Source of the DNA: Bacillus sp. FJAT-22090
GTDB taxonomy: Bacteria > Bacillota > Bacilli > Bacillales_A > Planococcaceae
DNA length: 64,000 nucleotides
NCBI RefSeq assembly: GCF_001278755.1
Contig: NZ_CP012601.1
Location: 2,666,001-2,730,000 of the forward strand
Direction of reading: 5' to 3'
Shown piece after piece: positions 1 to 64,000 of this stretch. Both the position numbers and the translations under genes were made by a program. The stretch's first letter is position 1. Each line of letters opens with the position of its first letter. The notes under the pieces were generated by a model. That model saw nothing but the letters and a program-made list of their open reading frames with translations. It had not been told where the DNA came from and searched no databases.

Positions 1-224
1 TCCTACCAGAAGCGGAATATGTAGAACCCTTTACACATATAGAAGATGAGTTTATTTATATTCTTTCTGGATCTATTAATCTTTATTATGATGGCGAATT
101 ACATTATTTAGAACAAGGAGATAGTGCTTATTTTGAAGGAAATGTGCCTCATATCTTTCTTTCAGCAGATAAAAATAGCGAGGCGAAAGTATTAACATTA
201 TTCATTCAAACGAATCCACTATAA
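1..224 (+). CDS. Cupin-domain protein, C-terminal part (cut by left window edge)
   Basis: Only the last 73 codons are present; frame 3 is open from base 3 to the TAA at 222-224. The residues look like one cupin barrel: a FTHIEDEFIYILSG stretch (first cupin motif with its His and Glu) followed by GDSAYFEGNVPH (second motif with the late His). Such a C-terminal cupin is the usual effector half of XRE-cupin transcription regulators, and a regulator would suit its place just upstream of a catabolic operon, but the DNA-binding part lies outside the window. It could equally be a stand-alone cupin enzyme. Confidence 0.7.
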   Translation, partial: LPEAEYVEPFTHIEDEFIYILSGSINLYYDGELHYLEQGDSAYFEGNVPHIFLSADKNSEAKVLTLFIQTNPL

Positions 225-347
225 TAATCTTTTTCCCTGGAAAACACTCGTATCTTTCTTTTCGTTCCCCTGTATTCGCAAGATCCTCATTAATAATTAT
301 TTTTTGTTATCTCATAAATATTTTCAGAATAAAATTTAAATTTAGTA

Positions 348-376
348 TTTACAATTAATAATTATTAATGTACTTT
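348..376 (+). promoter_or_regulatory. Predicted sigma-A promoter of the HMG-CoA reductase operon
   Basis: TTTACA at 348-353 and TACTTT at 371-376 are separated by exactly 17 bases. Transcription would start near 383, inside the palindrome at 375-417. The spacer holds a second, AT-only palindrome (ATTAATAATTATTAAT, 355-370 region). Confidence 0.55.
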
Positions 377-417
377 TGTGTAATAGGATTCAACTAAGTT
401 GAATCCTATTACACAAA
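375..417. promoter_or_regulatory. Perfect 43-bp palindrome (20-bp arms, 3-base centre), probable operator
   Basis: The arm TTTGTGTAATAGGATTCAAC at 375-394 is matched base for base by its reverse complement at 398-417 around a TAA centre. It overlaps the predicted -10 end and start site and finishes 17 bases before the HMG-CoA reductase ATG. There is no T-run after it, so a terminator is unlikely. A dimeric repressor or activator site, possibly for the cupin-type protein upstream, is the simplest reading; an mRNA hairpin affecting translation is the alternative. Confidence 0.65.
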
Positions 418-434
418 TACAAGGGGTGTATGTA

Positions 435-1715
435 ATGACAAATTCAAGAGTTCCAGGTTTTTATCGTCTATCAACTAAAGAAAGATTTGATATTGTTACC
501 AAGGGACGAGATTTAACAGAAAATCAATTAAAATATCTTTCTGGAGACCACGCTTTATCTATGGATTTAGCAGATTCAATGATTGAAAATGTTATTGGAC
601 AAATAGGAATCCCTCTAGGGATTGCAACTAACTTTAAAATTAATGGAAAAGATATGTTTATTCCTATGGCAACGGAAGAACCTTCTGTTGTAGCTGCAGC
701 TAGCAATGCAGCAAAAGCTGCTTATGATCATGGAGGTTTTTTCACATCCATGAGCGGAACAATTATGCGTGGACAAATTCAAGTATTACATGTTGCGGAT
801 CCCTATGCTGCAAGAGCAAAGATTTTTGAGCATAAAGAGGAAATTTTAAATTATTGTAACGAAAAAGATCCTACCTTAGTCTCTTTTGGTGGAGGAGCTA
901 AAGATTTAGAAGTCCATATTGTTCCAACTACTTCTCAAATAATGTTAGTCATTCATCTAATTGTTGATACGAAAGATGCGATGGGCGCGAATGCGGTTAA
1001 CACTATGGCAGAGGCAGTTTCACCGACTATCGAAACAATTACAGGTGGTAAAGTGGTACTTAGAATAATTTCGAATTTGGCAGATCGCCGGTTAGTTCGT
1101 GCTAGAGCTGTATTCTCTACTGAGGCACTTGGTGGTAAGGAAATCGTCGAAAACATTGTAAGCGCTTTCGAATTTGCAGACTTTGACCCATATCGTGCAG
1201 CTACCCATAACAAAGGAATAATGAATGGTATATCAGCAGTGGTTTTAGCAACAGGAAATGATACTCGAGCAGTAGAAGCAGGCGCACATGCATATGCATC
1301 TATATCAGGTCACTATAAATCGCTAACTAAATGGGAAATAAATGCCGATGGCAATTTATCTGGATCAATTGAACTTCCTATGGCAGTTGGTATTGTAGGA
1401 GGAGCTACGAAAACACATCCGGTAGCACAGGCTGCCCTAAAAATTATGGATGTAAATTCAGCTGAAGAACTTGCAGGCAGCATAGCCGCTGCAGGTTTGG
1501 CACAAAATGCTGCTGCTTTACGTGCCTTATCTGCTGAAGGTATTCAAAGAGGTCATATGTCTCTACATGCTAGAAATTTAGCAGTAATGGCAGGTGCGGA
1601 TAAGTCCGATATTGATAGAATCGTAGCTCAAGCTATAAAAGAGAAAGACCTTAGATACGATCGTATTTTAGAGATAACAAAAGCAATTCAAAGAGGTGAG
1701 CAAGATGTCAAATAA
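435..1715 (+). CDS. mvaA: Class II (degradative-type) hydroxymethylglutaryl-CoA reductase
   Basis: A 426-residue protein of the class II HMG-CoA reductase family, interconverting mevalonate and HMG-CoA with NAD(P). Visible signatures are ENVIG near residue 51, ATEEPSVVAA near 79 (catalytic Glu), DAMGANAVNTMAE (cofactor-binding region), HNKGIMNG (catalytic Lys) and RGHMSLHARN near 374 (catalytic His). The ATG at 435 follows AAGGGG by 8 bases; an in-frame TTG at 399 lies inside the palindrome and is rejected. Class II enzymes serve biosynthesis in cocci and catabolism in Pseudomonas mevalonii. The adjoining HMG-CoA lyase and transporter genes favour catabolism here. Its end overlaps the next gene by 11 bases. 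Confidence 0.93.
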   Translation: MTNSRVPGFYRLSTKERFDIVTKGRDLTENQLKYLSGDHALSMDLADSMIENVIGQIGIPLGIATNFKINGKDMFIPMATEEPSVVAAASNAAKAAYDHGGFFTSMSGTIMRGQIQVLHVADPYAARAKIFEHKEEILNYCNEKDPTLVSFGGGAKDLEVHIVPTTSQIMLVIHLIVDTKDAMGANAVNTMAEAVSPTIETITGGKVVLRIISNLADRRLVRARAVFSTEALGGKEIVENIVSAFEFADFDPYRAATHNKGIMNGISAVVLATGNDTRAVEAGAHAYASISGHYKSLTKWEINADGNLSGSIELPMAVGIVGGATKTHPVAQAALKIMDVNSAEELAGSIAAAGLAQNAAALRALSAEGIQRGHMSLHARNLAVMAGADKSDIDRIVAQAIKEKDLRYDRILEITKAIQRGEQDVK

Positions 1716-2157
1716 ACACGAAACATCCACAACTGATTTGAACGAAAATAATAATACTAAAACCTATTTAGAGATTCTTGGGGATACTATTTTACCTAAC
1801 CAATTACTTCTAGCAATTTTGTTAAGTGTAGGTGTTAGTTTAGGAGGATACAATATTGGTCTTTGGTTGCTCCCCTCTATCGCTAGTGAGAATATGGTAG
1901 CTTCCTATTCCCTTCTTATTGGGATTTCTGGAAGTGTCATATCACTTGTTATATGCTCAATTATTTTTAAACCAAAAAGATTATTAATCGAAGAGGAAAC
2001 CTCATCAGAAAGTATGAAACAAGTTTTTGAGGATCTACAATTAGATCCAATAGAAGAATTGAAACTCATCGAAAATGATCCTGTTACTAAAAAAGAATTA
2101 GAAGAATTAGGAGTTTTGAATAGCTTTCGAGCACTTGGAGGTGAGCAGAAAAAATGA
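1705..2157 (+). CDS. Small two-helix membrane protein of the mevalonate operon (possible TctB-like subunit)
   Basis: 150 residues; not recognised by sequence. It has a polar N-terminal 25 residues, two hydrophobic segments (about residues 30-55 and 67-90) and a charged, Glu-rich cytoplasmic-looking tail. GAGGTGAG precedes the ATG at 1705 by 4-5 bases. It overlaps the reductase gene upstream and shares ATGA with the large permease gene downstream, so all are translated together. By position it is the small membrane partner of the permease, as TctB is for TctA, but TctB normally has four helices, so this would be a reduced or unrelated subunit. Confidence 0.75.
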   Translation: MSNKHETSTTDLNENNNTKTYLEILGDTILPNQLLLAILLSVGVSLGGYNIGLWLLPSIASENMVASYSLLIGISGSVISLVICSIIFKPKRLLIEEETSSESMKQVFEDLQLDPIEELKLIENDPVTKKELEELGVLNSFRALGGEQKK

Positions 2158-3509
2158 GTTTACTAGTTACGGCAATTTTATTTGCATTAATTGGTGCAAT
2201 CGTATTCTCTTTAATCGGATTAATATCGGGTACGGATGAGACAGCTATTATGGTACCACTTACTTTATTAGTAATCCTTTTAGGTGCACCTCCAGCTGCT
2301 GTATTTTCATTTTTCATGGCTGCAGTTCTAGCAAAACACCTTACACATGCAGTTCCAACTGCATTAATGGGTATTCCTGGAGACACTACTGCGGTACCAT
2401 TAATCGACCATGCAACTACTTTAAGAAGAATGGGTATGCCACATATTGCTCTTAGAAAGATGATTTCTGGTGGAATTATTGGTGCATTTATCGCACTACC
2501 AACAGCTGTACTTTTAGGACAATTTTTAGGACAATTCGCTGACTTTTTCAAGTCATCCACAGGAATCATTTTTACACTGGCGGCAATTTTAATCGCCTTT
2601 TTCTCAAAAGGTAAATGGGTAAGTGTTTTGATGATTATTCCATTCGCTTTCTTTATTAAAAGCTTAGACTTGATGAGTTTTAGTATATTGGACAAGCATT
2701 TATCTATCAGTTTCTTCTTAGGAATAGCAATAGGACCTATTTTTTGTGATCTTCTCTTTGCTACTTCCTCAAGTGCTAAAAAAACAATAGAAAGAGATAA
2801 TCCCAAAGAATATCATTTGGCTCCTGAAACAAAGTCATGGAAAGGTTACTTCCCTAATCCACTTAAAATTTTAACGGGAAGACAACAGATATTTACTTCC
2901 ATCACTACTTTTATTTCATCTCTTACTTTCGTTTTTAGCCCAGTAGGAATGACCTCTCTAATGGGTGAAATTGTCGGTTCGCGTACAAAAGGTACGTATA
3001 AAAAATCTACTACAAGTTTGGCAGTAATGAATGGTGTAACAGAGTCTACATACATTGCTGAAGTAATTATTCCATTAATTGCTTTTGGAATTCCTTTAAG
3101 TCCAGTTGCATTAGGACCTGGATCGCCATTATTTAATGCTCCACCAGTTTTCTCAGTAGATCCTATAAATAATCTACACACCTATTTAACATCTTGGGAG
3201 TTTTTCCTTTACGGTGCAATCGGTCTTATTGTAGCCTCTTTGATCGCTTACCCTTTCTCTATGAACTATGCAAGAAAGGCTTCCGTTCTAGTTATGAAAT
3301 TTGTAAGTCAAGAAGCAATTGTTGCTATGTTCATAGGTCTTGCTTGTCTACTTGCATTCCATGAAGCGCAACTTGTTGGTATTGTACTTACATTCACAGT
3401 AGCAGCGGTAGGCGGTCTCTTAAATCGAATTCTTGGAATTGGTGCTGGTGTACAATTTATGATTTTCTACGCATCGACTTGGATTATGATGACTCTATTT
3501 GGAATGTAA
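2154..3509 (+). CDS. TctA-like large permease subunit, candidate mevalonate importer
   Basis: 451 residues with about ten hydrophobic segments. Two inverted-like halves carry motifs reminiscent of the tripartite tricarboxylate transporter TctA family: GLISGTDETAIMVPLTLL with PTALMGIPGDTTAVPLIDH in the first half, and GVTESTYIAEVIIPLIAFGIPLSP in the second. The RBS GGAGGTGAG lies at 2138-2146. It is divergent from textbook TctA, and no periplasmic-type binding protein (TctC) gene is near. Lying between HMG-CoA reductase and HMG-CoA lyase, it most likely moves mevalonate or a related branched acid; this substrate is inference. Confidence 0.75.
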   Translation: MSLLVTAILFALIGAIVFSLIGLISGTDETAIMVPLTLLVILLGAPPAAVFSFFMAAVLAKHLTHAVPTALMGIPGDTTAVPLIDHATTLRRMGMPHIALRKMISGGIIGAFIALPTAVLLGQFLGQFADFFKSSTGIIFTLAAILIAFFSKGKWVSVLMIIPFAFFIKSLDLMSFSILDKHLSISFFLGIAIGPIFCDLLFATSSSAKKTIERDNPKEYHLAPETKSWKGYFPNPLKILTGRQQIFTSITTFISSLTFVFSPVGMTSLMGEIVGSRTKGTYKKSTTSLAVMNGVTESTYIAEVIIPLIAFGIPLSPVALGPGSPLFNAPPVFSVDPINNLHTYLTSWEFFLYGAIGLIVASLIAYPFSMNYARKASVLVMKFVSQEAIVAMFIGLACLLAFHEAQLVGIVLTFTVAAVGGLLNRILGIGAGVQFMIFYASTWIMMTLFGM

Positions 3510-3526
3510 GAGAAAGGGGTTTCTAT

Positions 3527-4441
3527 ATGATAGAACAAGGATATCCTAAAAAAGTACACATTAGAGAAGTAGGACCAAGAGATGGCCTGCAAAATGAAAG
3601 TAGCTTTATTCAAACAAAAGATAAAATTGAATGGATAAACCTTTTATCTGATACCGGACTTAAATATATAGAAGTTACTTCTTTTGTAAATCCTTCGTGG
3701 ATTCCTTCTCTATCAGATGCAGAGTCTGTAGCAAAACAAATCAGCAAATCTCCAGAAATGACTTATGCTGCCCTTGTACCGAATATGAAGGGTCTAAATA
3801 GAGCAATAGAGAACGGAATCGATGAAATCTCTGTTTTTATTTCCGCAAGTGAAACACATAACAAAAAAAATATTAATAAAACTATCTCGGAAACTGAAAT
3901 TGTATTATCAGAAGTTGTAAAAGAAAGCTTGTCAAATCAGAAGACCGTTAGAGGATATATTTCAACTGTTTTCGGATGTCCCTATGAAGGGAAAGTAGAA
4001 ATCGATCAAATAACAAGATTGGCAGATTCCCTCTTTGATATGGGTATTAATGAATTATCGTTAGGCGACACGATTGGTATTGCCACCCCTCTTCAAGTTA
4101 AATATGTATTAGAAACGTTTCTAAAACGCTACCCAAGTGATAGCATTGCTATGCACTTTCACAATACTCGCGGCACTGCTTTGGCAAATGTGTTGGCGTC
4201 TCTAGAAATGGGTATTTCTAAATTTGATAGCTCACTTGGAGGTTTAGGTGGTTGTCCATATGCTCCAGGAGCTTCTGGTAACTTAGCGACGGACGACCTA
4301 AATTACATGCTTACAAATATGGGTATCCAAACAAATATAGATTCAGACAAACTTAATACAGCAGCACTCTTTATACAAAATAAGCTACAAAAGCCACTAG
4401 AAAGCCATACGATGAAATATAGTTCATCCCAACAAACATAG
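3527..4441 (+). CDS. mvaB: Hydroxymethylglutaryl-CoA lyase
   Basis: 304 residues of the HMGL/DRE-TIM metallolyase fold, cleaving HMG-CoA to acetoacetate and acetyl-CoA. REVGPRDGLQNE near the N-terminus is the metal-binding start of the barrel, MHFHNTRG supplies the metal-binding histidines, and SLGGLGGCPYAPGASGN near residue 242 is the family signature with the catalytic Cys. The ATG at 3527 follows AGAAAGGGG by 7 bases; the longer frame from 3479 would overlap the permease without an RBS. Last gene of the operon, followed by a terminator. In leucine degradation this enzyme follows methylglutaconyl-CoA hydratase, but none of those genes is here. Confidence 0.93.
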   Translation: MIEQGYPKKVHIREVGPRDGLQNESSFIQTKDKIEWINLLSDTGLKYIEVTSFVNPSWIPSLSDAESVAKQISKSPEMTYAALVPNMKGLNRAIENGIDEISVFISASETHNKKNINKTISETEIVLSEVVKESLSNQKTVRGYISTVFGCPYEGKVEIDQITRLADSLFDMGINELSLGDTIGIATPLQVKYVLETFLKRYPSDSIAMHFHNTRGTALANVLASLEMGISKFDSSLGGLGGCPYAPGASGNLATDDLNYMLTNMGIQTNIDSDKLNTAALFIQNKLQKPLESHTMKYSSSQQT

Positions 4442-4448
4442 CAAAGAT

Positions 4449-4485
4449 AAACTACTCAGTCATTCTATCCTGGCTGGGTAGTTTT
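4449..4485 (+). terminator. Rho-independent terminator of the HMG-CoA operon
   Basis: AAACTACTCAG pairs with CTGGGTAGTTT (one G-T pair, one mismatch) 8 bases after the lyase stop, followed by TTTTC. Confidence 0.7.
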
Positions 4486-4636
4486 CATTATCCCTCATTA
4501 AGCTTTATCATTATTTCCCTACTTGTATAAAACTTTCTAATCACTCCACTATAATCTATTTTTCATAGAAGTTATTAGTCTCTTAGCTACTTCTCACCTG
4601 TTTTTATTTTAATTTTAAAAATTTTACAATATCTTA

Positions 4637-4665
4637 TTAAAACGGTAATTTTCTTTTGCTATAAT
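4637..4665 (+). promoter_or_regulatory. Extended -10 promoter of the secreted nuclease gene
   Basis: TGCTATAAT (4657-4665) is an extended -10 element with a perfect TATAAT hexamer; the matching -35 (TTAAAA, 4637-4642) is poor, as is usual for extended -10 promoters. It is 42 bases before the start codon. Confidence 0.5.
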
Positions 4666-4706
4666 CGATGGGCAATACCAAACAAATTATGAGGAGTGGA
4701 TTGTAG

Positions 4707-7700
4707 ATGTCAAAGGAAAGCTTTTGGAATAATGCTTTCAGTAAGGTAGCCCTATCTCTCTTATTAGTTCTATCATTATTTTTACCATTCATCACTGTTC
4801 CAAATGTACAAGCAGCTGAGCCTATTACTGTAACAGAGGCTATTGCGAACAACACTGGAACGGCAACGGTAAAAGGATTCCTCGTTGGTACCGCAAGTTC
4901 AGGTACTTCTTACGATCAAGAACCACCGTTTACAGTAGCGACCAACGTGGGTCTAGCTGACTCTCCTAATGAAACAGATCCGTCAAAAATTTTACCAGTT
5001 CAGTTACCAACCGGATCGGTACGAGCTGGTTTAAATTTAGTTGATAATCCTAACCTATTTAAAGGTGAAGTAACAATCACTGGCACTCTTTCAGCCTATT
5101 TCTCTGTACCAGGCTTAAGAAGTGCAACCGCATATACTATTATTTCCGAAGGTGAAACTCCCCCTCCCTCACCTGAAGCGGAAGTTATGGAAAATATCGC
5201 TGCTGCTCGTGCAGTAACGGACCCGAACAAATTAATTAAGGTAACCGGAACTGTCACAACAGGCACTGGTTTCTGGGGTGGAAAAGCGTTTTACATCCAA
5301 GATGAAACAGCAGGAATTTATGCTTTTACTTCTACATCAGATGTAAATCCTGGAGATATAGTAGAATTGGAAGGAAAAGTTAGCCCTTATAGCGGTGAGC
5401 TTCAGATTCAAACGACCAAAATTACTAAAATTTCTTCTGGAAATGAACTTCCACCAACGCAAGATATTACACCAGCTGGAGTAAACGAAGAAACTCAAGG
5501 CGAAAGAATTCAATTAAACAATGTAACTATTACTAATCTAGTAAAGTCAAACGACTTTGGAACATTTGAATTTACAGCAACACATGAAAATGGAGAATCT
5601 GTCGTTATTCGTAACGACAATCGAAACGGATTAGATTATGATACATTTTTGAAGCAATATAAAGTTGGTGATTTAGTTCATGTATCTGGAATTGCCTCTA
5701 AATTCAATACAACCTTTCAAGTGAAGACACTTGGTTCAGAAAGCTTTGATCTAGTAAACAAACCGGCTGTGTACACGGATATTTTACCTGGAACGGTAGC
5801 AGAAGGCACAGCTATTCAACTAATCTCACCAATTGAAGGTGCGTCAATATATTACACATTGGATGGTTCTACACCAACTTCAAATAGCACAGAATACACA
5901 GCACCAATTACATTAACAAAAGATACGACTATTAAAGCAATTGCAGTAAGCGATACTACTTCTGAAGTATTCTCATTTACTTATAACGTATTAAAATCAG
6001 ACAATCTTGTAATCCGTGACATCCAAGGACAAGGTCATTTCTCCGATTACGAAGGGGCGACTGTACAAAATATCACTGGAGTTGTAACGCATCTATATAA
6101 CTCAGCAAATTTTGTAATTCAGGATACAAATCCAGATAATAATAACTCAACTTCTGAGGCAATCATCGTAAATAAGGCTTCCAATGGACTTAAAGTTGGT
6201 GACCTTGTCACTGTTGCCGGAACGGTAGAAGAATGGTACTACGAAGGCTATTCAGATATGAAAGCGAACGACTTACCAATAACACGTATTCGTGCAACTA
6301 CTACTACAAAATCCGGAACAGCTGAATTACCTTCTCCTTTAGTAATCGGACAAGATATTATTCCGCCAACAGAAAACATTGATAACGATGGGTTAACCAC
6401 GTTTGATCCACAAGAAGATGGAATCGACTTTTGGGAATCTGTTGAATTAATGCGTCTTGCAGTACCAAATGCAAAAGTAGTTGGACCTCAAGAATACGGT
6501 GAAGTTGTCGTAGTGGCAGGCAATTCTGCAAATACAACTTTTAATGTATTAGGTGGAATTAATATTTCTGCAAATGACTATAACCCTGAAAGAATTGCAG
6601 TAGATATTGATAACGAAAAGTACGATGCAAAATCAGGCGACTACTATATTGGTAATATTGTTGGAGTAATGGGCTTTGGTTTCGGTAACTTTAAATTATG
6701 GTCTGAAGAAGCATCTCTTCCACCAATTACTCGCGTCGAAAAGCCAGTTGTAGTAACAGATATCAAACCTTCAGAAGATAAGCTGACTGTAGCTTCTTAT
6801 AATGTGGAGAACTTCTCAACGAATATAGAAAATACTCCAGATGATAAGGTTGCAAAAATCGCCAAATCATTTGTAGAGAACATGAAATCTCCTGACATTA
6901 TTACATTAGTAGAAGTGCAAGATAATGACGGACCAACAGCATCAGGAAACACGGATGCATCCGCTAGTTATGAAAGATTAATCGCAGCTATTACGGCAGC
7001 AGGTGGCCCTGCATATAAATGGACTGATATTGCTCCTGAATATAATAAGGATGGTGGACAACCTGGAGGGAATATCCGAGTTGGTTACTTATACAATCCT
7101 GAACGGGTAACACTTGCAGATGGAACAAAAGGTGGTTCTACTGAAAAAGTAGCATGGGATGAAAATGGAAACTTAACATTAAATCCAGGTCGTGTTCTTG
7201 ACTTACCACAAGAAAACACACGTAAACCGCTAGCAGCTCAATTTGATTTCCAAGGAGAAAAAGTGGTTGTTATTGGAGCACACTTAAATTCTAAAGGTGG
7301 AGACCAACCGTTATTCGGTAAAAACCAGCCGCCATTATTAGGCTCTGAAGCAGAACGTATTGAACTTGCAACGATGATAAATAACTTTATTAAAGCGGGC
7401 CAAGCAAAAGATCCTGACCTAAAAGTAATTGTTGCTGGTGATATGAATGATTTCGAATTCACACCAACACTCGCAGCTCTTAAAGGCGGAATCTTAACGA
7501 ATATGGTTGAAAAAGTACCAGCTGGTGAACGTTTCTCTTATTACTACCAAGGAAACAACCAAGTATTAGACCATATTTTAGTAACAAACAACCTGGCTAA
7601 TAAAACAGCTGTAGACATGATTCATATCAATGCTAACTATATGGACATTCACGGCCGTGCATCTGACCACGACCCTGTTCTTGTTCAAGTTGAATTCAAC

Positions 7701-8438
7701 CAACCAGACACTTATACACTTTCAGCTAATCAAACAGCTTTTGAATTAGAAAAAGGTCAAACTAGTAAAGTGATTTTAACGGAAACAACTACAAAACAGG
7801 ATGGCTCTAAGTCTACGAAAGACGTAACGGCGGAAGCTACATATGGTGGCTTCGATCCAAAAGTGATTTCAGTTGATAAAGGCATAATCACTGCAAAATC
7901 AGCAGGAAAAACAGTTATCACAGCAACTTATGGTAGCAACAAAGTTTCAATCGAAGTTACGGTTGAAGCTCCTAAAAATGGAGAAGCGATTATTACTCCA
8001 GATGAAGTAGATACTTCAAAAGCTAAAATTACTGTCGACGGCTCAGTACTACATGACGCAGGAAATGTTTATATTCGTTTCACTGAAGGTGCAGTAAGCA
8101 AAATTGATGCTGCCAATAAAGACGTAGTGATTAATCTAGTTACTGGGTCATTCACAATCACTGTTCAAAACTTTGATACCCTTGCAGATAGTGGTGAATT
8201 TACATTACACCTAAACTATCATGTACCACCTGGATTATTAAAAGAGAAGAATAAACATAAAATTAAAGACGATCTAAAACTTAAAAATATTTCTTTCCTA
8301 GATGTTAACGACAAACAAATAACAAATGGTTTTAAAGATTATTTTGTAATTGTTAGTGGAGACGGCAAAAAACAAACAGTTGAAGGCGCCTACTACGATA
8401 GCAAGTCTAAAAAATGGAAATTCAAGAAATTGAAATAA
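4707..8438 (+). CDS. Large secreted multidomain nuclease (endonuclease/exonuclease/phosphatase domain)
   Basis: 1243 residues with a signal peptide (basic start, hydrophobic core LLLVLSLFLPFI, AQA cleavage site near residue 36). Modules in order: an OB-like DUF6359-type segment (about 40-150), a YhcR-type OB domain (about 155-350), a chitobiase C-terminal-like segment with YYTLDGSTPTS (about 355-430), another OB segment (about 435-680), and the EEP nuclease domain (about 695-995) with ASYNVENFS, LVEVQDNDG, VAGDMNDFE and the terminal ASDHDPV motif. A Big2-like Ig domain (about 1000-1090) and a lysine-rich tail follow. No LPXTG anchor, so it is probably released. The architecture resembles ExeM/YhcR extracellular nucleases that scavenge or clear DNA. 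RBS GAGGAG is at 4691. Confidence 0.88.
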   Translation: MSKESFWNNAFSKVALSLLLVLSLFLPFITVPNVQAAEPITVTEAIANNTGTATVKGFLVGTASSGTSYDQEPPFTVATNVGLADSPNETDPSKILPVQLPTGSVRAGLNLVDNPNLFKGEVTITGTLSAYFSVPGLRSATAYTIISEGETPPPSPEAEVMENIAAARAVTDPNKLIKVTGTVTTGTGFWGGKAFYIQDETAGIYAFTSTSDVNPGDIVELEGKVSPYSGELQIQTTKITKISSGNELPPTQDITPAGVNEETQGERIQLNNVTITNLVKSNDFGTFEFTATHENGESVVIRNDNRNGLDYDTFLKQYKVGDLVHVSGIASKFNTTFQVKTLGSESFDLVNKPAVYTDILPGTVAEGTAIQLISPIEGASIYYTLDGSTPTSNSTEYTAPITLTKDTTIKAIAVSDTTSEVFSFTYNVLKSDNLVIRDIQGQGHFSDYEGATVQNITGVVTHLYNSANFVIQDTNPDNNNSTSEAIIVNKASNGLKVGDLVTVAGTVEEWYYEGYSDMKANDLPITRIRATTTTKSGTAELPSPLVIGQDIIPPTENIDNDGLTTFDPQEDGIDFWESVELMRLAVPNAKVVGPQEYGEVVVVAGNSANTTFNVLGGINISANDYNPERIAVDIDNEKYDAKSGDYYIGNIVGVMGFGFGNFKLWSEEASLPPITRVEKPVVVTDIKPSEDKLTVASYNVENFSTNIENTPDDKVAKIAKSFVENMKSPDIITLVEVQDNDGPTASGNTDASASYERLIAAITAAGGPAYKWTDIAPEYNKDGGQPGGNIRVGYLYNPERVTLADGTKGGSTEKVAWDENGNLTLNPGRVLDLPQENTRKPLAAQFDFQGEKVVVIGAHLNSKGGDQPLFGKNQPPLLGSEAERIELATMINNFIKAGQAKDPDLKVIVAGDMNDFEFTPTLAALKGGILTNMVEKVPAGERFSYYYQGNNQVLDHILVTNNLANKTAVDMIHINANYMDIHGRASDHDPVLVQVEFNQPDTYTLSANQTAFELEKGQTSKVILTETTTKQDGSKSTKDVTAEATYGGFDPKVISVDKGIITAKSAGKTVITATYGSNKVSIEVTVEAPKNGEAIITPDEVDTSKAKITVDGSVLHDAGNVYIRFTEGAVSKIDAANKDVVINLVTGSFTITVQNFDTLADSGEFTLHLNYHVPPGLLKEKNKHKIKDDLKLKNISFLDVNDKQITNGFKDYFVIVSGDGKKQTVEGAYYDSKSKKWKFKKLK

Positions 8439-8442
8439 TTAC

Positions 8443-8479
8443 AAAAGATCTAGCCAGAAATAATCTGGCTAGATCTTTT
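8443..8479. terminator. Strong terminator after the nuclease gene
   Basis: A perfect 16-bp stem (AAAAGATCTAGCCAGA at 8443-8458 with its complement at 8464-8479) around AATAA. A-rich and T-rich flanks could make it act in both directions. Confidence 0.85.
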
Positions 8480-8622
8480 AATTTCGTTTCGTTTAATTGG
8501 CATACTGTATACAAAATACTTCTTTATCATATTTCTCCATACTGTTGCATATTTCTTTTGATATTTACTATCGTCTTCTGTCGCAATTAAGTAAAGGGAT
8601 AGTTGTTTTATTTCAGCTTTCT
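8480..8622 (-). other. Possible coding remnant after yunG-like gene
   Basis: No start codon is found, but the minus strand is open through this stretch in a frame shifted from the gene at 8623 and reads as plausible helical protein (KAEIKQLSLYLIATEDD, then KYATVWRNMIKKYF). It may be the tail of a second, decayed gene. No family is recognised. Confidence 0.25.
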
Positions 8623-8976
8623 TTATTTCATCATATAATTTAAAACACTTTGCTTTAAATAATCGTATTGTTTTTGATTTGTATCTGAATAAGCCTCTTC
8701 TCTATTTGAAGGAATATCCATATATTCTATATCACCTTTAAATTGAGAAGCAGTTAAATCATAACGTTTACCATTAATTTCATTATAAAAATGCCAGCCT
8801 TCAGATAAATTTGTTTTTCGTATGCTTCCACCCAATATGTCATTTACTACTAATGCTGTTACTCCGCATTGACCTCTTGCAGGATTATCTATACTCCATT
8901 TTGAACTTGAAATAACTGACCAGGAGCACGCTAAAGCATCTAGTATTATTTCTATTTGTGTTATATTCTTACTCAA
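8623..8976 (-). CDS. YunG-like protein
   Basis: 117 residues resembling the YunG family of unknown function in Bacillus, through the block ARGQCGVTALVVNDILGG followed by GWHFYNEINGKRYDLTASQF. The conserved Cys and His could form a papain-like active site, but this is speculation. Start is TTG, preceded by AAAAGGTGTGA at good spacing. It is the last gene in the minus direction after the leftmost attC-like repeat, so it may be the terminal cassette or flanking chromosome. Confidence 0.7.
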   Translation of the reverse strand: MSKNITQIEIILDALACSWSVISSSKWSIDNPARGQCGVTALVVNDILGGSIRKTNLSEGWHFYNEINGKRYDLTASQFKGDIEYMDIPSNREEAYSDTNQKQYDYLKQSVLNYMMK

Positions 8977-9020
8977 TCAAATCACACCTTTTCAAAAACA
9001 TAAAAGTTCCTAGTTCATAA

Positions 9021-9097
9021 AACTAACCTCTCCCTTTACTCCTATTAGTCACCGACTGACTATTTAAAGAATCTTCGACTAAACCACCCGTTAGTTT
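9021..9097 (+). repeat. attC-like repeat R1 (degenerate left box)
   Basis: Right box GACTAAACCACCCGTTAGTTT at 9077-9097 (one base off the family); a decayed left box begins AACTAACCTC at 9021. It lies just 3' of the gene at 9122 and is the leftmost copy of the family. Confidence 0.7.
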
Positions 9098-9121
9098 AAT
9101 ATGAAAAGCTTCTTCTTTTCC

Positions 9122-9835
9122 TCATTTTTCATTAGCTATCTCCATTAACTTAGATGACAGAGCACCTGTGCCATCGCTAAACATAATTTTACCTATTTTT
9201 CCGTCTTCCGGGCATATTGCTTCCCCTTTAAAATCATAAGATGTAACATCTCCATTTGCCTCTTCAAGTTTTACTCGAAATGTAAATCGATATATAGTCG
9301 GATGGTCTTTTTCTTGATTAATTTTTAGATTCTCCACATGTAGTTTATAATTTATATCTTCTCTTTGATAGAAGAAAGCTGAAGTAGAATTTAAAAAATT
9401 AATAAAACCATTTTCAGTAAAATATGCTTTATACTTTTCTTCGGCATACCGATATACTGCATCTCTTTCCTTTTCTGCCAACTTATTACGGTCCTTTAGT
9501 TCTTTTTTTGACACTTCTTCCCATAATTTAAGATACTCTTTATCAGGTGCTGTGAATTCTTTTTCAATGACAGTTTGGATAGCTTTCACACTATTATTAT
9601 TCTCTTTCCCAATAATGCCAGCTTCATTATTATTTAAAGTCTGGTTGATTAACGAAAATACTAGAAAAAAGCAACCAACTATCATAACTATTGATATGAA
9701 AATTGGTGTTATACGTTGCTTCTTTTTGCTTAGTTTATTATTAATTTTTATTAGACTGTTTCTACGTGCTTCATGGGAACGGTCGACATGCTGCATTTCT
9801 TGGAAAAGTTTATCAAGCTCTTTTGATGAATTCAT
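9122..9835 (-). CDS. Membrane-anchored probable anti-sigma factor
   Basis: 237 residues: a cytoplasmic N-terminal 45 residues, one transmembrane helix (IFISIVMIVGCFFLVFSLI, about 45-63) and a large extracellular part with no recognised domain. The start overlaps the end of the ECF sigma gene by about 20 bases, the standard arrangement for a sigma factor and its membrane anti-sigma partner. RBS GGAAGG lies 8 bases upstream. Family assignment rests on position and topology; no clear zinc anti-sigma (HxxxCxxC) motif is present. Confidence 0.65.
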   Translation of the reverse strand: MNSSKELDKLFQEMQHVDRSHEARRNSLIKINNKLSKKKQRITPIFISIVMIVGCFFLVFSLINQTLNNNEAGIIGKENNNSVKAIQTVIEKEFTAPDKEYLKLWEEVSKKELKDRNKLAEKERDAVYRYAEEKYKAYFTENGFINFLNSTSAFFYQREDINYKLHVENLKINQEKDHPTIYRFTFRVKLEEANGDVTSYDFKGEAICPEDGKIGKIMFSDGTGALSSKLMEIANEK

Positions 9836-10343
9836 CTATCAAACCTTCCTTTCCATAATATTCTTTTTTTAAAGTTTCTAATCCCCTTGCCATTTTTGTT
9901 TTCACCTTTGCTTCAGTCCAACCTAATATATATGCAGTTTCTTTAATGGAACACTCATTCACTTTTCTAAGTATTATTACATCTCTATAGTCCTTTTTCA
10001 TTCTACCTAAAGCGGCATACAATCTAGATAAATCCTCTTTCTTTTCTGCTAGAACTGTTGGTGATGGATTTTTAGAATCTATATCATTTTCATTTCCCCA
10101 TGTGAAAAACTTAATAAGTCTTTTCCTTCTAAAGTAGTCATAAGTTACATTTCGTGCTATTTTCAACAGCCACGTTAAGACAGAAGCTTGGTTGTTAAAA
10201 TTGTTGATGCTTTTTATAGCTTTATAAAAAGTTTCTTGCGTTAAATCTTCAGCTGTTTCTTTATGACGTACGAGAAAATAAATAAATCGATAAACTGCAT
10301 CACTATTATCGATATACAAGCGTTCTACATCCTCTTTCATCAT
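9813..10343 (-). CDS. ECF-type RNA polymerase sigma factor
   Basis: 176 residues. Region 2 shows YRFIYFLVRHKETAEDLTQETFYKA (core binding and -10 recognition), then LLKIARNVTYDYFRRKR; region 4 shows a helix-turn-helix (ECSIKETAYILGWTEAKVKTKMARGLETLK). The start is the ATG at 10343, with AAGGGG six bases upstream; an ATG eight codons earlier would place the RBS inside the coding frame. It is co-transcribed with its likely anti-sigma gene and would respond to an envelope signal. Confidence 0.92.
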   Translation of the reverse strand: MMKEDVERLYIDNSDAVYRFIYFLVRHKETAEDLTQETFYKAIKSINNFNNQASVLTWLLKIARNVTYDYFRRKRLIKFFTWGNENDIDSKNPSPTVLAEKKEDLSRLYAALGRMKKDYRDVIILRKVNECSIKETAYILGWTEAKVKTKMARGLETLKKEYYGKEGLIDEFIKRA

Positions 10344-10471
10344 TTTCAACCCCTTCTTACAAATCATAGACGATGGACTATATGAAAAGTATCGTTTTCT
10401 TTAAAATTAAAATTCTTATTTATTATGATTAATACATTAGCTATAAATATCTTCATCACTAAAACAAAATA

Positions 10472-10506
10472 ATCGTATTTAAGAGAGACACTCTCTTAAA
10501 TACGAT
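10472..10506. promoter_or_regulatory. Perfect palindrome, 16-bp arms with 3-base loop
   Basis: ATCGTATTTAAGAGAG (10472-10487) is repeated in perfect inversion at 10491-10506 around ACA. It lies 129 bases upstream of the ECF sigma gene and downstream of the small gene at 10696. T-runs after either arm are weak, so it may be an operator or a terminator. Confidence 0.6.
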
Positions 10507-10605
10507 TTATACGACCTCTCTGATATTGGACTGCATCTTTATTGTCTCTGCATTAGGAAAATTTTATATTTTAAAAGATTTGAGAACCACCGCTATTTCT
10601 TGTTG

Positions 10606-10683
10606 AACTAAACTGACCGATAGTTATATAAGAAAAAGAGCCATTTAAGGAGCTCAACGTTCTTAAAGTAAAGATCCAGTTTG
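10606..10683 (+). repeat. attC-like repeat R2 (decayed right box)
   Basis: Left box AACTAAACTGACCGATAGTT at 10606-10625, the short-type AAGAAAAAGAG...GAGCTC middle and TTCTTAAAGTAAAG in the right-box position. It lies between the sigma gene and the 60-residue membrane protein gene. Confidence 0.65.
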
Positions 10684-10695
10684 TAGTATTCCTTT

Positions 10696-10878
10696 TTATT
10701 TATCGCTATCTAAATCATTTTCAAGTAATTCCTGCAATGACTTTTTATCTTCTTTAAATCCATGCTTCTTTTCAAGAAACTGACCAATAACAGAATTATT
10801 AATACCCTTTCTGACAGCAGCTTCTCTAACTATATAGAGAACTAACAAGGAAATAATATATAGAACAATAGGCTCCAT
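10696..10878 (-). CDS. Small membrane protein, unknown
   Basis: 60 residues: one N-terminal transmembrane helix (PIVLYIISLLVLYIV) and a charged tail (FKEDKKSLQELLENDLDSDK). TAGGAGGATTTTAG before the ATG is a very good RBS, supporting a real gene. Flanked on both sides by family repeats, so it has the layout of a single-gene cassette. Confidence 0.65.
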   Translation of the reverse strand: MEPIVLYIISLLVLYIVREAAVRKGINNSVIGQFLEKKHGFKEDKKSLQELLENDLDSDK

Positions 10879-11019
10879 CTAAAATCCTCCTAAAATCTAC
10901 AACCACTTAAGATAATATGTATTATTTGAGATATTTCCCAGTCTTAGTACCATATTATTTCGACACATTAATTCTTTTTTCCTTCTTTAAATAATACCCT
11001 TAAAGGCAGCTTCTTGTTC

Positions 11020-11045
11020 AACTAAATGGCCATTTAGTAGAGTAA
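11020..11045 (+). repeat. attC-like repeat R3 (single box)
   Basis: AACTAAATGGCCATTTAGTA at 11020-11039 preserves the box as an inverted repeat with a changed spacer; GGCAGCTTCTTGTT before it resembles the flank of other copies. No second box is seen. Confidence 0.5.
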
Positions 11046-11133
11046 GACGTCTTAATTAGATCTCGGTGTAAAAGTGGTTGTGAAGAAATTTACTTAAACT
11101 AAATATTGAATTTTTGGTAAAAGAAGAATAAAT

Positions 11134-11176
11134 AAAAAGTCGATTTCCTAAAGAAGAAAAGAAATCGACTTTTTTA
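11134..11176. terminator. Terminator of the EamA transporter gene
   Basis: AAAAAGTCGATTTC pairs perfectly with GAAATCGACTTTTT across a 13-base loop; A- and T-runs on both sides allow bidirectional use. Confidence 0.85.
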
Positions 11177-11248
11177 GTCTTAAATTTACTTGATTGTATC
11201 CATGTTTTGTCGGCAGGAACATAATTATAGAAAAAGACGCATTTTTGG

Positions 11249-12217
11249 TTAGGATATACTTTCACTCAAATTTGCTTGAACATGCTGAAATGATTCTTTC
11301 TTTTGTAACATCCTTACAAAAACATTATTAAATAAAAGTGCAACGATGATTAGGACAGTACCAAGTAGATCGAACTTAGTTACATGATTCCCTTGAAAAA
11401 TCGAAATTAAGAGTGTTGTAACGGGAACAAAGTTAATGAACAACAGTGCATTTAATGGTGTTAATAAACTCACTCCGATGTTCCAACCAAGTAAAGCAAT
11501 GACGCCAGGGAATATAATCATAAACAATAAATGCGGACTTACTTCTTTGACGCTATCTACTGATGGGATGGATATATATCCAAACAGCGTTGCTCCTACA
11601 GTAATAACAACAGCTGTGATTGTTCCAAGTAGACAACTTAACGTTGAATACCGTAAAGCAGACCAACCACTAAACTCACTACCACCGATCGTGTAAATTA
11701 CCCATCCAACAACTGCAATTAATATGAGAATTGAAGGAATTAAATGATCCGTCGCACCAAGAAATGCTTTAATATCACCTTTTGTGATTACTAATGCAGC
11801 ACCGATAAATGACACAAGCACACAAATTAATGTGAATAGATGGGGCCGTTTTTTATAAATCGTCCATACAATCACAATAGAAATCATCGGCATTAGTGAC
11901 TCCATAATTGATGCTACCATCACTCCTGATTCACCTAATAAATCTTCTCCCCAGAAGATGAATAGATTATAGACCGTAAATGCCATTGTACCGAAAAACC
12001 ATAAACGGAGGCCTTTTCCTTCAAATCGAAAAGCATGCTTTCCTTCTTTCCATAAAAGCATCGCTACTAAAATTATCGTAACAAATCCATAACGAATGAT
12101 TGTAAAATAGAAAGGATTAATATGTTTGAAAGCCGCATGCGCTACAGGAAACATTGCTCCCCACGAAACTGCAGCAATAAAACATAAAATAGTTCCTAAC
12201 AATACACTATTTCTCAA
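11249..12217 (-). CDS. EamA/DMT-family transporter
   Basis: 322 residues with ten hydrophobic helices in two EamA repeats (about 5-140 and 155-305), typical of drug/metabolite exporters. The TTG start at 12217 follows AAGGAGGTAGAGGG. The gene diverges from a LysR regulator across a short intergenic space containing a LysR box, so the regulator probably controls this exporter. Substrate unknown. It lies between repeats R3 and R4 but with its regulator forms a larger block than the single-gene cassettes. Confidence 0.88.
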   Translation of the reverse strand: MRNSVLLGTILCFIAAVSWGAMFPVAHAAFKHINPFYFTIIRYGFVTIILVAMLLWKEGKHAFRFEGKGLRLWFFGTMAFTVYNLFIFWGEDLLGESGVMVASIMESLMPMISIVIVWTIYKKRPHLFTLICVLVSFIGAALVITKGDIKAFLGATDHLIPSILILIAVVGWVIYTIGGSEFSGWSALRYSTLSCLLGTITAVVITVGATLFGYISIPSVDSVKEVSPHLLFMIIFPGVIALLGWNIGVSLLTPLNALLFINFVPVTTLLISIFQGNHVTKFDLLGTVLIIVALLFNNVFVRMLQKKESFQHVQANLSESIS

Positions 12218-12300
12218 TTCCCTCTACCTCCTTCTAAACTGACATATTTCATCATCTATCTATTTGATTATCTTGTAAAGTGAATAATAATAATGATTAT

Positions 12301-12317
12301 TATCAATTTTATTGATA
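12301..12317. promoter_or_regulatory. LysR-type operator
   Basis: TATCAATTTTATTGATA is a perfect 7+3+7 inverted repeat obeying the T-N11-A rule of LysR boxes, in the divergent region between the transporter and regulator genes. An adjoining palindrome ATAATAATGATTATTAT spans 12286-12302. Confidence 0.6.
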
Positions 12318-12358
12318 TCATAGATATAAAAAGGAAAACATTAAAGGGTGGAAAAATA

Positions 12359-13216
12359 GTGGAATTTAAGGACTTAGAGATTTTTCAGATGGTGGCGGAA
12401 AAAGGAACCATCTCTAATGCGGCAAAAGAGTTTAGTTACGTGCAATCGAATATTACAGCGAGAATTCAAAAGCTCGAAACTGAACTGAATACCCCTTTGT
12501 TTAACCGACATCGTCGTGGTATGAGTTTGACACCTGAAGGAAAAAAACTATTAATATATAGTAAAAAAATATTATTGTTAACAGATGAAATGAAAAAAGC
12601 CGTTCAAAGTAAAAATGAACCGTCTGGAAAATTAGAAATCGGAACAGTTGAAACCGTAATTCATTTACCAAAAATATTATCTACCTATATTAAAAAATAT
12701 AAAAATGTCGATTTATCGTTATTTACTGGCGTCACAGAAACATTAGAAGAAGAAGTATTAAATCATAAGTTGGACGGAGCGTTCGTTACAGAGTCAGACT
12801 TTCATCCCGATCTTGTATCGCATGAAGTGTTTCAAGAGGAGCTCGTTTTAATTTCAGATATGCGCGCCTCCACACTAGAAGAGTTGAAAGAGGAACCGTT
12901 AATATGCTTTAGTGAAGGCTGTGGATACCGAGCACGTCTGGAAGCTTGGTATAAAGACCAAAACATCACACCACAAAAAGTGATGGAATTCGGTACATTA
13001 GAAACAATCTTGCGTAGTATTGTCGTGGGACTTGGCGTTACATTCGTTCCAAAGTCAGCAGTCATTCATATGGAACAAAGCGGACTCATCCAATGTCATA
13101 CACTTCCAGATCAATATAGTAAGATTAAAACCGTTTTTATAAGAAGAGCCGATAGTTACTTAACCTCAACAATCGAAAAATTTATCGAAACAATCGAAAC
13201 GAATAAACAAATATAA
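12359..13216 (+). CDS. LysR-family transcriptional regulator
   Basis: 285 residues. An N-terminal winged helix (FKDLEIFQMVAEKGTISNAAKEFSYVQSNITARIQKLETEL) and a C-terminal periplasmic-binding-like effector domain (about 90-285) with an SEGCGYRARLE segment. The GTG at 12359 follows AAAGGGTGG at 7 bases; the longer ATG frame from 12293 has no RBS and crosses the predicted operator. It is the divergent partner of the EamA exporter. One of few plus-strand genes in the repeat region. Confidence 0.9.
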   Translation: MEFKDLEIFQMVAEKGTISNAAKEFSYVQSNITARIQKLETELNTPLFNRHRRGMSLTPEGKKLLIYSKKILLLTDEMKKAVQSKNEPSGKLEIGTVETVIHLPKILSTYIKKYKNVDLSLFTGVTETLEEEVLNHKLDGAFVTESDFHPDLVSHEVFQEELVLISDMRASTLEELKEEPLICFSEGCGYRARLEAWYKDQNITPQKVMEFGTLETILRSIVVGLGVTFVPKSAVIHMEQSGLIQCHTLPDQYSKIKTVFIRRADSYLTSTIEKFIETIETNKQI

Positions 13217-13271
13217 ATCGAACCACTGAGCTATTGAAAATGATGTTATCTAATAAGTCCTTAAATTTAAA

Positions 13272-13301
13272 GTGGAGAAAAACAATTTGTTTTTCTCCAC
13301 C
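13272..13301 (+). terminator. Terminator of the lysR gene
   Basis: GTGGAGAAAAAC pairs perfectly with GTTTTTCTCCAC around AATTT. Confidence 0.8.
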
Positions 13302-13354
13302 TGTTTCCGTTTTTGTAAATTATGCGCCCTTACCCCGATGCCAAAATCTGTTTG

Positions 13355-13423
13355 GACTAACTGCTTCACAATTTGTTTCAAATTCTCCACTCCAACATCT
13401 TTCACTAAAGCACCCATTAGTTT
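13355..13423 (+). repeat. attC-like repeat R4
   Basis: Right box ACTAAAGCACCCATTAGTTT at 13404-13423 is one base from consensus; a decayed left box GACTAACTGCTTC starts at 13355. The flank AAGTAGAATCCTTCACAA after it recurs after other copies. Confidence 0.6.
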
Positions 13424-13498
13424 AAGTAGAATCCTTCACAATCTCCTTTAAAAATAGGCTTTGTTAAATAGTATTGTTGTTTTTCAGGCAAAAAATAT

Positions 13499-13553
13499 GG
13501 GAACGTCTGATTTGGACGTTCCCGTTCTTATTCCGTTAAAGCACCCGTTAATG
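13499..13553 (+). repeat. attC-like repeat R5 (partial)
   Basis: Right box CGTTAAAGCACCCGTTAATG at 13534-13553, preceded by a GGGAACGTC hairpin instead of the usual middle. It lies 28 bases past the stop of the VOC gene at 13581. Confidence 0.55.
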
Positions 13554-13580
13554 AAATAAGGTAATTTATTTATTATAATC

Positions 13581-13952
13581 TTACCAGTGTACTTGAAGTT
13601 TATTACCATTTGGGTCATAAAAGTGGAAAAAGGCATGACCATTATCTTCTTTTATATCCTCGACCTTAACTTGATTATCAATTAAGTGTTGATGAAATTT
13701 AGATAATTCTGGACTTGTAAAGCCAATGCTAAATTCTTGTTCATTATCAATTGTAAAATGTGCAAATGTTTCATCTTCGGTAGGAACTAAGATAAGTAAG
13801 AAAGGTCCTTCATTTACTTTTAAAATTGCAAGTTCCTCAGTAATGTTTAGTAACTGGAGCCCTAATACATCTCTATACCATTGTGCAGACAGTTCTAAAT
13901 CTTTTACAGGAATTCTAATATAATGTACTTGTTCAATAAATGATTTACTCAT
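13581..13952 (-). CDS. VOC/glyoxalase-family protein
   Basis: 123 residues, a single vicinal-oxygen-chelate domain: VHYIRIPVKDLELSAQWYRDVLGL at the start and NGHAFFHFYDPNGNKLQVHW at the end, each a beta-alpha-beta-beta-beta half. Such proteins include glyoxalases, dioxygenases and antibiotic-binding resistance proteins; the substrate cannot be told. AAAGGAGAGAAGTCT precedes the ATG. Flanked by R5 and R6, the layout of a one-gene cassette. Confidence 0.85.
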   Translation of the reverse strand: MSKSFIEQVHYIRIPVKDLELSAQWYRDVLGLQLLNITEELAILKVNEGPFLLILVPTEDETFAHFTIDNEQEFSIGFTSPELSKFHQHLIDNQVKVEDIKEDNGHAFFHFYDPNGNKLQVHW

Positions 13953-14079
13953 AGACTTCTCTCCTTTATTTAATCTGGTATATCAAATAGTTCCCTTTCT
14001 ATATACCTTTTTCCTTCCGATTAAAATCCCTTTCTAAATTAAAACCCAGCTACTTTTATAAAAATCATATCGATTCTTC

Positions 14080-14100
14080 TGCTAAAGCACCCGTTAGTTG
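14080..14100 (+). repeat. attC-like repeat R6 (right box only)
   Basis: TGCTAAAGCACCCGTTAGTT, two bases from consensus. It lies 69 bases past the stop of the cat fragment and about 127 bases upstream of the VOC start. No left box recognised. Confidence 0.6.
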
Positions 14101-14169
14101 AAGTGTATAAAAATGTTCAGTACCTAATCCGTGTAAAGCATAATGTCTATTCCCTATTTCTCCTAAAAG

Positions 14170-14592
14170 TTAACGGTTCATTTCAAGTTGCAGTATTTCA
14201 AAAAATAACGTCACATGATAGCCATCTACTGTTGCATGATGAACCTTAATATTCACTGGCATTAGCAATTGTGAACCAACTTTTTCGTACTTCCCACTGG
14301 TAATCATTGGTGTTAAATTATTTTTGATAGCTCCTGTTTGAGATGAAAAATGTTCAAAATGCATCCAAGGAATTGATGAAATATTCACCACGTTGGGTGG
14401 AACAACTCCCATTGGTGCGATGTCTTTTGTGTTTGCATAATCTTTTATAAGCTTTTTGTACTCACGGTCAACTGATTTATAATCTGTTAATCCTTCCAAC
14501 CATAAACTATAAAATAACTCTGTTTCTTGATTAAAGTTCGTAAACGTTGGCACTAATTCTTGCCATTCTACTAATTGCTTATCTATGTCTTT
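14170..14592 (-). pseudogene. 5'-truncated chloramphenicol acetyltransferase (cat-like)
   Basis: The open frame begins after a TAA at 14593-14595 and lacks the first third of the roughly 215-residue family. What remains is well preserved: WMHFEHFSS, LTPMITSGKYEKVGSQLLMPVNIKVHH and the catalytic-site segment HHATVDGYHV with its His and Asp. No RBS precedes the GTG at 14553. It is therefore a broken resistance gene of the kind typical of mobile cassettes, unlikely to make active trimer. Confidence 0.75.
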
Positions 14593-14670
14593 TTACTGTT
14601 GATAAAAAGCTTATCACTTGTTGTCACCCATTTATCTTTTGTGAAATATTGAAAATAATGAAGAATAAAG

Positions 14671-14707
14671 AAGCCTAATTCCTCCTTCTTTTAGAGAAAT
14701 TAGGCTT
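14671..14707 (-). terminator. Terminator of the lantibiotic-immunity operon
   Basis: AAGCCTAATT pairs with AATTAGGCTT across a 17-base loop; on the minus strand it is followed by CTTTATTCTTC. It is about 60 bases after the histidine kinase stop. Confidence 0.75.
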
Positions 14708-14765
14708 CCGTATCTGATCTGTAGATTTATAACTTTTTAAGTTTACATACTTAAAAAGGGAAAGA

Positions 14766-16163
14766 TTACTTATACGGAATATTAAATTCAATACGTGCCC
14801 CCGATAACACTAAGGGATCTACAACTTCAATGTTTCCGTATAGTTCATCAACAAGTTTTTTAGTAATAAACAAACCTAAACCAGCGTTACCCAACGAATT
14901 AGATCTTGATCTATCTTCCCTAAAGTGTTTGGAAAACACCAAATCACGGTGTTCCTTTTCTATTCCCACTCCCGAATCCTCAATGGCGAAATGAATGTAA
15001 TTGCCTTTTTCCTTAACAAAAAAACGAATTTTTCCATTTTCCGGCGTATATTGAATAGCATTGGCAAAAAGATTCTCTAAGATTCGATTGACCTTTAGGT
15101 AAGGAATTTCCACGTGATTATTTATTTTCAAATTATGCTCATATTGAATATTTTTCTTTTCCATTAAGTGAATAAAATCATTTTCCACGTCTTTGATTAA
15201 TTCATCAATAGATGTAACATCATAAATCAGTGTTGGATCCTTGATGTTACTTGCTTGTCCCATACTTTCTAATATATTATTTACCTTTAAGATGTTTCTA
15301 TTTATAATGTCTATCTGTAATTGTTGATTAGGTGTTAAATCGTCCACATTATTTAACATTTCAGTACTTAAAGCAATGAGTGTAGCAGGTGTTTTTAGAT
15401 CGTGTGACAAGCTAGACATCATAACTGCCCACTCTGAGTCGTGTTGCCAATTTTTATATAAAGACTTCTTTAGTTCTCCTTGCATTTGTCTAAATGACTG
15501 TGTTAATTCGCCAATTTCATTATTACTATTATAACTAAGGTTAAATTCCAAATTTTTATTTTTAATCATAATCGACGCATTTAATAACTCCTCCAAAGGA
15601 GCTTTTACGGAATAATAAAGCTTATTAATAAAGGATCTCGAAAATATAATGAAATAAATAATCGGTGATATTAAAGGGATAATTATTAACCCAAACATAA
15701 TATAGCGAGAAACAGAATGCCGACTTTTTATCTGATAAGAATAAACCCAAAGTCCTTTAACTTGATTTTCAATTACTATTGGCTGGACGAGATGATAGTA
15801 ATCTTTGTAAAAATGAGCACTATTAAACATATCAACAACATTTACTCCCTGAAATAAACCACTGAATTTTTCACTACCATCAATGAACTCACCATTGGGG
15901 CTAAATTTGTTTAGGATGATATCATTCTTTTTCAGATTCCTTTTCATCTCATTGAATTTAGACGACTTCATATATTCGGATGGATGATCCGTCATGCTTT
16001 TGCTCTGTTTATGGACTAGTTTTTCACTATGATTAGCTGTCCGTTCAATAGTTGCAAAAATAACAAAAATTGAAATAATAATTGTAAATACACTCATTAT
16101 AATAGTCCATATTATGCTTTTGATATATAACCTTCTTATATCCTTGATTATTGACTGTTCCAT
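14766..16163 (-). CDS. Sensor histidine kinase of lantibiotic-immunity type (LanK-like)
   Basis: 465 residues: helix 1 (about 12-40), an extracellular sensor loop (to about 150), helix 2 (IMFGLIIIPLISPIIYFIIF), a HAMP-like linker, HisKA box SSLSHDLKTPATLIALSTEML (phospho-His) and HATPase with N box FANAIQYTP, G1 DSGVGI and G2 NAGLGLFITKKLV. The ATG at 16163 is preferred over a TTG six codons upstream. Last gene of a five-gene operon with response regulator and LanFEG-like transporter, the SpaK/NisK arrangement, so it probably senses a lantibiotic at the membrane. Confidence 0.88.
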   Translation of the reverse strand: MEQSIIKDIRRLYIKSIIWTIIMSVFTIIISIFVIFATIERTANHSEKLVHKQSKSMTDHPSEYMKSSKFNEMKRNLKKNDIILNKFSPNGEFIDGSEKFSGLFQGVNVVDMFNSAHFYKDYYHLVQPIVIENQVKGLWVYSYQIKSRHSVSRYIMFGLIIIPLISPIIYFIIFSRSFINKLYYSVKAPLEELLNASIMIKNKNLEFNLSYNSNNEIGELTQSFRQMQGELKKSLYKNWQHDSEWAVMMSSLSHDLKTPATLIALSTEMLNNVDDLTPNQQLQIDIINRNILKVNNILESMGQASNIKDPTLIYDVTSIDELIKDVENDFIHLMEKKNIQYEHNLKINNHVEIPYLKVNRILENLFANAIQYTPENGKIRFFVKEKGNYIHFAIEDSGVGIEKEHRDLVFSKHFREDRSRSNSLGNAGLGLFITKKLVDELYGNIEVVDPLVLSGARIEFNIPYK

Positions 16164-16843
16164 TGGTACCCTATTCCCCAAACGGTTTGTAGATAATTTT
16201 CAGGAAAACCGGCAGACAATAATTTACTTCTTATATTTTTAATATGCTCCACTACAGAACTTGCATCTCCTTGTCCATCAATTCCACTTATACGCTCATA
16301 TATATGTTCTTTGGTAAAAACCTGCTTTGGCGATGAAAGTAACAAGACCAATAAATCAAATTCTTTTTTAGTAAAGGGGATCACCTTTTTATTATACATA
16401 ATCTCTCGTGAAGTTATATCAACAACTAGGTCGTCAATCAATATTTTTTTTCGTTTACTTTCATCATGATTTTGCAGAAGACGTTCTCTCATTTTAAATA
16501 AGGCTTCAACCTTATATGTTAACAGCTTCAAGGAGAAAGGTTTAGATATAAAATCATCACCTCCTAAAGAAAATGCCTTCATCTTATTCATATAATCTGA
16601 AGCAGCACTAATGAATATTATTGGGCAAATTACTTGATTACGAATTTGTTTGCACACTTCTAATCCATCATACCCTGGCATCATGATATCCAGCAGAATT
16701 AAGTCAACATCTGCTTCTGCCTTATCAATCGCTTCTAAGCCATCTTTTGCTTCCGAAACTATATACCCCTTGGAAGTCAGATGAAGCGAGAGTATCTGTC
16801 TCATGTCTTCTTCGTCTTCCACAATCAATATTTTCTTATTCAC
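16148..16843 (-). CDS. OmpR-family response regulator (LanR-like)
   Basis: 231 residues: a receiver domain with acidic pocket EDEED, phospho-Asp in DLILLDIMMPGYDG and a conserved Lys (SKPFS), then a winged-helix output domain ending VVEHIKNIRSKL...LQTVWGIGYQW. GTG start after GGGAGGACAATTA, overlapping the end of the permease gene by 8 bases. It presumably activates its own operon on lantibiotic sensing. Confidence 0.92.
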   Translation of the reverse strand: MNKKILIVEDEEDMRQILSLHLTSKGYIVSEAKDGLEAIDKAEADVDLILLDIMMPGYDGLEVCKQIRNQVICPIIFISAASDYMNKMKAFSLGGDDFISKPFSLKLLTYKVEALFKMRERLLQNHDESKRKKILIDDLVVDITSREIMYNKKVIPFTKKEFDLLVLLLSSPKQVFTKEHIYERISGIDGQGDASSVVEHIKNIRSKLLSAGFPENYLQTVWGIGYQWNSQ

Positions 16844-17537
16844 TAATTGTCCTCCCCTCCCATTTATTAAACCATATTACAAATGCTACGAATAAAATCA
16901 CACTCACACTAGTGTATAGCCCCCACACCAAAGTGGAATATCCATAGTCACCAATGGTTAGCAGATGTAAATATCTTGTGCCATACAGTAAAGGAATGTA
17001 CTGCCATATGGAATCCCCTAAACTGTTTGCACCAAAATAGATAAGAAATATACTGAAAAAGATTCCCATACCGAGACATACACTTGTATTTATTTTTAGT
17101 GCTATGAACCATAAAATAATTATAACGGGTAAAGAAAATATCGTTGTTAAAATAGAATATAATAAAATATCCCCTGTGAAATGATTACCAATAAGCATCC
17201 ATAATGGTATGCAACTAACTAATGTACTGAACATAACCGAACCTAAACTTACCAAAATTAAATCCGTACTCCACTCTTTTCTGCTTCGCAACTGTAAAAG
17301 GTGATTGAAGTGTCCTATCTGTTCTTCGTATCTAACATACAGACTTATCATTAGCGAAATACCAAATGGTATTGCACTATTAAAATAGACCGTATAGTCA
17401 ACGAATATATGGTTTAGAGAATCATACCTCTCAAGATATAAAAATAAGCTAACACCATATATAGTAGGAGCTAAAATCATTATAAGAAACCAAAAGGATT
17501 TTGCCATTTTATAAAGCATAACATTTAAATATTTCAT
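16836..17537 (-). CDS. Lantibiotic-immunity ABC permease, MutG/LanG type
   Basis: 233 residues with six predicted helices, polar N-terminus and the overall look of MutG/EpiG permeases (SLMISLYVRYEEQIGHFNHLLQLRSRKEW amphipathic loop between helices 2 and 3). It overlaps the LanE-like permease gene by 4 bases upstream and the response regulator downstream. With the ATPase and other permease it would form an exporter that removes lantibiotic from the membrane. Confidence 0.82.
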   Translation of the reverse strand: MKYLNVMLYKMAKSFWFLIMILAPTIYGVSLFLYLERYDSLNHIFVDYTVYFNSAIPFGISLMISLYVRYEEQIGHFNHLLQLRSRKEWSTDLILVSLGSVMFSTLVSCIPLWMLIGNHFTGDILLYSILTTIFSLPVIIILWFIALKINTSVCLGMGIFFSIFLIYFGANSLGDSIWQYIPLLYGTRYLHLLTIGDYGYSTLVWGLYTSVSVILFVAFVIWFNKWEGRTISE

Positions 17538-18286
17538 ATATACATCTTCCTTTTAAAAATCTTATTGGATAACCACATTAAAATTAGGAAATATACCACA
17601 CTAACTCCCATAGCTATAGCTAAAACATGAAAGTCTGGTACTAAATTGAAGTTTTCAATGGGTGTACCATTAGGATGGATTCCCATTGTTTCCGCTGGTA
17701 CCCTTAACATACTTCCCCAAGGAAGAACCCAAAAATAAGATTTTAAAGCGATAAACACTGAGCCGACGGCACCAATCAGGTTTATTAGAGTCGTCATAAG
17801 TACACCGATATACTTGCTTACAATTAAACTGAAAGGAATTAATGGTAAAGCAACAATCATTATGAACGCTGTTGTCATAATTACTTGGGGTATGATTGGC
17901 AATTCATTATATATTAGCAATGAACCCAATATAGACGCAGCAGCTATCAATACTGCCGAGATACATTGGTAAATTAAAATTACAACAACTTTAGAAAAAA
18001 ACATTTTGGATAAAGATATGTTGTTTGACAAAACGTTTTTATAATCACCAATTTTTTTCTCTTGATTAATATTCATCCCACATGCCATAGCCAAACCCAC
18101 AGGCAGGAAAAATATAGGCCAAAGATTATAAACAATTGTTAAAAAAACATTTGTAGACGGCTGTTGCTCCGCATATATATTTGAAAAAATAGCAAAGGCT
18201 AGAAAGAAAATTGGAATAGCTAAAAGTAATTTCTTCGATAAAGATGATTTCATTTTTAATAATTCAGCTTGAATAAAATTAGACAT
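17534..18286 (-). CDS. Lantibiotic-immunity ABC permease, MutE/EpiE (LanE) type
   Basis: 250 residues, six helices, beginning MSNFIQAELLKMKSS, a typical ABC-2 start. The block NQEKKIGDYKNVLSNNISLSKMFFSKV after helix 2 is the usual Glu-rich cytoplasmic loop of this family. Two bases separate it from the ATPase gene upstream and it overlaps the LanG gene by 4 bases, so stoichiometric translation is likely. Confidence 0.82.
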   Translation of the reverse strand: MSNFIQAELLKMKSSLSKKLLLAIPIFFLAFAIFSNIYAEQQPSTNVFLTIVYNLWPIFFLPVGLAMACGMNINQEKKIGDYKNVLSNNISLSKMFFSKVVVILIYQCISAVLIAAASILGSLLIYNELPIIPQVIMTTAFIMIVALPLIPFSLIVSKYIGVLMTTLINLIGAVGSVFIALKSYFWVLPWGSMLRVPAETMGIHPNGTPIENFNLVPDFHVLAIAMGVSVVYFLILMWLSNKIFKRKMYI

Positions 18287-18288
18287 AC

Positions 18289-18993
18289 TTATACGTCCTT
18301 TCTATTGCCTGAAGTAATTTCAAAGAACAAGTCTTCAAGGCTATCTTGGTGATTAAATTTATTTTGATATTCCAACTTGCCATTATGAATAATACCAATG
18401 GTATCTGATAAGATTTGTATTTCATTTAAAATATGACTAGAAATCATGGTTGTAACACCATCTTTCTTTAACTCGTTCAAAAGATTTCTTAATTCTCTTA
18501 TTCCTGCCGGATCTAATCCATTTGCTGGTTCATCCAAAACTAGAAATACTGGTTTTTTTATTAAAGCTAGAGCAATTCCTAACCTTTGTTTCATTCCTAA
18601 AGAGAACTCTTTTGTCTTTTTCTTACCTGTATTAGAGAGATTTACTTTTTTTAAAACTTCACTAATTTCCTCAAAAGGAATACCTTCCTGTAAACAAAAG
18701 ATTTTTAAATTGTCGTACGCACTTAGATTGCCATATATAGCAGGACCTTCTATGAGTGATCCAATCTTTTTTAAATCATCTCTTTTCCACTTCTCACCCT
18801 CAAATAGCACTTCGCCATTTGTTTCTTGGAAAATTCCACTTATTATTTTCATTAGTGTGGATTTACCAGCTCCGTTTAGTCCGAGAAGACCATAAATTTC
18901 TCCATAATTCACTTGCAGGTTTATGTCTGACAGCACTTTTTCGTTTTTGAATTTCTTTTCTAAATGTCTTGTTTCTAAAATGTAATTAGCCAT
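18289..18993 (-). CDS. Lantibiotic-immunity ABC transporter ATPase (LanF/BcrA-like)
   Basis: 234 residues: Walker A GLNGAGKST, signature SLGMKQRLGIALAL, Walker B VFLVLDEPANGLDPAG and a switch His (SSH). AAGGGGTTGTAATA precedes the ATG. First gene of the F-E-G-R-K operon; no lantibiotic precursor or modification gene is in the window, so this is an orphan immunity/resistance system rather than producer self-protection. Confidence 0.9.
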   Translation of the reverse strand: MANYILETRHLEKKFKNEKVLSDINLQVNYGEIYGLLGLNGAGKSTLMKIISGIFQETNGEVLFEGEKWKRDDLKKIGSLIEGPAIYGNLSAYDNLKIFCLQEGIPFEEISEVLKKVNLSNTGKKKTKEFSLGMKQRLGIALALIKKPVFLVLDEPANGLDPAGIRELRNLLNELKKDGVTTMISSHILNEIQILSDTIGIIHNGKLEYQNKFNHQDSLEDLFFEITSGNRKDV

Positions 18994-19128
18994 TATTACA
19001 ACCCCTTATCTTTATTTAATACAAGTATAGAAAATAAATATCAAGAAACTATAAGGAATGTATTTTTAATATGGACAAATAAGAATTGACTTATCATTTT
19101 TCAGTTAAGCTCATATTTCAGCATGAAA

Positions 19129-19166
19129 AAAATCCATCTTGAAAAGATTGATCAAAATGGATTTTA
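19129..19166 (-). terminator. Terminator after the oxidoreductase pseudogene
   Basis: AAAATCCAT and ATGGATTTT form the stem; on the minus strand TTTTTTTC follows. Confidence 0.65.
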
Positions 19167-19194
19167 ATTCTGAAATTATATATGACTTTAAATA

Positions 19195-20060
19195 AGTTCT
19201 ATTTTCGAGTATGTTATTCAGATTCTGCAATACAAAACGCATTTCTTTATTCCAGATATGCGCCCTTTAACGGAATAAGCAGCTCTATCCATTTGTTAAA
19301 ATCACCTTGCCTTGATGTCCATCCGAAGATTCAACAATCCGAATGGCTTCACTTATTTCCGATAAGTTGTAATATGATTCAGGTCTCATGAGCCTTATTT
19401 TTTTTATCTCTAATCAATGTAATTAAGTGGTTAAATGTCTCCTGCCATTCATTTGCTGAGACTCTTTTATTCCAATGCCGAAAATGAAATAATTTTGCAT
19501 TCACTTTTGTCTCATTTGTAATCTCGGCCCAATCCACTTGGATTCCTGAAAAAAGACCTAAAGTTAAGAAAGCGCCTTTAGAACGAACGCAAAATGCTAA
19601 GTCGTTACCATCTGGTCCTCCAATTGAATCAATAGTTGCATCGGCTCCATCCTCACCAGTCAAAGGTATTAGTCACACAAGAAGCACCGAGCTTTAGTAA
19701 ATCCTTTGAATATTTATCATTCCGGGTTATCGCAATTAATCGGAAGCCCAGAACTTTTGATAACTGAGCAAAAATGTGTCCAATAGCTGAACCGCAAGCA
19801 TTGACCAAAAGGACATCATTTGGTTTTAATTCTAACTTTTGCGTACAGATGACCCATGCTGTAATTGGATTTATGTACATTTATGCAGCTGTAAAATCAT
19901 CAATATAATCTGGAATTAATTACCACTGTATATTCAGCCGATGTTTTAACGAACTCCTGCCAAGTGCCTTCTCCCCTCAAAGGCAAAACACGCTTGCCAA
20001 TAAGACCTTGAGATACCGAGGAACCTACGTATTCAACAATTCCGATCCCTTATTTCTAAA
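19195..20060 (-). pseudogene. Zinc-type alcohol dehydrogenase/quinone oxidoreductase, several frameshifts
   Basis: Pieces of one medium-chain dehydrogenase follow in order on the minus strand but in different frames: an N-terminal domain scrap (GIVEYVGSSVSQGLIGKRVLPLRGEGTWQEF translation, about 19930-20045), the Rossmann entry (NPITAWVICTQKLELKPNDVLLVNACGSAIGH, 19653-19880), the middle (EDGADATIDSIGG, 19379-19663) and a short tail with more stops. At least three disruptions make it non-functional. The gene is longer and more decayed than its neighbours. Confidence 0.8.
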
Positions 20061-20210
20061 ACATCGTTAACTTGTACCTATACATATTTTTATGAAGGTT
20101 ATGTTAATGGCAAATATACCAGTGATCGAGGAAGAGCGACCAATGTATTTGTTAAAGAATCGGATGACTGGTTGTTGATTCACGAACATTTAAGTCCTTT
20201 GCCAAGATAG
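20040..20210 (+). pseudogene. C-terminal fragment of a SnoaL/ketosteroid-isomerase-like protein
   Basis: The plus strand is open to the TAG at 20208-20210 and reads as the end of a DUF4440/SnoaL-like domain (GRATNVFVKESDDWLLIHEHLSPLP). No start or N-terminal half remains; it abuts the decayed dehydrogenase, so two fragments are joined here. Confidence 0.5.
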
Positions 20211-20218
20211 TCAGAATG

Positions 20219-20251
20219 AAGAGGTATCTTAAAGAAAGATTCCTCTTTTTA
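20219..20251 (+). terminator. Terminator after the SnoaL-like fragment
   Basis: AAGAGGTATCTT pairs with AAAGATTCCTCTT (one mismatch), followed by TTT. Confidence 0.7.
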
Positions 20252-20301
20252 TTGTATATTTTTTTGTCAAATGCGACATAAAAACTCCCATTCTCTTCTT
20301 C

Positions 20302-20383
20302 AACTAAACTGCTTCTTTAGTTCAATAAGAAAAAAAGAGTTGCCGAAGCAACCCATGTTCTTAAACTAAAGCACCCGTTAGTT
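20302..20383 (+). repeat. attC-like repeat R7 (intact, short type, 82 bp)
   Basis: Left box at 20302-20322 (AACTAA, CTGCTTC region, TTAGTT), middle hairpin GTTGCCGAAGCAAC, right box AACTAAAGCACCCGTTAGTT at 20364-20383. The 36 bases before the left box are nearly identical to those before R23. Confidence 0.85.
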
Positions 20384-20410
20384 TAATAAGGAGCATTCAA
20401 CTTTGGTTGT

Positions 20411-20641
20411 TTGAAAAAACTTAGGATCAAAGTTAGACCCGTTACTATTCCAGAACTTCCAATCTATGACTTGATTATGGAGATGTACAGGGAAGTTTCG
20501 AATGCGATTGAAAAAGACCTGGGTATCAAACATGAAACACAGCAACTATTAATATTGAAGGACGGAAAAGGGATTTGGCAAGCGACCCATTATCATATCA
20601 AAAAGTCGGTTGTCAGTGATGCGATTAAGATGTATGTTTGA
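20411..20641 (+). pseudogene. Fragment of a YtxJ/BrxC-like bacilliredoxin
   Basis: The C-terminal two thirds reads like YtxJ (NAIEKDLGIKHETQQLLILKDGKGIWQATHYHI), the thioredoxin-fold bacilliredoxin BrxC. The N-terminal part with the redox CP motif (usually TCPIS) is missing or out of frame; the remaining start would be TTG without an RBS. A broken gene is the best reading. Confidence 0.6.
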
Positions 20642-20746
20642 TCGTTCACTTCCACAAACGTAAGGCAAAATTGAAAGATCCGCCACTAAAAAGTATTGTT
20701 CTCACGCTTTCCGGACGGCTCTTTCCTGAGGTCCCAACTCAACAAG

Positions 20747-21187
20747 TCAATGAACGATCAACACGGGGCATGACGACAACTGGGAAACTTTATGGCTGAC
20801 GCTGCCAAGCATGACTCCCTTCATTCCGCTAAGACCTCGGCTGCCAATAATAGTCAGCTCCTGCCCATGATCTTTTGCGTAATCCAAAATTTGAAGAGCA
20901 GGATCACCTTTAAGATGAACTGTTTCTATATAAATTCCCTCAGGAAATGCCTTCAATAGCTCGAATTGTGCTTTCTCTAATATTTCTTTGCTTTCCTTCT
21001 CTAATTTTTTCAATACACTCTCCAAATACTCCTCTGGAACATAGGTCAAACCCATCGTTACATTTTCCTTACTAACATTTACTAATGTTAAATGTGCATT
21101 TTTGTGGCGGGCAATCTCTATAGTGGCTTCTAAAATTTTACTGTTCAATCCTGATTCGTCTATTGCGACAAGAATTTTATTAAACAA
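20747..21187 (-). CDS. UspA-family universal stress protein
   Basis: About 146 residues: N-terminal NKILVAIDESGLNSK, a TLVNVS strand and the C-terminal nucleotide-binding motif GSRGLSGMKGVMLGSVSHKV. GGGAG lies 7 bases before the TTG at 21187, which is preferred to the GTG at 21196. It follows an MFS gene by about 25 bases on the same strand, so probably co-transcribed. Role in the cell is a general stress response; exact partner unknown. Confidence 0.88.
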   Translation of the reverse strand: MFNKILVAIDESGLNSKILEATIEIARHKNAHLTLVNVSKENVTMGLTYVPEEYLESVLKKLEKESKEILEKAQFELLKAFPEGIYIETVHLKGDPALQILDYAKDHGQELTIIGSRGLSGMKGVMLGSVSHKVSQLSSCPVLIVH

Positions 21188-21212
21188 ATTGTTCACTCCC
21201 TATTCAAATATA

Positions 21213-22433
21213 TTACAGTTTGACCGAACCTACAGTGCGATCTTTGCCCGCTCCTAAACCGAAGACTAGAATAAGAACGGATGCACCGACCAAAATTAAT
21301 AACGGAATCGTCCAGCTATCCGTCACGTCATGCAAATAGCCGAAAAGCGTTGGTCCTGAAGCGGCAAGCAAATATCCGACTGATTGAGCCATTCCAGACA
21401 ATTCAGCAGCCTGTCCTGCGTTATCTGTACGCAATCCGAAGAACATCATAGATAAACTGAAAGCAAAGCCTCCCCCTATTCCCAAAGCGATAATCCATAA
21501 CATGGTCATATTCGGACTTCCGTAAAGCAATCCAAGCGTTCCGATTAATAACAAAATCGACGTTACGATGACTAATGGACGTTGGCTGGACATACGCCCT
21601 GCAATGATTGGCACAATGAATGTAAATGGCAGCAACGCCAACTGCATAATGGAAAGCATCCAGCCCGATTGATCGGAATTGATTCCTTGTTCGACTAAAA
21701 TTGCAGGCAGCCATGCGATTAGTACATAAAACACCATGGATTGAAGTCCCATAAACAAGGTCACATGCCACGCTAACCCGGAACGCCACAAATTCACATG
21801 GCTTTCTTCTGTTTGATGATGGGAAGCAGATGCTCTTTCATTGCGGCGCTTCATTTGCGGTAGCCAAAATAAAATGGATATGAAACTGAGCACTCCCCAA
21901 ATGCCAAGAGCGCCCTGCCATCCATACCCTGCCCCGATTGCAATGGGGACACTAATACCAGAAGCGATTGCACCTAACAAGTTCATGGAGATGGAATAGA
22001 CACCCGTCATTAAACCAATCCGTTCGGGAAACCCCTGTTTGATAAGGCTTGGTAATAATACATTGGATACAGAAATTGCCAATCCAAGAACAGCAGTACC
22101 AACGTACAATGAAGTTATCCCTGACATTGAACGCAAAGTAATTCCGAATGTAAGAAAAACGATGGAAATTAAAATGACGGTTTCCATCCCATATTTTCGT
22201 CCCAATTTAGGCACAATAGGCGAAAATAGGGCAAAAGACAGTAACGGCAATGTCGTAATCATACCTGCCATTGTATTTGAAATATGAAGATCGTCTCTAA
22301 TGAAACTTACTAAAGGCCCTACTGAAGTTAAAGGTGCCCGTAAGTTGGCTGCAATGAATACAATCCCAACGACAATTAACCAAACTGCCGGTTTACTGTC
22401 GATTGCTTTTGAATTTATTTCTTTACTGCTCAT
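21213..22433 (-). CDS. MFS transporter of the CynX/NimT (YycB) type
   Basis: 406 residues, twelve hydrophobic segments. The family start AANLRAPLTSVGPLVSFIRDDL and the short ISNTMAGMITTLPLLSFALFSPIVPKLGRKYGME loop (motif A) match CynX-related permeases, which carry cyanate, 2-nitroimidazole or other small molecules. The gene is followed by uspA and preceded by a same-strand XRE-cupin regulator that may control it. Confidence 0.88.
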   Translation of the reverse strand: MSSKEINSKAIDSKPAVWLIVVGIVFIAANLRAPLTSVGPLVSFIRDDLHISNTMAGMITTLPLLSFALFSPIVPKLGRKYGMETVILISIVFLTFGITLRSMSGITSLYVGTAVLGLAISVSNVLLPSLIKQGFPERIGLMTGVYSISMNLLGAIASGISVPIAIGAGYGWQGALGIWGVLSFISILFWLPQMKRRNERASASHHQTEESHVNLWRSGLAWHVTLFMGLQSMVFYVLIAWLPAILVEQGINSDQSGWMLSIMQLALLPFTFIVPIIAGRMSSQRPLVIVTSILLLIGTLGLLYGSPNMTMLWIIALGIGGGFAFSLSMMFFGLRTDNAGQAAELSGMAQSVGYLLAASGPTLFGYLHDVTDSWTIPLLILVGASVLILVFGLGAGKDRTVGSVKL

Positions 22434-22677
22434 TATTTTCCTCCTAATTAAATTTCCAAATGTGTACCAAATAATATTTAGATTTGTAATACCATTTAAA
22501 TAAAAGTATATTATAGTTTACTTTTTGTGATAATAAAACAAACTATAATATATAACGTATATCCTGTCAAACATTTCATCTTTGAATTGTTTGATTTTCC
22601 AACAAAGCAAGAAAATCAGTAAAAAAAGCCCAATATCAAACTTAACGTTGATAAAGGACTTGCTTTAATAAAAGTAT

Positions 22678-23247
22678 TTAGACTCCATACTTCAATATAA
22701 TATGGAGAACGACAACTTCGTCGGAATTGTTTTCATATGAATGTCTCCCATCGGCGGGAAAACTGATTGAATCGTATTGATTTAATAGGTGTGATTCATC
22801 ATTGACCTTAATGGAAATGGTGCCCGTCATGACGGTGGCAATTTCCGTCGTATCGCGGTGATGCTTTTCAGGATGGTAGGAACTATTCGGCTGCAAGTAG
22901 GCCCGATACGTTTCCATTTCACTGCTTATGTTTTGAAATATCGGCTCAACAACCCAGTCTTTGTTATCCCCAGAGATTCTTAGCCCCTTACCTGCCCTAG
23001 ATAAATCCACACTATTTTCGGTCGAGAATAAGGCCATGATCGGTACATTCAAACTTTTCGAGATTTTCCAAAGCAATCCGATTGTCGGGTTCGTCTCTCC
23101 GCGTTCAATATTTCCAAGTGTCAGTTTGCTCACGCCGGACAGCTCTGACAGATCTTCTAAACTTAACTGCTGTTCTTTACGAAGTTTTTTCAGCACCGCC
23201 CCAACTTGTAAAACGACTTGTTTCTGATCATCGGTTTCACGGTTCAT
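22678..23247 (-). CDS. XRE-family regulator with C-terminal cupin
   Basis: 189 residues: helix-turn-helix (LSLEDLSELSGVSKLTLGNIERGETNPTIGLLWKISKSL, about 20-65) then a cupin with PEKHHRDTTEIATVMTGTISI and SFPADGRHSYEN. AGGAGGCTTTAT precedes the ATG at 23247; the upstream in-frame ATG lacks an RBS. Position immediately before the CynX-type transporter gene suggests it regulates that gene in response to a small ligand. Confidence 0.9.
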   Translation of the reverse strand: MNRETDDQKQVVLQVGAVLKKLRKEQQLSLEDLSELSGVSKLTLGNIERGETNPTIGLLWKISKSLNVPIMALFSTENSVDLSRAGKGLRISGDNKDWVVEPIFQNISSEMETYRAYLQPNSSYHPEKHHRDTTEIATVMTGTISIKVNDESHLLNQYDSISFPADGRHSYENNSDEVVVLHIILKYGV

Positions 23248-23347
23248 ATAAAGCCTCCTCTGCAATGTCATTTGAATTTGAAGTAGTTGTTTTCATTATA
23301 AAGCATTTTACCATGCAATACAGGGAGTGCGATCCGGTACATTACAC

Positions 23348-23390
23348 TAAAAGCCCTTTGATCGAGTAATAGGTCAAACGGCTTTTAGAT
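23348..23390. terminator. Bidirectional-looking terminator
   Basis: CTAAAAGCC...TTTGA pairs with TCAAA...GGCTTTTAG, between the XRE gene and the vanZ-like pseudogene. Confidence 0.65.
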
Positions 23391-23418
23391 TGTTCCGGTG
23401 GCCGCATTACAAATTCCT

Positions 23419-23756
23419 TCAATTATGAATCCATAATAACGCCACCAACACTAAAACTGCCACCCCTACTATGATAGAGAAAATCTCAATGGCCTTTTTA
23501 ACTTTTTCTTTGTTCTTAAGAATTTTGAAAAGGACAGTAAAAATACTGATTCCGATTGCTCTTCCAAACCGTTTAATAGGACATCATCAATATCGGTTGC
23601 GCTTATGACAAATATATATTGCACCATTTCGATAAAAGCCGAACATAGCTTTACTTTGTAAAAAGCATTCCGTTTCATATAACCTGCCCTATACTGCATA
23701 ATGTAAATACCCGCAGGAATAAACATTAACACGTTACCAATCGGATTTTCAGTCAT
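23419..23756 (-). pseudogene. VanZ-like membrane protein, frameshifted and N-truncated
   Basis: The start reads NPIGNVLMFIPAGI then AFIEMVQYIFVISATDIDDVLLNGL, the VanZ core. A frameshift near 23567 moves the rest (GRAIGISIFTVLFKIL, then VAVLVLVALLWIHN) to another frame ending at 23419. The usual first helix is absent although GAGGAG precedes the ATG. VanZ-like proteins contribute to glycopeptide tolerance; this copy is dead. Confidence 0.75.
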
Positions 23757-23931
23757 TTTTTCTCCTCAGTTATTTATATGTAATGTTTATTTTAACTCCC
23801 TTTTCGCTTCCGATTAACCATTTTCCTTCTACAAGAAACCTACACTTACTTTAAGTGTATTTTTTCACAATCCCTTAAATGTCCTTCACTAACTGACCCG
23901 ATTGTTGAACACAAGTTAAACAACACTCTTC

Positions 23932-24055
23932 AACTAACCTGCTGCGTTAGTTTAAGTGTAACATTTCACACTTGTTCACCGAAATTTATTTTGTTTTGGA
24001 CATAAAAATAGACCATCGAATTGACGGTCCTGATTATCTAAAGCACCCGTTAGTT
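23932..24055 (+). repeat. attC-like repeat R8 (intact, long type, 124 bp)
   Basis: Left box 23932-23952 (AACTAACCTGCTGC GTTAGTT region), long middle with AAGTGTAACATTTCACA and an AGACCATCGAATTGACGGTC hairpin, right box at 24036-24055. A further decayed box (ACTAACTGACCCGATTGTT) at 23888-23906 suggests remains of an additional copy. Confidence 0.85.
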
Positions 24056-24067
24056 GAATAACTAAGC

Positions 24068-24400
24068 TTATTTGTGATCCTCAATAGTTTCAATATCACT
24101 AAGAAAAATTAAACCATTTCTTTTTATCGTGTATCTTACGAAGTATGTCTTATCTTTCTGAATTAAATTCATTACCATTGGTCCCCTAACAATTACTTTA
24201 ATCTCTTCTTGATGTCCCACTGGGGCATTGGGGTTAAATCCCTTTATCCATGCTTCATTGTTATCGTTAGAATACCCTTTTTCAGTGACAGTAAAATCAG
24301 TTACTGTTAACACAGAAAAAAAAGAATTATAAATTAAAAAAACAATCAAAAAGGCAACAGAAATTGTTATAGCCGACAATAAAATTCTTTTACTCTTCAT
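24068..24400 (-). CDS. Membrane-anchored hypothetical protein
   Basis: 110 residues, unrecognised: a signal-anchor helix (ILLSAITISVAFLIVFLIYNSFF) and an exposed domain of beta-rich character (GHQEEIKVIVRGPMVMNL). GAAGGGGAATTTT precedes the ATG. The stop is 12 bases from repeat R8 and the start 17 bases from R9, a compact one-gene cassette. Confidence 0.7.
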   Translation of the reverse strand: MKSKRILLSAITISVAFLIVFLIYNSFFSVLTVTDFTVTEKGYSNDNNEAWIKGFNPNAPVGHQEEIKVIVRGPMVMNLIQKDKTYFVRYTIKRNGLIFLSDIETIEDHK

Positions 24401-24417
24401 AAAATTCCCCTTCCTTC

Positions 24418-24478
24418 ACTATCCTGCTTCGTCAGTTGAATAAGAAAAAGCGCTTTTGAAGTAAAGAACCCGTTAGTT
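24418..24478 (+). repeat. attC-like repeat R9 (shortened, 61 bp)
   Basis: Left box ACTATCCTGCTTCGTCAGTT at 24418-24437, a reduced middle AAGAAAAAGCGCTTTTGAAG, right box GTAAAGAACCCGTTAGTT ending 24478. The shortest two-box copy. Confidence 0.7.
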
Positions 24479-24694
24479 CTACAAAATCATTTACTTTTGT
24501 TCCGCTTTTTAAAGCGTAAAGATGAAAATTTTCTGTTGCTGGGGGTTCTGTGAAATTAGAGTTTCCCCCTGCCACTATTATGTGTATTATAGAGTTTGTA
24601 TTGAAGATAACTCTTCTAAAGAACCTTTGTATTTTAAATTGATGGTAACTAATAAATCCTAATTTAGATAGTTACAAACAAGGAGGATATCCTA

Positions 24695-25186
24695 ATGAGT
24701 AAAAAAGAAATCTTGCAAAATGGAGTCAATCAAGTTTTTTACGAAGAAGAATGGTACCCACCGATATCAGAAGCGTTAAAGAATCTTACCGCTGCACAAG
24801 CATGTTGGCAACCTGATGGAAAGGCCGCTAATACGATTTGGGAAAATGTAAACCATTTACTAACCTTTAAAGAGCGTTTACTTTCCCGCTTACATCAAGA
24901 TGACACATTTGTTGTTCCACAAAATAATGATGACACGTTTGTCCAAGGTGGAGCTAATGATGAAGATGCTTGGCAAGAAACAGTGAAGCGAACGCTTCTC
25001 GTACATGATGCCTTACAATCTTCACTAACATCCCTTCAAGAAGCAGAATTAGATCAACCTTCTCCTTCTCTGCCAGTTTGGCAACAGTATCTAAATCTCC
25101 TTTTGCACGATGCTTATCATACAGGACAAATTGTACAACTTCGTAAACTACAAGGTTCATGGCCAGCTAAGCGCTCATATTTATAA
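24695..25186 (+). CDS. DinB-family protein
   Basis: 163 residues; the four-helix DinB/YfiT fold is indicated by NTIWENVNHLLTFKERLLSR (first metal His) and the C-terminal LHDAYHTGQIVQLRKLQGSWP (two metal His). Such proteins bind a divalent metal and include thiol-dependent transferases. ATG after AAGGAGGATATCCTA. It is on the plus strand against the array direction and carries its own terminator. Confidence 0.88.
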   Translation: MSKKEILQNGVNQVFYEEEWYPPISEALKNLTAAQACWQPDGKAANTIWENVNHLLTFKERLLSRLHQDDTFVVPQNNDDTFVQGGANDEDAWQETVKRTLLVHDALQSSLTSLQEAELDQPSPSLPVWQQYLNLLLHDAYHTGQIVQLRKLQGSWPAKRSYL

Positions 25187-25254
25187 ACGATGCTTAAAAT
25201 TGCTTGAGTTCGCACACAACAAAACGATTTAAAAACAGATATAACTGTTACATC

Positions 25255-25302
25255 AAAAGCCCAATTTCTCAGTATTAACATTGAGAAATTGGGCTTTTTT
25301 AT
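25255..25302 (+). terminator. Terminator of the DinB-family gene
   Basis: AAAAGCCCAATTTCTCA and its exact complement form a 17-bp stem followed by TTTTTTATT. Confidence 0.9.
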
Positions 25303-25420
25303 TACTCCATAATAGCGTCCTTTAATAGAATACTTGATCTCAAGATAATCTTAAAGATATAAATAACGGCCCTTCTACTATTGCTCCCCTTGAACAAGAA
25401 GAAAGCCGCCACAAAATTAA

Positions 25421-25468
25421 AGAGAGTTGTATTATCAGCTCTCTATTTCACTAAAGCACCCGTTAGTT
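25421..25468 (+). repeat. attC-like repeat R10 (left box lost)
   Basis: Central hairpin AGAGAGTTG...CAGCTCTCT (25421-25444) and right box CACTAAAGCACCCGTTAGTT at 25449-25468; 69 bases past the stop of the methyltransferase gene. Confidence 0.7.
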
Positions 25469-25537
25469 TAAGTACAATACTTCACAATCTTTTTTACGCC
25501 TTTATAAACTAAATTCCTGAAAAATCAAGAAAATTAT

Positions 25538-26254
25538 TTATTTTATACTGTGAAAAATAAAAGATTTTGTTTTTGAAGTTGCTTGTTTAAACTCCCAATC
25601 TCCATAAACTTGAATCTGTGAAAAACCTGCTTTTTTTAATGATTCATAGATTGTTTCCTGTGTTCTAAATTTTAATTGCATTTTTTCATGAATAACTACT
25701 TCCCCCGTACGTGCTTTTTTCACCGTTTCATAAAACGTAAAAACATCGTCTACTAATCCCTCATATTGCGTCCAAATTTCAAGTGGTTCACCGTTCACCA
25801 AATCTGTTGCAACATCCGGTGCCGTGCCCTTTTCCCACTGTTCCCACGCCTTTGCTAATGGATTACGTGTATCAAAAATAAAGTGTCCTCCGGGTTTTAA
25901 TGCTCGATACGCATCAGCAACGACATTTTCCCAACTTTCCTCTGTAAGAAACACTTGTGCAACATTCGCTGTCATAATGATAGCTTCAAACGCATTTGTT
26001 TGTAAATTTGTACTATCACCAATAATCCATATCACTTCTCCTGGATACTCTTTACTTTTCGCATATTCAATCGCTTCTTCATTCGGGTCAATAGCTGTAA
26101 TCTGATAGTCTGCTTTCGCAAAATGAGTTGTCAATCTCCCTGTCCCACAGCCTAAATCAGCTATAGTTTTTACATTAATCTTCTTCAATAGTGCTAAAAA
26201 AAATTCATCGTCTTTGCCCCAGCCATTAACTTGGTCATACACTAGTGGAATCAT
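25538..26254 (-). CDS. SAM-dependent methyltransferase
   Basis: 238 residues, class I methyltransferase: motif I VKTIADLGCGTGRLTTHFA, acidic end of strand 2 (TAIDPNEEAIEYAK), motif IV region FEAIIMTANVAQVFL and post-motif GGHFIFDTRNPL. AGGAAGTAGGTAAATAA before the ATG. Substrate not deducible. Flanked by R10 and R11. Confidence 0.9.
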   Translation of the reverse strand: MIPLVYDQVNGWGKDDEFFLALLKKINVKTIADLGCGTGRLTTHFAKADYQITAIDPNEEAIEYAKSKEYPGEVIWIIGDSTNLQTNAFEAIIMTANVAQVFLTEESWENVVADAYRALKPGGHFIFDTRNPLAKAWEQWEKGTAPDVATDLVNGEPLEIWTQYEGLVDDVFTFYETVKKARTGEVVIHEKMQLKFRTQETIYESLKKAGFSQIQVYGDWEFKQATSKTKSFIFHSIK

Positions 26255-26560
26255 TTATTTACCTACTTCCTAAATCATACTTGTTTGTCCCCAACATGAA
26301 TCCTTCTTTCGTTCCCAGACCACGTTGTAAAACCTATACGAACTAACTATTGCTTTGAAAAGAGAAACTATATCTACTTTTCAATCACCTTTGTTACCTG
26401 TTTCATATTAATCAATCCTTTGTAAATAAAGTCACTCTTATTATATCTTAATTTTCTAAAATAATAATCTATTAGTGATATTAGAATATAAATGTGCCCA
26501 AAGCGTCGTTTGGTAACATTTCTTTACTTAGCGTTGTAAATCTGACGATAGTCCTTGTTG
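26255..26560. other. Gene-free 306 bases
   Basis: AT-rich; only short disrupted frames. Nothing beyond the likely promoter of the methyltransferase gene is seen. Confidence 0.5.
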
Positions 26561-26687
26561 CACTAAACTGCTGCGTTAGTTTAAGTGTAACATTTCACAA
26601 TGTTTCGCCGAAATCTACTTCTTATGTTTTGGTCATAAAAAAGACCATCGAAATGATGATCTTGTTTAACTAAAGCACCCGTTAGTT
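26561..26687 (+). repeat. attC-like repeat R11 (intact, long type, 127 bp)
   Basis: Left box at 26561-26581, TAAGTGTAACATTTCACA, hairpin AGACCATCGAAATGATGATCT, right box AACTAAAGCACCCGTTAGTT at 26668-26687. Followed by AAGTGAAATACTTCACA, itself a short inverted repeat. Confidence 0.9.
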
Positions 26688-26766
26688 TAAGTGAAATACT
26701 TCACATATGAAATATATTCATTCAATCTTAGACTTGATACCAAAAAAATTTTAAAAGCAATGTCGC

Positions 26767-27525
26767 TTATTTTCCCATCTCCATCAACATTAACATAATC
26801 TCCTCTATAACAATTTCTGGCTCATCATGATGAATATAATGTCCACTTCGACTAGCAATTCTGTACTTGCTTGACGTTGACAGCCATTGGAATTCTGCTT
26901 GGAGTCTTTGCTCAATTTTCAGTATTTCTTGAGATGGCCATCCCTCTTCATCATTGTCAGGGAAACCTCTTGTAATAATTGAGAGAGGGAGGTTGTTTTG
27001 CTTTGAATGATCAACGATTTGCTTATAGCTTTGTATTTTATCAATCTTCTCACTATTCAACATAGGATTCTCGTAATATTCCCTATTTCCTGCAATCAGA
27101 TTTTCTGGTAGAACCTTTTCATAGGCAAGTTCTTTATATTCCGGTGCAGCGTCAACCAAAACCATACCACAGATGTTCAGTGGATAAAGGCTGGCATATA
27201 ATCTGGCGACCAAACCACCAAAAGAATGTCCCACCAATATATAGGGTTGCTCCACTTCAAGTGCTAGCAACAATTCGTTGAGCTCCTCGACTAGATCATA
27301 GCAAGTCGTCGGGACGGATGCGACTTGACTCCTGCCAATACCCGCCCTGTTATAGGACAAGGTTGATGTTTTTTGCGATATTCGGTCTTGGACTTTTTTC
27401 CATGTCTCATAGCTATCGTCTAACCCTGCTATGAAGATTACGCTTGGAGTACTGTTACGTGAATTATTATTGAATAGTCTGCGGTTATCACAGATATCAA
27501 TTATCTTTTTATATTGTATAGTCAC
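26767..27525 (-). CDS. Alpha/beta hydrolase
   Basis: 252 residues with the nucleophile elbow GHSFGG (Ser near residue 98), an oxyanion-hole region VIFIAGLDDSYETW and a late catalytic His in RSGHYIHHDEPE. GTG start after AGGTGATTAATA. It could be an esterase, lactonase or a resistance hydrolase; nothing narrows it further. Flanked by R11 and R12. Confidence 0.88.
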   Translation of the reverse strand: MTIQYKKIIDICDNRRLFNNNSRNSTPSVIFIAGLDDSYETWKKVQDRISQKTSTLSYNRAGIGRSQVASVPTTCYDLVEELNELLLALEVEQPYILVGHSFGGLVARLYASLYPLNICGMVLVDAAPEYKELAYEKVLPENLIAGNREYYENPMLNSEKIDKIQSYKQIVDHSKQNNLPLSIITRGFPDNDEEGWPSQEILKIEQRLQAEFQWLSTSSKYRIASRSGHYIHHDEPEIVIEEIMLMLMEMGK

Positions 27526-27699
27526 TATTAATCACCTAGTTCAAATATAAGCTTCACACTATTAATATTTCCATAATAATTGGATTATTATATAGTTTTG
27601 CGAACCTTTCCATTTTTTATTTTGTAACTTCAGCTGAAACCACTCCAAAAGAAATCTGTAGAATACCAATTGATAATTTGCTTACTTCCAAGTTTTTTG

Positions 27700-27805
27700 T
27701 CGTTTTAAACATTTCACACTGGATCGCCTAAATCTATTTGATTGTTCTGTACATATAAATAGACCATCGAATGATGGTCTTGTTCTGCTAAAGCACCCGT
27801 TAGCT
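27700..27805 (+). repeat. attC-like repeat R12 (long type, left box decayed)
   Basis: TCGTTTTAAACATTTCACACT in place of the left box end, hairpin AGACCATCGAATGATGGTCT, right box TGCTAAAGCACCCGTTAGCT ending 27805. Confidence 0.75.
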
Positions 27806-27822
27806 GAATAAAAAAATTAAAC

Positions 27823-27999
27823 TTATTTAACATTTTTGTTATATAGATTAAGCCCTGTAACACCTACAACTAAAGTAATAATCATTATTACATAGATTAT
27901 TTCTTTAAAGTCACCACCATCTACAAAATCAATATATAACCAGAAAATTTCAATAAACAAAATAATAACCTAAGCAAAAAAAGCCGATAATACTCTCAA
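27823..27999 (-). pseudogene. Small two-helix membrane protein with internal stop
   Basis: From a TTG at 27999, placed after GGGGTGAAAAAAA, the frame reads LRVLSAFFA, a TAG, then VIILFIEIFWLYIDFVDGG and IIYVIMIITLVVGVTGLNLY to the stop. Two hydrophobic helices remain. A single stop breaks the gene, unless read through. It fills the whole interval between R12 and R13. Confidence 0.55.
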
Positions 28000-28066
28000 T
28001 TTTTTTCACCCCGTTCCACTACGTAACTACTTCGACAAGATTTCAAAAATGCCTTTCTTCTTATTA

Positions 28067-28192
28067 AACTAACCTGCTTCGTTAGTTTAAGTGTAACATT
28101 TCACAAATGGATTTCTGAGATCTATTAGAAATTTTGAATAAAAAATAGACCATCGAAATGATGGTCTTGTTTAACTAAAGCACCCGTTAGTT
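28067..28192 (+). repeat. attC-like repeat R13 (intact, long type, 126 bp)
   Basis: Left box 28067-28087 (CCTGCTTC spacer), GTGTAACATTTCACAAA, hairpin AGACCATCGAAATGATGGTCT, right box AACTAAAGCACCCGTTAGTT at 28173-28192. Confidence 0.9.
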
Positions 28193-28209
28193 GAATAAGG
28201 AACAATAAC

Positions 28210-28655
28210 TTACAAACTAGGTTTAACGTATTCTCCTGTTGAAGCATTAAAGCCCGCATTTTTCATTTTTTCTGGTCACTATTCCAACCTATCACTACAT
28301 TAGGTTAATATTTCTCTCTGTGTCTTTTCTAAGCATAAAATAATAACCTTTTGCCCAATCTTTACCAGGATAAATACTTCCCATTTTCAGTGCTTTTTAA
28401 GCAACTCTGGTGAATCATACTTAATATCTTTCATTTGTATAAACTCTTTTTTGGGATAAGGAGAATCACCATGCGCTGTTATATCTTTTTCTTCTTCAAT
28501 TTTTCCCTTATAAATGAGTACCAAAAAATACTTATTAGTATTTGGTACTCCAAAGTTGATATTCCAATATTTTCTTTTTCCGTTGCTTCCAATTGACTTC
28601 TCAGCCTTATCTTCTTAGTCTATATTTACCGCTTGTAATAATTGTGCATTTTTAT
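28210..28655 (-). pseudogene. Frame-disrupted unknown cassette gene
   Basis: Coding quality is evident on the minus strand but in three pieces: SIGSNGKRKYWNINFG with YFLVLIYKGKIEEEKDITAHGDSPYPKKEF, then KMGSIYPGKDWAKGYYFMLRKD after a frameshift near 28395, then NAGFNASTGEYVKP to the TAA at 28210, plus an early in-frame TAA. It looks like a secreted or lipoprotein-type small protein that has decayed. No family recognised. Confidence 0.6.
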
Positions 28656-28670
28656 GAAATAAATAATAAA

Positions 28671-30128
28671 TTATTCTAATATGAGCCACTCTTTGAAAAA
28701 CTCCGTATGATCTTCCTGATGGTACTCATTGAAGAATTCTACAAAGGTCTCAGTATCCACATATTGATATTTAAATTCATTAAAATAAGCTGTTAAAAAT
28801 TTAATTGTTTCTTCATGCCCGCCCTGCTCTTTAAAGAAATCTCGTAATGTTGCTGGAATTTTCCCATATAGTAACGGACCATGATCCGTACCAAACTCCG
28901 TAACTGGAATATTAGCAATTTCCTGTTGAATTTTTGTTTCAGCAAAATTATTTATTTCATGAAATCCTAATTTTTCGCCCAACTGACTGGAATCATATCT
29001 TAATGTACGGTATGTTCCCTCCAATAGTGCCGTTAAACTCTCATCTAACCAAGATTCTTCATAAGGATCACTGGAAACCATGAAATAAAACCATTGATGA
29101 GCAATTTCATGAATTAATACTCTTTCATGTCTCCCTGGTTGAGCCCATACTTCTACAATATTTGGGTATTCCATTCCTGAATTATTTGCAACAACGTCTA
29201 ACTCTTTAGTCGGATTATTCCCAATATTTTTTTCCATAAATAAAAACGCTCTTTGAGCATCCATAATCATTTGGTGTAAAGTATCTGGAACATCATAAGG
29301 ATAAAAGTATCTGATCGTTGTATCATTTGCTTTCAGTGTCTCACTAATCCATTCTTCCGGATCTAAAAATGCTATATAAAAATCTTTAATATTTGCTCCT
29401 TGTGTCTTTCCACTAATGGTAGGCTTGGGTTCACCATCTTCTCCCGAGCTGGCAACCAAGTACTCTCTAGCTAACTCATAAGTAATCTCATAGTCTCCAT
29501 ACCCTGTATCATAGAATTCACCCACATGGTAATAAGGATGTAGATCCCATTTGTCCGTATACCTACCTAGCATTGGATACCATAATGCTAAATAGAAATT
29601 GTTGTCTATTCTCGACAGTCGTTGCCCTTTTAATGGCGGCTTTATTAAATATTCTACTGTTAAAATTGTTTTTTCACCTGGTTGAACATCAGATTTTGGA
29701 GTAACATATAGCATGGTATTGTTCAATTTATATGATAATTCTTCGCCATCTTTGCTTCTAATAGAAGTAATCTCTGCTTCACCTATAGATGAAAGCATAA
29801 AGTATTTGTTCTCTACCGTCATAACATTCGGGATAAAATAAAAGCCGATATCCTCCCATACACTTTTGGATTCATTCGTAACTTCAATCTCCGCAGATAT
29901 GTGGAAACGTAAATCCTCCGCCTGGCAGATATCTATTTTGTAATTTCCCCTAGAGCCTGGAAGTACTGAAACAGATACCTCTTTTACTTTTTTAGCAGGT
30001 GGTTTTTCTTGTGCTTTAACTTCGGGTTCTACTACATCTATTTTAGATTCTTTCTCTAATATAAAGTAACCTCCAACCCCTAAAAAGATTGCAGCCGTAC
30101 ATATAGCAATGAATGCTTTTATTTTCAC
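28671..30128 (-). CDS. Membrane-anchored M1-type zinc metallopeptidase
   Basis: 485 residues with an N-terminal signal anchor (IAICTAAIFLGVGGYFIL) and an exported peptidase. The substrate-binding GMEYPN resembles the GAMEN motif of M1 aminopeptidases; the zinc site is HEIAHQWFY, with the third ligand Glu in SWLDESLTALLEG 18 residues later. Flanked by decayed sequence on the left and R14 on the right. Its size is large for this neighbourhood. Confidence 0.85.
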   Translation of the reverse strand: MKIKAFIAICTAAIFLGVGGYFILEKESKIDVVEPEVKAQEKPPAKKVKEVSVSVLPGSRGNYKIDICQAEDLRFHISAEIEVTNESKSVWEDIGFYFIPNVMTVENKYFMLSSIGEAEITSIRSKDGEELSYKLNNTMLYVTPKSDVQPGEKTILTVEYLIKPPLKGQRLSRIDNNFYLALWYPMLGRYTDKWDLHPYYHVGEFYDTGYGDYEITYELAREYLVASSGEDGEPKPTISGKTQGANIKDFYIAFLDPEEWISETLKANDTTIRYFYPYDVPDTLHQMIMDAQRAFLFMEKNIGNNPTKELDVVANNSGMEYPNIVEVWAQPGRHERVLIHEIAHQWFYFMVSSDPYEESWLDESLTALLEGTYRTLRYDSSQLGEKLGFHEINNFAETKIQQEIANIPVTEFGTDHGPLLYGKIPATLRDFFKEQGGHEETIKFLTAYFNEFKYQYVDTETFVEFFNEYHQEDHTEFFKEWLILE

Positions 30129-30541
30129 TATCTCATCTCCTTTCCTCTACATTCTATCTATTTCAAAAATATCCTTTATTTTGTAAATTAATTGAGTCTG
30201 GTAACGAGATATTAATCTATCACCACAATTTTGATATCACTCGAAAATGGTTACACTCAAAGGGCATAGTGTTTATACCCATCCCCTACAAACAATCCAA
30301 CAGGTTATAGGTGTATGTTCATAGCATATTCTTACAATTACTTAACATAAACATGATTGGTTAAAAAAACACCACTACCATAGCGATAGGGTGTAAACCT
30401 ATAACATTTCACAATGGAACGCCGAAATCTATTTGATTTTTTAGACATAAAAATAGACCAACGAAATGATGGTCTTGTTTAACTAAAGCTACCGTTACTT
30501 GAAGTACATTATTTCAATTCTAACAATAAGCACTCCAAAAA
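30129..30541. other. 413-base gap with repeat R14
   Basis: Holds the metallopeptidase promoter region and R14; no gene seen. CCACTACCATAGCGATAGGGTG (30372 on) is unassigned. Confidence 0.5.
30395..30500 (+). repeat. attC-like repeat R14 (long type, left box lost)
   Basis: ATAACATTTCACAA, CGCCGAAATCTATTTG, hairpin AGACCAACGAAATGATGGTCT and right box AACTAAAGCTACCGTTACTT at 30481-30500. Confidence 0.75.
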
Positions 30542-30706
30542 CTATCTAAAAAAATTTTTAATTGCATCAATGCGTATTTTATGATTACAATCTTCGCAAC
30601 AAAATATCTTATTACTATTTTCCTTAAATTGTTTATAAACTAGTGAACCTTCGTATACTCTGAATATTTTCTTACAACTATAACAAAGTACCTCATAGTA
30701 AATCAT
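30542..30706 (-). CDS. Small zinc-ribbon protein, YlaI/DUF2197-like
   Basis: 54 residues: CYSCKKIF near the start and CCEDCNHKI near the end give two CxxC knuckles, as in the small Bacillus protein YlaI. AAGGGGAG lies 4 bases before the ATG at 30704-30706. The function of the family is unknown. It is a compact one-gene unit just after R14. Confidence 0.7.
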   Translation of the reverse strand: MIYYEVLCYSCKKIFRVYEGSLVYKQFKENSNKIFCCEDCNHKIRIDAIKNFFR

Positions 30707-30764
30707 TGTTCTCCCCTTGCTTCCTAGTTGATTTATCGAATAAAAAAGCTAGATCAAATTTACC

Positions 30765-31056
30765 CTATCTAGACCTTTTAAAAAGTTTCCTTTGTTTCAT
30801 ATAATCAATAGCCTTAGTTTTATTTATTTGTTTAGAAACATATATTGCTTCGTTTAAATCTCTATAATAGCTATTTAATCTTTCTTCTAGAAGAATACCA
30901 ACAGAAATTGCTTTTTTAACTGCACAGTCAGTCTCGTTTGTATGAGTGCAGTCAGGAAACTTACAACTCTGGGATAATTCTAAAATATATCTTCATATCC
31001 ATTATCAGTTTTTCTCCATAGTCTACTATTTCAAATACTTTTTTATTTAACTTCAT
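30765..31056 (-). pseudogene. Remnant of an RsgA-like ribosome-associated GTPase (C-terminal zinc domain)
   Basis: The segment ILELSQSCKFPDCTHTNETDCAVKKA followed by ERLNSYYRDLNEA is the C-terminal zinc-binding domain of RsgA (Cys, Cys, His, Cys ligands). The G domain is absent. An RBS and ATG at 31056 open a 31-residue frame (MKLNKKVFEIVDYGEKLIMD) that hits a stop at the junction, so the remnant was joined out of frame to this leader. Confidence 0.7.
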
Positions 31057-31095
31057 AAGCTAACCTTAAAGTAATCTTATGGAATCTTCTTGTTC

Positions 31096-31115
31096 AACTA
31101 AAGCACCCGTTAGCT
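31096..31115 (+). repeat. attC-like repeat R15 (right box only)
   Basis: AACTAAAGCACCCGTTAGCT, one base from consensus, followed by TAAGTGAATAAATTCACAA. It lies between the rsgA remnant and the UDPGP gene. Confidence 0.7.
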
Positions 31116-31242
31116 TAAGTGAATAAATTCACAAACTTGTTTTATTACATCTTATAAAAAGTGCTCCCAAAATCGATTAGAAAACAAGGACCTTTGTGAT
31201 CCTTGTTTGGGTTTTAAACAAATCTCACTTTTATATAGAATC

Positions 31243-32472
31243 TTAGAATATGTCTCTTTTATCATTCTGCAAAATCATCTTTCTTGCACTCTCCAAACTA
31301 TCTAGTCCTATTCTGTTTTTTACTGGTGCAAATTCGGTCTCCCTTAATACTTGTAATACAGACATGCTCTCAGCATATTGAAATATATCGAAATAAAACT
31401 TTTCGAGCTTATATCCATTCGGCTTAATAATTTTGATTGTCTGACCAATTTCATTAACTGAGGGAATAATTTTATGAGCAAAGTGATAAGGGAGTTCAAC
31501 ATCCATAGTTTTCTCAAGGAATGAAAGTTGAAAAAGATGAATACCTATGTTTGCATTTGTAAATTTTTCTCCCTCACTTTCTTCTTTACTCATTTCAGAG
31601 TATTCGATAACCGAAGGCTTACCTTCAGATAAGCAAAAAACTCCTACTTTCTCACTGGGTTCTCTCTTTTTCACAGATTTACTGGATACTTCTGCACCTT
31701 TTAGATCAGCAAAACCAATAAACAAGGGGTCTGCAACTTGAACAAGAGCATTGTCAATATTATTAAAAAAAACCCACTTAATACCCTTCATCTTTAAGTC
31801 CTTAAGTATCCCACTAGACTTCATTGCAGCAAATACCCCTCCGTTTCCATTAGGGGACATAGAGATTTTTGATTTACTCTCAAGAATTATTTTACCATTA
31901 GGAGTTAACGTTGGAATAAGGTCCTGTTTAAAGAAAAAAATCTGTTCCGGTTTACAATTGAAATAATCGTTTTCTTTGAAAAACTTCTTTGTTTCCAATT
32001 CATTGATAGGGCTAGTCATAATATACCAGGGAATAATAGATTTTGTTTTTTCTTCTATCTTTCGCAGTCTCTCAGCTTGTAAAGCGAAAAGCGATTGATT
32101 GGAAGATACGCCAATGCTAACGGTTCCTTTAGGTCCATCATGTCCAAGTCGAGTTCCCTGTCCTCCAGCAATGAGTACCACTGCTACTTTCTTTTCTTTT
32201 AGAAGTTTAAGTCCGTGTTCTTCATACATCTTTCTTTTAGAGTCACTAAGGCTTAGGACAGATTCATATTCGATAGGTAAAATTTTTCCTTTACTATTGT
32301 TTGGTGGAATAGAAAGTTGACTGGATGCATCTTCAATTTCTTCAAAATCAATTTCATTTATTTGATTTATTAAAGCTTCTTTCTCTTTTGGCTTTAATAC
32401 ATTATAAAAGGAAAGAAGATGTCCTTGTCCAAAACGATTTATTTTTTCTCTTATGTATTCCAGTCTTTCCAT
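31243..32472 (-). CDS. UDP-sugar pyrophosphorylase family protein (UAP1/UDPGP type)
   Basis: 409 residues. LIAGGQGTRLGHDGPKG is the nucleotide-binding loop of UDPGP-family uridylyltransferases, MSPNGNGGVFAAM binds the sugar and WVFFNNIDNALVQVADP holds the metal-binding Asp. Length and motifs fit the eukaryotic-like UDP-N-acetylhexosamine/UDP-glucose pyrophosphorylases found in some Bacillales, distinct from GalU and GlmU. It activates a sugar 1-phosphate with UTP. Flanked by R15 and R16; at 1.2 kb one of the larger cassette-like units. Confidence 0.88.
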   Translation of the reverse strand: MERLEYIREKINRFGQGHLLSFYNVLKPKEKEALINQINEIDFEEIEDASSQLSIPPNNSKGKILPIEYESVLSLSDSKRKMYEEHGLKLLKEKKVAVVLIAGGQGTRLGHDGPKGTVSIGVSSNQSLFALQAERLRKIEEKTKSIIPWYIMTSPINELETKKFFKENDYFNCKPEQIFFFKQDLIPTLTPNGKIILESKSKISMSPNGNGGVFAAMKSSGILKDLKMKGIKWVFFNNIDNALVQVADPLFIGFADLKGAEVSSKSVKKREPSEKVGVFCLSEGKPSVIEYSEMSKEESEGEKFTNANIGIHLFQLSFLEKTMDVELPYHFAHKIIPSVNEIGQTIKIIKPNGYKLEKFYFDIFQYAESMSVLQVLRETEFAPVKNRIGLDSLESARKMILQNDKRDIF

Positions 32473-32555
32473 ATCACTACTCCTTAGATTTTTTTTCCTA
32501 TAAACGCCTCACACTGAATGTTATTCGTAAAAAACATATACTGAATTCCTTCTTA

Positions 32556-32638
32556 AACTAAACTGCCCCGTTAGTTCAATAAGAGAAAAGAGCTGCCCTA
32601 AGCAGCCCAATGATCTTTAACTAAAGCACCCGTTAGTT
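32556..32638 (+). repeat. attC-like repeat R16 (intact, short type, 83 bp)
   Basis: Left box 32556-32576 (CTGCCCC spacer), hairpin GCTGCCCTAAGCAGC, right box AACTAAAGCACCCGTTAGTT at 32619-32638. Confidence 0.9.
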
Positions 32639-32660
32639 GAAGAAGATAAATACAAAGAGC

Positions 32661-33236
32661 TCACTTTTTGAATAAGTTTGGTAGAACAATTTTCCATATA
32701 TCATTTTCTTTTTTTAATTCCATTAATGTTGAAGCTGTGAACCTTCCATAGCTAACCATTAATTCCACTAATAAACCATTATTATCTTCTTGTTTTACTT
32801 TGATTGAATCATAATATCTGAAATCTAAGGCTATTTCCGAGTTAGATATGTTAAGATTTTTGTAATATTTTTCTTTAAAATTATTGAAATTAGGTGACTC
32901 ACCTTCAATATAAGCCAACGAATAGATTGCTTCTATATCATCGATAACTGCTGAATGAATATATATAAGTATAATCTTTTCTGGTGAAAAACCTTTTAAG
33001 TATTTTGTATCATATTCCTCAGTAAATTGTTCATATGACTTTAATTCTTCTTCCGACAAGTCGGTTAAATAAGAAAACTCTTCTTCTGAGTCAACAATTT
33101 TTGATGCTTTTTCATCTACTATGCTGATTACATCTTCCTTTTTTGTTTCATTTGTTTCTACGGAATTACTTGGCGTACAACCAGTTAATAATAATAGTGA
33201 AGTTAAAAATACAAAGAGAGGAATACTAGATTTCAA
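32661..33236 (-). CDS. Lipoprotein, unknown
   Basis: 191 residues with a type II signal peptide (IPLFVFLTSLLLLTGC, lipobox LTGC) and a Ser/Thr/Glu-rich linker before a folded domain rich in acidic residues. TTG at 33236 follows AAAGGAG at 7 bases and gives a proper signal peptide, unlike the longer frame from 33266. No family recognised. Flanked by R16 and R17, a single-gene unit. Confidence 0.75.
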   Translation of the reverse strand: MKSSIPLFVFLTSLLLLTGCTPSNSVETNETKKEDVISIVDEKASKIVDSEEEFSYLTDLSEEELKSYEQFTEEYDTKYLKGFSPEKIILIYIHSAVIDDIEAIYSLAYIEGESPNFNNFKEKYYKNLNISNSEIALDFRYYDSIKVKQEDNNGLLVELMVSYGRFTASTLMELKKENDIWKIVLPNLFKK

Positions 33237-33306
33237 ATGAACTACTCCTTTCATGCCTACCCCCAATAAACTATATATTCTGCATTTCCCTAATTATTCC
33301 TTCTTC

Positions 33307-33388
33307 AACTAACCTGCTGCTTTAGTTCAATAAAGAAAAAAGAGTTGCCTAAGCAACCCTATGATCTTTACTTAAGCACCCGTTAGTT
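33307..33388 (+). repeat. attC-like repeat R17 (intact, short type, 82 bp)
   Basis: Left box 33307-33327, hairpin GAGTTGCCTAAGCAACCC, right box with TACTTAAGCACCCGTTAGTT at 33369-33388. Confidence 0.9.
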
Positions 33389-33444
33389 AAATAAGATTAC
33401 AGATACGCCCCTTCCAACCCCTATGAAATAATGCCTCACTCTAA

Positions 33445-33783
33445 CTAACACATCAATTGATATGATTCTTTTAAAAGAACTAAAAACTCCTGATTTAGGT
33501 CATCTACACTATTGAGTCTAAAGTTATTATGAAATCTGTTTTTGGAAACTTGTTCAATTTTAGTAATCTTCTCGTGTTCAATTTGATGGTTTGTTACTAA
33601 ATTAAAATCTAACCATTTCTTTTTTGGATGAACTCCTCCAAAGGAAGATTTATTCAAAAGATGAATAGAAGTCTTTTTAAATTCAATTTCAAATGGTCCT
33701 ATTTCTTTCAATAAATCGAGTATTTTTGAATATATTTCATAAACATTAGATGCCTTATTTGAGAATAATTCCTCTTCTGACAT
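33445..33783 (-). CDS. DUF5655-like protein
   Basis: 112 residues. The segment EIEFKKTSIHLLNKSSFGGVHPKKKWLDFNL followed by RFHNNFRLNSVDDLNQEFLVLLKESYQLM resembles the DUF5655 domain, a small alpha-beta domain of unknown function related to YdhG-like proteins. Flanked by R17 and R18. Confidence 0.65.
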   Translation of the reverse strand: MSEEELFSNKASNVYEIYSKILDLLKEIGPFEIEFKKTSIHLLNKSSFGGVHPKKKWLDFNLVTNHQIEHEKITKIEQVSKNRFHNNFRLNSVDDLNQEFLVLLKESYQLMC

Positions 33784-33862
33784 ATTGACATCGCCTTCTT
33801 TCTTCTTATCATATCATTATAGATTTGCCTCTTTTTACTTCATTTTACCATTATCCTTATTA

Positions 33863-33944
33863 AACTAACCTGCTGCGTTAGTTCAATAAGAAAAAAGAGC
33901 TGCCTAAGCAACCCCATGTTCTTTAACTAAAGCACCCGTTAGTT
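33863..33944 (+). repeat. attC-like repeat R18 (intact, short type, 82 bp)
   Basis: Left box 33863-33883, AAGAAAAAAGAGCTGCCTAA, right box AACTAAAGCACCCGTTAGTT at 33925-33944. It ends 8 bases before the stop codon of the gene at 33953. Confidence 0.9.
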
Positions 33945-33952
33945 GAAAAACG

Positions 33953-34189
33953 TCATACATTAATTTTCTGTTCTTTTTCGTCTCTCTCTTTTATATATCT
34001 TTCGTACGCCTCTTTCACCCTGACATTGCTATTGGCTGGTACTACTTGTTTATGAATCTCATTAATTAAAATAAATGATCTGAAAATGACTCCGACAATA
34101 ATTGCACATAAGATATAGATTCCAATAGAACCGAAGAAAACCAAGATACCTAAAAGTCCAGCTAATAGAATGGATAACAATAACTTCAC
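33953..34189 (-). CDS. Small two-helix membrane protein
   Basis: 78 residues, two hydrophobic segments (LLLSILLAGLLGILVFFG and IYILCAIIVGVIFRSFI) and a charged tail (YERYIKERDEKEQK). Unrecognised. GGGGGAGTTTTGTGA-type purine stretch precedes the ATG. It exactly fills the space between R18 and R19. Confidence 0.65.
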   Translation of the reverse strand: MKLLLSILLAGLLGILVFFGSIGIYILCAIIVGVIFRSFILINEIHKQVVPANSNVRVKEAYERYIKERDEKEQKINV

Positions 34190-34254
34190 AAAACTCCCCC
34201 TAAATCTGCCTATTTGTATTTCACAAAGAGCCTTCTAGCAGCTTAACTATCTTT

Positions 34255-34274
34255 AACTAAAGCACCCGTTAGTT
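34255..34274 (+). repeat. attC-like repeat R19 (right box only)
   Basis: Perfect consensus AACTAAAGCACCCGTTAGTT; CTAGCAGCTTAACTATCTTT before it may be the eroded middle. 15 bases past the stop of the gene at 34290. Confidence 0.75.
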
Positions 34275-34289
34275 GAATAACAAAATACC

Positions 34290-34712
34290 TTATTTCGCTT
34301 CAACAACAAAACTTGTATAATTTTTTTCATCAATAGTTATATCAATTTTCCATAACCCTAATTTGTCAAATCCGAATTTCGCTGCATTCTGTTCCTTTTC
34401 AATATTTTTTTCATGAAGTTTGACAGTTTCACCAGTTTCTTGATGTGTAGCCGTCATTTTGTATTTTTTTCCATTAAATTCTTCCGAACTATCCAAGAAG
34501 TAAACTTCATAAAGTCTTCCTTGTGTTACTGGAAACTCAGGTTCATTGCTTTCACCATTTACTTTAATAATACCAAATTTCCCTTCAGTTCCATGCAAAG
34601 TTAGATTATCGACATCGAATGTAGGACTTAGATACCAATCTCCATCATTTTCTTCTGTACACCCTAATAGTAATAAAACTAAAACAAGCAATAGAAAACT
34701 TATTCTCTTCAA
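34290..34712 (-). CDS. Lipoprotein, unknown
   Basis: 140 residues; type II signal peptide ending LLLGC at residues 14-18. The mature part looks like a single beta-sandwich (FPVTQGRLYEVYFLD, KMTATHQETGETVKLH, LGLWKIDITIDEKNYTSFVVEAK), the look of an extracellular Ig-like domain. No family recognised. A single-gene unit between R19 and R20. Confidence 0.75.
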   Translation of the reverse strand: MKRISFLLLVLVLLLLGCTEENDGDWYLSPTFDVDNLTLHGTEGKFGIIKVNGESNEPEFPVTQGRLYEVYFLDSSEEFNGKKYKMTATHQETGETVKLHEKNIEKEQNAAKFGFDKLGLWKIDITIDEKNYTSFVVEAK

Positions 34713-34842
34713 TCGATTAATTGAAATGTCATTTCCTCCTTTGTTTCATATTGAACAGATGATAAAAATAAACATTGAAATATTCAAGCTACCCCCTTTA
34801 TGTTACCTATTTCGGCGTCCTTCCAAATATGCCTGCTTCTTC

Positions 34843-34968
34843 AACTAAACTGCTGCGTTAGTTTAAGTGTAACATTTCACAAACGATCGTCGAAAACTAC
34901 TTGATAATCTAAAGATAAAAATAGACCATCAAAATGATGGTCTTGTTTAACTAAAGCATCCGTTAGTT
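34843..34968 (+). repeat. attC-like repeat R20 (intact, long type, 126 bp)
   Basis: Left box 34843-34863, GTGTAACATTTCACAAACG, hairpin AGACCATCAAAATGATGGTCT, right box AACTAAAGCATCCGTTAGTT at 34949-34968. Confidence 0.9.
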
Positions 34969-34982
34969 GAAGAACAGAACTA

Positions 34983-35339
34983 TTATTCCCCCGGCATAAT
35001 CCCTATCACTTCTAATGTGTTCGGGTCAACAAATACAAGTGGTGCAGCAAGTGCATCTACTTTCGTAACTACAAATATTTCTTTCCCTATATATGATTCA
35101 TCTAAATTTTTATATGTTTCATCAGCCGTAAATATTTTCACAGATGCGTTTTCCCATTCATTTACCGAGTTAAGTTGATTCGAATTCTTTTGTTTGAAAT
35201 ATTCTACTACCACATTTCTGACCTTGGTATCTATATCATTTTTTTTCACTTCGTTACCTTCTACTTCATTTTTTGTACAAGCCGTGACAAAGAGTGAAAT
35301 AAAGATTAGCATAAAAAACCAGACATGTTTCGCTTTCAA
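34983..35339 (-). CDS. Lipoprotein, unknown
   Basis: About 118 residues; signal peptide VWFFMLIFISLFVTAC with lipobox VTAC. The mature domain (VRNVVVEYFKQKNSN, EIFVVTKVDALAAPLVFVDPNTLEVIGIMPGE) resembles a small PepSY- or cystatin-like fold but is not assigned. TTG at 35339 lies 9 bases after a G-run RBS; GTG at 35345 is the alternative. Single-gene unit between R20 and R21. Confidence 0.72.
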   Translation of the reverse strand: MKAKHVWFFMLIFISLFVTACTKNEVEGNEVKKNDIDTKVRNVVVEYFKQKNSNQLNSVNEWENASVKIFTADETYKNLDESYIGKEIFVVTKVDALAAPLVFVDPNTLEVIGIMPGE

Positions 35340-35398
35340 AAACACACCCCCCTTTTCAATAAGTCGTTTTTGACAGTAGTTTTGTTACTCCACTGTTC

Positions 35399-35478
35399 AA
35401 CTAAACTGCTGCGTTAGTTCAATAAGAAAAAGCTACCCTTACAGGCAGCCACATGCTTAACTAAAGCACCCGTTAGTT
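35399..35478 (+). repeat. attC-like repeat R21 (intact, short type, 80 bp)
   Basis: Left box 35399-35419 (CTGCTGC spacer), middle AAGCTACCCTTACAGGCAGC, right box AACTAAAGCACCCGTTAGTT at 35459-35478. Confidence 0.9.
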
Positions 35479-35580
35479 CCAAAAGTTTTTTTTGAAAGGT
35501 AACTTTGGTTATATCTTTTTTGAATATCCGTATTAGTATGGATGACTACAAATTGACTTAATTCACTCCCTAAAAAATTC

Positions 35581-35609
35581 TTGACAATATTCAGAATAAT
35601 GATTACTCT
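35581..35609 (+). promoter_or_regulatory. Promoter with overlapping palindrome for the MFS pump gene
   Basis: TTGACA at 35581-35586, 17-base spacer, TACTCT at 35604-35609. CAGAATAATGATTACTCTG (35592-35610), a palindrome with one mismatch per arm, covers the -10 and may be an operator. Confidence 0.55.
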
Positions 35610-35639
35610 GAGTTGATTAATAGTAAAGGAGAGATACAT

Positions 35640-35693
35640 ATGCAAAGAAAAACACTGATTTCTTCATTCAAATTGGAGGGCATGTTGGTTTAA
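35640..35693 (+). CDS. 17-residue leader peptide
   Basis: ATG preceded by AAAGGAGAGATACAT; encodes MQRKTLISSFKLEGMLV and stops 55 bases before the MFS start. The excellent RBS on so short a frame, directly before a hairpin that buries the next RBS, is the pattern of cat/erm/tet leader peptides. Ribosome stalling in it would open the hairpin. Confidence 0.6.
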   Translation: MQRKTLISSFKLEGMLV

Positions 35694-35702
35694 TAATATG
35701 AT

Positions 35703-35741
35703 CTCCGATTTGATTCAAACCAGAATCAACTAAATCGGAGG
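35703..35741 (+). promoter_or_regulatory. Hairpin sequestering the MFS Shine-Dalgarno (translational attenuator)
   Basis: CTCCGATTT (35703-35711) pairs perfectly with AAATCGGAG (35732-35740), with an upper stem GATTC/GAATC. The MFS RBS, GGAGG at 35737-35741, lies in the right arm, 7 bases before the GTG start, so it is masked when the hairpin forms. Confidence 0.65.
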
Positions 35742-35748
35742 AATTATA

Positions 35749-36945
35749 GTGAGCATTCAAAGTTTTTATTACACAATCACAAGTTCTAGATCATTTTTTA
35801 TTCAAATGGTATTCACATTAAATGCTATTTATTATGTAACGCAAGCAGATTTAAATGCATTGCAACTGGTTCTAATCGGCACAATCATGGAAGTTTCCGT
35901 TCTATTGTTTGAAATGCCAACAGGCTTGTATGCAGATCACTATGGACGAAAACATTCTCTCGCACTGGGCACAGTTATTATTGGGTTGGCACATGTACTT
36001 GAAGGGAGTACGCCAGAATTTTGGGCGATTGCTTTAGCTTCTGCGATGTGGGGAATAGGCTGGACCTTCATAAGTGGGGCTGAACAAGCATGGATTGCGG
36101 ATGAGTTAGAAGGCGAAAACTTAGACACCACGTTCCTTCGTGGTTCACAATTTTCATCTTTTGCACGTTTTGCAGGAATTGTGGCCAGTGTGGCGATTGC
36201 GACCTTTTGGTCGGTGCAAACGGCGATTATATTTGCAGGTGGCATGCTGATTGCCCTTGCAGTCTGGGCATTCATTAAGCTACCCGAAACCAAATTTGTC
36301 AAAGTAACACGTGAAAAAGGTGTCTCGGGTGTCACTCATATGGTTACCACCATCAAGGTTGGCCTATCACAGATTCGCGGGAACACTGTGCTAATTAGTA
36401 TAGCAATGGTTACGTTATTATGGGGGCTTGCCAGCGAAGGATTCGACCGTTTATATGGTACCCATTTCATTACTGACTATAATTTGTCAGAAAACGAGTC
36501 CATCTATTGGTTCGGTGCTTTTTATGCGGTTGCATTTTTACTTAATATTGTCGTACTACGTTTTGTTGAGAAAAATGCGAAAGGTCGCTACGCAGATGCG
36601 CTATTACTGACAAATGCAGTGTTGACAGGAACGATGCTTATTTTCGCATGGACCGGTCATTTCTGGGTAGCTGTGGTGATGTACTGGGTGACAAGTGCAC
36701 TGAGAAACGTAAACTACCCGTTAATGAGCATCATTACAAATGAACAAATTGAATCAAAAGGTCGAGCAACCACACTTTCCATGTTCGGGCAACTAGATGC
36801 TTTTGGCCAAATTGTTGGGGGTCCAATAGTAGGGTTGTTAGCATTATATACAACAATTGCAGGAGGCATCTCGGCATCTGCATTCCTGATTTTACCCGTT
36901 CTTTATTTCTTGTGGCGAATGAAGCGAAAAATGGTTCTTTCATAA
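35749..36945 (+). CDS. MFS drug-efflux-type transporter (DHA3-like)
   Basis: 398 residues, about twelve helices, with motif A TGLYADHYGRKHSLALG after helix 2 and an acidic motif GAEQAWIADELEGENL typical of DHA3-type macrolide/tetracycline exporters. GTG start at 35749. It is one of the few plus-strand genes in the repeat array, with its own promoter, leader peptide, attenuator and terminator, as expected of a self-contained resistance cassette. Drug specificity cannot be read from the sequence. Confidence 0.88.
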   Translation: MSIQSFYYTITSSRSFFIQMVFTLNAIYYVTQADLNALQLVLIGTIMEVSVLLFEMPTGLYADHYGRKHSLALGTVIIGLAHVLEGSTPEFWAIALASAMWGIGWTFISGAEQAWIADELEGENLDTTFLRGSQFSSFARFAGIVASVAIATFWSVQTAIIFAGGMLIALAVWAFIKLPETKFVKVTREKGVSGVTHMVTTIKVGLSQIRGNTVLISIAMVTLLWGLASEGFDRLYGTHFITDYNLSENESIYWFGAFYAVAFLLNIVVLRFVEKNAKGRYADALLLTNAVLTGTMLIFAWTGHFWVAVVMYWVTSALRNVNYPLMSIITNEQIESKGRATTLSMFGQLDAFGQIVGGPIVGLLALYTTIAGGISASAFLILPVLYFLWRMKRKMVLS

Positions 36946-36951
36946 TTTTTC

Positions 36952-36987
36952 AGTACTTGGTGTGACTGAGCATCAAGTACTTTTTTA
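36952..36987 (+). terminator. Terminator of the MFS pump gene
   Basis: AGTACTTG and CAAGTACT form the stem (extended by a G-T pair), followed by TTTTTTATTT. Confidence 0.85.
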
Positions 36988-37071
36988 TTTGACACCAGAG
37001 GTAAGCGATAAGATCTACACTGTTAGTGAAAGTAAAACAAAATATGAGAGAGTAGAGCGTCTTCTTTATTG

Positions 37072-37142
37072 AACTAAACTGCTGCGTTAGTTGAAGAAGA
37101 GTCTCCAATGCAACTCGCTTCTTCAATACAAGCCTAACTGAT
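37072..37142 (+). repeat. attC-like repeat R22 (right box decayed)
   Basis: Left box 37072-37092 is intact (CTGCTGC spacer); the middle is AAGAAGAGTCTCCAATGCAACTC and the right box is reduced to CAATACAAGCCTAACTGATG. Confidence 0.75.
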
Positions 37143-37196
37143 GGTTAAAAATATTAGTCTGTTCCCTAAAACCTTGGAAACAGACTCATAATATCA

Positions 37197-37712
37197 TTAT
37201 CTTCCTAGTTTATTATCAATTTCAGTTGTATTTACATTCTCCCCAAATAAATCTTTTAGTTTATTTTTGGCTTGCATTTTAATTTCATCATCCACATATA
37301 AAGCTACTTGAACTAAAGCGAATATTACAACACTTAAGTCATCAGCATATCCTACACCAACTGCTAAGTCGGGTATAATATCTAGAGGTAAAATAAAGTA
37401 ACCTAAAGCCCCAACAATGGTTGCTTTAACTTTTAGTGGTACATCTGGCTTTTGAAGTGTGTAATAAAGTAATAAAACGGCGTAGACTACAGAAGTTCCA
37501 GATCTTTTAGAAAATTTTTGAACCTTAGTCCAAAACTTTTCCTCTGAGAAATGCTCTTCGTGTTGGTTTATATCTTCAGCATTCAATTTTTCTGCTTCAT
37601 CTTTTAACTCAGCAACTAGTTTTTCTTCAATTTCAATTTCGTCTACTTCAACAATATTAGTTGAAGATAATTCGTCTAGATCTGTTTTCTTCTTAAATAG
37701 ATTTTTAAACAT
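37197..37712 (-). CDS. YkvA/DUF1232-family protein
   Basis: 171 residues: a Glu-rich N-terminal extension (about 1-75) and a DUF1232 core TLQKPDVPLKVKATIVGALGYFILPLDIIPDLAVGVGYADDLSVV with its signature Pro-Asp cluster in a hydrophobic hairpin. Function unknown, probably membrane associated. CTTGGAGTGATTTT precedes the ATG. Follows R22. Confidence 0.85.
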   Translation of the reverse strand: MFKNLFKKKTDLDELSSTNIVEVDEIEIEEKLVAELKDEAEKLNAEDINQHEEHFSEEKFWTKVQKFSKRSGTSVVYAVLLLYYTLQKPDVPLKVKATIVGALGYFILPLDIIPDLAVGVGYADDLSVVIFALVQVALYVDDEIKMQAKNKLKDLFGENVNTTEIDNKLGR

Positions 37713-37949
37713 AAAATCACTCCAAGGATTAGTAAATTACAAATAAGTTTCACACCATAATTATCCATTTATCATCATTTAATTTAAAACACTAGTATTT
37801 CAAATAACTAAGGTTGAAATTGTTTACATTTTGCCTTTCCTCTACTAACCTTTATAAATTATATACTTCTCAGATCAAATACTCTTGGTCTTAGTAACAA
37901 AAATGAGTAGATTCATTTCTACTTATTTCTCATTTCCTACTTATCCTTA

Positions 37950-38181
37950 TTAACTTTTTTGTTTCTGTTTGTTTTGGAATTCAATATATCGTTTAAGTGT
38001 GAGGCGATAATGAGAGTCTTCTGGATACTCCCTATCGACAGTTGCTATCAAAGAAGGAATAAGCTCTGTTTCTCCATTATATAAACCTTTGTTAAGGATC
38101 CCGTTCCACCGACTAATATAATCATTTACAGATTTGTCTCCCAAATGATAATTCTTTCTTAAAATAATCCCCAAATTTCAT
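37950..38181 (-). CDS. Small hypothetical protein, possibly frameshifted at its start
   Basis: The main frame (TTG at 38174) gives 74 residues with SVNDYISRWNGILNKGLYNGE and YPEDSHYRLTLKRYIEFQ. An ATG at 38181 in the next frame starts MKFGDYFKKELSFG, which reads like a more natural N-terminus that would join the main frame after one frameshift. The gene may therefore be broken. Not recognised. Confidence 0.55.
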
Positions 38182-38297
38182 ACCATATCCCTACTCTCAC
38201 TATTATTTACCAATATATTTATTCACTACCATCTGCTTCTTTTCCTTTAAAAGTGAGCAAGGAAATTAAGAATTAAGAACTTTACTGCGCAGTAATA

Positions 38298-38354
38298 GTC
38301 AAATGCGACATATGAACTCCCATTTTCTTCTTCAACTAAACTGCCCCGTTAGTT
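38298..38354 (+). repeat. attC-like repeat R23 (left box plus shared 36-bp flank)
   Basis: Left box with CTGCCCC spacer at 38334-38354. The preceding GTCAAATGCGACATA...AACTCCCATT stretch matches that before R7. No right box; the rest is lost. Confidence 0.7.
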
Positions 38355-38403
38355 GAAGAACAATCACCCTGTCCTTTCAATCTCAGAAAAAAACAACAAT
38401 TAG

Positions 38404-39234
38404 TCAAACTGTGCGAAAATTGGTTTTAAGCAATCGGTGAGCTTTTTGTGTATTTAGAGACGTATCGAAAGATAGATAAGGGGCATCTTCTTTAGAAATT
38501 ATAATTGGACGGAGAATGCTATTATTCCATCCAAGTTGTACCAATCTCTTTTTATAAAACGTATAGTAGCTTTCTTTATGTATGGGTCCAGCATGCAAAA
38601 TTCCATTAAATTTTATATTAGTCAATTCAATAATCGTACTTGATAAATCATTAACATTTACAAAAGTTCTATACACATTTGTATATGCATCAAATGGCTG
38701 ATTCTCTTTTATTTTCTCGATTATTTGTATGGTTCGTTTTTCAATACCTTGATCCCCATTATTACCATAAAGTGGTCCAGTTCGAAGTATCACGTGATTT
38801 GGATGTTTATTGAGAATTAAGTTTTCTCCAGTATGTTTACCGTTCACATACTCAGCTAAAACTGCTTCTTTAGGCAATGTCCCAATTGGGTCAGATTCTT
38901 TGTAACCACCAATTCCTTCAACAAAAACTGCATCCGTTGATAGAAATATAAGTTTTGTTGCACTCTCTATTTCTGATAATAAATTTTCGAGCCCTAAATT
39001 GATTAATTGGGTTTCTTCTTCAAAACTCATTAGTGACCATATAACTACTTCTGGATTTATTTTTCTAATGACACTTCCTATTGAACGTTTGTTTGTAACA
39101 TCTACTTGCATAATATTAGAGTTTTCATGTTGAAAACGTGAGGTACCAAACACTGTTAGATTTTTGTTCTCTGAAGCCAGTTGGAATAAATTCGAGCCCA
39201 AAAAGCCAGTTGCTCCTAATATAAGTATTCTCAT
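38404..39234 (-). CDS. NAD(P)-dependent sugar-nucleotide reductase/epimerase (RmlD-like extended SDR)
   Basis: 276 residues: Rossmann motif LILGATGFLGSNLFQLA, the strand VIWSLMSF, the catalytic-region STDAVF (Thr/Asp) and RTGPLYGNNG as in dTDP-4-dehydrorhamnose reductases. The YxxxK pair appears as EYVNGKHTGENL. AAGGAAGGTTAT precedes the ATG. It would reduce or epimerise a nucleotide sugar; no other rml gene is near. Between R23 and R24. Confidence 0.82.
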   Translation of the reverse strand: MRILILGATGFLGSNLFQLASENKNLTVFGTSRFQHENSNIMQVDVTNKRSIGSVIRKINPEVVIWSLMSFEEETQLINLGLENLLSEIESATKLIFLSTDAVFVEGIGGYKESDPIGTLPKEAVLAEYVNGKHTGENLILNKHPNHVILRTGPLYGNNGDQGIEKRTIQIIEKIKENQPFDAYTNVYRTFVNVNDLSSTIIELTNIKFNGILHAGPIHKESYYTFYKKRLVQLGWNNSILRPIIISKEDAPYLSFDTSLNTQKAHRLLKTNFRTV

Positions 39235-39299
39235 ATAACCTTCCTTTTTTTAGTTTATTTTATTATGTATTCTCCACAACTTTATTATTTTCCTTGTTG

Positions 39300-39377
39300 A
39301 ACTAACCTGCCCCGTTAGTTGAAGAAAAAGAAGACGCCAAAGCATTTCAACGTTCTTCATGTAAAGCCCAAACAAAG
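39300..39377 (+). repeat. attC-like repeat R24 (right box decayed)
   Basis: Left box 39300-39320 (CCTGCCCC spacer), middle AAGAAAAAGAAGACGCCAAAG, right position TGTAAAGCCCAAAC. Confidence 0.75.
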
Positions 39378-39385
39378 AACAAGAC

Positions 39386-39889
39386 TTAATTATTTTTCTT
39401 AAAAGCAAACATCGTTTCTAAAGTATCTGATAATATATCCTTTCGTCGTTCTATTTCATTTAACTCTTCTTTTACCTCAATAATACAGTTCAATAAAACT
39501 TCATCTGATATTTCACCTTTAATTGATTCTATCAATTGATATGCTTGTGCTTGTACTTCAAAGTTTCCATTTATCAAATGGTAAATTAGTGTTTCTAAAT
39601 GTGCTGAACAATTGAATGGTTCTAGTGCGTATAATAGTGTTCCTCTAAAACCTAAAGTTTTTGGGTCATTAATAACATCTATTAACGGTTGTACCACTTC
39701 TTCGTCCCCAATATCACTTAACGTTAATGCAATGGAGTTTCTAAATAAAGCATTTTCTGTACTTTGTAAGTATTCAATAAGTAGAGGAATTGCTTGAATG
39801 TCCTTACTTCTGCTAATTTCCTCTAAAATGATTTCTGCATCATCAAACTTTTCATTTTCTATTGCCAACCTTAATGAATTATTGTCCAT
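39386..39889 (-). CDS. HEAT-repeat protein
   Basis: 167 residues forming four or so HEAT/PBS-lyase-like helical pairs (AIPLLIEYLQSTENALFRNSIALTLSDIGDEEVVQPLIDVIND). A protein-protein interaction scaffold; partner unknown. Small HEAT proteins of this type are common as orphan accessory genes. Between R24 and R25. Confidence 0.8.
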   Translation of the reverse strand: MDNNSLRLAIENEKFDDAEIILEEISRSKDIQAIPLLIEYLQSTENALFRNSIALTLSDIGDEEVVQPLIDVINDPKTLGFRGTLLYALEPFNCSAHLETLIYHLINGNFEVQAQAYQLIESIKGEISDEVLLNCIIEVKEELNEIERRKDILSDTLETMFAFKKNN

Positions 39890-39954
39890 AATAATTATCC
39901 GAACTCCTTGTCATTTACCGTAATTAAACTTAGATTAAAATACTGTTCTTCTTC

Positions 39955-40036
39955 AACTAAACTCCCCCGTTAGTTCAAAAAGAAAAAAGAGTTGCCTAAG
40001 CAACCATGTGTTCTTCAACAAAAGAACCCATTAGTT
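39955..40036 (+). repeat. attC-like repeat R25 (intact, short type, 82 bp)
   Basis: Left box 39955-39975 (CTCCCCC spacer), hairpin GAGTTGCCTAAGCAACC, right box AACAAAAGAACCCATTAGTT at 40017-40036. Confidence 0.85.
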
Positions 40037-40049
40037 GAATATGGACTAC

Positions 40050-40214
40050 TTATTTTTTTGTTTCTAATTCATTTATTAACTTGCAAAGATAGCCAACGAT
40101 ATATTCTCTTTGAGTCGTTTCTTCAATGTCATTATTTTCTACAAGGTCATTAATTCCTTTATTAATAATGTCCCATAAATTTGTTCCTTCAAATATTTCA
40201 TATGGATGTGTCAT
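40050..40214 (-). CDS. Small hypothetical cassette protein
   Basis: 54 residues (MTHPYEIFEGTNLWDIINKG start, YIVGYLCKLINELETKK end), acidic and helical, unrecognised. The AGGAGGTTATAGTT before the ATG is an excellent RBS and the frame fills the interval between R25 and R26 (stop 13 bases from R25), so it is very likely expressed. Confidence 0.65.
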   Translation of the reverse strand: MTHPYEIFEGTNLWDIINKGINDLVENNDIEETTQREYIVGYLCKLINELETKK

Positions 40215-40274
40215 ATAACTATAACCTCCTTGTTTATCTACTGATAGTATTTCGTTAATAGATATGTCTTCTTC

Positions 40275-40355
40275 AACTAATCTGCTACGTTAATTCAAAA
40301 AGAAAAAAGAGTTGCCTATGCAACCCATAATCTTCAACTAAAGCACCCGTTTGTT
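40275..40355 (+). repeat. attC-like repeat R26 (intact, short type, 81 bp)
   Basis: Left box AACTAATCTGCTACGTTAAT at 40275, hairpin GTTGCCTATGCAAC, right box AACTAAAGCACCCGTTTGTT at 40336-40355. Changes in the two outer arms (TTAATT, TTTGTT) are independent of each other. Confidence 0.85.
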
Positions 40356-40375
40356 CAACGAGAATAAGATATCGT

Positions 40376-40723
40376 TTAGTCTCCAGCAATATGTACCCTG
40401 CCTATTTCCGAACTGGACAATTGTTTTATAAATTCTTCAAATTCGTTAAGTTTATTTATCGAAATATATACTTTGTAATTATTAAGGTCTGTTATTAGGT
40501 TGGAAAGTCTCTCTCCTGAAAATGTTTCATTAGTAAGATAAAAATCGCTTAGTCTTCTAAGTTCCAAATAACTACGCCACAGCTTCTTAGAATTAAATAT
40601 TTCATTATGTAGACTTTCACTCAACTCGTATAATCCAATCTCTCTACCTTTTTGATCATATAAGACCACATCAAATCCCAAATGCAGTGCCCTCCTTAAA
40701 TAACAATTACTTAACTTTACCAT
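40376..40723 (-). CDS. Hypothetical protein
   Basis: 115 residues, unrecognised: begins with a short beta region (FDVVLYDQKGREIGLYELSE) and continues as long helices (SKKLWRSYLELRRLSDFYL). RBS AGGAGGAAT overlaps the edge of repeat R27, only 16 bases separating start codon and repeat; the stop is 21 bases from R26. The tight packing is that of a cassette. Confidence 0.7.
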   Translation of the reverse strand: MVKLSNCYLRRALHLGFDVVLYDQKGREIGLYELSESLHNEIFNSKKLWRSYLELRRLSDFYLTNETFSGERLSNLITDLNNYKVYISINKLNEFEEFIKQLSSSEIGRVHIAGD

Positions 40724-40738
40724 ATAGATTCCTCCTTC

Positions 40739-40821
40739 AACTAACCTGCTTCGTTAGTTGAAAAAGAAAAAAGAGCTACATTGCAACTCAATGAACTCTT
40801 CAACTAAAACACACGTTTGTT
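40739..40821 (+). repeat. attC-like repeat R27 (intact, short type, 83 bp; rightmost copy)
   Basis: Left box 40739-40759 (CCTGCTTC spacer), AAGAAAAAAGAGCTACATTG, right box AACTAAAACACACGTTTGTT at 40802-40821. No copy is found from here to the window end at 64000. Confidence 0.85.
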
Positions 40822-40832
40822 CTATAAAAAAA

Positions 40833-40855
40833 AGCGATTCTTATAAAGAATCGCT
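40833..40855 (-). terminator. Terminator of the VOC gene at 40865
   Basis: AGCGATTCTT and AAGAATCGCT around ATA; on the minus strand TTTTTTTATAG follows. Confidence 0.85.
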
Positions 40856-40864
40856 CCCTTCATT

Positions 40865-41236
40865 TCATCTGTGTTGATCTAAAAGAATGGTATTTCCATC
40901 AGGATCTTCAATTGTGAAATGTGCTGGCCCTTTGCTTGTTTCATCTGCTTCAGACAGTAGTTTAATTCCATTTTCTTTAAGCTGATTTTGGATGTCTCGA
41001 ATGTCCGTAAACGAATTTAGATTTTCGGCATTTTCATTCCATCCTGGATTAAAAGTCAGCATGTTCTTTTCAAACATTCCTTGGAATAGACCAATTACGC
41101 AACTTTCATTTTTCATAATGAGCCATTTTTGGGTAATATCCCCTCCGAATGCTTGAAATCCTAGGTTTTCGTAAAATGATTTTGATTTGTTAATATCCTT
41201 TACACTTAAACTTACAGAAAATGCGCCTAGTTTCAT
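40865..41236 (-). CDS. VOC/glyoxalase-family protein
   Basis: 123 residues. FSVSLSVKDINKSKSFYENLGFQAFGG and GPAHFTIEDPDGNTILLDQHR mark the two VOC halves; the retained Glu near the end could bind metal. TTGGAGGAATT precedes the ATG. It carries its own terminator and borders the array on its right side. Confidence 0.87.
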   Translation of the reverse strand: MKLGAFSVSLSVKDINKSKSFYENLGFQAFGGDITQKWLIMKNESCVIGLFQGMFEKNMLTFNPGWNENAENLNSFTDIRDIQNQLKENGIKLLSEADETSKGPAHFTIEDPDGNTILLDQHR

Positions 41237-41375
41237 AATTCCTCCAATAAAAAATTAATAATTTAGAAAATTTATTTCATAAATTAAGTATACACTATTA
41301 CTTTGAAAAACACCTTTCAGTTTGTTCTTTATATTAAAATCAAGTTTAGCATCGCAACTCATAGAAGAGATTCTC

Positions 41376-41564
41376 TTAAAACGACCCATTTTGATGGTTA
41401 TACCGATCCACTTCGCGAAAAGAATCGGCTTCCGCAAAGTTTTGATTCAATGACTTTTCCTGTTCTTTGAAATTATATTTCCTACCAGTAATAATATCCA
41501 CAAGATAGCTGCCTACAACGAGAGTTACTATGGAACCCCAGAAAATCCACATAACCGTATGCAT
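41376..41564 (-). CDS. Small single-helix membrane protein
   Basis: 62 residues from the ATG at 41564, which has GGGAGG 8 bases upstream: helix MWIFWGSIVTLVVGSYLVDII then a polar tail. The longer frame to 41654 overlaps the next gene and has no RBS. Unrecognised. Confidence 0.65.
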   Translation of the reverse strand: MHTVMWIFWGSIVTLVVGSYLVDIITGRKYNFKEQEKSLNQNFAEADSFREVDRYNHQNGSF

Positions 41565-41592
41565 TACATTTGCCTCCCTGATGATATTTAAG

Positions 41593-41943
41593 TTATTTCT
41601 CCCAAATTTCAATCCATCTACCTTCTGGATCAGAAATCCAAGTAAATGTTCCATACTCGCTTTTTTCAGGTTCTTTTAGAAGTGGTACCCCAATTTTGTT
41701 GAAATGCTCTATCCATTTTTCAATTTTTTCTACTTGAAAATTTAGCATCACAGACTGTTCTTTTGGAAAGTAATCATTTTCTTTATTAAAAAAAGAAAAA
41801 ATTGTTTCGTTGTCAGTATCCGGTTTAACGATAGTTCCATTCCAATCGTCCATCGATATTCCTAAAGTTTCTTTATACCAATTTTTCAATGAATCAACAT
41901 CATTTGATCTCAAAAAAATTCCACCGAAACCTTTTATTTTCAT
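41593..41943 (-). CDS. VOC/glyoxalase-family protein
   Basis: 116 residues from the ATG at 41943 (GGAGG 8 bases upstream). FGGIFLRSNDVDSLKNWYKETLGI and KSEYGTFTWISDPEGRWIEIWE are the VOC halves. A third VOC protein in the window, but not related closely to the other two by eye. It follows the yoaP-like gene by about 50 bases and may share its transcript. Confidence 0.87.
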   Translation of the reverse strand: MKIKGFGGIFLRSNDVDSLKNWYKETLGISMDDWNGTIVKPDTDNETIFSFFNKENDYFPKEQSVMLNFQVEKIEKWIEHFNKIGVPLLKEPEKSEYGTFTWISDPEGRWIEIWEK

Positions 41944-41996
41944 AGTTACGACCTCCAATATTATCAGTTCTATTTTTTACTCTTTAATATGCTAGA

Positions 41997-42764
41997 TTAA
42001 AGGTAATACCGAATAGACTTTAACCGTTTCATGACAGAGTGAACGGTGAGTCTATGAAACGAAACTAATTTTTTCTTGTAGACGACTCCATAGATACCAT
42101 AAGGCGTTGGCGAAAGCCTCAACAACTCTTCTCTGTTTTTTATGTCAATAATTTTGGCATTTATACCTAATTTGTTTGCTCCATTGACAACATTATCGGT
42201 TGATATATCTACGAATGGGCACTGCTGTGTACGGAGAATTGTTAAATCTATAAAAGGTTCAAGCCGCTCGTCCCAATCCTTTGGAAAATATGGGTTAGGT
42301 GAGGTTCCAAATTTATTTACAAGTAATTCAAAACCATGAGGAGCATGATCTACTTCAATAAAATCATTTTTAACAAAAACGTCCTTACTTGGTGTCCAAG
42401 AAGTGTCTGGATTTGTAATCACAATAACTCCATCTTTACTTTGTTCCTTTGCATCTTGAATGCATTTATTAATTAATAATGAGGCATACCCTTTTCCCGT
42501 GATATTAACCCATAAACAATGAATGACTAAATAATTCTCGCCATAGACTACTCTTGAAGATTTTTCAATAGGTGCATATTCAATAAACCCTGCTGGTTTG
42601 CTATTCTCTATAATTTTTATATACTTTAAACCTTCACTGAAACTTCCTTTAAGCCAATCATTTTTATTTATGTAACCTGTTGAATTTGGCTTACTACGAA
42701 GACAATAACATCCCTGATGATCTAAATTCTTTTCGTCTAACTCAACTATTTCAATTGTTTCCAT
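41997..42764 (-). CDS. YoaP-like GNAT N-acetyltransferase
   Basis: 255 residues with a GNAT fold: GYCLRSKPN start common to YoaP, the acetyl-CoA region VIHCLWVNITGKGYASLLINKCIQDAKE (Gly-rich loop) and a C-terminal extension containing CPFVDISTDNV and a DUF-type tail. GGGGAGAAATAG precedes the ATG. Substrate unknown. The block diagonal to its VOC neighbour suggests one transcript. Confidence 0.85.
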   Translation of the reverse strand: METIEIVELDEKNLDHQGCYCLRSKPNSTGYINKNDWLKGSFSEGLKYIKIIENSKPAGFIEYAPIEKSSRVVYGENYLVIHCLWVNITGKGYASLLINKCIQDAKEQSKDGVIVITNPDTSWTPSKDVFVKNDFIEVDHAPHGFELLVNKFGTSPNPYFPKDWDERLEPFIDLTILRTQQCPFVDISTDNVVNGANKLGINAKIIDIKNREELLRLSPTPYGIYGVVYKKKLVSFHRLTVHSVMKRLKSIRYYL

Positions 42765-42866
42765 CTATTTCTCCCCACTTATTAGTTAACTATTTTTACT
42801 AAAATATTCTGTCCCGATAATTTATTAACAAAAGGAGGAACCCTATTTTTCTATGATTCTCCTCAT

Positions 42867-43712
42867 TTATTTAATCCGCATATAATCCAAGACTTTTTGA
42901 TCTATAAATCCCCTCTGTTGAACTCGCTCATCAAAGTTTTCCATGAGGTGGTAAGATTGCACTGCATCTAATAAATCCTCACGTTCTTCAAGATCTCGAT
43001 CCAAATGGCCATTTTCATAGAGTAAATTTTGAATCTCTTCTTGTAGTTCACCTTCTATTTTTAAAACATCTTCTGGCAGAGTAGCTTCAAAATAGAGCCG
43101 ATGTAATTTTAATAAACGCGCTAACTCTTTAACAGGCTCTTCATGATCATCTACTCGAAGGTCAATATAACGATCATTAAATCCTCCATAGCTGCCATTT
43201 TCTTTTACAACTAACAAAGCTGCAGATTGTTTTCCACGGCTGTCACCACCTGCAAGATCTCCCGCATACAAAGCAGCTAATAAGCGTTCAGCTAAGGAAT
43301 AACCGTCTGCTTGCTCAAAAGAATTTTGCATTGCTTCTACAGTGTGATGGTCCACTAAAATATTTCCTTGTATAGCAAAATTTTTTCCAGCATAACCACC
43401 TGCCCAATCATAACAATCCTCGCCTGTAAAGGTAATACTTTTTCCCTGTGCATCTACTATTCCTACCTGCCTAAGTGCAGACCTATCATCATTTTCAACA
43501 AGTTTCTTTAAAACTTCCTTAGGTTCCAGTCCTTTTTCAAGCAACTCAAGTCCATATTTACCATAATCTAAATTTGCCCAGGATTGGGTTGCGATAGCAC
43601 CTACACCGGATTTTGCAAAAGGAACGACTGCTCCTACGCTTAAAAATTTGGACGCTACTGCCACACCTAACTCTTTCGTTTGCGGATCATATCCAATAAT
43701 TGAAAATGTCAT
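42867..43712 (-). CDS. DUF1028 Ntn-hydrolase-like protein
   Basis: 281 residues. MTFSIIGYDPQTKELGVAVASKFLSVGAVVPFAKSGVGAIATQSWAN is the DUF1028 signature; GDSRGKQSAALLVV and an acidic C-terminal region complete the family. An Ntn-type fold is presumed and the reaction is unknown. Good RBS AGAGGGGTACAAA. Preceded (upstream on the minus strand) by an MBL-fold hydrolase gene and its terminator, so it is probably its own transcript. Confidence 0.9.
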   Translation of the reverse strand: MTFSIIGYDPQTKELGVAVASKFLSVGAVVPFAKSGVGAIATQSWANLDYGKYGLELLEKGLEPKEVLKKLVENDDRSALRQVGIVDAQGKSITFTGEDCYDWAGGYAGKNFAIQGNILVDHHTVEAMQNSFEQADGYSLAERLLAALYAGDLAGGDSRGKQSAALLVVKENGSYGGFNDRYIDLRVDDHEEPVKELARLLKLHRLYFEATLPEDVLKIEGELQEEIQNLLYENGHLDRDLEEREDLLDAVQSYHLMENFDERVQQRGFIDQKVLDYMRIK

Positions 43713-43781
43713 TTTGTACCCCTCTCATTTTCCACACCCTTGTATACTTCTATTTTAACTTTATATTCTGTCAATTAAAAG

Positions 43782-43811
43782 AACCCACCCTATCTTAAGA
43801 GGGTGGGTTTA
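43782..43811 (-). terminator. Terminator of the MBL-fold hydrolase gene
   Basis: AACCCACCCT pairs perfectly with AGGGTGGGTT around TCTTAA-type loop; 4 bases past the stop codon. Confidence 0.85.
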
Positions 43812-43814
43812 AAG

Positions 43815-44672
43815 CTAATTTTTTATTTCATCAACATACTTTCCATAACTAGGCATCGCGATCTGTTCAAAATCTTTTACTAATAGATGTAGGTTACTAG
43901 CTAATAAATCACCAGTCATTGGTAAGCCATGCCCTGTAACAGCTACTTTGGGTTTTAATTCGGCTAACCTTTCCACTGATTCCCTTGCTGCCACCCAATC
44001 TGTTGTAAAATATCTTGGAGGGCCGCTAATTTCCTGCTCCTGAGTGATTACTTTATATAAATATTCTTGTTTTACAGTAACAAATGCATCTCCAACTATT
44101 AAAACTTTATCTTCATCCCTAAACAGGGATACATGACCTGGCGTATGTCCAGGAGTATGAATCCATTTAAAACCTGGCATATGAGGAACTGTTCCATCTG
44201 ATGGCAATTCCTTCACAAGATTTCCTAAGTTAATTGGATCCTTTGGAAACATAGCAGACATTTTGGCTACCATACCGCCTTCTACTGTAGGATCTGGATT
44301 TTGATAACTTTCCCTTCCTGTTAAAAAAGGCAATTCCAAACTATGTGCATAAACTGGTATATCCCATTTCTCCACTAACTCAATAATTGCACCTACATGA
44401 TCAAAGTGTCCGTGAGTTAAAATAATGGCATTAGGTTTTTTGTTTTCACCAAACCGTTCCTCTATAATGGAGATAATCTCCTTTGATGAATGTGGCATAC
44501 CAGCATCCACTAGAACAAAATCATTAGACTGAGGGTGTCCAACTAAACATATATTGACAATTTGAATCGTATGGCAAAAAATATCTGGGAGCACCTCAAA
44601 TCCTACACCACTTCCAACTGATGTTGCAGGTATAAATTTATAATCATCACCATATGAAATAGTATGATCCAC
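43815..44672 (-). CDS. MBL-fold metallohydrolase
   Basis: 285 residues. The zinc motif HGHFDH, the later His in HTPGHTPGHVS, the Asp in VGDAFV and GHGLP give the full metallo-beta-lactamase metal set. Length and layout are of the YflN/glyoxalase-II-like hydrolases rather than true lactamases. GTG start after AGAGGGATATT. It diverges from the T-box-argS unit. Confidence 0.9.
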   Translation of the reverse strand: MDHTISYGDDYKFIPATSVGSGVGFEVLPDIFCHTIQIVNICLVGHPQSNDFVLVDAGMPHSSKEIISIIEERFGENKKPNAIILTHGHFDHVGAIIELVEKWDIPVYAHSLELPFLTGRESYQNPDPTVEGGMVAKMSAMFPKDPINLGNLVKELPSDGTVPHMPGFKWIHTPGHTPGHVSLFRDEDKVLIVGDAFVTVKQEYLYKVITQEQEISGPPRYFTTDWVAARESVERLAELKPKVAVTGHGLPMTGDLLASNLHLLVKDFEQIAMPSYGKYVDEIKN

Positions 44673-44755
44673 AATATCCCTCTTTTCATTTTCCTTACAT
44701 TTAGTTTCTCACTGCTGTATATATTTATACCACCCTATTTACTTCACTAAACAAG

Positions 44756-44784
44756 TTGACATCTTCTCTCTTATTTGGTAAATT
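44756..44784 (+). promoter_or_regulatory. Sigma-A promoter of argS
   Basis: TTGACA at 44756-44761, 17-base spacer, TAAATT at 44779-44784; start near 44791, at the beginning of the T-box leader. Confidence 0.7.
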
Positions 44785-44790
44785 CATTTT

Positions 44791-45037
44791 TAATATCTGT
44801 GATAAAGAGAGTAACAACATCGGAATACCAAGCGAGCTAGGGATGGTGTTAGCCTAGTTATGATGAGTTGTGAACCGCACTTTGGAGATGCTTAAAAGAA
44901 AAACGCAAGAGCCCTTTTTCTTTTAAGCCGGAGACTCACCGTTAAGAGAAAGTGGCCTATTAAAGGCAAATTGAGTGGTACCGCGGAAGTTCAAGCTTTC
45001 GTCTCATTTTTATGATGAGACGAGGGCTTTTTTTATT
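44791..45037 (+). ncRNA. T-box riboswitch of argS
   Basis: The conserved T-box TGGTACCGCGGA is at 44976-44987. Upstream lie a Stem I region (GCGAGCTAGGGATGGTGTTAGCCTAG) and a CGC at 44876-44878, an Arg codon in the position expected for the specifier. Downstream TCGTCTCAT/ATGAGACGA (44999-45023) with GGGCTTTTTTT is the terminator that the antiterminator replaces. Uncharged tRNA-Arg should allow read-through into argS. Confidence 0.9.
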
Positions 45038-45051
45038 TAGGAGGAGTTTAG

Positions 45052-46716
45052 ATGAAACAGCTAGTTGTAGACATTCTTCAAAATTTCACATCCGAAATAA
45101 TCGAGGAGAATATGATTGAGGTACCTGCGTATGCACATTTAGGCGACTATGCCCTACCTTGTTTTTCATTTGCCAAAAAACAAAGGAAGTCGCCTCATGT
45201 AATTGCAGAAGAATTAGCTACACGTTTGGAGGACGAAAATATTGAAAATGCTGAAGCAGTAAACGGTTACGTAAATATATTCATGAAACGTGCACCATTT
45301 ACAAATTCCGTTTTAAGTTCCATTCACACAGAAGGTGTACAATATGGTTCTTCTTATCATGGAGCTGGAGATATAGTTACAATTGATATGTCCTCTCCAA
45401 ATATTGCAAAACCATTTTCCATGGGACATTTACGTTCAACAGTTATAGGAAATTCAATTGCTTTATTACTAGAAAAAAGTGGTTATAAACCAATTAAGAT
45501 CAACCACCTAGGTGATTGGGGCACGCAGTTCGGAAAATTACTCGTAGCTTATCATTTGTGGGGAGACAAAAAGAAGGTGGAAAAAGCCCCTATTCAAACT
45601 TTACTAGAACTGTATATTCATTTTCATAAAGAAGCGGAAATAGACGAAACCCTTAATGATAAAGGAAGAGCAGCTTTTAAATCATTAGAGGACGGCGAGC
45701 CATCTGCATTGGCTCTATGGGAATGGTTTCGAACAGAATCATTAAAGGAATTTCAAAAGATTTATGATCTACTTGGGGTTACTTTTGATTCCTATCAAGG
45801 GGAAGCTTTTTACAATGACAAAATGGATTCAATAGTGGATGAATTACAACAAAAAAAACTATTAATAGAGTCTGACGGGGCATTTGTAGTAGATGTTGGA
45901 GAAAATGTACCACCATGTTTAATAAAAAAGTCAGATGGTGCAACCTTGTATGCGACAAGAGATATAACAGCTGCCATTCATCGAAAAAAGAGTTATCATT
46001 TCTCCAAGTCTTTGTATATTGTTGGAAACGAACAAAGCCTACACTTTTCGCAGTTAAAAATTGTGTTAAACAAAATGGGATTGGAGTGGTCCGAAGCAAT
46101 TCAACATATTTCTTTTGGATTGATTTTGAAGAACGGAAAAAAATTATCAACACGAAAAGGTAAAATAATTCTGTTAGAAGAAGTATTAAATGAGGCTATT
46201 CAATTAGCTGAGAAAACAATAGAAGAAAAAAATCCTCAGCTAAAAAATAAAAAAGAGGTTGCAAAAGAAGTAGGGGTTGGAGCTATTATCTTTAGTGATT
46301 TAAAACAACACCGAAAGCATGACATAGAATTCGATCTAAAGAAAATGCTTCAAACCGAGGGTGAAACAGGACCGTATATACAATATACGTATGCACGTGC
46401 TTGCTCTATTTTAAGAAAAGCTCAAGAAGTAGAAACTTTCCTAGTGACAGAAGTCAATGATTATGAATGGGAAGTTATTAAATCACTTCAACAATTTCCA
46501 TCCATCACTCAGCGAGCTACTTCTGAATATGACCCATCCTTAATAGCAAAATACGCATTAGATTTGTCACAAGTATTTAATTCATTTTATGGTAACGTGC
46601 AAATCTTAAAAGACCCTACTCACTTACCTTATCGTTTAGCAATTGTTCACTCTGTAGTAACTGTGTTAGGAGAATCGTTAAGATTGTTAGGTATGAATGC
46701 GCCAAGCGAAATGTAA
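45052..46716 (+). CDS. argS: Arginyl-tRNA synthetase
   Basis: 554 residues, class I synthetase: ANIAKPFSMGHLRST-type start carries the HIGH equivalent (here SSPNIAKPFSMGHLRST), N-terminal Arg-S additional domain (about 1-85), and the C-terminal DALR anticodon domain (about 430-554). The KMSKS equivalent region shows GKKLSTRKGKI. GGAGGAG lies 6 bases upstream of ATG. Preceded by its T-box, so expression follows arginine charging. Confidence 0.95.
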   Translation: MKQLVVDILQNFTSEIIEENMIEVPAYAHLGDYALPCFSFAKKQRKSPHVIAEELATRLEDENIENAEAVNGYVNIFMKRAPFTNSVLSSIHTEGVQYGSSYHGAGDIVTIDMSSPNIAKPFSMGHLRSTVIGNSIALLLEKSGYKPIKINHLGDWGTQFGKLLVAYHLWGDKKKVEKAPIQTLLELYIHFHKEAEIDETLNDKGRAAFKSLEDGEPSALALWEWFRTESLKEFQKIYDLLGVTFDSYQGEAFYNDKMDSIVDELQQKKLLIESDGAFVVDVGENVPPCLIKKSDGATLYATRDITAAIHRKKSYHFSKSLYIVGNEQSLHFSQLKIVLNKMGLEWSEAIQHISFGLILKNGKKLSTRKGKIILLEEVLNEAIQLAEKTIEEKNPQLKNKKEVAKEVGVGAIIFSDLKQHRKHDIEFDLKKMLQTEGETGPYIQYTYARACSILRKAQEVETFLVTEVNDYEWEVIKSLQQFPSITQRATSEYDPSLIAKYALDLSQVFNSFYGNVQILKDPTHLPYRLAIVHSVVTVLGESLRLLGMNAPSEM

Positions 46717-46721
46717 ACATA

Positions 46722-46759
46722 ACAAAGGAACTGTCCATTTCTTAGTTCAGTTCCTTTGT
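46722..46759 (+). terminator. Terminator of argS
   Basis: ACAAAGGAACTG pairs perfectly with CAGTTCCTTTGT across a 14-base loop. Confidence 0.8.
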
Positions 46760-46893
46760 TCCCCCTTTTCATTTGAACTTATATTATCTATTAGTACAAC
46801 ATTTGAATACTCAAACAAATGATTAATCATTTCTTTTACAGCTTTAGTCTTGAATCCTTTATTCCTAACTATAAAAGTCTCCCTGCTCTCCTC
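46747..46893 (-). other. Possible minus-strand coding remnant
   Basis: An open frame without a start reads EEESRETFIVRNKGFKTKAV then KEMINHLFEYSNVVLIDNIS and ends over the argS terminator. Plausible composition but no start codon and no family; probably the decayed end of a lost gene. Confidence 0.3.
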
Positions 46894-46960
46894 TTCCTAA
46901 GCGATGCAACTCTAGAAGTTCCCTAAAAATTAATTGAGCCAAAGTCCCAACTATAATCAA

Positions 46961-48094
46961 ATGCCATGCAATACAACTCCTAAATACTTATTCACCCGAA
47001 TAATATTAGATTTTCCACCACTGACTAAAGTCCAACCCCCCTCACCCCTTTTGAATACTTTAATAGAGAGAGGAAGTGAACAATTGGAAAAAAGAGAACC
47101 ATGCAGCAAGTGTGGAAAGATTCATCCCCCTAGGGGCAGGCGAGGACCACGAGGTTTGGAGGGGCCTTCTGGTGAGCAAGGTCCTCCTGGTGAGCAAGGT
47201 CCTCCTGGGGCAAGGGGACCTCGGGGGGCAATGGGTTATGAGGGTCCGCGAGGCAGGCCTGGACCTCAAGGAGAGCAAGGTCCTCCTGGGATACCTGGTC
47301 CAAAAGGAGATAAGGGAGATAAAGGTGAAACCGGTTCTCCTGGGAAACAAGGACCTCCAGGAGTTCCTGGTGAACAGGGACCTCCTGGAGTGGCAGGAGC
47401 TCCTGGGATACCTGGTTCAAAAGGAGATAAGGGAGATAAGGGAGATAAAGGTGAAACCGGTCCTCGTGGAAAACAAGGACCTCCAGGAGTTCCCGGTGAA
47501 CAGGGACCTCCTGGAGTGGCAGGAGCTCCTGGGATACCTGGTTCAAAAGGAGATAAGGGAGATAAAGGTGAAACCGGTCCTCGTGGAAAACAAGGACCTC
47601 CTGGGGTAGCAGGGCCGACTGGACCAACTGGAGCTAAAGGTGCCCCTGGAGTGGCGGGACCTCCTGGACCATCTGTAGGGATTTCAGAATATGCTTATAT
47701 TTTTAATACCGATAAGCAACGGACTTTTCAAGAAGAAGATATCAAATTTAATAAGAATGGTATTATGACAGCAGGAATTACCCATAAAGAAGGAGAAGCA
47801 ATTATCCACATTAAACATGGTGGAGTTTACGAAATTATTTATCACTTATCAGGGAGACATCCAAACCAGTTAACTCTATTTGCAAATGGTATAGAGATTG
47901 AAGGTACATCCTTTAGCGATGAAAGTGGAAATAACCAAAATGTAGGTATTCAAATTCTTCGTTTAAAGGATAATACTGATTTAACTCTCCGTAATCATAC
48001 ATCCCTACCAAGTTATCTTGACTTGCGATTAGATGGAGGCGGTTCACAAATCGGTATCAATGCTGCCATCACTCTCAAGAAAATTTCTTCATAG
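46961..48094 (+). CDS. Collagen-like surface protein (BclA-type)
   Basis: A long Gly-X-Y region (about 47140-47670) with GPPG, GDKG and GKQGPPG triplets, then a C-terminal globular domain of about 140 residues ([22 protein letters not shown] through [12 protein letters not shown]) like the C1q/TNF-like head of BclA exosporium proteins. Start uncertain: ATG at 46961 has no RBS; a TTG at 46934 extends it; a TTG at 47083 follows GAGAGAGGAAGTG and may be the true start, beginning with a Cys-containing [12 protein letters not shown] segment. Expected on the spore surface, forming trimers. Confidence 0.85.
47290..47610 (+). repeat. Tandem direct repeats inside the collagen-like region
   Basis: A block of about 120 bases (GGTTCAAAAGGAGATAAGGG to GGAGTGGCAGGAGCTCCTGG) occurs nearly three times in tandem; copies differ by one 9-base GGAGATAAG unit. 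This is a likely length-variable region. Confidence 0.8.
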
Positions 48095-48525
48095 TCACTT
48101 TATAAGGCTGCCCTTAGTGAAAAAAACTAATGGTCAGCTTCTTTTCATTTTGTTAAGTACTCTCGTTTAAACTTTCTTTTTTATATGCAAAGAGCGTAAA
48201 TTTATAGCCTTTCACGCTGGCACCATGTCCGTATGAGTTGCTATAGACTCACAAAAACGTGCTGTATGACCACATCTTGGTACCCCTTTGCTTTAAGGTG
48301 TTGAAACCACTTTAATGCGCGTTTTACAATTTAAAAGTCTACCGTAATAAATAACAGAACCGTAAAAAGAGTTGCTCTTTAAAGAACAACTCCCATACAA
48401 TAATTATTTATAAAAAGCTTTTAAGAATTTTTTAATAAATCTTTCTATTATACTATTACAAGTATTATTTTATTTTAAAAAAACAGTTCAGTCATAATTA
48501 TTTTTGTCTGAACCATTCTAAAAAA
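48095..48525. other. 431-base gap: terminator, palindrome and frame-broken coding remnant
   Basis: After the collagen-gene terminator (48104-48145) the minus strand of 48180-48325 reads in broken frames as ALKWFQHLKAKG, CGHTARFCESIATHT and SVKGYKFTLFAYK, a decayed gene tail of unknown family. A palindrome GAGTTGCTCTTTAAAGAA/CAACTC sits at 48370-48393. Confidence 0.4.
48104..48145 (+). terminator. Terminator of the collagen-like gene
   Basis: AAGGCTGCCCTTAGT pairs imperfectly with ACTAATGGTCAGCTT, then CTTTTC. Confidence 0.55.
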
Positions 48526-49437
48526 TTATACTTTTACTAACCTTAAAAAATCTTGTTCCCCAACAATTTCAATTGGCAGGCCTTGACGAATCATCTCTTC
48601 TGCCTTTTTCATTTTAGTACTTTTAACCCCTTGCACATACCTTACTAAATCGTTGTCCCCAACGACTAAAACATTTGTATTGCTATCGACACTACCTTTA
48701 CAGTTGGCACCACAATTAACTGCGAGTTGGGCAGCTTGCACCCTTGTCATTGAAATCATTCTACCTGTAAAAACAATGTTAGCTCCATAAAGTGGGTGCT
48801 TCCTATTTGGAGAACTAAATTCAGTTTCAAGTGATTGAATAAACACATCTGCATTACTTATCGGACGAGATACCTTTTTCTTTGGAGGTATTGGAGTACC
48901 TATTTTTAATTTGTGTAATTTTGAAAGGTCTTGAATAGAGTTTGTCTGCGTTTTCTGAAGTGCCTCAAGTGTTATTAACGCTGCGGCCCGTGCATCTTCC
49001 AAAGCATCATGATGTCTTAGGCTAATACCGAGATAATTTGATACTGTAGATAATTTATGATTATAAAGATTTGGCCAAACCTTTTTCGCAATTTGATAGG
49101 AACAGCCGTACTGAAAGTTAGGATATGTCTCATGAAAGTTATTTAATGATGCCCTCAAAACACTAATATCAAAGCTAGCATTATGAGCAATAATCATTTG
49201 ATTATCTATGAATCCTTTAAAATTTGGCCAAAATTCTTCAAATGTTGGGGCACTAATGACCATATCTTCTGTTATTCCATGAATTTTTGTATTATAGTAA
49301 TGAAACTCGCTTAATGGATTGATTAGAGTATGTATTTCTTCTTTGATTTCCCCATTTTTTACTTGCACAATTCCAATAGAGCACACGCTTGTACGTAAAC
49401 TATTTGCAGTTTCAAAATCTATTGCTACGAAGTCCAT
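48526..49437 (-). CDS. DEDDh 3'-5' exonuclease with C-terminal BRCT domain
   Basis: 303 residues. Exonuclease domain (about 1-165): FVAIDFETANS (ExoI, D-x-E), AHNASFDISVL (ExoII) and HDALEDARAA (ExoIII, H-x4-D). BRCT domain (about 215-303): NIVFTGRMISMTRVQAAQLAVNCGANCKGSVDSNTNVLVVGD. DnaQ-like nucleases fused to BRCT occur in Firmicutes and presumably act in DNA repair. AAAAGGAGTGATGGA before ATG. Confidence 0.92.
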   Translation of the reverse strand: MDFVAIDFETANSLRTSVCSIGIVQVKNGEIKEEIHTLINPLSEFHYYNTKIHGITEDMVISAPTFEEFWPNFKGFIDNQMIIAHNASFDISVLRASLNNFHETYPNFQYGCSYQIAKKVWPNLYNHKLSTVSNYLGISLRHHDALEDARAAALITLEALQKTQTNSIQDLSKLHKLKIGTPIPPKKKVSRPISNADVFIQSLETEFSSPNRKHPLYGANIVFTGRMISMTRVQAAQLAVNCGANCKGSVDSNTNVLVVGDNDLVRYVQGVKSTKMKKAEEMIRQGLPIEIVGEQDFLRLVKV

Positions 49438-49533
49438 TCCATCACTCCTTTTAACACTTTGTTCATTATTATCTCATAAACTACTAAACACTTAAAACCC
49501 CTTGCAATTGCTGCAAGGGGAAAATTGTTTTCT

Positions 49534-50367
49534 TTAATATAATCTATTCATTGGAGGCATTTCATCGAGACGTCTTTCTCTCTCCAATTTTTCCTCATAT
49601 TGTTCAGGAGTGTGACGATTTTCTTCTTCCTCTATTGATTCATCTCCAAATGCTGCTGGCCCTAAATTTGGATCAGCACCCGGGGATTGGTTTCCATAAT
49701 TTTTTTCTTCATTAGTCAAACTTTCATTAAAGCTTGGTCGTTTTTCACGCACGATTCTATCCTCTTGCATAGAATGTCCAATATGATCTTCTTCTTTTGC
49801 TAAATAGGGATCTGTTGCAAATGTTTCTCCTCGTACAAATCGATCTTGAGGTTCATCATAACGTCCATCTGTTTTATTTACAAATTGATTGGTAGATGGT
49901 GTGAAACCTTGCTCTTTCGAATAATCACTTATTGGTTCCTCTGTTTCTGTAAAACGAGATTGAACAACTCTTGTTCCAACTGTATCTGTATATACAGTAT
50001 CATCTTGTCGATTTTCAAAATTCGCATCATCTGCATGAGTTAAAACGTCGGTATATAGAACGATGCTTCCTCCTGACACTTCTTTTGCGTAGCGTTCTGT
50101 TTCATATTCATCCAAGTCCAATTTTCTTAATCCTTCTGTCACAGCATCTTCTCCAGTGAACCACGACTTAAATTTATCCACAAACGTACCCGCTTCATGA
50201 GTAGAGACATCCGAATGACGATTAAGCGTGTTAAGGTGTGCACTTTCTCGAGAAATTACATGAATGTCATTTTCTGCGTATCCTTGTTCTTGTAGGAGTT
50301 CCAACTTTTCATACATCTCTTCTTCTGAACGAGCTACTTCAATTCGTCGATTTGATTCAATGTTCAT
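49534..50367 (-). CDS. General stress protein with YflT/17M-like domain
   Basis: 277 residues. The N-terminal 105 residues (EVARSEEEMYEKLELLQEQGYAENDIHVISRE, SGGSIVLYTD) form the YflT/GSP17M fold; the remaining 170 are acidic, Gln/Glu/Pro-rich and probably disordered. AAAAAAGGAGGAAACACA precedes the ATG. In Bacillus such proteins belong to the sigma-B regulon, but no sigma-B promoter was confirmed here. Confidence 0.85.
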   Translation of the reverse strand: MNIESNRRIEVARSEEEMYEKLELLQEQGYAENDIHVISRESAHLNTLNRHSDVSTHEAGTFVDKFKSWFTGEDAVTEGLRKLDLDEYETERYAKEVSGGSIVLYTDVLTHADDANFENRQDDTVYTDTVGTRVVQSRFTETEEPISDYSKEQGFTPSTNQFVNKTDGRYDEPQDRFVRGETFATDPYLAKEEDHIGHSMQEDRIVREKRPSFNESLTNEEKNYGNQSPGADPNLGPAAFGDESIEEEENRHTPEQYEEKLERERRLDEMPPMNRLY

Positions 50368-50477
50368 TGTGTTTCCTCCTTTTTTTGTCTTATGTATCCT
50401 TTACCCTCTAATCATTCAAAAAAACCTATAATGCATAATTTAATAGACCTGCAATATTTGATAAGGAAAAGCATAAG

Positions 50478-50517
50478 CGACGACCGCGGAGAGCGTCCGC
50501 CTATAAAGGAAATCAAC
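50478..50517. repeat. Partial GC-rich palindromic repeat (P1)
   Basis: CGACGACCGCGGAGAGCGTCCGCCT then GGAAATCAAC matches the right-hand end of the element at 57845-57962. Confidence 0.6.
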
Positions 50518-50542
50518 AGCATAGCCATTTATTTGAAAAAAA

Positions 50543-50568
50543 GAAGAGCTGCAAATTTGCACCTCTTC
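50543..50568 (-). terminator. Terminator of the padR-HAAS operon
   Basis: GAAGAG-TGCAAATTTGCA-CTCTTC is a near-perfect palindrome; on the minus strand CTTTTTTTTC follows. Confidence 0.8.
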
Positions 50569-50575
50569 CATCTTC

Positions 50576-51574
50576 TTATCCCTTCGTATAAGCTTTTCGA
50601 AATCCTTGTATAACATCAATGACTGCAAAGACGACAAACAATAGAATAATTCCTACCATGAAAGTGCCCTTGACATTCATTGTAATATTAAACAATTCCT
50701 CAAAATAGATGATGTAATCCTCATTTATTAACTGAGTGTTTGTGAAGATAATAATACAAACAATGGTTGATACTAAATTCCTAATTAAATTCAGTATTGC
50801 AACCTTTTTAGTCCATTGACCAACCATAAACTTGTAAAATACTAAAAACATTTCAACTACAATTGCCACAACTACAATTAACCAATAAGATTGTAATACC
50901 TCCTGATTAAAAACGGGCGTTACAAATCTTAGCTCACCCTGAACGTTTTCATACACCCCAACTAAATGAACGGCATTGAAATATACAGCTGTAAAAATTG
51001 CAATCATAACGATACTTCCAAATATCTCTACATTGGGAATTTTCCTTTTCTTTGAAATAACAGGAATTTCTTTTAAGTCATCTGGGGTCCATTTCTTAAA
51101 CCCTGTGTTTAGCGATACACTCTCTTTTGATATATCGGTTCTCTCTAATACCGCAAATACTAATGTTATCCAAAAGAAAGTTTGAATTGCCGCATTAATA
51201 ACTCCCCAAATTCCCTCTCCCATAATATCGAGAAGTATACCAATTACCGCTTCTTCCCCATTAAAGGATAAAATATTTTCAATACTCACGATTACAAGAA
51301 CAATAACAGCCATAATCGGTAAAATCATTTTCAATAAAGTTACATACGCATCAAAATATATCGGACCAATCAAATGCATAGGTCGATCTAAATAACCACT
51401 AGCAAGAGTAACTGGATTACCTAGCTTTGTTAAGGCTTCCTTTACATCTACCTCTGTATAGTTTTCAGGTAACATATCCTCAATTGTTGAACGTAGCTCA
51501 AGTGCAATATCCTCCCGGTTTTTTTCAGGAAGTCTGCGCGTTACTTCTTGGATATAAATATCAATTAGATGCAT
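50576..51574 (-). CDS. HAAS-domain membrane protein partner of PadR
   Basis: 332 residues. The N-terminal 80 residues (IDIYIQEVTRRLPEKNREDIALELRSTIEDML) are a HAAS-type helical domain; several transmembrane helices follow (about six). Such proteins are typically encoded directly after a PadR regulator and seem to be its membrane target or sensor. It overlaps the padR gene by 14 bases. Confidence 0.85.
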   Translation of the reverse strand: MHLIDIYIQEVTRRLPEKNREDIALELRSTIEDMLPENYTEVDVKEALTKLGNPVTLASGYLDRPMHLIGPIYFDAYVTLLKMILPIMAVIVLVIVSIENILSFNGEEAVIGILLDIMGEGIWGVINAAIQTFFWITLVFAVLERTDISKESVSLNTGFKKWTPDDLKEIPVISKKRKIPNVEIFGSIVMIAIFTAVYFNAVHLVGVYENVQGELRFVTPVFNQEVLQSYWLIVVVAIVVEMFLVFYKFMVGQWTKKVAILNLIRNLVSTIVCIIIFTNTQLINEDYIIYFEELFNITMNVKGTFMVGIILLFVVFAVIDVIQGFRKAYTKG

Positions 51575-51908
51575 CCCCTTCTTCCCCTTTCAATAATGTA
51601 TAAAGTTCCCTTGACGTTTTTTCCCATTCTTCCTTTAACTGTTCTAAAATTTCCTTACCATATTCACTCAATACGTAATACTTACGAGGTCTACTTTCGG
51701 TAGTGTCCCAGCTGCTGACTACTAAATCTTGTTTTTCTAAGCGACGAAGTAATGGATATAGAGTACTTTGATCTATTACAATGTTTGACTTCTCTAATAA
51801 TTGGACAAGTGAGTACCCGTACTGTGGAACACGTAGTTGACTTAGTACAGCTAAGGTCAGTGTTCCTCTTCTTAATTCTGTAATGAAAGAATTTAGTAAA
51901 TTGCTCAA
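51561..51908 (-). CDS. PadR-family transcriptional regulator
   Basis: 115 residues: winged helix GTLTLAVLSQLRVPQYGYSLVQLLEKSNIVIDQSTLYPLLRRLEKQDLV followed by a C-terminal dimer helix. TTG at 51908 lies 8 bases after GAGGTGA and is preferred to the GTG at 51920. Upstream, ATAGTGTA occurs twice within 35 bases (51940-51975 region), a possible autoregulatory site. Confidence 0.88.
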   Translation of the reverse strand: MSNLLNSFITELRRGTLTLAVLSQLRVPQYGYSLVQLLEKSNIVIDQSTLYPLLRRLEKQDLVVSSWDTTESRPRKYYVLSEYGKEILEQLKEEWEKTSRELYTLLKGEEGDASN

Positions 51909-52021
51909 TCTTGATATCACCTCTTTTACTGTGTGTTGTACACTATATACTTATACTATGCATCATACACTATTGTGATACATACAACAATGATTTTTTT
52001 ACAATTAAAAAAACCAATTCA

Positions 52022-52291
52022 TCATATGAATTGGTCAGACTGTAGACAAATCCGGGGGCAACGGGTTTTTCCGTTTTCTTCACGATCTAGATTCAGCTCT
52101 TCTTGAAGCTTTTCCACGTAGGCACGTGTTTCTTTTCTTACGAGCTTCTTGCCATACTTGCGTTTATTGGCACTCGCCTTCAAATGAGTTGAATCAAGAA
52201 TACATGGTCTTCTGATTAGAGACCACGTTCCATAATCGCTTTTAAGATCACGTTCATTGAATTGGTTTTTAGTCATCATGATATTCAACAC
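52022..52291 (-). pseudogene. IS1182 transposase fragment
   Basis: 89 codons include RRPCILDSTHLKASANKRKYGKK and ETRAYVEKLQEELNLDREENGK, characteristic of the central part of IS1182-type DDE transposases (the DSTHLKA Asp is catalytic). Both ends of the protein are missing and the last 16 residues are out of frame. Confidence 0.8.
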
Positions 52292-52349
52292 CTTAACATC
52301 TTAGTAGATTTAGAAACTCAACACTTTTTAAATTAGCCAACACTAGTCG

Positions 52350-52473
52350 ATTGGAGTGGAAGGCGCGAAGACTCATACGGGAACAGCACGAGCCGAAGCA
52401 CCCGGACTGAGCGTAGTGAGGGAGAAGGCTGAGGCCGTGCCCGTGGAAAGCGTAGCGCCTGAAATGGAAATCG
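52350..52473. repeat. GC-rich palindromic intergenic repeat (P2), complete
   Basis: Starts GATTGGAGTGGAAGGCGCGA and ends GCGCCTGAAATGGAAATC; the two halves are imperfect complements (GCACGAGCCGAAG.. with ..GCTGAGGCCGTGC), and GACTGAGCGTAGTGAGGG is the shared central part with P4. Confidence 0.75.
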
Positions 52474-52584
52474 ACGATTTCCTAACTATGTATTGTAAAT
52501 AAAAAAAGACTATAGACAATTTCAAATTTCTTTGAGTTTGTCTACAGTCTGAACCCAATTCATCATATGAATTGGGTTTTTTTC

Positions 52585-53019
52585 TTATTTTCTATCTGTA
52601 AATTCTTGTGTATCTCCATCCGAAAATTCAATTTCTAATTCAAATTCTGTATAGTCTTCTACCCCGAATGCTTTCGATACTTTCTCAATTGTTTCTTCTT
52701 TATTCAGATCTTTTGTTAAGGCGAGATCTTTAAAAATCGGTTTTAACGCCTCGTAAGCCTCATCACCAACTAATTTTTTTGACTCTAATTTATTTTCATA
52801 TTCTGCTTCTGTTTCCGAAACATCAATATCAAACGAGGCATCAATTGCATCTTTATGTTCTGCAGTATCAATATCTAAATCAAATGCTTGGAATCCAAAT
52901 TCGCTCTGGGCATCATCTGCAGATGGAGCATTTTCCATTTCTTCATTATCCCCACATGCTCCTAGAAACAGTGCAATAGATAATAACGAACTCCCATATA
53001 ATGCATACCTTTTCTTCAT
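52585..53019 (-). CDS. YusW-like lipoprotein
   Basis: 144 residues; signal peptide with lipobox FLGAC. The mature part has acidic DUF-type repeats matching Bacillus YusW (FDLDIDTAEHKDAIDASFDIDVSETEAEYENK, FELEIEFSDGDTQEFTDR). Start ATG at 53019 after GAGGGAG; the TTG at 53025 is a weaker alternative. Function unknown. Its terminator is the hairpin split by the IS remnant. Confidence 0.85.
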   Translation of the reverse strand: MKKRYALYGSSLLSIALFLGACGDNEEMENAPSADDAQSEFGFQAFDLDIDTAEHKDAIDASFDIDVSETEAEYENKLESKKLVGDEAYEALKPIFKDLALTKDLNKEETIEKVSKAFGVEDYTEFELEIEFSDGDTQEFTDRK

Positions 53020-53091
53020 AGCCAAATCTCCCTCTTATACATAAATGATTTTCTAAACTTAGGTTATCCAAAAGTATAGAAGGATAAACGT

Positions 53092-53313
53092 TTAATCTGG
53101 ATAACGCTTTTCGCTGGATGAAGTAGACTTTGTTGCACGATGATCTTTTTCATCCTTTACCTTTTCATTTAATTCTTCCACAGGTATCGGATCAACTGTT
53201 TGCATATCTTCATCTATATCGAATAGACTTTCCTTTTCAGTATCGACTAAATCGGGATTATCCAATCGACGACCTTCTTTGCGTTCACGATCTTCAGATG
53301 ATTTCTTCGTCAT
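53092..53313 (-). CDS. Small acidic hydrophilic protein
   Basis: 73 residues, almost all charged or polar (DREARKEGRRLDNPDLVDTE-like composition), no hydrophobic segment. AAAGGGAGCGAAAAAT precedes the ATG. Likely disordered, of a kind common in spore-formers as small acid- or stress-related proteins. Unrecognised. Confidence 0.6.
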   Translation of the reverse strand: MTKKSSEDRERKEGRRLDNPDLVDTEKESLFDIDEDMQTVDPIPVEELNEKVKDEKDHRATKSTSSSEKRYPD

Positions 53314-53469
53314 ATTTTTCGCTCCCTTTATATATAAATTTGTTATTAATTGTATAACCTTTTTTACCTACACTAAACATTTTCTAAAAACAAGATTTGT
53401 AGTTTACAAATTTTAAATTGGGGGAATCTATTTAATTAACAAAACATTTTTTTGAAAGGGGTAATTCAT

Positions 53470-53658
53470 ATGAAAAAAAATACGATGGCATTGACGGCAC
53501 TAGGCTTGGGTGCAGCGTTTTTAATGAGAAACAAAGAATCTCGTGATAAGCTATCAAAGCAATTCAATAGTTTTACAAACACTCCTATTAGAGGAACAAA
53601 AAATAACTCTACTTCGAATTCAAAAAAGGGTTTGTTCAATAGTATATTAGGTCAGTAA
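53470..53658 (+). CDS. Small basic protein, unknown
   Basis: 62 residues from the ATG at 53470 with AAAGGGG 8 bases upstream: a hydrophobic start (MALTALGLGAAFLM) and a basic Ser/Asn-rich tail. An own terminator (53667) marks it as a separate transcript. Confidence 0.65.
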   Translation: MKKNTMALTALGLGAAFLMRNKESRDKLSKQFNSFTNTPIRGTKNNSTSNSKKGLFNSILGQ

Positions 53659-53666
53659 TGTTAAAG

Positions 53667-53700
53667 CACTGGTATCTAAAAAAGATATCAGTGTCTTTTT
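53667..53700 (+). terminator. Terminator of the small basic gene
   Basis: CACTGGTATC pairs with GATATCAGTG (one G-T pair) followed by TCTTTTT. Confidence 0.85.
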
Positions 53701-53898
53701 ATGTAGAAATATTGGGTTTTAGCTCCTAATTCATTATTTATATATGTCTATTTTCCCTCTAATTCTATTTTTTGTCATTCTTAAGTAGGATTTTAAATCT
53801 TCTGAATATATGGTAAATTTCTATTGTCATATTAATAGGACGAGTTTTTATTAAGAACTTTGTCTAATTAATGAACCACATTTGGGGAGGAAATAACA

Positions 53899-56800
53899 TT
53901 GGGGAAAATGAGAAATGGGACAATCATTGCACTTGCTACTACTTTGGCACTTAGCACTGCATCATTTGGCGCACCAGCTCCAGTAGCAGCTAAACAGCTA
54001 GAAAAACAGCTCACATCTATTCAAGTACAAAAATCAACGCCTAAAGTACCACAACGACTTTTGGCTCCTGAAAATCCTAAGGAAAAGGTTCGGATTATTG
54101 TCGAACTGGAACAAGCACCTGCTATAGAAACTGCAACGAACAAAGGGGTGCTTTACAAGGACCTACCAAAATCCCAACGCAAATCTGTAGAATCGGCAAT
54201 TGAAAACAATCAAAAGAATGTTAAAGAAAAAGTAAAAAAGGTTTCTACTAATATACAATTTAAAGAAGAGTTTACTGCTGTGTTCAATGGTTTCTCTGCT
54301 GAAGTAGAAGCAAGAGATGTTGCAGGTATCGGTTTATTGGAAGGGGTCAAAGCTGTCTATGAAACGACAGAATACGAACGACCAAGCATCGAGCCACAAA
54401 TGGTTCATTCAAAAGAATTAGTACAAGCTCAATTAGCATGGGAAAAATACTCCTTCAAAGGGGAAGGTATGGTTGTTGGAGTTATCGATACTGGTATCGA
54501 CCCAAGTCACAGGGATATGATTTTATCCGACAATTCCTCAGGGGACATTACTTCCTCGGAAGTTAGTTCACTTTTAGCAGAAGGTTCTATTGAACCAGGA
54601 CAATATTTCACATCTAAAGTTCCTTTTGGTTATAACTATATGGATGGAAATACAGAGATTCGTGACCTTGGCCCAGATGCTTCCATGCATGGTATGCACG
54701 TTTCTGGTACTGTAGGAGCAAACGGCGATGAAGAAAACGGTGGAATTAAAGGAGTTGCTCCCGAAGCACAATTACTTGCTTTGAAAGTTTTTGGAAATGA
54801 CCCATTATTCCCTTCTACATATGGGGATATATATGTAAAAGCAATGGATGATGCGATTAAGTTAGGAGCGGACGTATTAAATATGTCTCTAGGTTCTACA
54901 GCTGGCTATGTAGATAATAGCAGTCCAGAACAACAAGCAGTGACACGAGCACAAGAAAATGGATTGTTAGTAGCAATCTCTGCTGGTAACTCCGATATGT
55001 TCGGATCAGGTACTTGGTATCCATATGCAGATAACCAAGACTATGGATTAACTGGCTCCCCTTCTGTTTCGGAAGATTCTTTTGGAGTTGCTTCCTTTGA
55101 GAACGATTCCATTACAGCATCGAGCTTTAAATATTCATTGGATGGTACCGAATCTGGTCGTTCCTTATTTTTATTAGCTAACGACCAAGATCCTAGCGAA
55201 CTTCCACAAGATTCCTATGAAGTTGTATTTGCTGGATTTGGGACACCTCAAGATTTCACTGGCAAAGATTTAAAAGGTAAATTTGCTTTAGTCTCTCGTG
55301 GAAGCATTTCTTTTGTTGAAAAAGGTTTAAATGCTCAAGCTGCTGGTGCTGCAGGTGTTATTGTTTACAATAATGCAGCTGGTACGATTAATATGGCATC
55401 TGATCCAGCTATTAAAATTCCATATATGTCTACACTTCAAGCAGATGGTCTTGCTATGAAAGCTGGATTAGATGCAGGAAAAGTAGTAACTGTTGCGTTT
55501 GATGGAAAATATTTGGATACGCCAAACCCTGAAAAAGGTAAAATGAGTTCCTTTACATCATGGGGTCCAACTCCCAACTTAGATTTCAAACCTGAAATCA
55601 CTGCACCAGGTGGAAATATTTTCTCTACATTAAATGACAACGAATATGGGTTAATGAGTGGTACATCCATGGCTGCTCCACACGTAGCAGGCGGAACTGC
55701 ACTAGTGTTAGAAAGAGTTAATGAGGAATTCGGACTTACTGGAGCTGCTCGTGTTCAATTTGCCAAAAACTTAATGATGAACACTGCTAAACCAGTAGAA
55801 CTTAAAGCAGGTGAATATGTATCACCACGTCGCCAAGGTGCTGGGATTATGCAGCTAGCTAATGCTTTAGAAACGGATGTAATGGTAACAAATGCTTCAA
55901 CTGGCGAAGCAAAAGTAGCTTTAAAAGAAATTAATGGTGGACAATTCAACTTCGCATTAAAGGCTAAAAACTTTAGTAATGAACAAAAAACATATGATGT
56001 GAAAGTTCAGTTGCAAGTGGATCGCCCAGTAAATGCTGGGGCTAATTTTGTTACAATTCCAAACAATGCAGCTTATGGATCATATGTATTGGACGAAACG
56101 GATGCAACAATTTCTGTACCTGCAACTGTGACTATTCCAGCTAACGGGGAGTCAACAATTAATGTAGCTGTAGACGCTTCCGGCTCTGAATGGTTACGTG
56201 AGTATTTCACAAATGGTTACTTCATTGATGGATTTGTTAAGCTAGTGGACCCTAATGAAGAGACTTCTGGAAATGTACCATTAACAGTACCTTTCTTTGG
56301 ATTTAATGGTTCATGGGATGATGCACCAATCTTCGATCAATTTGCATGGGAAGATTTAACTTACTGGGGTTTCCAAGCTCTAGCTGATGAACAAGGAAAC
56401 TTTATAAATGGTTCATCTCTAAGCGATGATTTCGATCCTACTAAATTCGCATTTTCTCCAAATGGAGATGGAACTTTAGATAAAGCTATTCCTGTTTATT
56501 CTTTATTACGTAACGCAAAAAACTTTGAAGTTAATATTCTAGATGCAAATGGTAAGAAGTTACGAACTATTCGTACGGAAAGATATTTGACGAAACATTA
56601 TATTGATTCAGCAACTAGAGCTCCATACACTTATAATTCAGCCTATGGATGGGACGGTTTAATAAACGGTAAACCAGCTGCTGATGGACAATATAAAATC
56701 CAACTTAGAGGAGTTATTGATTTTGAAGGTGCACAATGGCAATCGATTGAATATCCAATCATTGTTGACACTAAAGCCCCTTCTGCTGATGTTACATTTG

Positions 56801-57618
56801 ATCCATCTACAAAAACGTTAGCAATTGCTAATGCAAGTGATGACGGTGTTGGAATTGATCGTGTAGAAGTTTATGTAAATGATCAGGAAGTAACAGAAGC
56901 TGCTACTCTTGAGTCTTATGTGGTGGAACAAGCTCAGCCAGGAGATAAGCTGTCTGTTAAAGTTTGGGATATCGCAGGTAATGTGACTACAGAAGAGGCT
57001 TCAATAGGAAATGCAACAGAAACAAAAGAACCTGTTATCTTTATTCAATCACCAGAGGCATTAGGAACATATAATACTTCTAATATATTGGTAGAAGGAA
57101 CTGTCGAAGATGATTCTGCTATCAAATCACTAAAAATAAATGGTGTAGCTGCAAAATCATTCGACGGTAAAGCTTTCTCACACACTTTAACATTCAATAG
57201 TGGTGTACACGATGTAAATGTGGAAGCAATCGATGAATTTGATAATAAAATGGCTATCACTCGTAAAATTATTGTAGACACAGAAAAACCAACTGTACAA
57301 GCAGTGAAAAAATCATTACCTAAAAATGTTAAAGCAGAAGATCCTAATCCAACAATACAAGTTCAAGTTGGTGATAACTTTGATGAGGTTCGTCTGTACT
57401 TGAATGGAAGTGAAGTATTCTATAATCCACTTTCTGAGCCATACGCAATGAAAGGCTACAATCATACTGTAGATGTAGAACTTCCATTAGAACCAGGTAA
57501 TAATAACTTTGAACTAAAAGTGGTGGACTTAGCCGGTAACGAATCAGTACAAAATATTTCTGTTACGAAGCAAGAAGTAAAAGAAACAAAACCACCAAAA
57601 GGAAAAGATAAAAATTAA
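53899..57618 (+). CDS. Vpr-like secreted subtilisin-family serine protease
   Basis: 1239 residues. Signal peptide (to the AKQ after AAPVAA), I9 propeptide (about 60-160) and S8 catalytic domain with Asp197 (VVGVIDTGID), His264 (SMHGMHVSG) and Ser590 (MSGTSMAAPHVAGG). A PA insert (about 430-530) is present as in Vpr. C-terminal segments include an FPNGDG-type FlgD/CHU-like domain (AFSPNGDGTLDKA) and several Ig-like domains (to about 1215) with a basic end. TTG start 8 bases after GGGGAGG. Predicted to be an extracellular or wall-associated degradative protease. Confidence 0.92.
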   Translation: MGKMRNGTIIALATTLALSTASFGAPAPVAAKQLEKQLTSIQVQKSTPKVPQRLLAPENPKEKVRIIVELEQAPAIETATNKGVLYKDLPKSQRKSVESAIENNQKNVKEKVKKVSTNIQFKEEFTAVFNGFSAEVEARDVAGIGLLEGVKAVYETTEYERPSIEPQMVHSKELVQAQLAWEKYSFKGEGMVVGVIDTGIDPSHRDMILSDNSSGDITSSEVSSLLAEGSIEPGQYFTSKVPFGYNYMDGNTEIRDLGPDASMHGMHVSGTVGANGDEENGGIKGVAPEAQLLALKVFGNDPLFPSTYGDIYVKAMDDAIKLGADVLNMSLGSTAGYVDNSSPEQQAVTRAQENGLLVAISAGNSDMFGSGTWYPYADNQDYGLTGSPSVSEDSFGVASFENDSITASSFKYSLDGTESGRSLFLLANDQDPSELPQDSYEVVFAGFGTPQDFTGKDLKGKFALVSRGSISFVEKGLNAQAAGAAGVIVYNNAAGTINMASDPAIKIPYMSTLQADGLAMKAGLDAGKVVTVAFDGKYLDTPNPEKGKMSSFTSWGPTPNLDFKPEITAPGGNIFSTLNDNEYGLMSGTSMAAPHVAGGTALVLERVNEEFGLTGAARVQFAKNLMMNTAKPVELKAGEYVSPRRQGAGIMQLANALETDVMVTNASTGEAKVALKEINGGQFNFALKAKNFSNEQKTYDVKVQLQVDRPVNAGANFVTIPNNAAYGSYVLDETDATISVPATVTIPANGESTINVAVDASGSEWLREYFTNGYFIDGFVKLVDPNEETSGNVPLTVPFFGFNGSWDDAPIFDQFAWEDLTYWGFQALADEQGNFINGSSLSDDFDPTKFAFSPNGDGTLDKAIPVYSLLRNAKNFEVNILDANGKKLRTIRTERYLTKHYIDSATRAPYTYNSAYGWDGLINGKPAADGQYKIQLRGVIDFEGAQWQSIEYPIIVDTKAPSADVTFDPSTKTLAIANASDDGVGIDRVEVYVNDQEVTEAATLESYVVEQAQPGDKLSVKVWDIAGNVTTEEASIGNATETKEPVIFIQSPEALGTYNTSNILVEGTVEDDSAIKSLKINGVAAKSFDGKAFSHTLTFNSGVHDVNVEAIDEFDNKMAITRKIIVDTEKPTVQAVKKSLPKNVKAEDPNPTIQVQVGDNFDEVRLYLNGSEVFYNPLSEPYAMKGYNHTVDVELPLEPGNNNFELKVVDLAGNESVQNISVTKQEVKETKPPKGKDKN

Positions 57619-57635
57619 ATAATAAGTCCTTAAAT

Positions 57636-57680
57636 AAAGCAGATGAAGAAAAACCACTCGTTTTTCTCCATCTGCTTTTG
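57636..57680 (+). terminator. Terminator of the vpr-like gene
   Basis: AAAGCAGATGAAGAAAAAC pairs with GTTTTTCTCCATCTGCTTTT with two mismatches. Confidence 0.8.
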
Positions 57681-57699
57681 TGTTTCCTTCTAAAAATGT

Positions 57700-57738
57700 T
57701 GATTGGAGTGAAAGGCGGCAACGCCTGCAGAAAGGGGC
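57700..57738. repeat. Partial GC-rich palindromic repeat (P3)
   Basis: GATTGGAGTGAAAGGCGGC matches the left end of P2 and ends at once after AACGCC; a truncated copy. Confidence 0.55.
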
Positions 57739-57844
57739 CGTTTCAACGGTTTTCTATAAATACTATTGAAAAAACTTAAGTGATAAAAACTTGCTCTATT
57801 AATGGCATGATAGTTTACTAATTGAAAAGCGGATAATAGTTGAT

Positions 57845-57962
57845 TTTCGTTTCAGGCGGCGACTCCAGCCGGAATAGCATGAGCTGAAGACCCTGGACTG
57901 AGCGTAGCGAGGGAAGCGGCTGAAGCCATGCCGGCGGAAAGCGTCCGCCTGGAACGGAAATC
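57845..57962. repeat. GC-rich palindromic intergenic repeat (P4), complete
   Basis: From TTTCGTTTCAGGCGGCGACT to GCGTCCGCCTGGAACGGAAA, with GGCATGGCTTCAG-type halves and the GACTGAGCGTAGCGAGGG centre shared with P2. The whole folds as one long imperfect hairpin. Confidence 0.8.
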
Positions 57963-57994
57963 TATCACACTTTTTAATAGAAGCTACGAAGAAA

Positions 57995-58045
57995 GAGGCT
58001 GCCCTTAAAAGTCATTTTTTATGACTTTCAGGACAGCCTCCTTCT
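57995..58045. terminator. Terminator of the SEC-C gene
   Basis: GAGGCTGCCCTTAAAAGTCAT pairs with ATGACTTTCAGGACAGCCTC; the complement is near-perfect apart from two mismatches. Confidence 0.85.
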
Positions 58046-58056
58046 TCATTTTTTAC

Positions 58057-59052
58057 TTATTTAGATACTTTCAAAGATTCATAATAACTGTTTAACTCAT
58101 GATAGTACTTATTTAAAGATGAAGTCGATACTTGAAAATTCTCAGCGATTTCCTTCACCGTCAAATTTAACGGTTCAAAAAGTCCATTTTCTTGTCCAAA
58201 TCGAATAGCACCTGCCGCAATAGCTACTTCTTTACGAGCATTCGGTTGCTGTTCAAATAAATAGTCTTCCACTATTTCTAATAATTTTTCATACTCTCTA
58301 TCATTGTTCTTCAAAAAATTAATAGCGACTTGTAGTACCCCTGCTTCAAAGTGTGTATATTCCCCACCTTCATAGCCATTTTCTCCAAGTAAACTCCAAA
58401 ATATTGGGCCGTTTTCTTTAAGAAAATCTGATGGTGTTACCTCCTGCTGATCCTCGTATTGTTTCGTTAGATTCTCAAATACGCTTTTGTGATCTGTCGG
58501 AAAGAAGATTAAGCTGGAAATAGCTAAAAAATGGTTTTCTTCCGTTCCATCTGGCAATACAAAGCAATACGTATGCATTCCTACCGGTACTGGTTTTTCA
58601 CTTTCTCGTTTCAGTTTAATGATTTCTTTTGTAAAAATGTTCCTTACAGTTAAATAATATTCTTCCACCTCTTCTACTTCACCAATGTACACTCGAGGTT
58701 CTTCCCACATCTTTAACACTTCTAATGTCGAAGGTCGCACTACTTTCTTTTGCTGCTTTTCTAAATAGTCTCTCCAAATTTCTGGTTGGTGATGGAAAAA
58801 GAATTCATCTAGTACAATCGCTTCAATCATTTCTTGGTCCAAATATTTTTTTAATGGCTCACTCCATGTTTTTACAAGCTCTACGTAATTAGGTAAGTCT
58901 TTTCTTTCTGGATATTCCTCGTAAAACGTCTGTAATATTCGTTCCAACTCTTCTGACTGAACTTCTTCTATTGTAATAGTCTCTTTCGACTCGCAACATT
59001 TTTTATATTTCTTCCCGCTCCCACACGGACAGGGATCATTACGTCCTACCAT
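58057..59052 (-). CDS. SEC-C-motif protein with C-terminal helix-turn-helix-like end
   Basis: 331 residues. The N-terminal RNDPCPCGSGKKYKKCC is a SEC-C zinc-binding motif (as in SecA's C-terminus). The middle (50-240) is a DUF-type helical domain of unknown function; the last 60 residues (EIAENFQVSTSSLNKYYHELNSYY) look like a DNA-binding helix-turn-helix. AAAAGGAAGTGTTTAG before the ATG. Function unknown. Confidence 0.8.
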   Translation of the reverse strand: MVGRNDPCPCGSGKKYKKCCESKETITIEEVQSEELERILQTFYEEYPERKDLPNYVELVKTWSEPLKKYLDQEMIEAIVLDEFFFHHQPEIWRDYLEKQQKKVVRPSTLEVLKMWEEPRVYIGEVEEVEEYYLTVRNIFTKEIIKLKRESEKPVPVGMHTYCFVLPDGTEENHFLAISSLIFFPTDHKSVFENLTKQYEDQQEVTPSDFLKENGPIFWSLLGENGYEGGEYTHFEAGVLQVAINFLKNNDREYEKLLEIVEDYLFEQQPNARKEVAIAAGAIRFGQENGLFEPLNLTVKEIAENFQVSTSSLNKYYHELNSYYESLKVSK

Positions 59053-59227
59053 CTAAACACTTCCTTTTACTAATTAACATATCGTTTTAGTCTATCATAA
59101 TATTGGTAGACAATTAAGGAACTAACGACTTGGTGCATATTTCTTAGTATAAAGCTCTGTTAAATTTCATTGTTGATATGTAATGAAATAGAATGGATGC
59201 AGCAATTCGCCTATAGGCTATAAAAAA

Positions 59228-59264
59228 GGAAAACACCAACCTCTTATTCAAGGCTAGTGTTTCC
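59228..59264 (-). terminator. Terminator of the YdhR-like gene
   Basis: GGAAAACAC and GTGTTTCC flank a loop that also pairs partly; TTTTTTATAG follows on the minus strand. Confidence 0.65.
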
Positions 59265-59277
59265 CTATTTTTTTACT

Positions 59278-59583
59278 TTATTTCATTGGTCCACCGTTAA
59301 TCGTTGTTAATGCTTCATTCGCCTTAAAAATTTTTCCATTCACTTCGGTTATCCCATAACTTTCTAAGCGATTGGAGTGCATGGTCAAGTAGTTTTCGGC
59401 ATCTACTTCTGATTCAAAAAGATAAATTCCACCTACTTCTTTCGTCTCTTCGTTCTCTGTCCATATTTTCCATTTAAACCCTTTTTCTTCATTTATACTT
59501 TTTGCCAAATCTGCATATGCTTCATACATTTCTTTTCCGTAAGGACCATTTTGTTTAAAATCTACTTGTAAAATATATGGCAT
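59278..59583 (-). CDS. YdhR-type putative monooxygenase (dimeric alpha/beta barrel)
   Basis: 101 residues, resembling the YdhR family: LQVDFKQNGPYGKEMYEAYADLAKSI and a heme/quinone-type pocket region WTENEETKEVGGIYLFES. The protein fold is a dimeric ferredoxin-like barrel. AAAAGGAGATCAACAA precedes the ATG. Substrate unknown. Confidence 0.82.
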   Translation of the reverse strand: MPYILQVDFKQNGPYGKEMYEAYADLAKSINEEKGFKWKIWTENEETKEVGGIYLFESEVDAENYLTMHSNRLESYGITEVNGKIFKANEALTTINGGPMK

Positions 59584-59632
59584 TTGTTGATCTCCTTTTA
59601 TCTACTTCTATTTTATAATTTGTAGTTTGGCT

Positions 59633-60931
59633 TTACACGGACATTTCTATCCTTGCAAATAACATCGATATATAAGAAAAAATGGAAGAAAGAACAAAGC
59701 TAATCCAAATCGTTTGCAGGGATGTGAACTCTGTAAAAAGTGTCACACTTAAGAGCCAACCAATGACAATTGAATAGGGTAGTAATCTAGAAATCTCACG
59801 CTTTGAAAAAATGATGATTAACATTACAGGAATAGAAGCAGCGTATAAGTGTCCATAGAAAAATAAAAAGTCCAGCAAACTAAATTCTACAAAATGGGTT
59901 ACCACTAAGAGAAAAAATAATAGTATACCTGAAAAAATATACGATTCTTTTTTCAGCTGCTTATCCGACATAGTCTTTTTAATCGGTAACCGTATGTGTT
60001 TAATATAATGAATGGTCGTAGCATGTATTTCTGCATTTATCGTTGTTGAAATAGCACCAAAACAAAATAAAAAGAATAAAACCGAAAGAAAAAGCGGGTC
60101 TATTTTAGTTATTAATTGAAATAAGAGCGTGTAAGTTTCTCCAAAAGATCCTTCAAAGATTACAATCATGAGCATGGCAGATAGTGCAATAGGAATCGTA
60201 CTCCAAACAAATGCTGTGGACCAAAAAGTGATTCGGACCTTTCTTTGCTCCATCATATAGAGTCTTTGCCAAGTAGATCGATCGGTAAGTACCTGTCCAA
60301 AGCCTACTAACATAAAAGTTAAAATAAATGCAAAAGCTTCTTGGTTTTTAGCAAACAATAAATATGGATGATATAAGCGTATGCCATCATACACTCTAAA
60401 TGCCCCTTCTTGAATGAAGAAATACAATGGGATAAAAATGACAGCAGCAAATATAAAAAAAATGGCAACACCTTCTAATCGAGAAATCCATTTCATCCCT
60501 CCTAATCCCGCTATAGCAAAACAATAGAGGAAAAAGAAAAATAACGATATTGTATATGGAATGTTAAATATTAAATCAAATAAAACAGCTGCTCCTATTG
60601 CTTGCATAAAGAGAGAATCTAATCCTAGAAAAAGAATTATACTTGTCATTAACCAATAGCCATCTTTTCGTAAACGTTTCTGAAACACATCTCCCAGTGT
60701 TTCAATTTGAGGAAATCTATTTCTAATCTTTCCTGCTAGATTTCCAAACATAAATATCGAAAAAGCCCCAACTAATGAATAACCAATTCCTCCGAGTAAT
60801 CCATATTTCACAAGAGATTCAGGGGAAGAAAGAATCGTGTTCCCTGTAATCCATCTTGCCAATAGACTAATCATTCCGGATGAAATACCAAAAATCAAAG
60901 AACCTGTTATATAGTGACGATACGTTTTCAT
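59633..60931 (-). CDS. SSS-type (SLC5-like) permease linked to a two-component system
   Basis: 432 residues with 12-13 hydrophobic segments. GLLGGIGYSLVGAFSIFMFGNLAGKIR and VLTDRSTWQRLYMMEQRKVRITFWSTAF are reminiscent of the sodium-solute symporter family (SSS). Its ATG overlaps the response-regulator stop (ATGA), so the three genes of the kinase-regulator-permease set are one operon. It may be the signal receptor as well as, or instead of, a transporter. Confidence 0.75.
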   Translation of the reverse strand: MKTYRHYITGSLIFGISSGMISLLARWITGNTILSSPESLVKYGLLGGIGYSLVGAFSIFMFGNLAGKIRNRFPQIETLGDVFQKRLRKDGYWLMTSIILFLGLDSLFMQAIGAAVLFDLIFNIPYTISLFFFFLYCFAIAGLGGMKWISRLEGVAIFFIFAAVIFIPLYFFIQEGAFRVYDGIRLYHPYLLFAKNQEAFAFILTFMLVGFGQVLTDRSTWQRLYMMEQRKVRITFWSTAFVWSTIPIALSAMLMIVIFEGSFGETYTLLFQLITKIDPLFLSVLFFLFCFGAISTTINAEIHATTIHYIKHIRLPIKKTMSDKQLKKESYIFSGILLFFLLVVTHFVEFSLLDFLFFYGHLYAASIPVMLIIIFSKREISRLLPYSIVIGWLLSVTLFTEFTSLQTIWISFVLSSIFSYISMLFARIEMSV

Positions 60932-61635
60932 ATTCCATATCCTACAGCTTTTTTTGGATTAATCCTATATTCGGATGGTGTTATTCCAAACTGTTTCTTA
61001 AACATTGCACTAAAATAATGCTGACTATTAAATCCTGCTTTTTCTGAAATAACTGCAATACTCATCTCCTTGTGATCCACTAATAGTTTTTTAGCCATTT
61101 CTAATCGATAAGCATTTAAATAATCTGCAAAACCTATTCCAACCTCTTCAAAAAATTTACGACTTAAATAAGTAGCATTCAAGTGTATGCGATTGGCTAC
61201 AATACTTAAGCTCAACTTTTCATTAAATTCCTCTCGAATAATGCGTAGTACCTCTTGAATGGAGTCATTTTGGGAACTCCATTTTCTATACTTCTCAAGA
61301 AGACTTAACAATTCATCCTCTACAATAGGTTTAGTTAAATAATCGTTTACACCTATTCGTAAAGATGTCTGTGCATACTCAAAAGATTGATAAGCCGTAA
61401 CCATAATAATATCGATTTCATAGTTTTTCTTTAATTCTTTTGCAAGCTCTAAGCCACTCTTACCAGGCATCTGTATATCTAAAAAAGCCAAAGATATAGT
61501 AACTTTTCCAGCTATTTGAAGCGCAATAGACGCATCTTGTGCTTTATAAAATGTCCAATTAGGAAATTGCGGCTTCATAATATATTCCAATTGCTCTAAT
61601 TCCAAGGCTTCATCATCAACTAGTAAGATATTCAT
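60928..61635 (-). CDS. Response regulator with AraC-type output (YesN-like)
   Basis: 235 residues: receiver domain NILLVDDEALE with phospho-Asp in SLAFLDIQMPGKSG and Lys in LTKPI; a C-terminal AraC/XylS domain with SIVANRIHLNATYLSRKFFEEVGIGFADYLNAYRLEMAKKLL and a second HTH VISEKAGFNSQHYFSAMFKKQFGITPSEYR. Partner of the adjoining YesM-like kinase. It likely controls the neighbouring SSS permease or the peptide ABC transporter. Confidence 0.92.
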   Translation of the reverse strand: MNILLVDDEALELEQLEYIMKPQFPNWTFYKAQDASIALQIAGKVTISLAFLDIQMPGKSGLELAKELKKNYEIDIIMVTAYQSFEYAQTSLRIGVNDYLTKPIVEDELLSLLEKYRKWSSQNDSIQEVLRIIREEFNEKLSLSIVANRIHLNATYLSRKFFEEVGIGFADYLNAYRLEMAKKLLVDHKEMSIAVISEKAGFNSQHYFSAMFKKQFGITPSEYRINPKKAVGYGI

Positions 61636-61682
61636 ATTTCTCCCCCTTTCTTTTAAATATTTTAATAGAATGATAATCCTTC

Positions 61683-62435
61683 TTATTTAGTTAATGGAAA
61701 CTTTACTTCCACGAGTGTTTCATTTCCGACATAGCTCATTTGTAAATAGTGGACCTGTGTCGGAAATAACAAATCTAATCTTTTTTGGATATTCCGTACT
61801 CCATATCCACTTTCTTCTGGTTTATATTCTTTCTTTTCATTTATAGGTTCAATTAAATACGTATTCCAAACTTCCAAAAACAAAAATCCATCCGAATGGT
61901 AAACAATTATTTTCAATCTTGCAGGACCCATATTTTTCTCAAAACCATGTTTAAAAGCATTTTCAACAATCGTTTGAATCATGAATGGCGGTAAAAGTGC
62001 TTTTTCACATTGTTCTTCTACATGTATACTAACTTCTAGCCTTTCTCCAAAACGTAAGCTCTGAATTTCCAAGTAATTATTTACATATGCTATTTCATCC
62101 TCCACTTTGATTAAAGAAGCATGTGTAATATATTTAAACTTAAAGAATTTAGCCATAACCTCTAAACCTTTTATCAATTCTTCTTTTCGATCTAAGCGCG
62201 CTAAACTCAACATCGTATTTAATGTATTAAAAAAAAAGTGTGGCTGTATTTGTTGATTCAACTGGTCGTAATTTGCATGTTGTAATTCTTTTTCTAGAGC
62301 AAGCTTAGATGCTTCTTTCTGGAGATTATCAATCTGTCTTTCAAAAATCATTACAAACGAAAGAGTAAAAGCTCCTACTAGAGGAGCTAATACACATATC
62401 AAGACGTATAAGGAAAAAGACTCTAAAGGCATCAT
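61683..62435 (-). CDS. Histidine kinase of the YesM/LytS type lacking an external sensor
   Basis: 250 residues. One N-terminal helix (SLYVLICVLAPLVGAFTLSFVMIF), then the His box QIQPHFFFNTLNTMLSLARL, and the ATPase with IQTIVENAFKHGFEKN and GYGVRNIQKRLDLLF. Typical YesM kinases have an extracellular domain between two helices; none is present, so signal must come from elsewhere. AAAGGACGTATACAAA before the ATG. Followed by the RR and permease genes. Confidence 0.9.
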   Translation of the reverse strand: MMPLESFSLYVLICVLAPLVGAFTLSFVMIFERQIDNLQKEASKLALEKELQHANYDQLNQQIQPHFFFNTLNTMLSLARLDRKEELIKGLEVMAKFFKFKYITHASLIKVEDEIAYVNNYLEIQSLRFGERLEVSIHVEEQCEKALLPPFMIQTIVENAFKHGFEKNMGPARLKIIVYHSDGFLFLEVWNTYLIEPINEKKEYKPEESGYGVRNIQKRLDLLFPTQVHYLQMSYVGNETLVEVKFPLTK

Positions 62436-62517
62436 TTTGTATACGTCCTTTCTTAAATATCTTATTTCACTATCGTATCCTCATTATTAAGAATAGTAAA
62501 TCATCTTAAGTAATATT

Positions 62518-63519
62518 TTATCTTGTAAATAATTCCTCAGCAAAATGACAAGCGACCGAATGATTTGTCTCTATTTCCCTTAAAATAGGTTCTTCCTGGA
62601 AACAACGCTCTGTTGCAAAGGGACAACGCGTATGGAATCTACAACCTGTAGGAGGATTTATTGGAGAAGGAACATCTCCCTTTAAAATGATTCTTTCTCT
62701 CCTTTTTGTTTCGTCGATTACAGGTATAGCTGATAAAAGGGCCTTCGTATATGGATGCATAGGCTTATTAAATAAAGAATATTTATCTGCAATTTCTACT
62801 ACTTTCCCTAAATACATAACCATTACTCGATCCGAAATATGTCGCACCACACTTAAATCATGAGAAATAAATAAAAATGTAAGATCGAACTCTTTTTGTA
62901 ATTTCTTTAATAAGTTTAATATTTGCGCTTGAATCGATACATCTAAAGCTGAAACAGCTTCATCACAGATTATTATCTCTGGATTTACAGCTAGTGCTCT
63001 AGCTATACCAATACGCTGTCTTTGACCTCCAGAAAATTCATGTGGATACCTTTCTAAGTATTCGGGGCGTAGCCCAACATGCTTCATCAACTCTAACATT
63101 CTCACCTCTCGCTTATTAGGAGGGAGTACCTTTTGAATCGCCATTGCTTCCTCTAACATTTGACGTATTGTTCTTCTAGGATTTAAAGAAGCATAGGGGT
63201 CTTGGAATATTACTTGTATGTTACCTCTTATATCTCGAAGCTCTTTTTTACTCATTCTAAGAAGAGATTTGCCTTTAAACACTACATCCCCTTCAGTAGG
63301 TTCATCAAGACGTAGAATAGAACGTCCAGTTGTCGATTTACCGCACCCCGACTCTCCTACGATACTTAATGTTTCTCCAGGAAATAGACTAAAGTTTATA
63401 CCATCAACAGCCTTTACTACCTGTTTAGGTTGGAACATAACTTCTCTTTTCAACACAAAATGCTGCTTTAAATCAGAAATCTTTAATAATGGCACTTTTT
63501 CTTTTAGGGTATTATTCAT
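62518..63519 (-). CDS. oppF: Oligopeptide-type ABC transporter ATPase (OppF-like)
   Basis: 333 residues: Walker [13 protein letters not shown], signature [15 protein letters not shown], Walker [14 protein letters not shown], switch His (FISHDLSVV), and the C-terminal Opp signature [14 protein letters not shown] (iron-sulfur-like Cys). The ATG at 63519 follows AAGAGGTGG, and shares ATGA with the end of the OppD gene; the longer frame to 63576 would lie inside it. Confidence 0.92.
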
Positions 63520-64000
63520 GGCGCAACCACCTCTTTTGTAAAACTCTCTTGCCATTCTTCTGAATACTTCCAACACCTAACTTTACTTAATTCATCCACT
63601 TGGGTTAAATTCGGTTGCTTTTGAACACAAATATCTTGTGCAAATGGACATCTTTCTGCAAATCTACAACCAACTGGATAGTCATAAGGACTCGGAACAG
63701 TACCTTCAATAATTTGTAGCTCTTCTTGATCTTCATATAGTTTAGGAAGAGAGCCAATCAGCCCTTGTGTATAAGGATGTAAAGGATTTATAAATAAATC
63801 TTTCGCAACTTGTTGTTCTACAATTTGTCCTGCATACATGACCCCAACTTGATCACACATTTCAGCTACTACACCCAAATCATGTGTGATAAAGATAATG
63901 CCCATTCCAATTTTCTTTTGTAAATCTTTCATAATTTCTAAAATTTGCGCTTGAATAGTAACATCTAACGCAGTAGTTGGCTCATCGGCAATCAGAACTT
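63516..64000 (-). CDS. oppD: Oligopeptide-type ABC transporter ATPase (OppD-like), cut by right window edge
   Basis: The 3' 485 bases are present: Walker [20 protein letters not shown], switch His [14 protein letters not shown] and the C-terminal [16 protein letters not shown]. The 5' part with Walker A lies outside the window. The frame is open across the edge, so the ATG at 63932 is internal. OppD and OppF act as a heterodimer driving dipeptide/oligopeptide import. Confidence 0.9.

Follow-up and report, generated by a model that had tools for sequence, protein, structure and literature searches.

The window analysed here, a stretch of 64,000 nucleotides of a Psychrobacillus chromosome, very probably (probability about 0.82) holds one island of a dispersed, integron-like gene-cassette system of Bacillales that is served by a dedicated Xer-type recombinase. 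The system is integron-like in its working and is not a canonical integron. Its sites consist of two palindromic boxes flanking an intrinsic terminator, and on the gene strand the order is gene, B' box (AACTAACGGGTGCTTTAGTT), terminator, A' box (AACTAACGnnGCAGkTTAGTT) and next gene. Literature searches found no earlier description of such a system.

The box array in the window

The initial annotation had described an array of about 27 copies of one repeat family at 9.0-40.8 kb. This array is real: a scan allowing up to 4 mismatches found 37 boxes (16 of type A, 21 of type B) on one strand between 9077 and 40821, compared with 0-2 boxes in each of ten mononucleotide shuffles of the window. The boxes form 24 sites at 9.1-40.8 kb (13 A+B pairs, 8 B alone and 3 A alone), and the count of about 27 is fair, since degenerate copies at 9021, 10606/10666, 11020 and 13534 appear when up to 6 mismatches are allowed. 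Moreover, GTTAGTT occurs 43 times in the window against 11.6 (sd 3.4) in shuffles. The features are given below, with box coordinates from the 4-mismatch scan and the copy at 9021 from the looser one.

9077..9096 (-) B' box alone (degenerate A' at 9021)
13403..13422 (-) B' box alone
14080..14099 (-) B' box alone
14170..14553 (-) gene unit: truncated chloramphenicol-acetyltransferase-family gene (the match covers profile positions 85-205 only)
20302..20383 (-) B' - terminator - A' element
23932..24055 (-) B' - terminator - A' element (long class)
23934..24440 (-) stretch with a 94.7% identical counterpart in the 1.27 Mb island and with A boxes at both ends
24417..24478 (-) B' - A' element (short)
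25449..25468 (-) B' box alone
25538..26254 (-) gene unit: methyltransferase
26561..26687 (-) B' - terminator - A' element (long class)
26767..27525 (-) gene unit: alpha/beta hydrolase; the islands at 3.45 and 3.93 Mb hold copies of 95-97% identity
27786..27805 (-) B' box alone
28067..28192 (-) B' - terminator - A' element (long class)
28671..30128 (-) gene: M1 peptidase family
30481..30500 (-) B' box alone
31096..31115 (-) B' box alone
31093..32579 (-) gene-only unit with a UDPGP-family gene (31243-32472); a unit of the 1.25 Mb island is 95.6% identical
32556..32638 (-) B' - terminator - A' element
32661..33266 (-) gene unit, no Pfam match; the 0.79 Mb island holds an 88.8% identical stretch
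33307..33388 (-) B' - terminator - A' element
33445..33783 (-) gene unit: DUF5655
33863..33944 (-) B' - terminator - A' element
34255..34274 (-) B' box alone
34290..34712 (-) gene unit, no Pfam match
34843..34968 (-) B' - terminator - A' element (long class)
34983..35345 (-) gene unit, no Pfam match
35399..35478 (-) B' - terminator - A' element
35749..36945 (+) MFS transporter gene, antisense to the array
37072..37092 (-) A' box alone
37197..37712 (-) gene unit: DUF1232
38334..38354 (-) A' box alone
38404..39234 (-) gene unit: RmlD-like NAD-dependent reductase/epimerase
39300..39320 (-) A' box alone
39386..39889 (-) gene unit: HEAT repeats
39955..40036 (-) B' - terminator - A' element
40275..40355 (-) B' - terminator - A' element
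40376..40723 (-) gene unit, no Pfam match
40739..40821 (-) B' - terminator - A' element, with which the array ends

The described alternation of repeat and single gene at 31.1-40.8 kb is borne out, and the window array has the single-gene units, the one orientation and the unrelated cargo of an integron array. Uniform orientation holds for the 37 boxes, whereas the absence of copies elsewhere in the 64 kb has one exception, an opposite-strand box with 4 mismatches at 54139 (37 to 1). Although boxes span 9077-40821, the array is not continuous: at 14.1-20.3 kb there is no box at 4 mismatches or fewer and a two-component system and an ABC transporter are encoded, so the array is interrupted there. 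Most array genes lie on the strand opposite to that on which the boxes had first been read. All eight A+B elements at 31-41 kb carry a terminator-like hairpin on the gene strand. Of the 105 gene units analysed, 97 contain a sense reading frame.

Islands and their shared units

The chromosome has at least eight such islands, the window array among them. A search of its 4.21 Mb with the 20-base B box (up to 3 mismatches), of the kind that the initial annotation had proposed, gave 247 matches and none with the reversed-pattern control, so boxes are not limited to the window region; positions are known for the first 100 of the 247 among the matches listed. In the fetched stretches each island has a single orientation (for example 122 to 1, 35 to 0 and 71 to 1), and the random genome-wide scatter in both orientations that had been named as counter-evidence is absent.

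Comparisons were made within the genome and between species. The chromosome's own islands share 20 homologous stretches, and of the 80 ends of these, 48 are no more than 35 nt from a box centre, against 5.2% on average and 18.8% at most in 500 rotations of the boxes, and 32 ends lie away from any box. Unit junctions thus do coincide with boxes, the opposite of the other outcome that had been named as counter-evidence. The gene-only unit at 31093..32579 and its 1.25 Mb copy are both bounded by one B box and one A box. Terminator units of the same length class have a mean identity of 0.78, compared with 0.51 for random units of different class. Four gene pairs that are 93.7-98.8% identical, and 95-100% identical in the last 20 nt ahead of B', are followed by terminator units with an identity of only 39-51%, as low as between random units of different class. 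Near-identical genes with such dissimilar terminator units make B' a second exchange point; in one more pair (90% identical) the break falls before B'. In two pairs the two spacer bases differ despite the same left-hand unit and in two other pairs the arm to the right of the spacer differs, so the crossover can be placed only within about nnGCAG.

The recombinase and its attI-like box

The window array is without a recombinase gene of its own. Near-identical genes for an Xer-type tyrosine recombinase of 281 aa are located in islands of the chromosome, with copies at 959.2 and 1283.0 kb, both in other islands; a third copy is truncated and, within the stretch read, has boxes on its far side only. 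An integron-type (IntI) recombinase, for which the initial annotation had proposed a search, was not found in the genome: none of 21 matches to TIGR02249 (IntI) exceeded the cut-off of 265 bits. The best recombinase scored 91.9 bits, against 222.4 bits on the XerA model NF040815 (cut-off 220). By profile-alignment coordinates, its residues 189-201 (13) occupy the place of IntI model positions 181-233 (53), where we take the IntI-specific insertion (I2 domain) to lie; this insertion was not found in it, and the region is about 40 positions shorter. The available text of PMC4792948 gives the insertion a length of about 20 residues, and that of PMC8138268 describes its conservation among integron integrases as incomplete.

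Of 74 named loci (from 78 recombinase loci, some genomes contributing more than one), 37 have an A-type box 30-120 nt upstream of the recombinase start; by the pattern used, the other 37 do not show it. The bin at 50-100 nt upstream holds 37 A-box hits and the other 50-nt bins up to 1 kb hold 0-4. Mean pairwise identity is 0.62-0.66 ahead of the box and 0.29-0.30 from 30 nt past its start (18/21 loci). The conserved leader thus ends at an A-type box, a candidate attI-like site known from sequence, which shares with the arriving units the box alone.

A canonical integron, with an IntI-family integrase and folded bottom-strand attC sites that have A' as the outer and B' as the inner box, would agree with the gene - paired boxes - gene layout in single orientation, with the attI-like box adjoining the recombinase and with the ability of 8- and 9-base-spacer boxes to pair together. 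It is nevertheless unlikely in view of the profile scores, the exchange at B' too and the inner arms, which overall pair no better than permuted partners (3.11 of 6 against 3.20, sd 0.06) and show a slight excess only within length classes (3.11 against 3.06, sd 0.03; 4.71 of 10 against 4.59, sd 0.04). As far as tested there is almost no attC-like covariation, and the A'/B' sites would be two-box core sites, not folded attC.

Relatives and distribution

In the loci of 18 relatives with a recombinase at least 85% identical, 324 of 336 boxes point the same way with respect to the recombinase, and this orientation is the majority in all 18. On the attI side there are 208 boxes in 232.2 kb (0.90/kb) and beyond the recombinase gene 116 in 110.7 kb (1.05/kb). 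As boxes are equally dense beyond the gene, the one-sided layout of integrons is absent. Over 200 genomes, at least 7 boxes were found in 32 of the 34 with a recombinase, or piece of one, at least 79% identical and in 20 of the 166 without (Fisher p ~5e-21); these 20, with no recombinase detected, have up to 134 boxes. In one relative (G041) the flanks of the array are 2.6 kb apart and box-free, and the array genes are missing too.

A terminator-bearing dispersed repeat (REP/MITE-like), transposed between immobile genes, would fit the hundreds of intergenic copies, each with a hairpin terminator, and the genomes with many copies and no detected recombinase. It is very improbable, however, because gene units occur in other contexts with a box at both ends, a single box by the recombinase marks the leader break, each island has one orientation and the array-free relative is without the array genes as well; among the relatives compared, none came to light that share a gene order and differ in having the element between the genes. 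Least probable of all is general homologous recombination reshuffling units between repeats with no site-specific recombinase, for although the similarity among long-class terminator units would suffice for short homology, terminator replacement breaks within a 20-base box, short for RecA-type exchange, between units of different class, and the attI-like box and arriving units have the box alone in common.

The system would extend over Planococcaceae and, judged by the recombinase and the attI-like box, to further genera, among them Neobacillus, Mesobacillus, Peribacillus and Litchfieldia. Outside Planococcaceae one of five recombinase-bearing genomes (G350) has no A-box excess (6 against 8 in the reversed control).

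Proposed working and significance

The proposal that a site-specific recombinase built the region unit by unit gains support from the unit ends at boxes, the attI-like box, the empty locus and the co-occurrence. The agent of exchange would be the 281-aa Xer-type recombinase, supplied in trans to the window array. It may recognise double-stranded palindromic core sites with arms of 12-14 bases (about TCTTATTGAACTAA / TTAGTTGAAGAAG) and a spacer of 8-9 bases. A gene unit would have the right half of an A' box at its start and, in most cases, a B' left half (AACTAACGGG) at its end, while short terminator units would span B' to A'. The entry point for new units would be the attI-like A' box that precedes the recombinase gene by about 70 nt, and units could be removed or moved, presumably through circles, when A' exchanges with A' or B' with B'. 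By B' x B' exchange a gene would acquire a new terminator, and the terminators may insulate the units.

With slightly better than even odds, Bacillales have here a second, independently evolved cassette-capture system, in which an Xer-type recombinase that acts on double-stranded core sites has built integron-like arrays, and genes and terminators are separately exchangeable. If so, it would be an example of an integron without single-strand attC sites, and the gain of a terminator unit by a free gene through B' exchange would supply a step in cassette formation. Integrons are described chiefly from Proteobacteria, a picture that an integron-like system across Planococcaceae and other genera would alter. 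The system also accounts for islands of unrelated small genes otherwise dismissed as hypothetical clutter, and is a possible natural gene-stacking tool for Bacillus-type hosts. Moreover, it bears on the origin of integron integrases from Xer-like ancestors and on cassette formation, which the available parts of PMC4792948 and PMC5371416 present as open questions. In the portion of PMC9024848 available, the only complete Firmicutes integron is that of Limnochorda pilosa, with a few CALIN elsewhere.

Comparison with known systems

The likeness to integrons and superintegrons lies in long arrays that keep one orientation and consist mostly of single-gene units, in a tyrosine recombinase whose transcription runs against that of the cassette genes and in a site just upstream of it at the end of a conserved leader. 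Of the integron reading in the initial annotation the recombinase-assembled cassette array is supported, but the recombinase is of Xer type and not IntI, the sites appear to be two-box core sites enclosing a terminator, with exchange at both boxes, and boxes flank the recombinase on both sides, in islands dispersed over the chromosome.

The dif modules (pdif, XerC/XerD) of Acinetobacter plasmids, as far as the available text of PMC13141974 describes them, likewise have genes between double-stranded Xer-type core sites, and near-identical spacers recombine. Their sites alternate in orientation (C/D modules) and use the host XerC/XerD, whereas here the boxes keep one orientation (324/336) and a dedicated recombinase has an attI-like site; the inverse, alternating layout was not found in the 18 relatives' loci. 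The box arms (AACTAA/TTAGTT), compared by sequence alone, are unlike the pdif sites in that text of PMC13141974.

The regions upstream of the recombinase match GAAC-N4-GTTC with one mismatch in 2 of 21 cases. This is the motif of LexA/SOS control. XerA, an archaeal Xer recombinase, resolves chromosome dimers, whereas the recombinase described here shares 28-31% identity with the host's own Xer-like proteins and forms a third type alongside them.

Boxes, islands and elements

The sequence comparisons favour a site-specific, integron-like system run by the Xer-type tyrosine recombinase on double-stranded core sites, in which genes and terminators behave as separate units. The array, the attI-like site and exchange at the boxes are supported at the level of sequence; from there we infer how the enzyme acts, which form of DNA it uses and which intermediates arise. 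No earlier description of such a system was found in a literature search, preprints and most subscription papers being outside its scope.

In the window 24 sites were built from 37 palindromic boxes, all in one orientation, and shuffled sequence gave 0-2 boxes. Same-orientation arrays (islands) of the same boxes recur along the 4.21-Mb chromosome that holds the window, at least eight being counted in the chromosome stretches fetched.

Islands with the same boxes in the chromosome of Bacillus sp. FJAT-22090
about 785-797 kb, island
about 839-900 kb, island
about 950-1002 kb, island, part read
about 1242-1302 kb, island
about 2675-2707 kb, island (the window array)
about 3443-3449 kb, island
about 3464-3475 kb, island
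about 3918-3930 kb, island

On the gene strand the elements have the order B' - spacer - A', and 116 of them gave the consensus TCTTnTTCAACTAA CGGGTGCT TTAGTTAAAGAA for B' and TCTTATTGAACTAA CGnnGCAGk TTAGTTGAAGAAG for A'. The B' spacer is nearly invariant (every position in 106-114 of the 116 elements), and in A' three positions vary, two of them inner and one outer. The units between B' and A' fall into three main length classes, and 105 of 109 genome-wide contain a run of at least four T. A terminator-like hairpin was found on the gene strand of all eight A+B elements at 31-41 kb of the window, the hairpins there totalling 13 versus 4.3 (sd 2.2) in shuffles.

The stretches from A' to B' (n=112, each at least 180 nt, median 630 nt) contain a reading frame of at least 180 nt in 105 cases, 97 of these being in the sense direction. 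Their cargo is mixed, with transporters, GNAT, NUDIX, cupin and DUF families and many products without a Pfam match; of 20 units sampled from other islands nine lacked any Pfam match, and the count is 10 when units with nothing but short, unmatched reading frames are included. Within the array limits, a row of histidine kinase, response regulator and ABC transporter genes (window 14766-18993) has no box between its members, and the chloramphenicol-acetyltransferase-family gene at 14170-14553 is without its first part, only profile positions 85-205 being matched. A T-box leader (44790-45009, 113 bits) lies upstream of the arginyl-tRNA synthetase gene at 45052.

Exchange points at the boxes

Elsewhere in the genome, units of the window recur in five island stretches with 88.8-96.6% identity. 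The ends of all homologous stretches between islands of this genome lay within 35 nt of a box in 48 of 80 cases, compared with a mean of 5.2% and a maximum of 18.8% in 500 rotations of the boxes. Homologous cassette bodies in different contexts formed 243 pairs, 18 with more than 80% coverage of both members. Among these pairs are right halves of A' that move with their unit: the variant GCAGGATAGTG, for example, precedes one and the same gene both in the window and in the 1.27-Mb island, although the left halves are different. Because the two variable bases of A' are not always in step with the left unit, the crossover can be located only to a stretch of about six bases. Four pairs have genes 93.7-98.8% identical (last 20 nt before B' 95-100%) followed by terminator units only 39-51% identical; since random terminator units give 0.78 within a length class and 0.51 between classes, these terminators are unrelated. 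Among further pairs two kept the same terminator (0.96-0.98), one had 0.83 and one broke before B'.

Relative G041, a member of the same genus, has the two flanks (left, window up to 8433; right, window from 42866) separated by 2.6 kb, a stretch that carries other genes and zero boxes. The flanks in five further relatives are less clear.

The recombinase and its attI-like site

The recombinase is encoded in other islands of the chromosome.

Recombinase genes in the chromosome
959217-960059, copy, 95% identical
1001880-1002593, 5'-truncated gene
1283040-1283882, full-length gene, 281 aa

The protein scores over the cut-off for the XerA model and far under that for IntI. Its identity to the further Xer-like proteins compared from the same genome is 28-31%. 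When relatives with solved structures were ranked by sequence, archaeal XerA and XerD led and IntI4 came sixth. A segment at 853.3-853.9 kb (about 13330-13898 of stretch L007) is 97.7% identical to 1001441-1002008, reaching the 3' end of the truncated gene; as the match extends into that gene, a recombinase remnant sits in the largest island.

Among genomes of the order, 61 of 261 have a relative at E <= 1e-100, as do 12 of 299 in the class sample, and 78 loci were found in named genomes across many Bacillales genera. An A-type box lies 30-120 nt upstream in 37 of the 74 named loci used for this count (out of the 78), other 50-nt bins to 1 kb having 0-4 matches each; the nearest one is 70-76 nt from the start codon in 12 of 20 loci taken from relatives. 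In 21 loci, 18 with a box detected by the pattern used, the leader is conserved as far as the box, and 30 nt past the box start identity is that of chance (0.29-0.30). Variant attI-like boxes (ACTATCG, AGTAACG) precede the gene in Neobacillus, Peribacillus, Mesobacillus, Litchfieldia and others, among 45 loci listed.

Relative to the recombinase gene, 324 of 336 boxes have the same orientation (18 loci, recombinase at least 85% identical). Box density past the gene is as high as on the attI side, which suggests either several platforms in tandem or a recombinase gene itself embedded in arrays. In no other respect does the layout depart from an integron as much as in having boxes on both sides of the recombinase.

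Co-occurrence of recombinase and boxes

The median number of B boxes is 46 in genomes that carry a recombinase, or part of one, of at least 79% identity and 1 in those without, and at least seven B boxes were found in 32 of 34 and 20 of 166, respectively. Among the box-rich genomes in which no recombinase was detected are G041, G057, G078 and G135, all four of the same genus, and G072, with 134 boxes; loss or non-assembly of the gene could explain these. Outside the family, four of five recombinase-bearing genomes had 20, 17, 11 and 9 A boxes versus 5, 0, 2 and 2 in the reversed control, the fifth (G350) showing no excess (6 versus 8), and three genomes without recombinase had 2, 1 and 2.

Recombinases of 58-66% identity (L072, L073, L206-L225) are mostly one per genome and their loci have no upstream A' box. 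In some, half-sites resembling GCGCCCGATTGTTGAATAA lie about 150 nt upstream, with CAAT..ATTG repeats nearby, and these enzymes may belong to a sister system that uses different sites. A 94% identical recombinase is present on plasmid pSP10-266k of Sporosarcina psychrophila (L205), together with mercury-resistance genes and group II introns. At another locus (L015, 43-7637) two islands of opposite orientation flank a row of genes whose putative products resemble TnsB, TnsC, TniQ and a tyrosine recombinase. A repeat near AACAATTGGGCCATATTGTTGAA has four copies on one strand of the window's chromosome, at 900889, 990280, 1045448 and 1066912.
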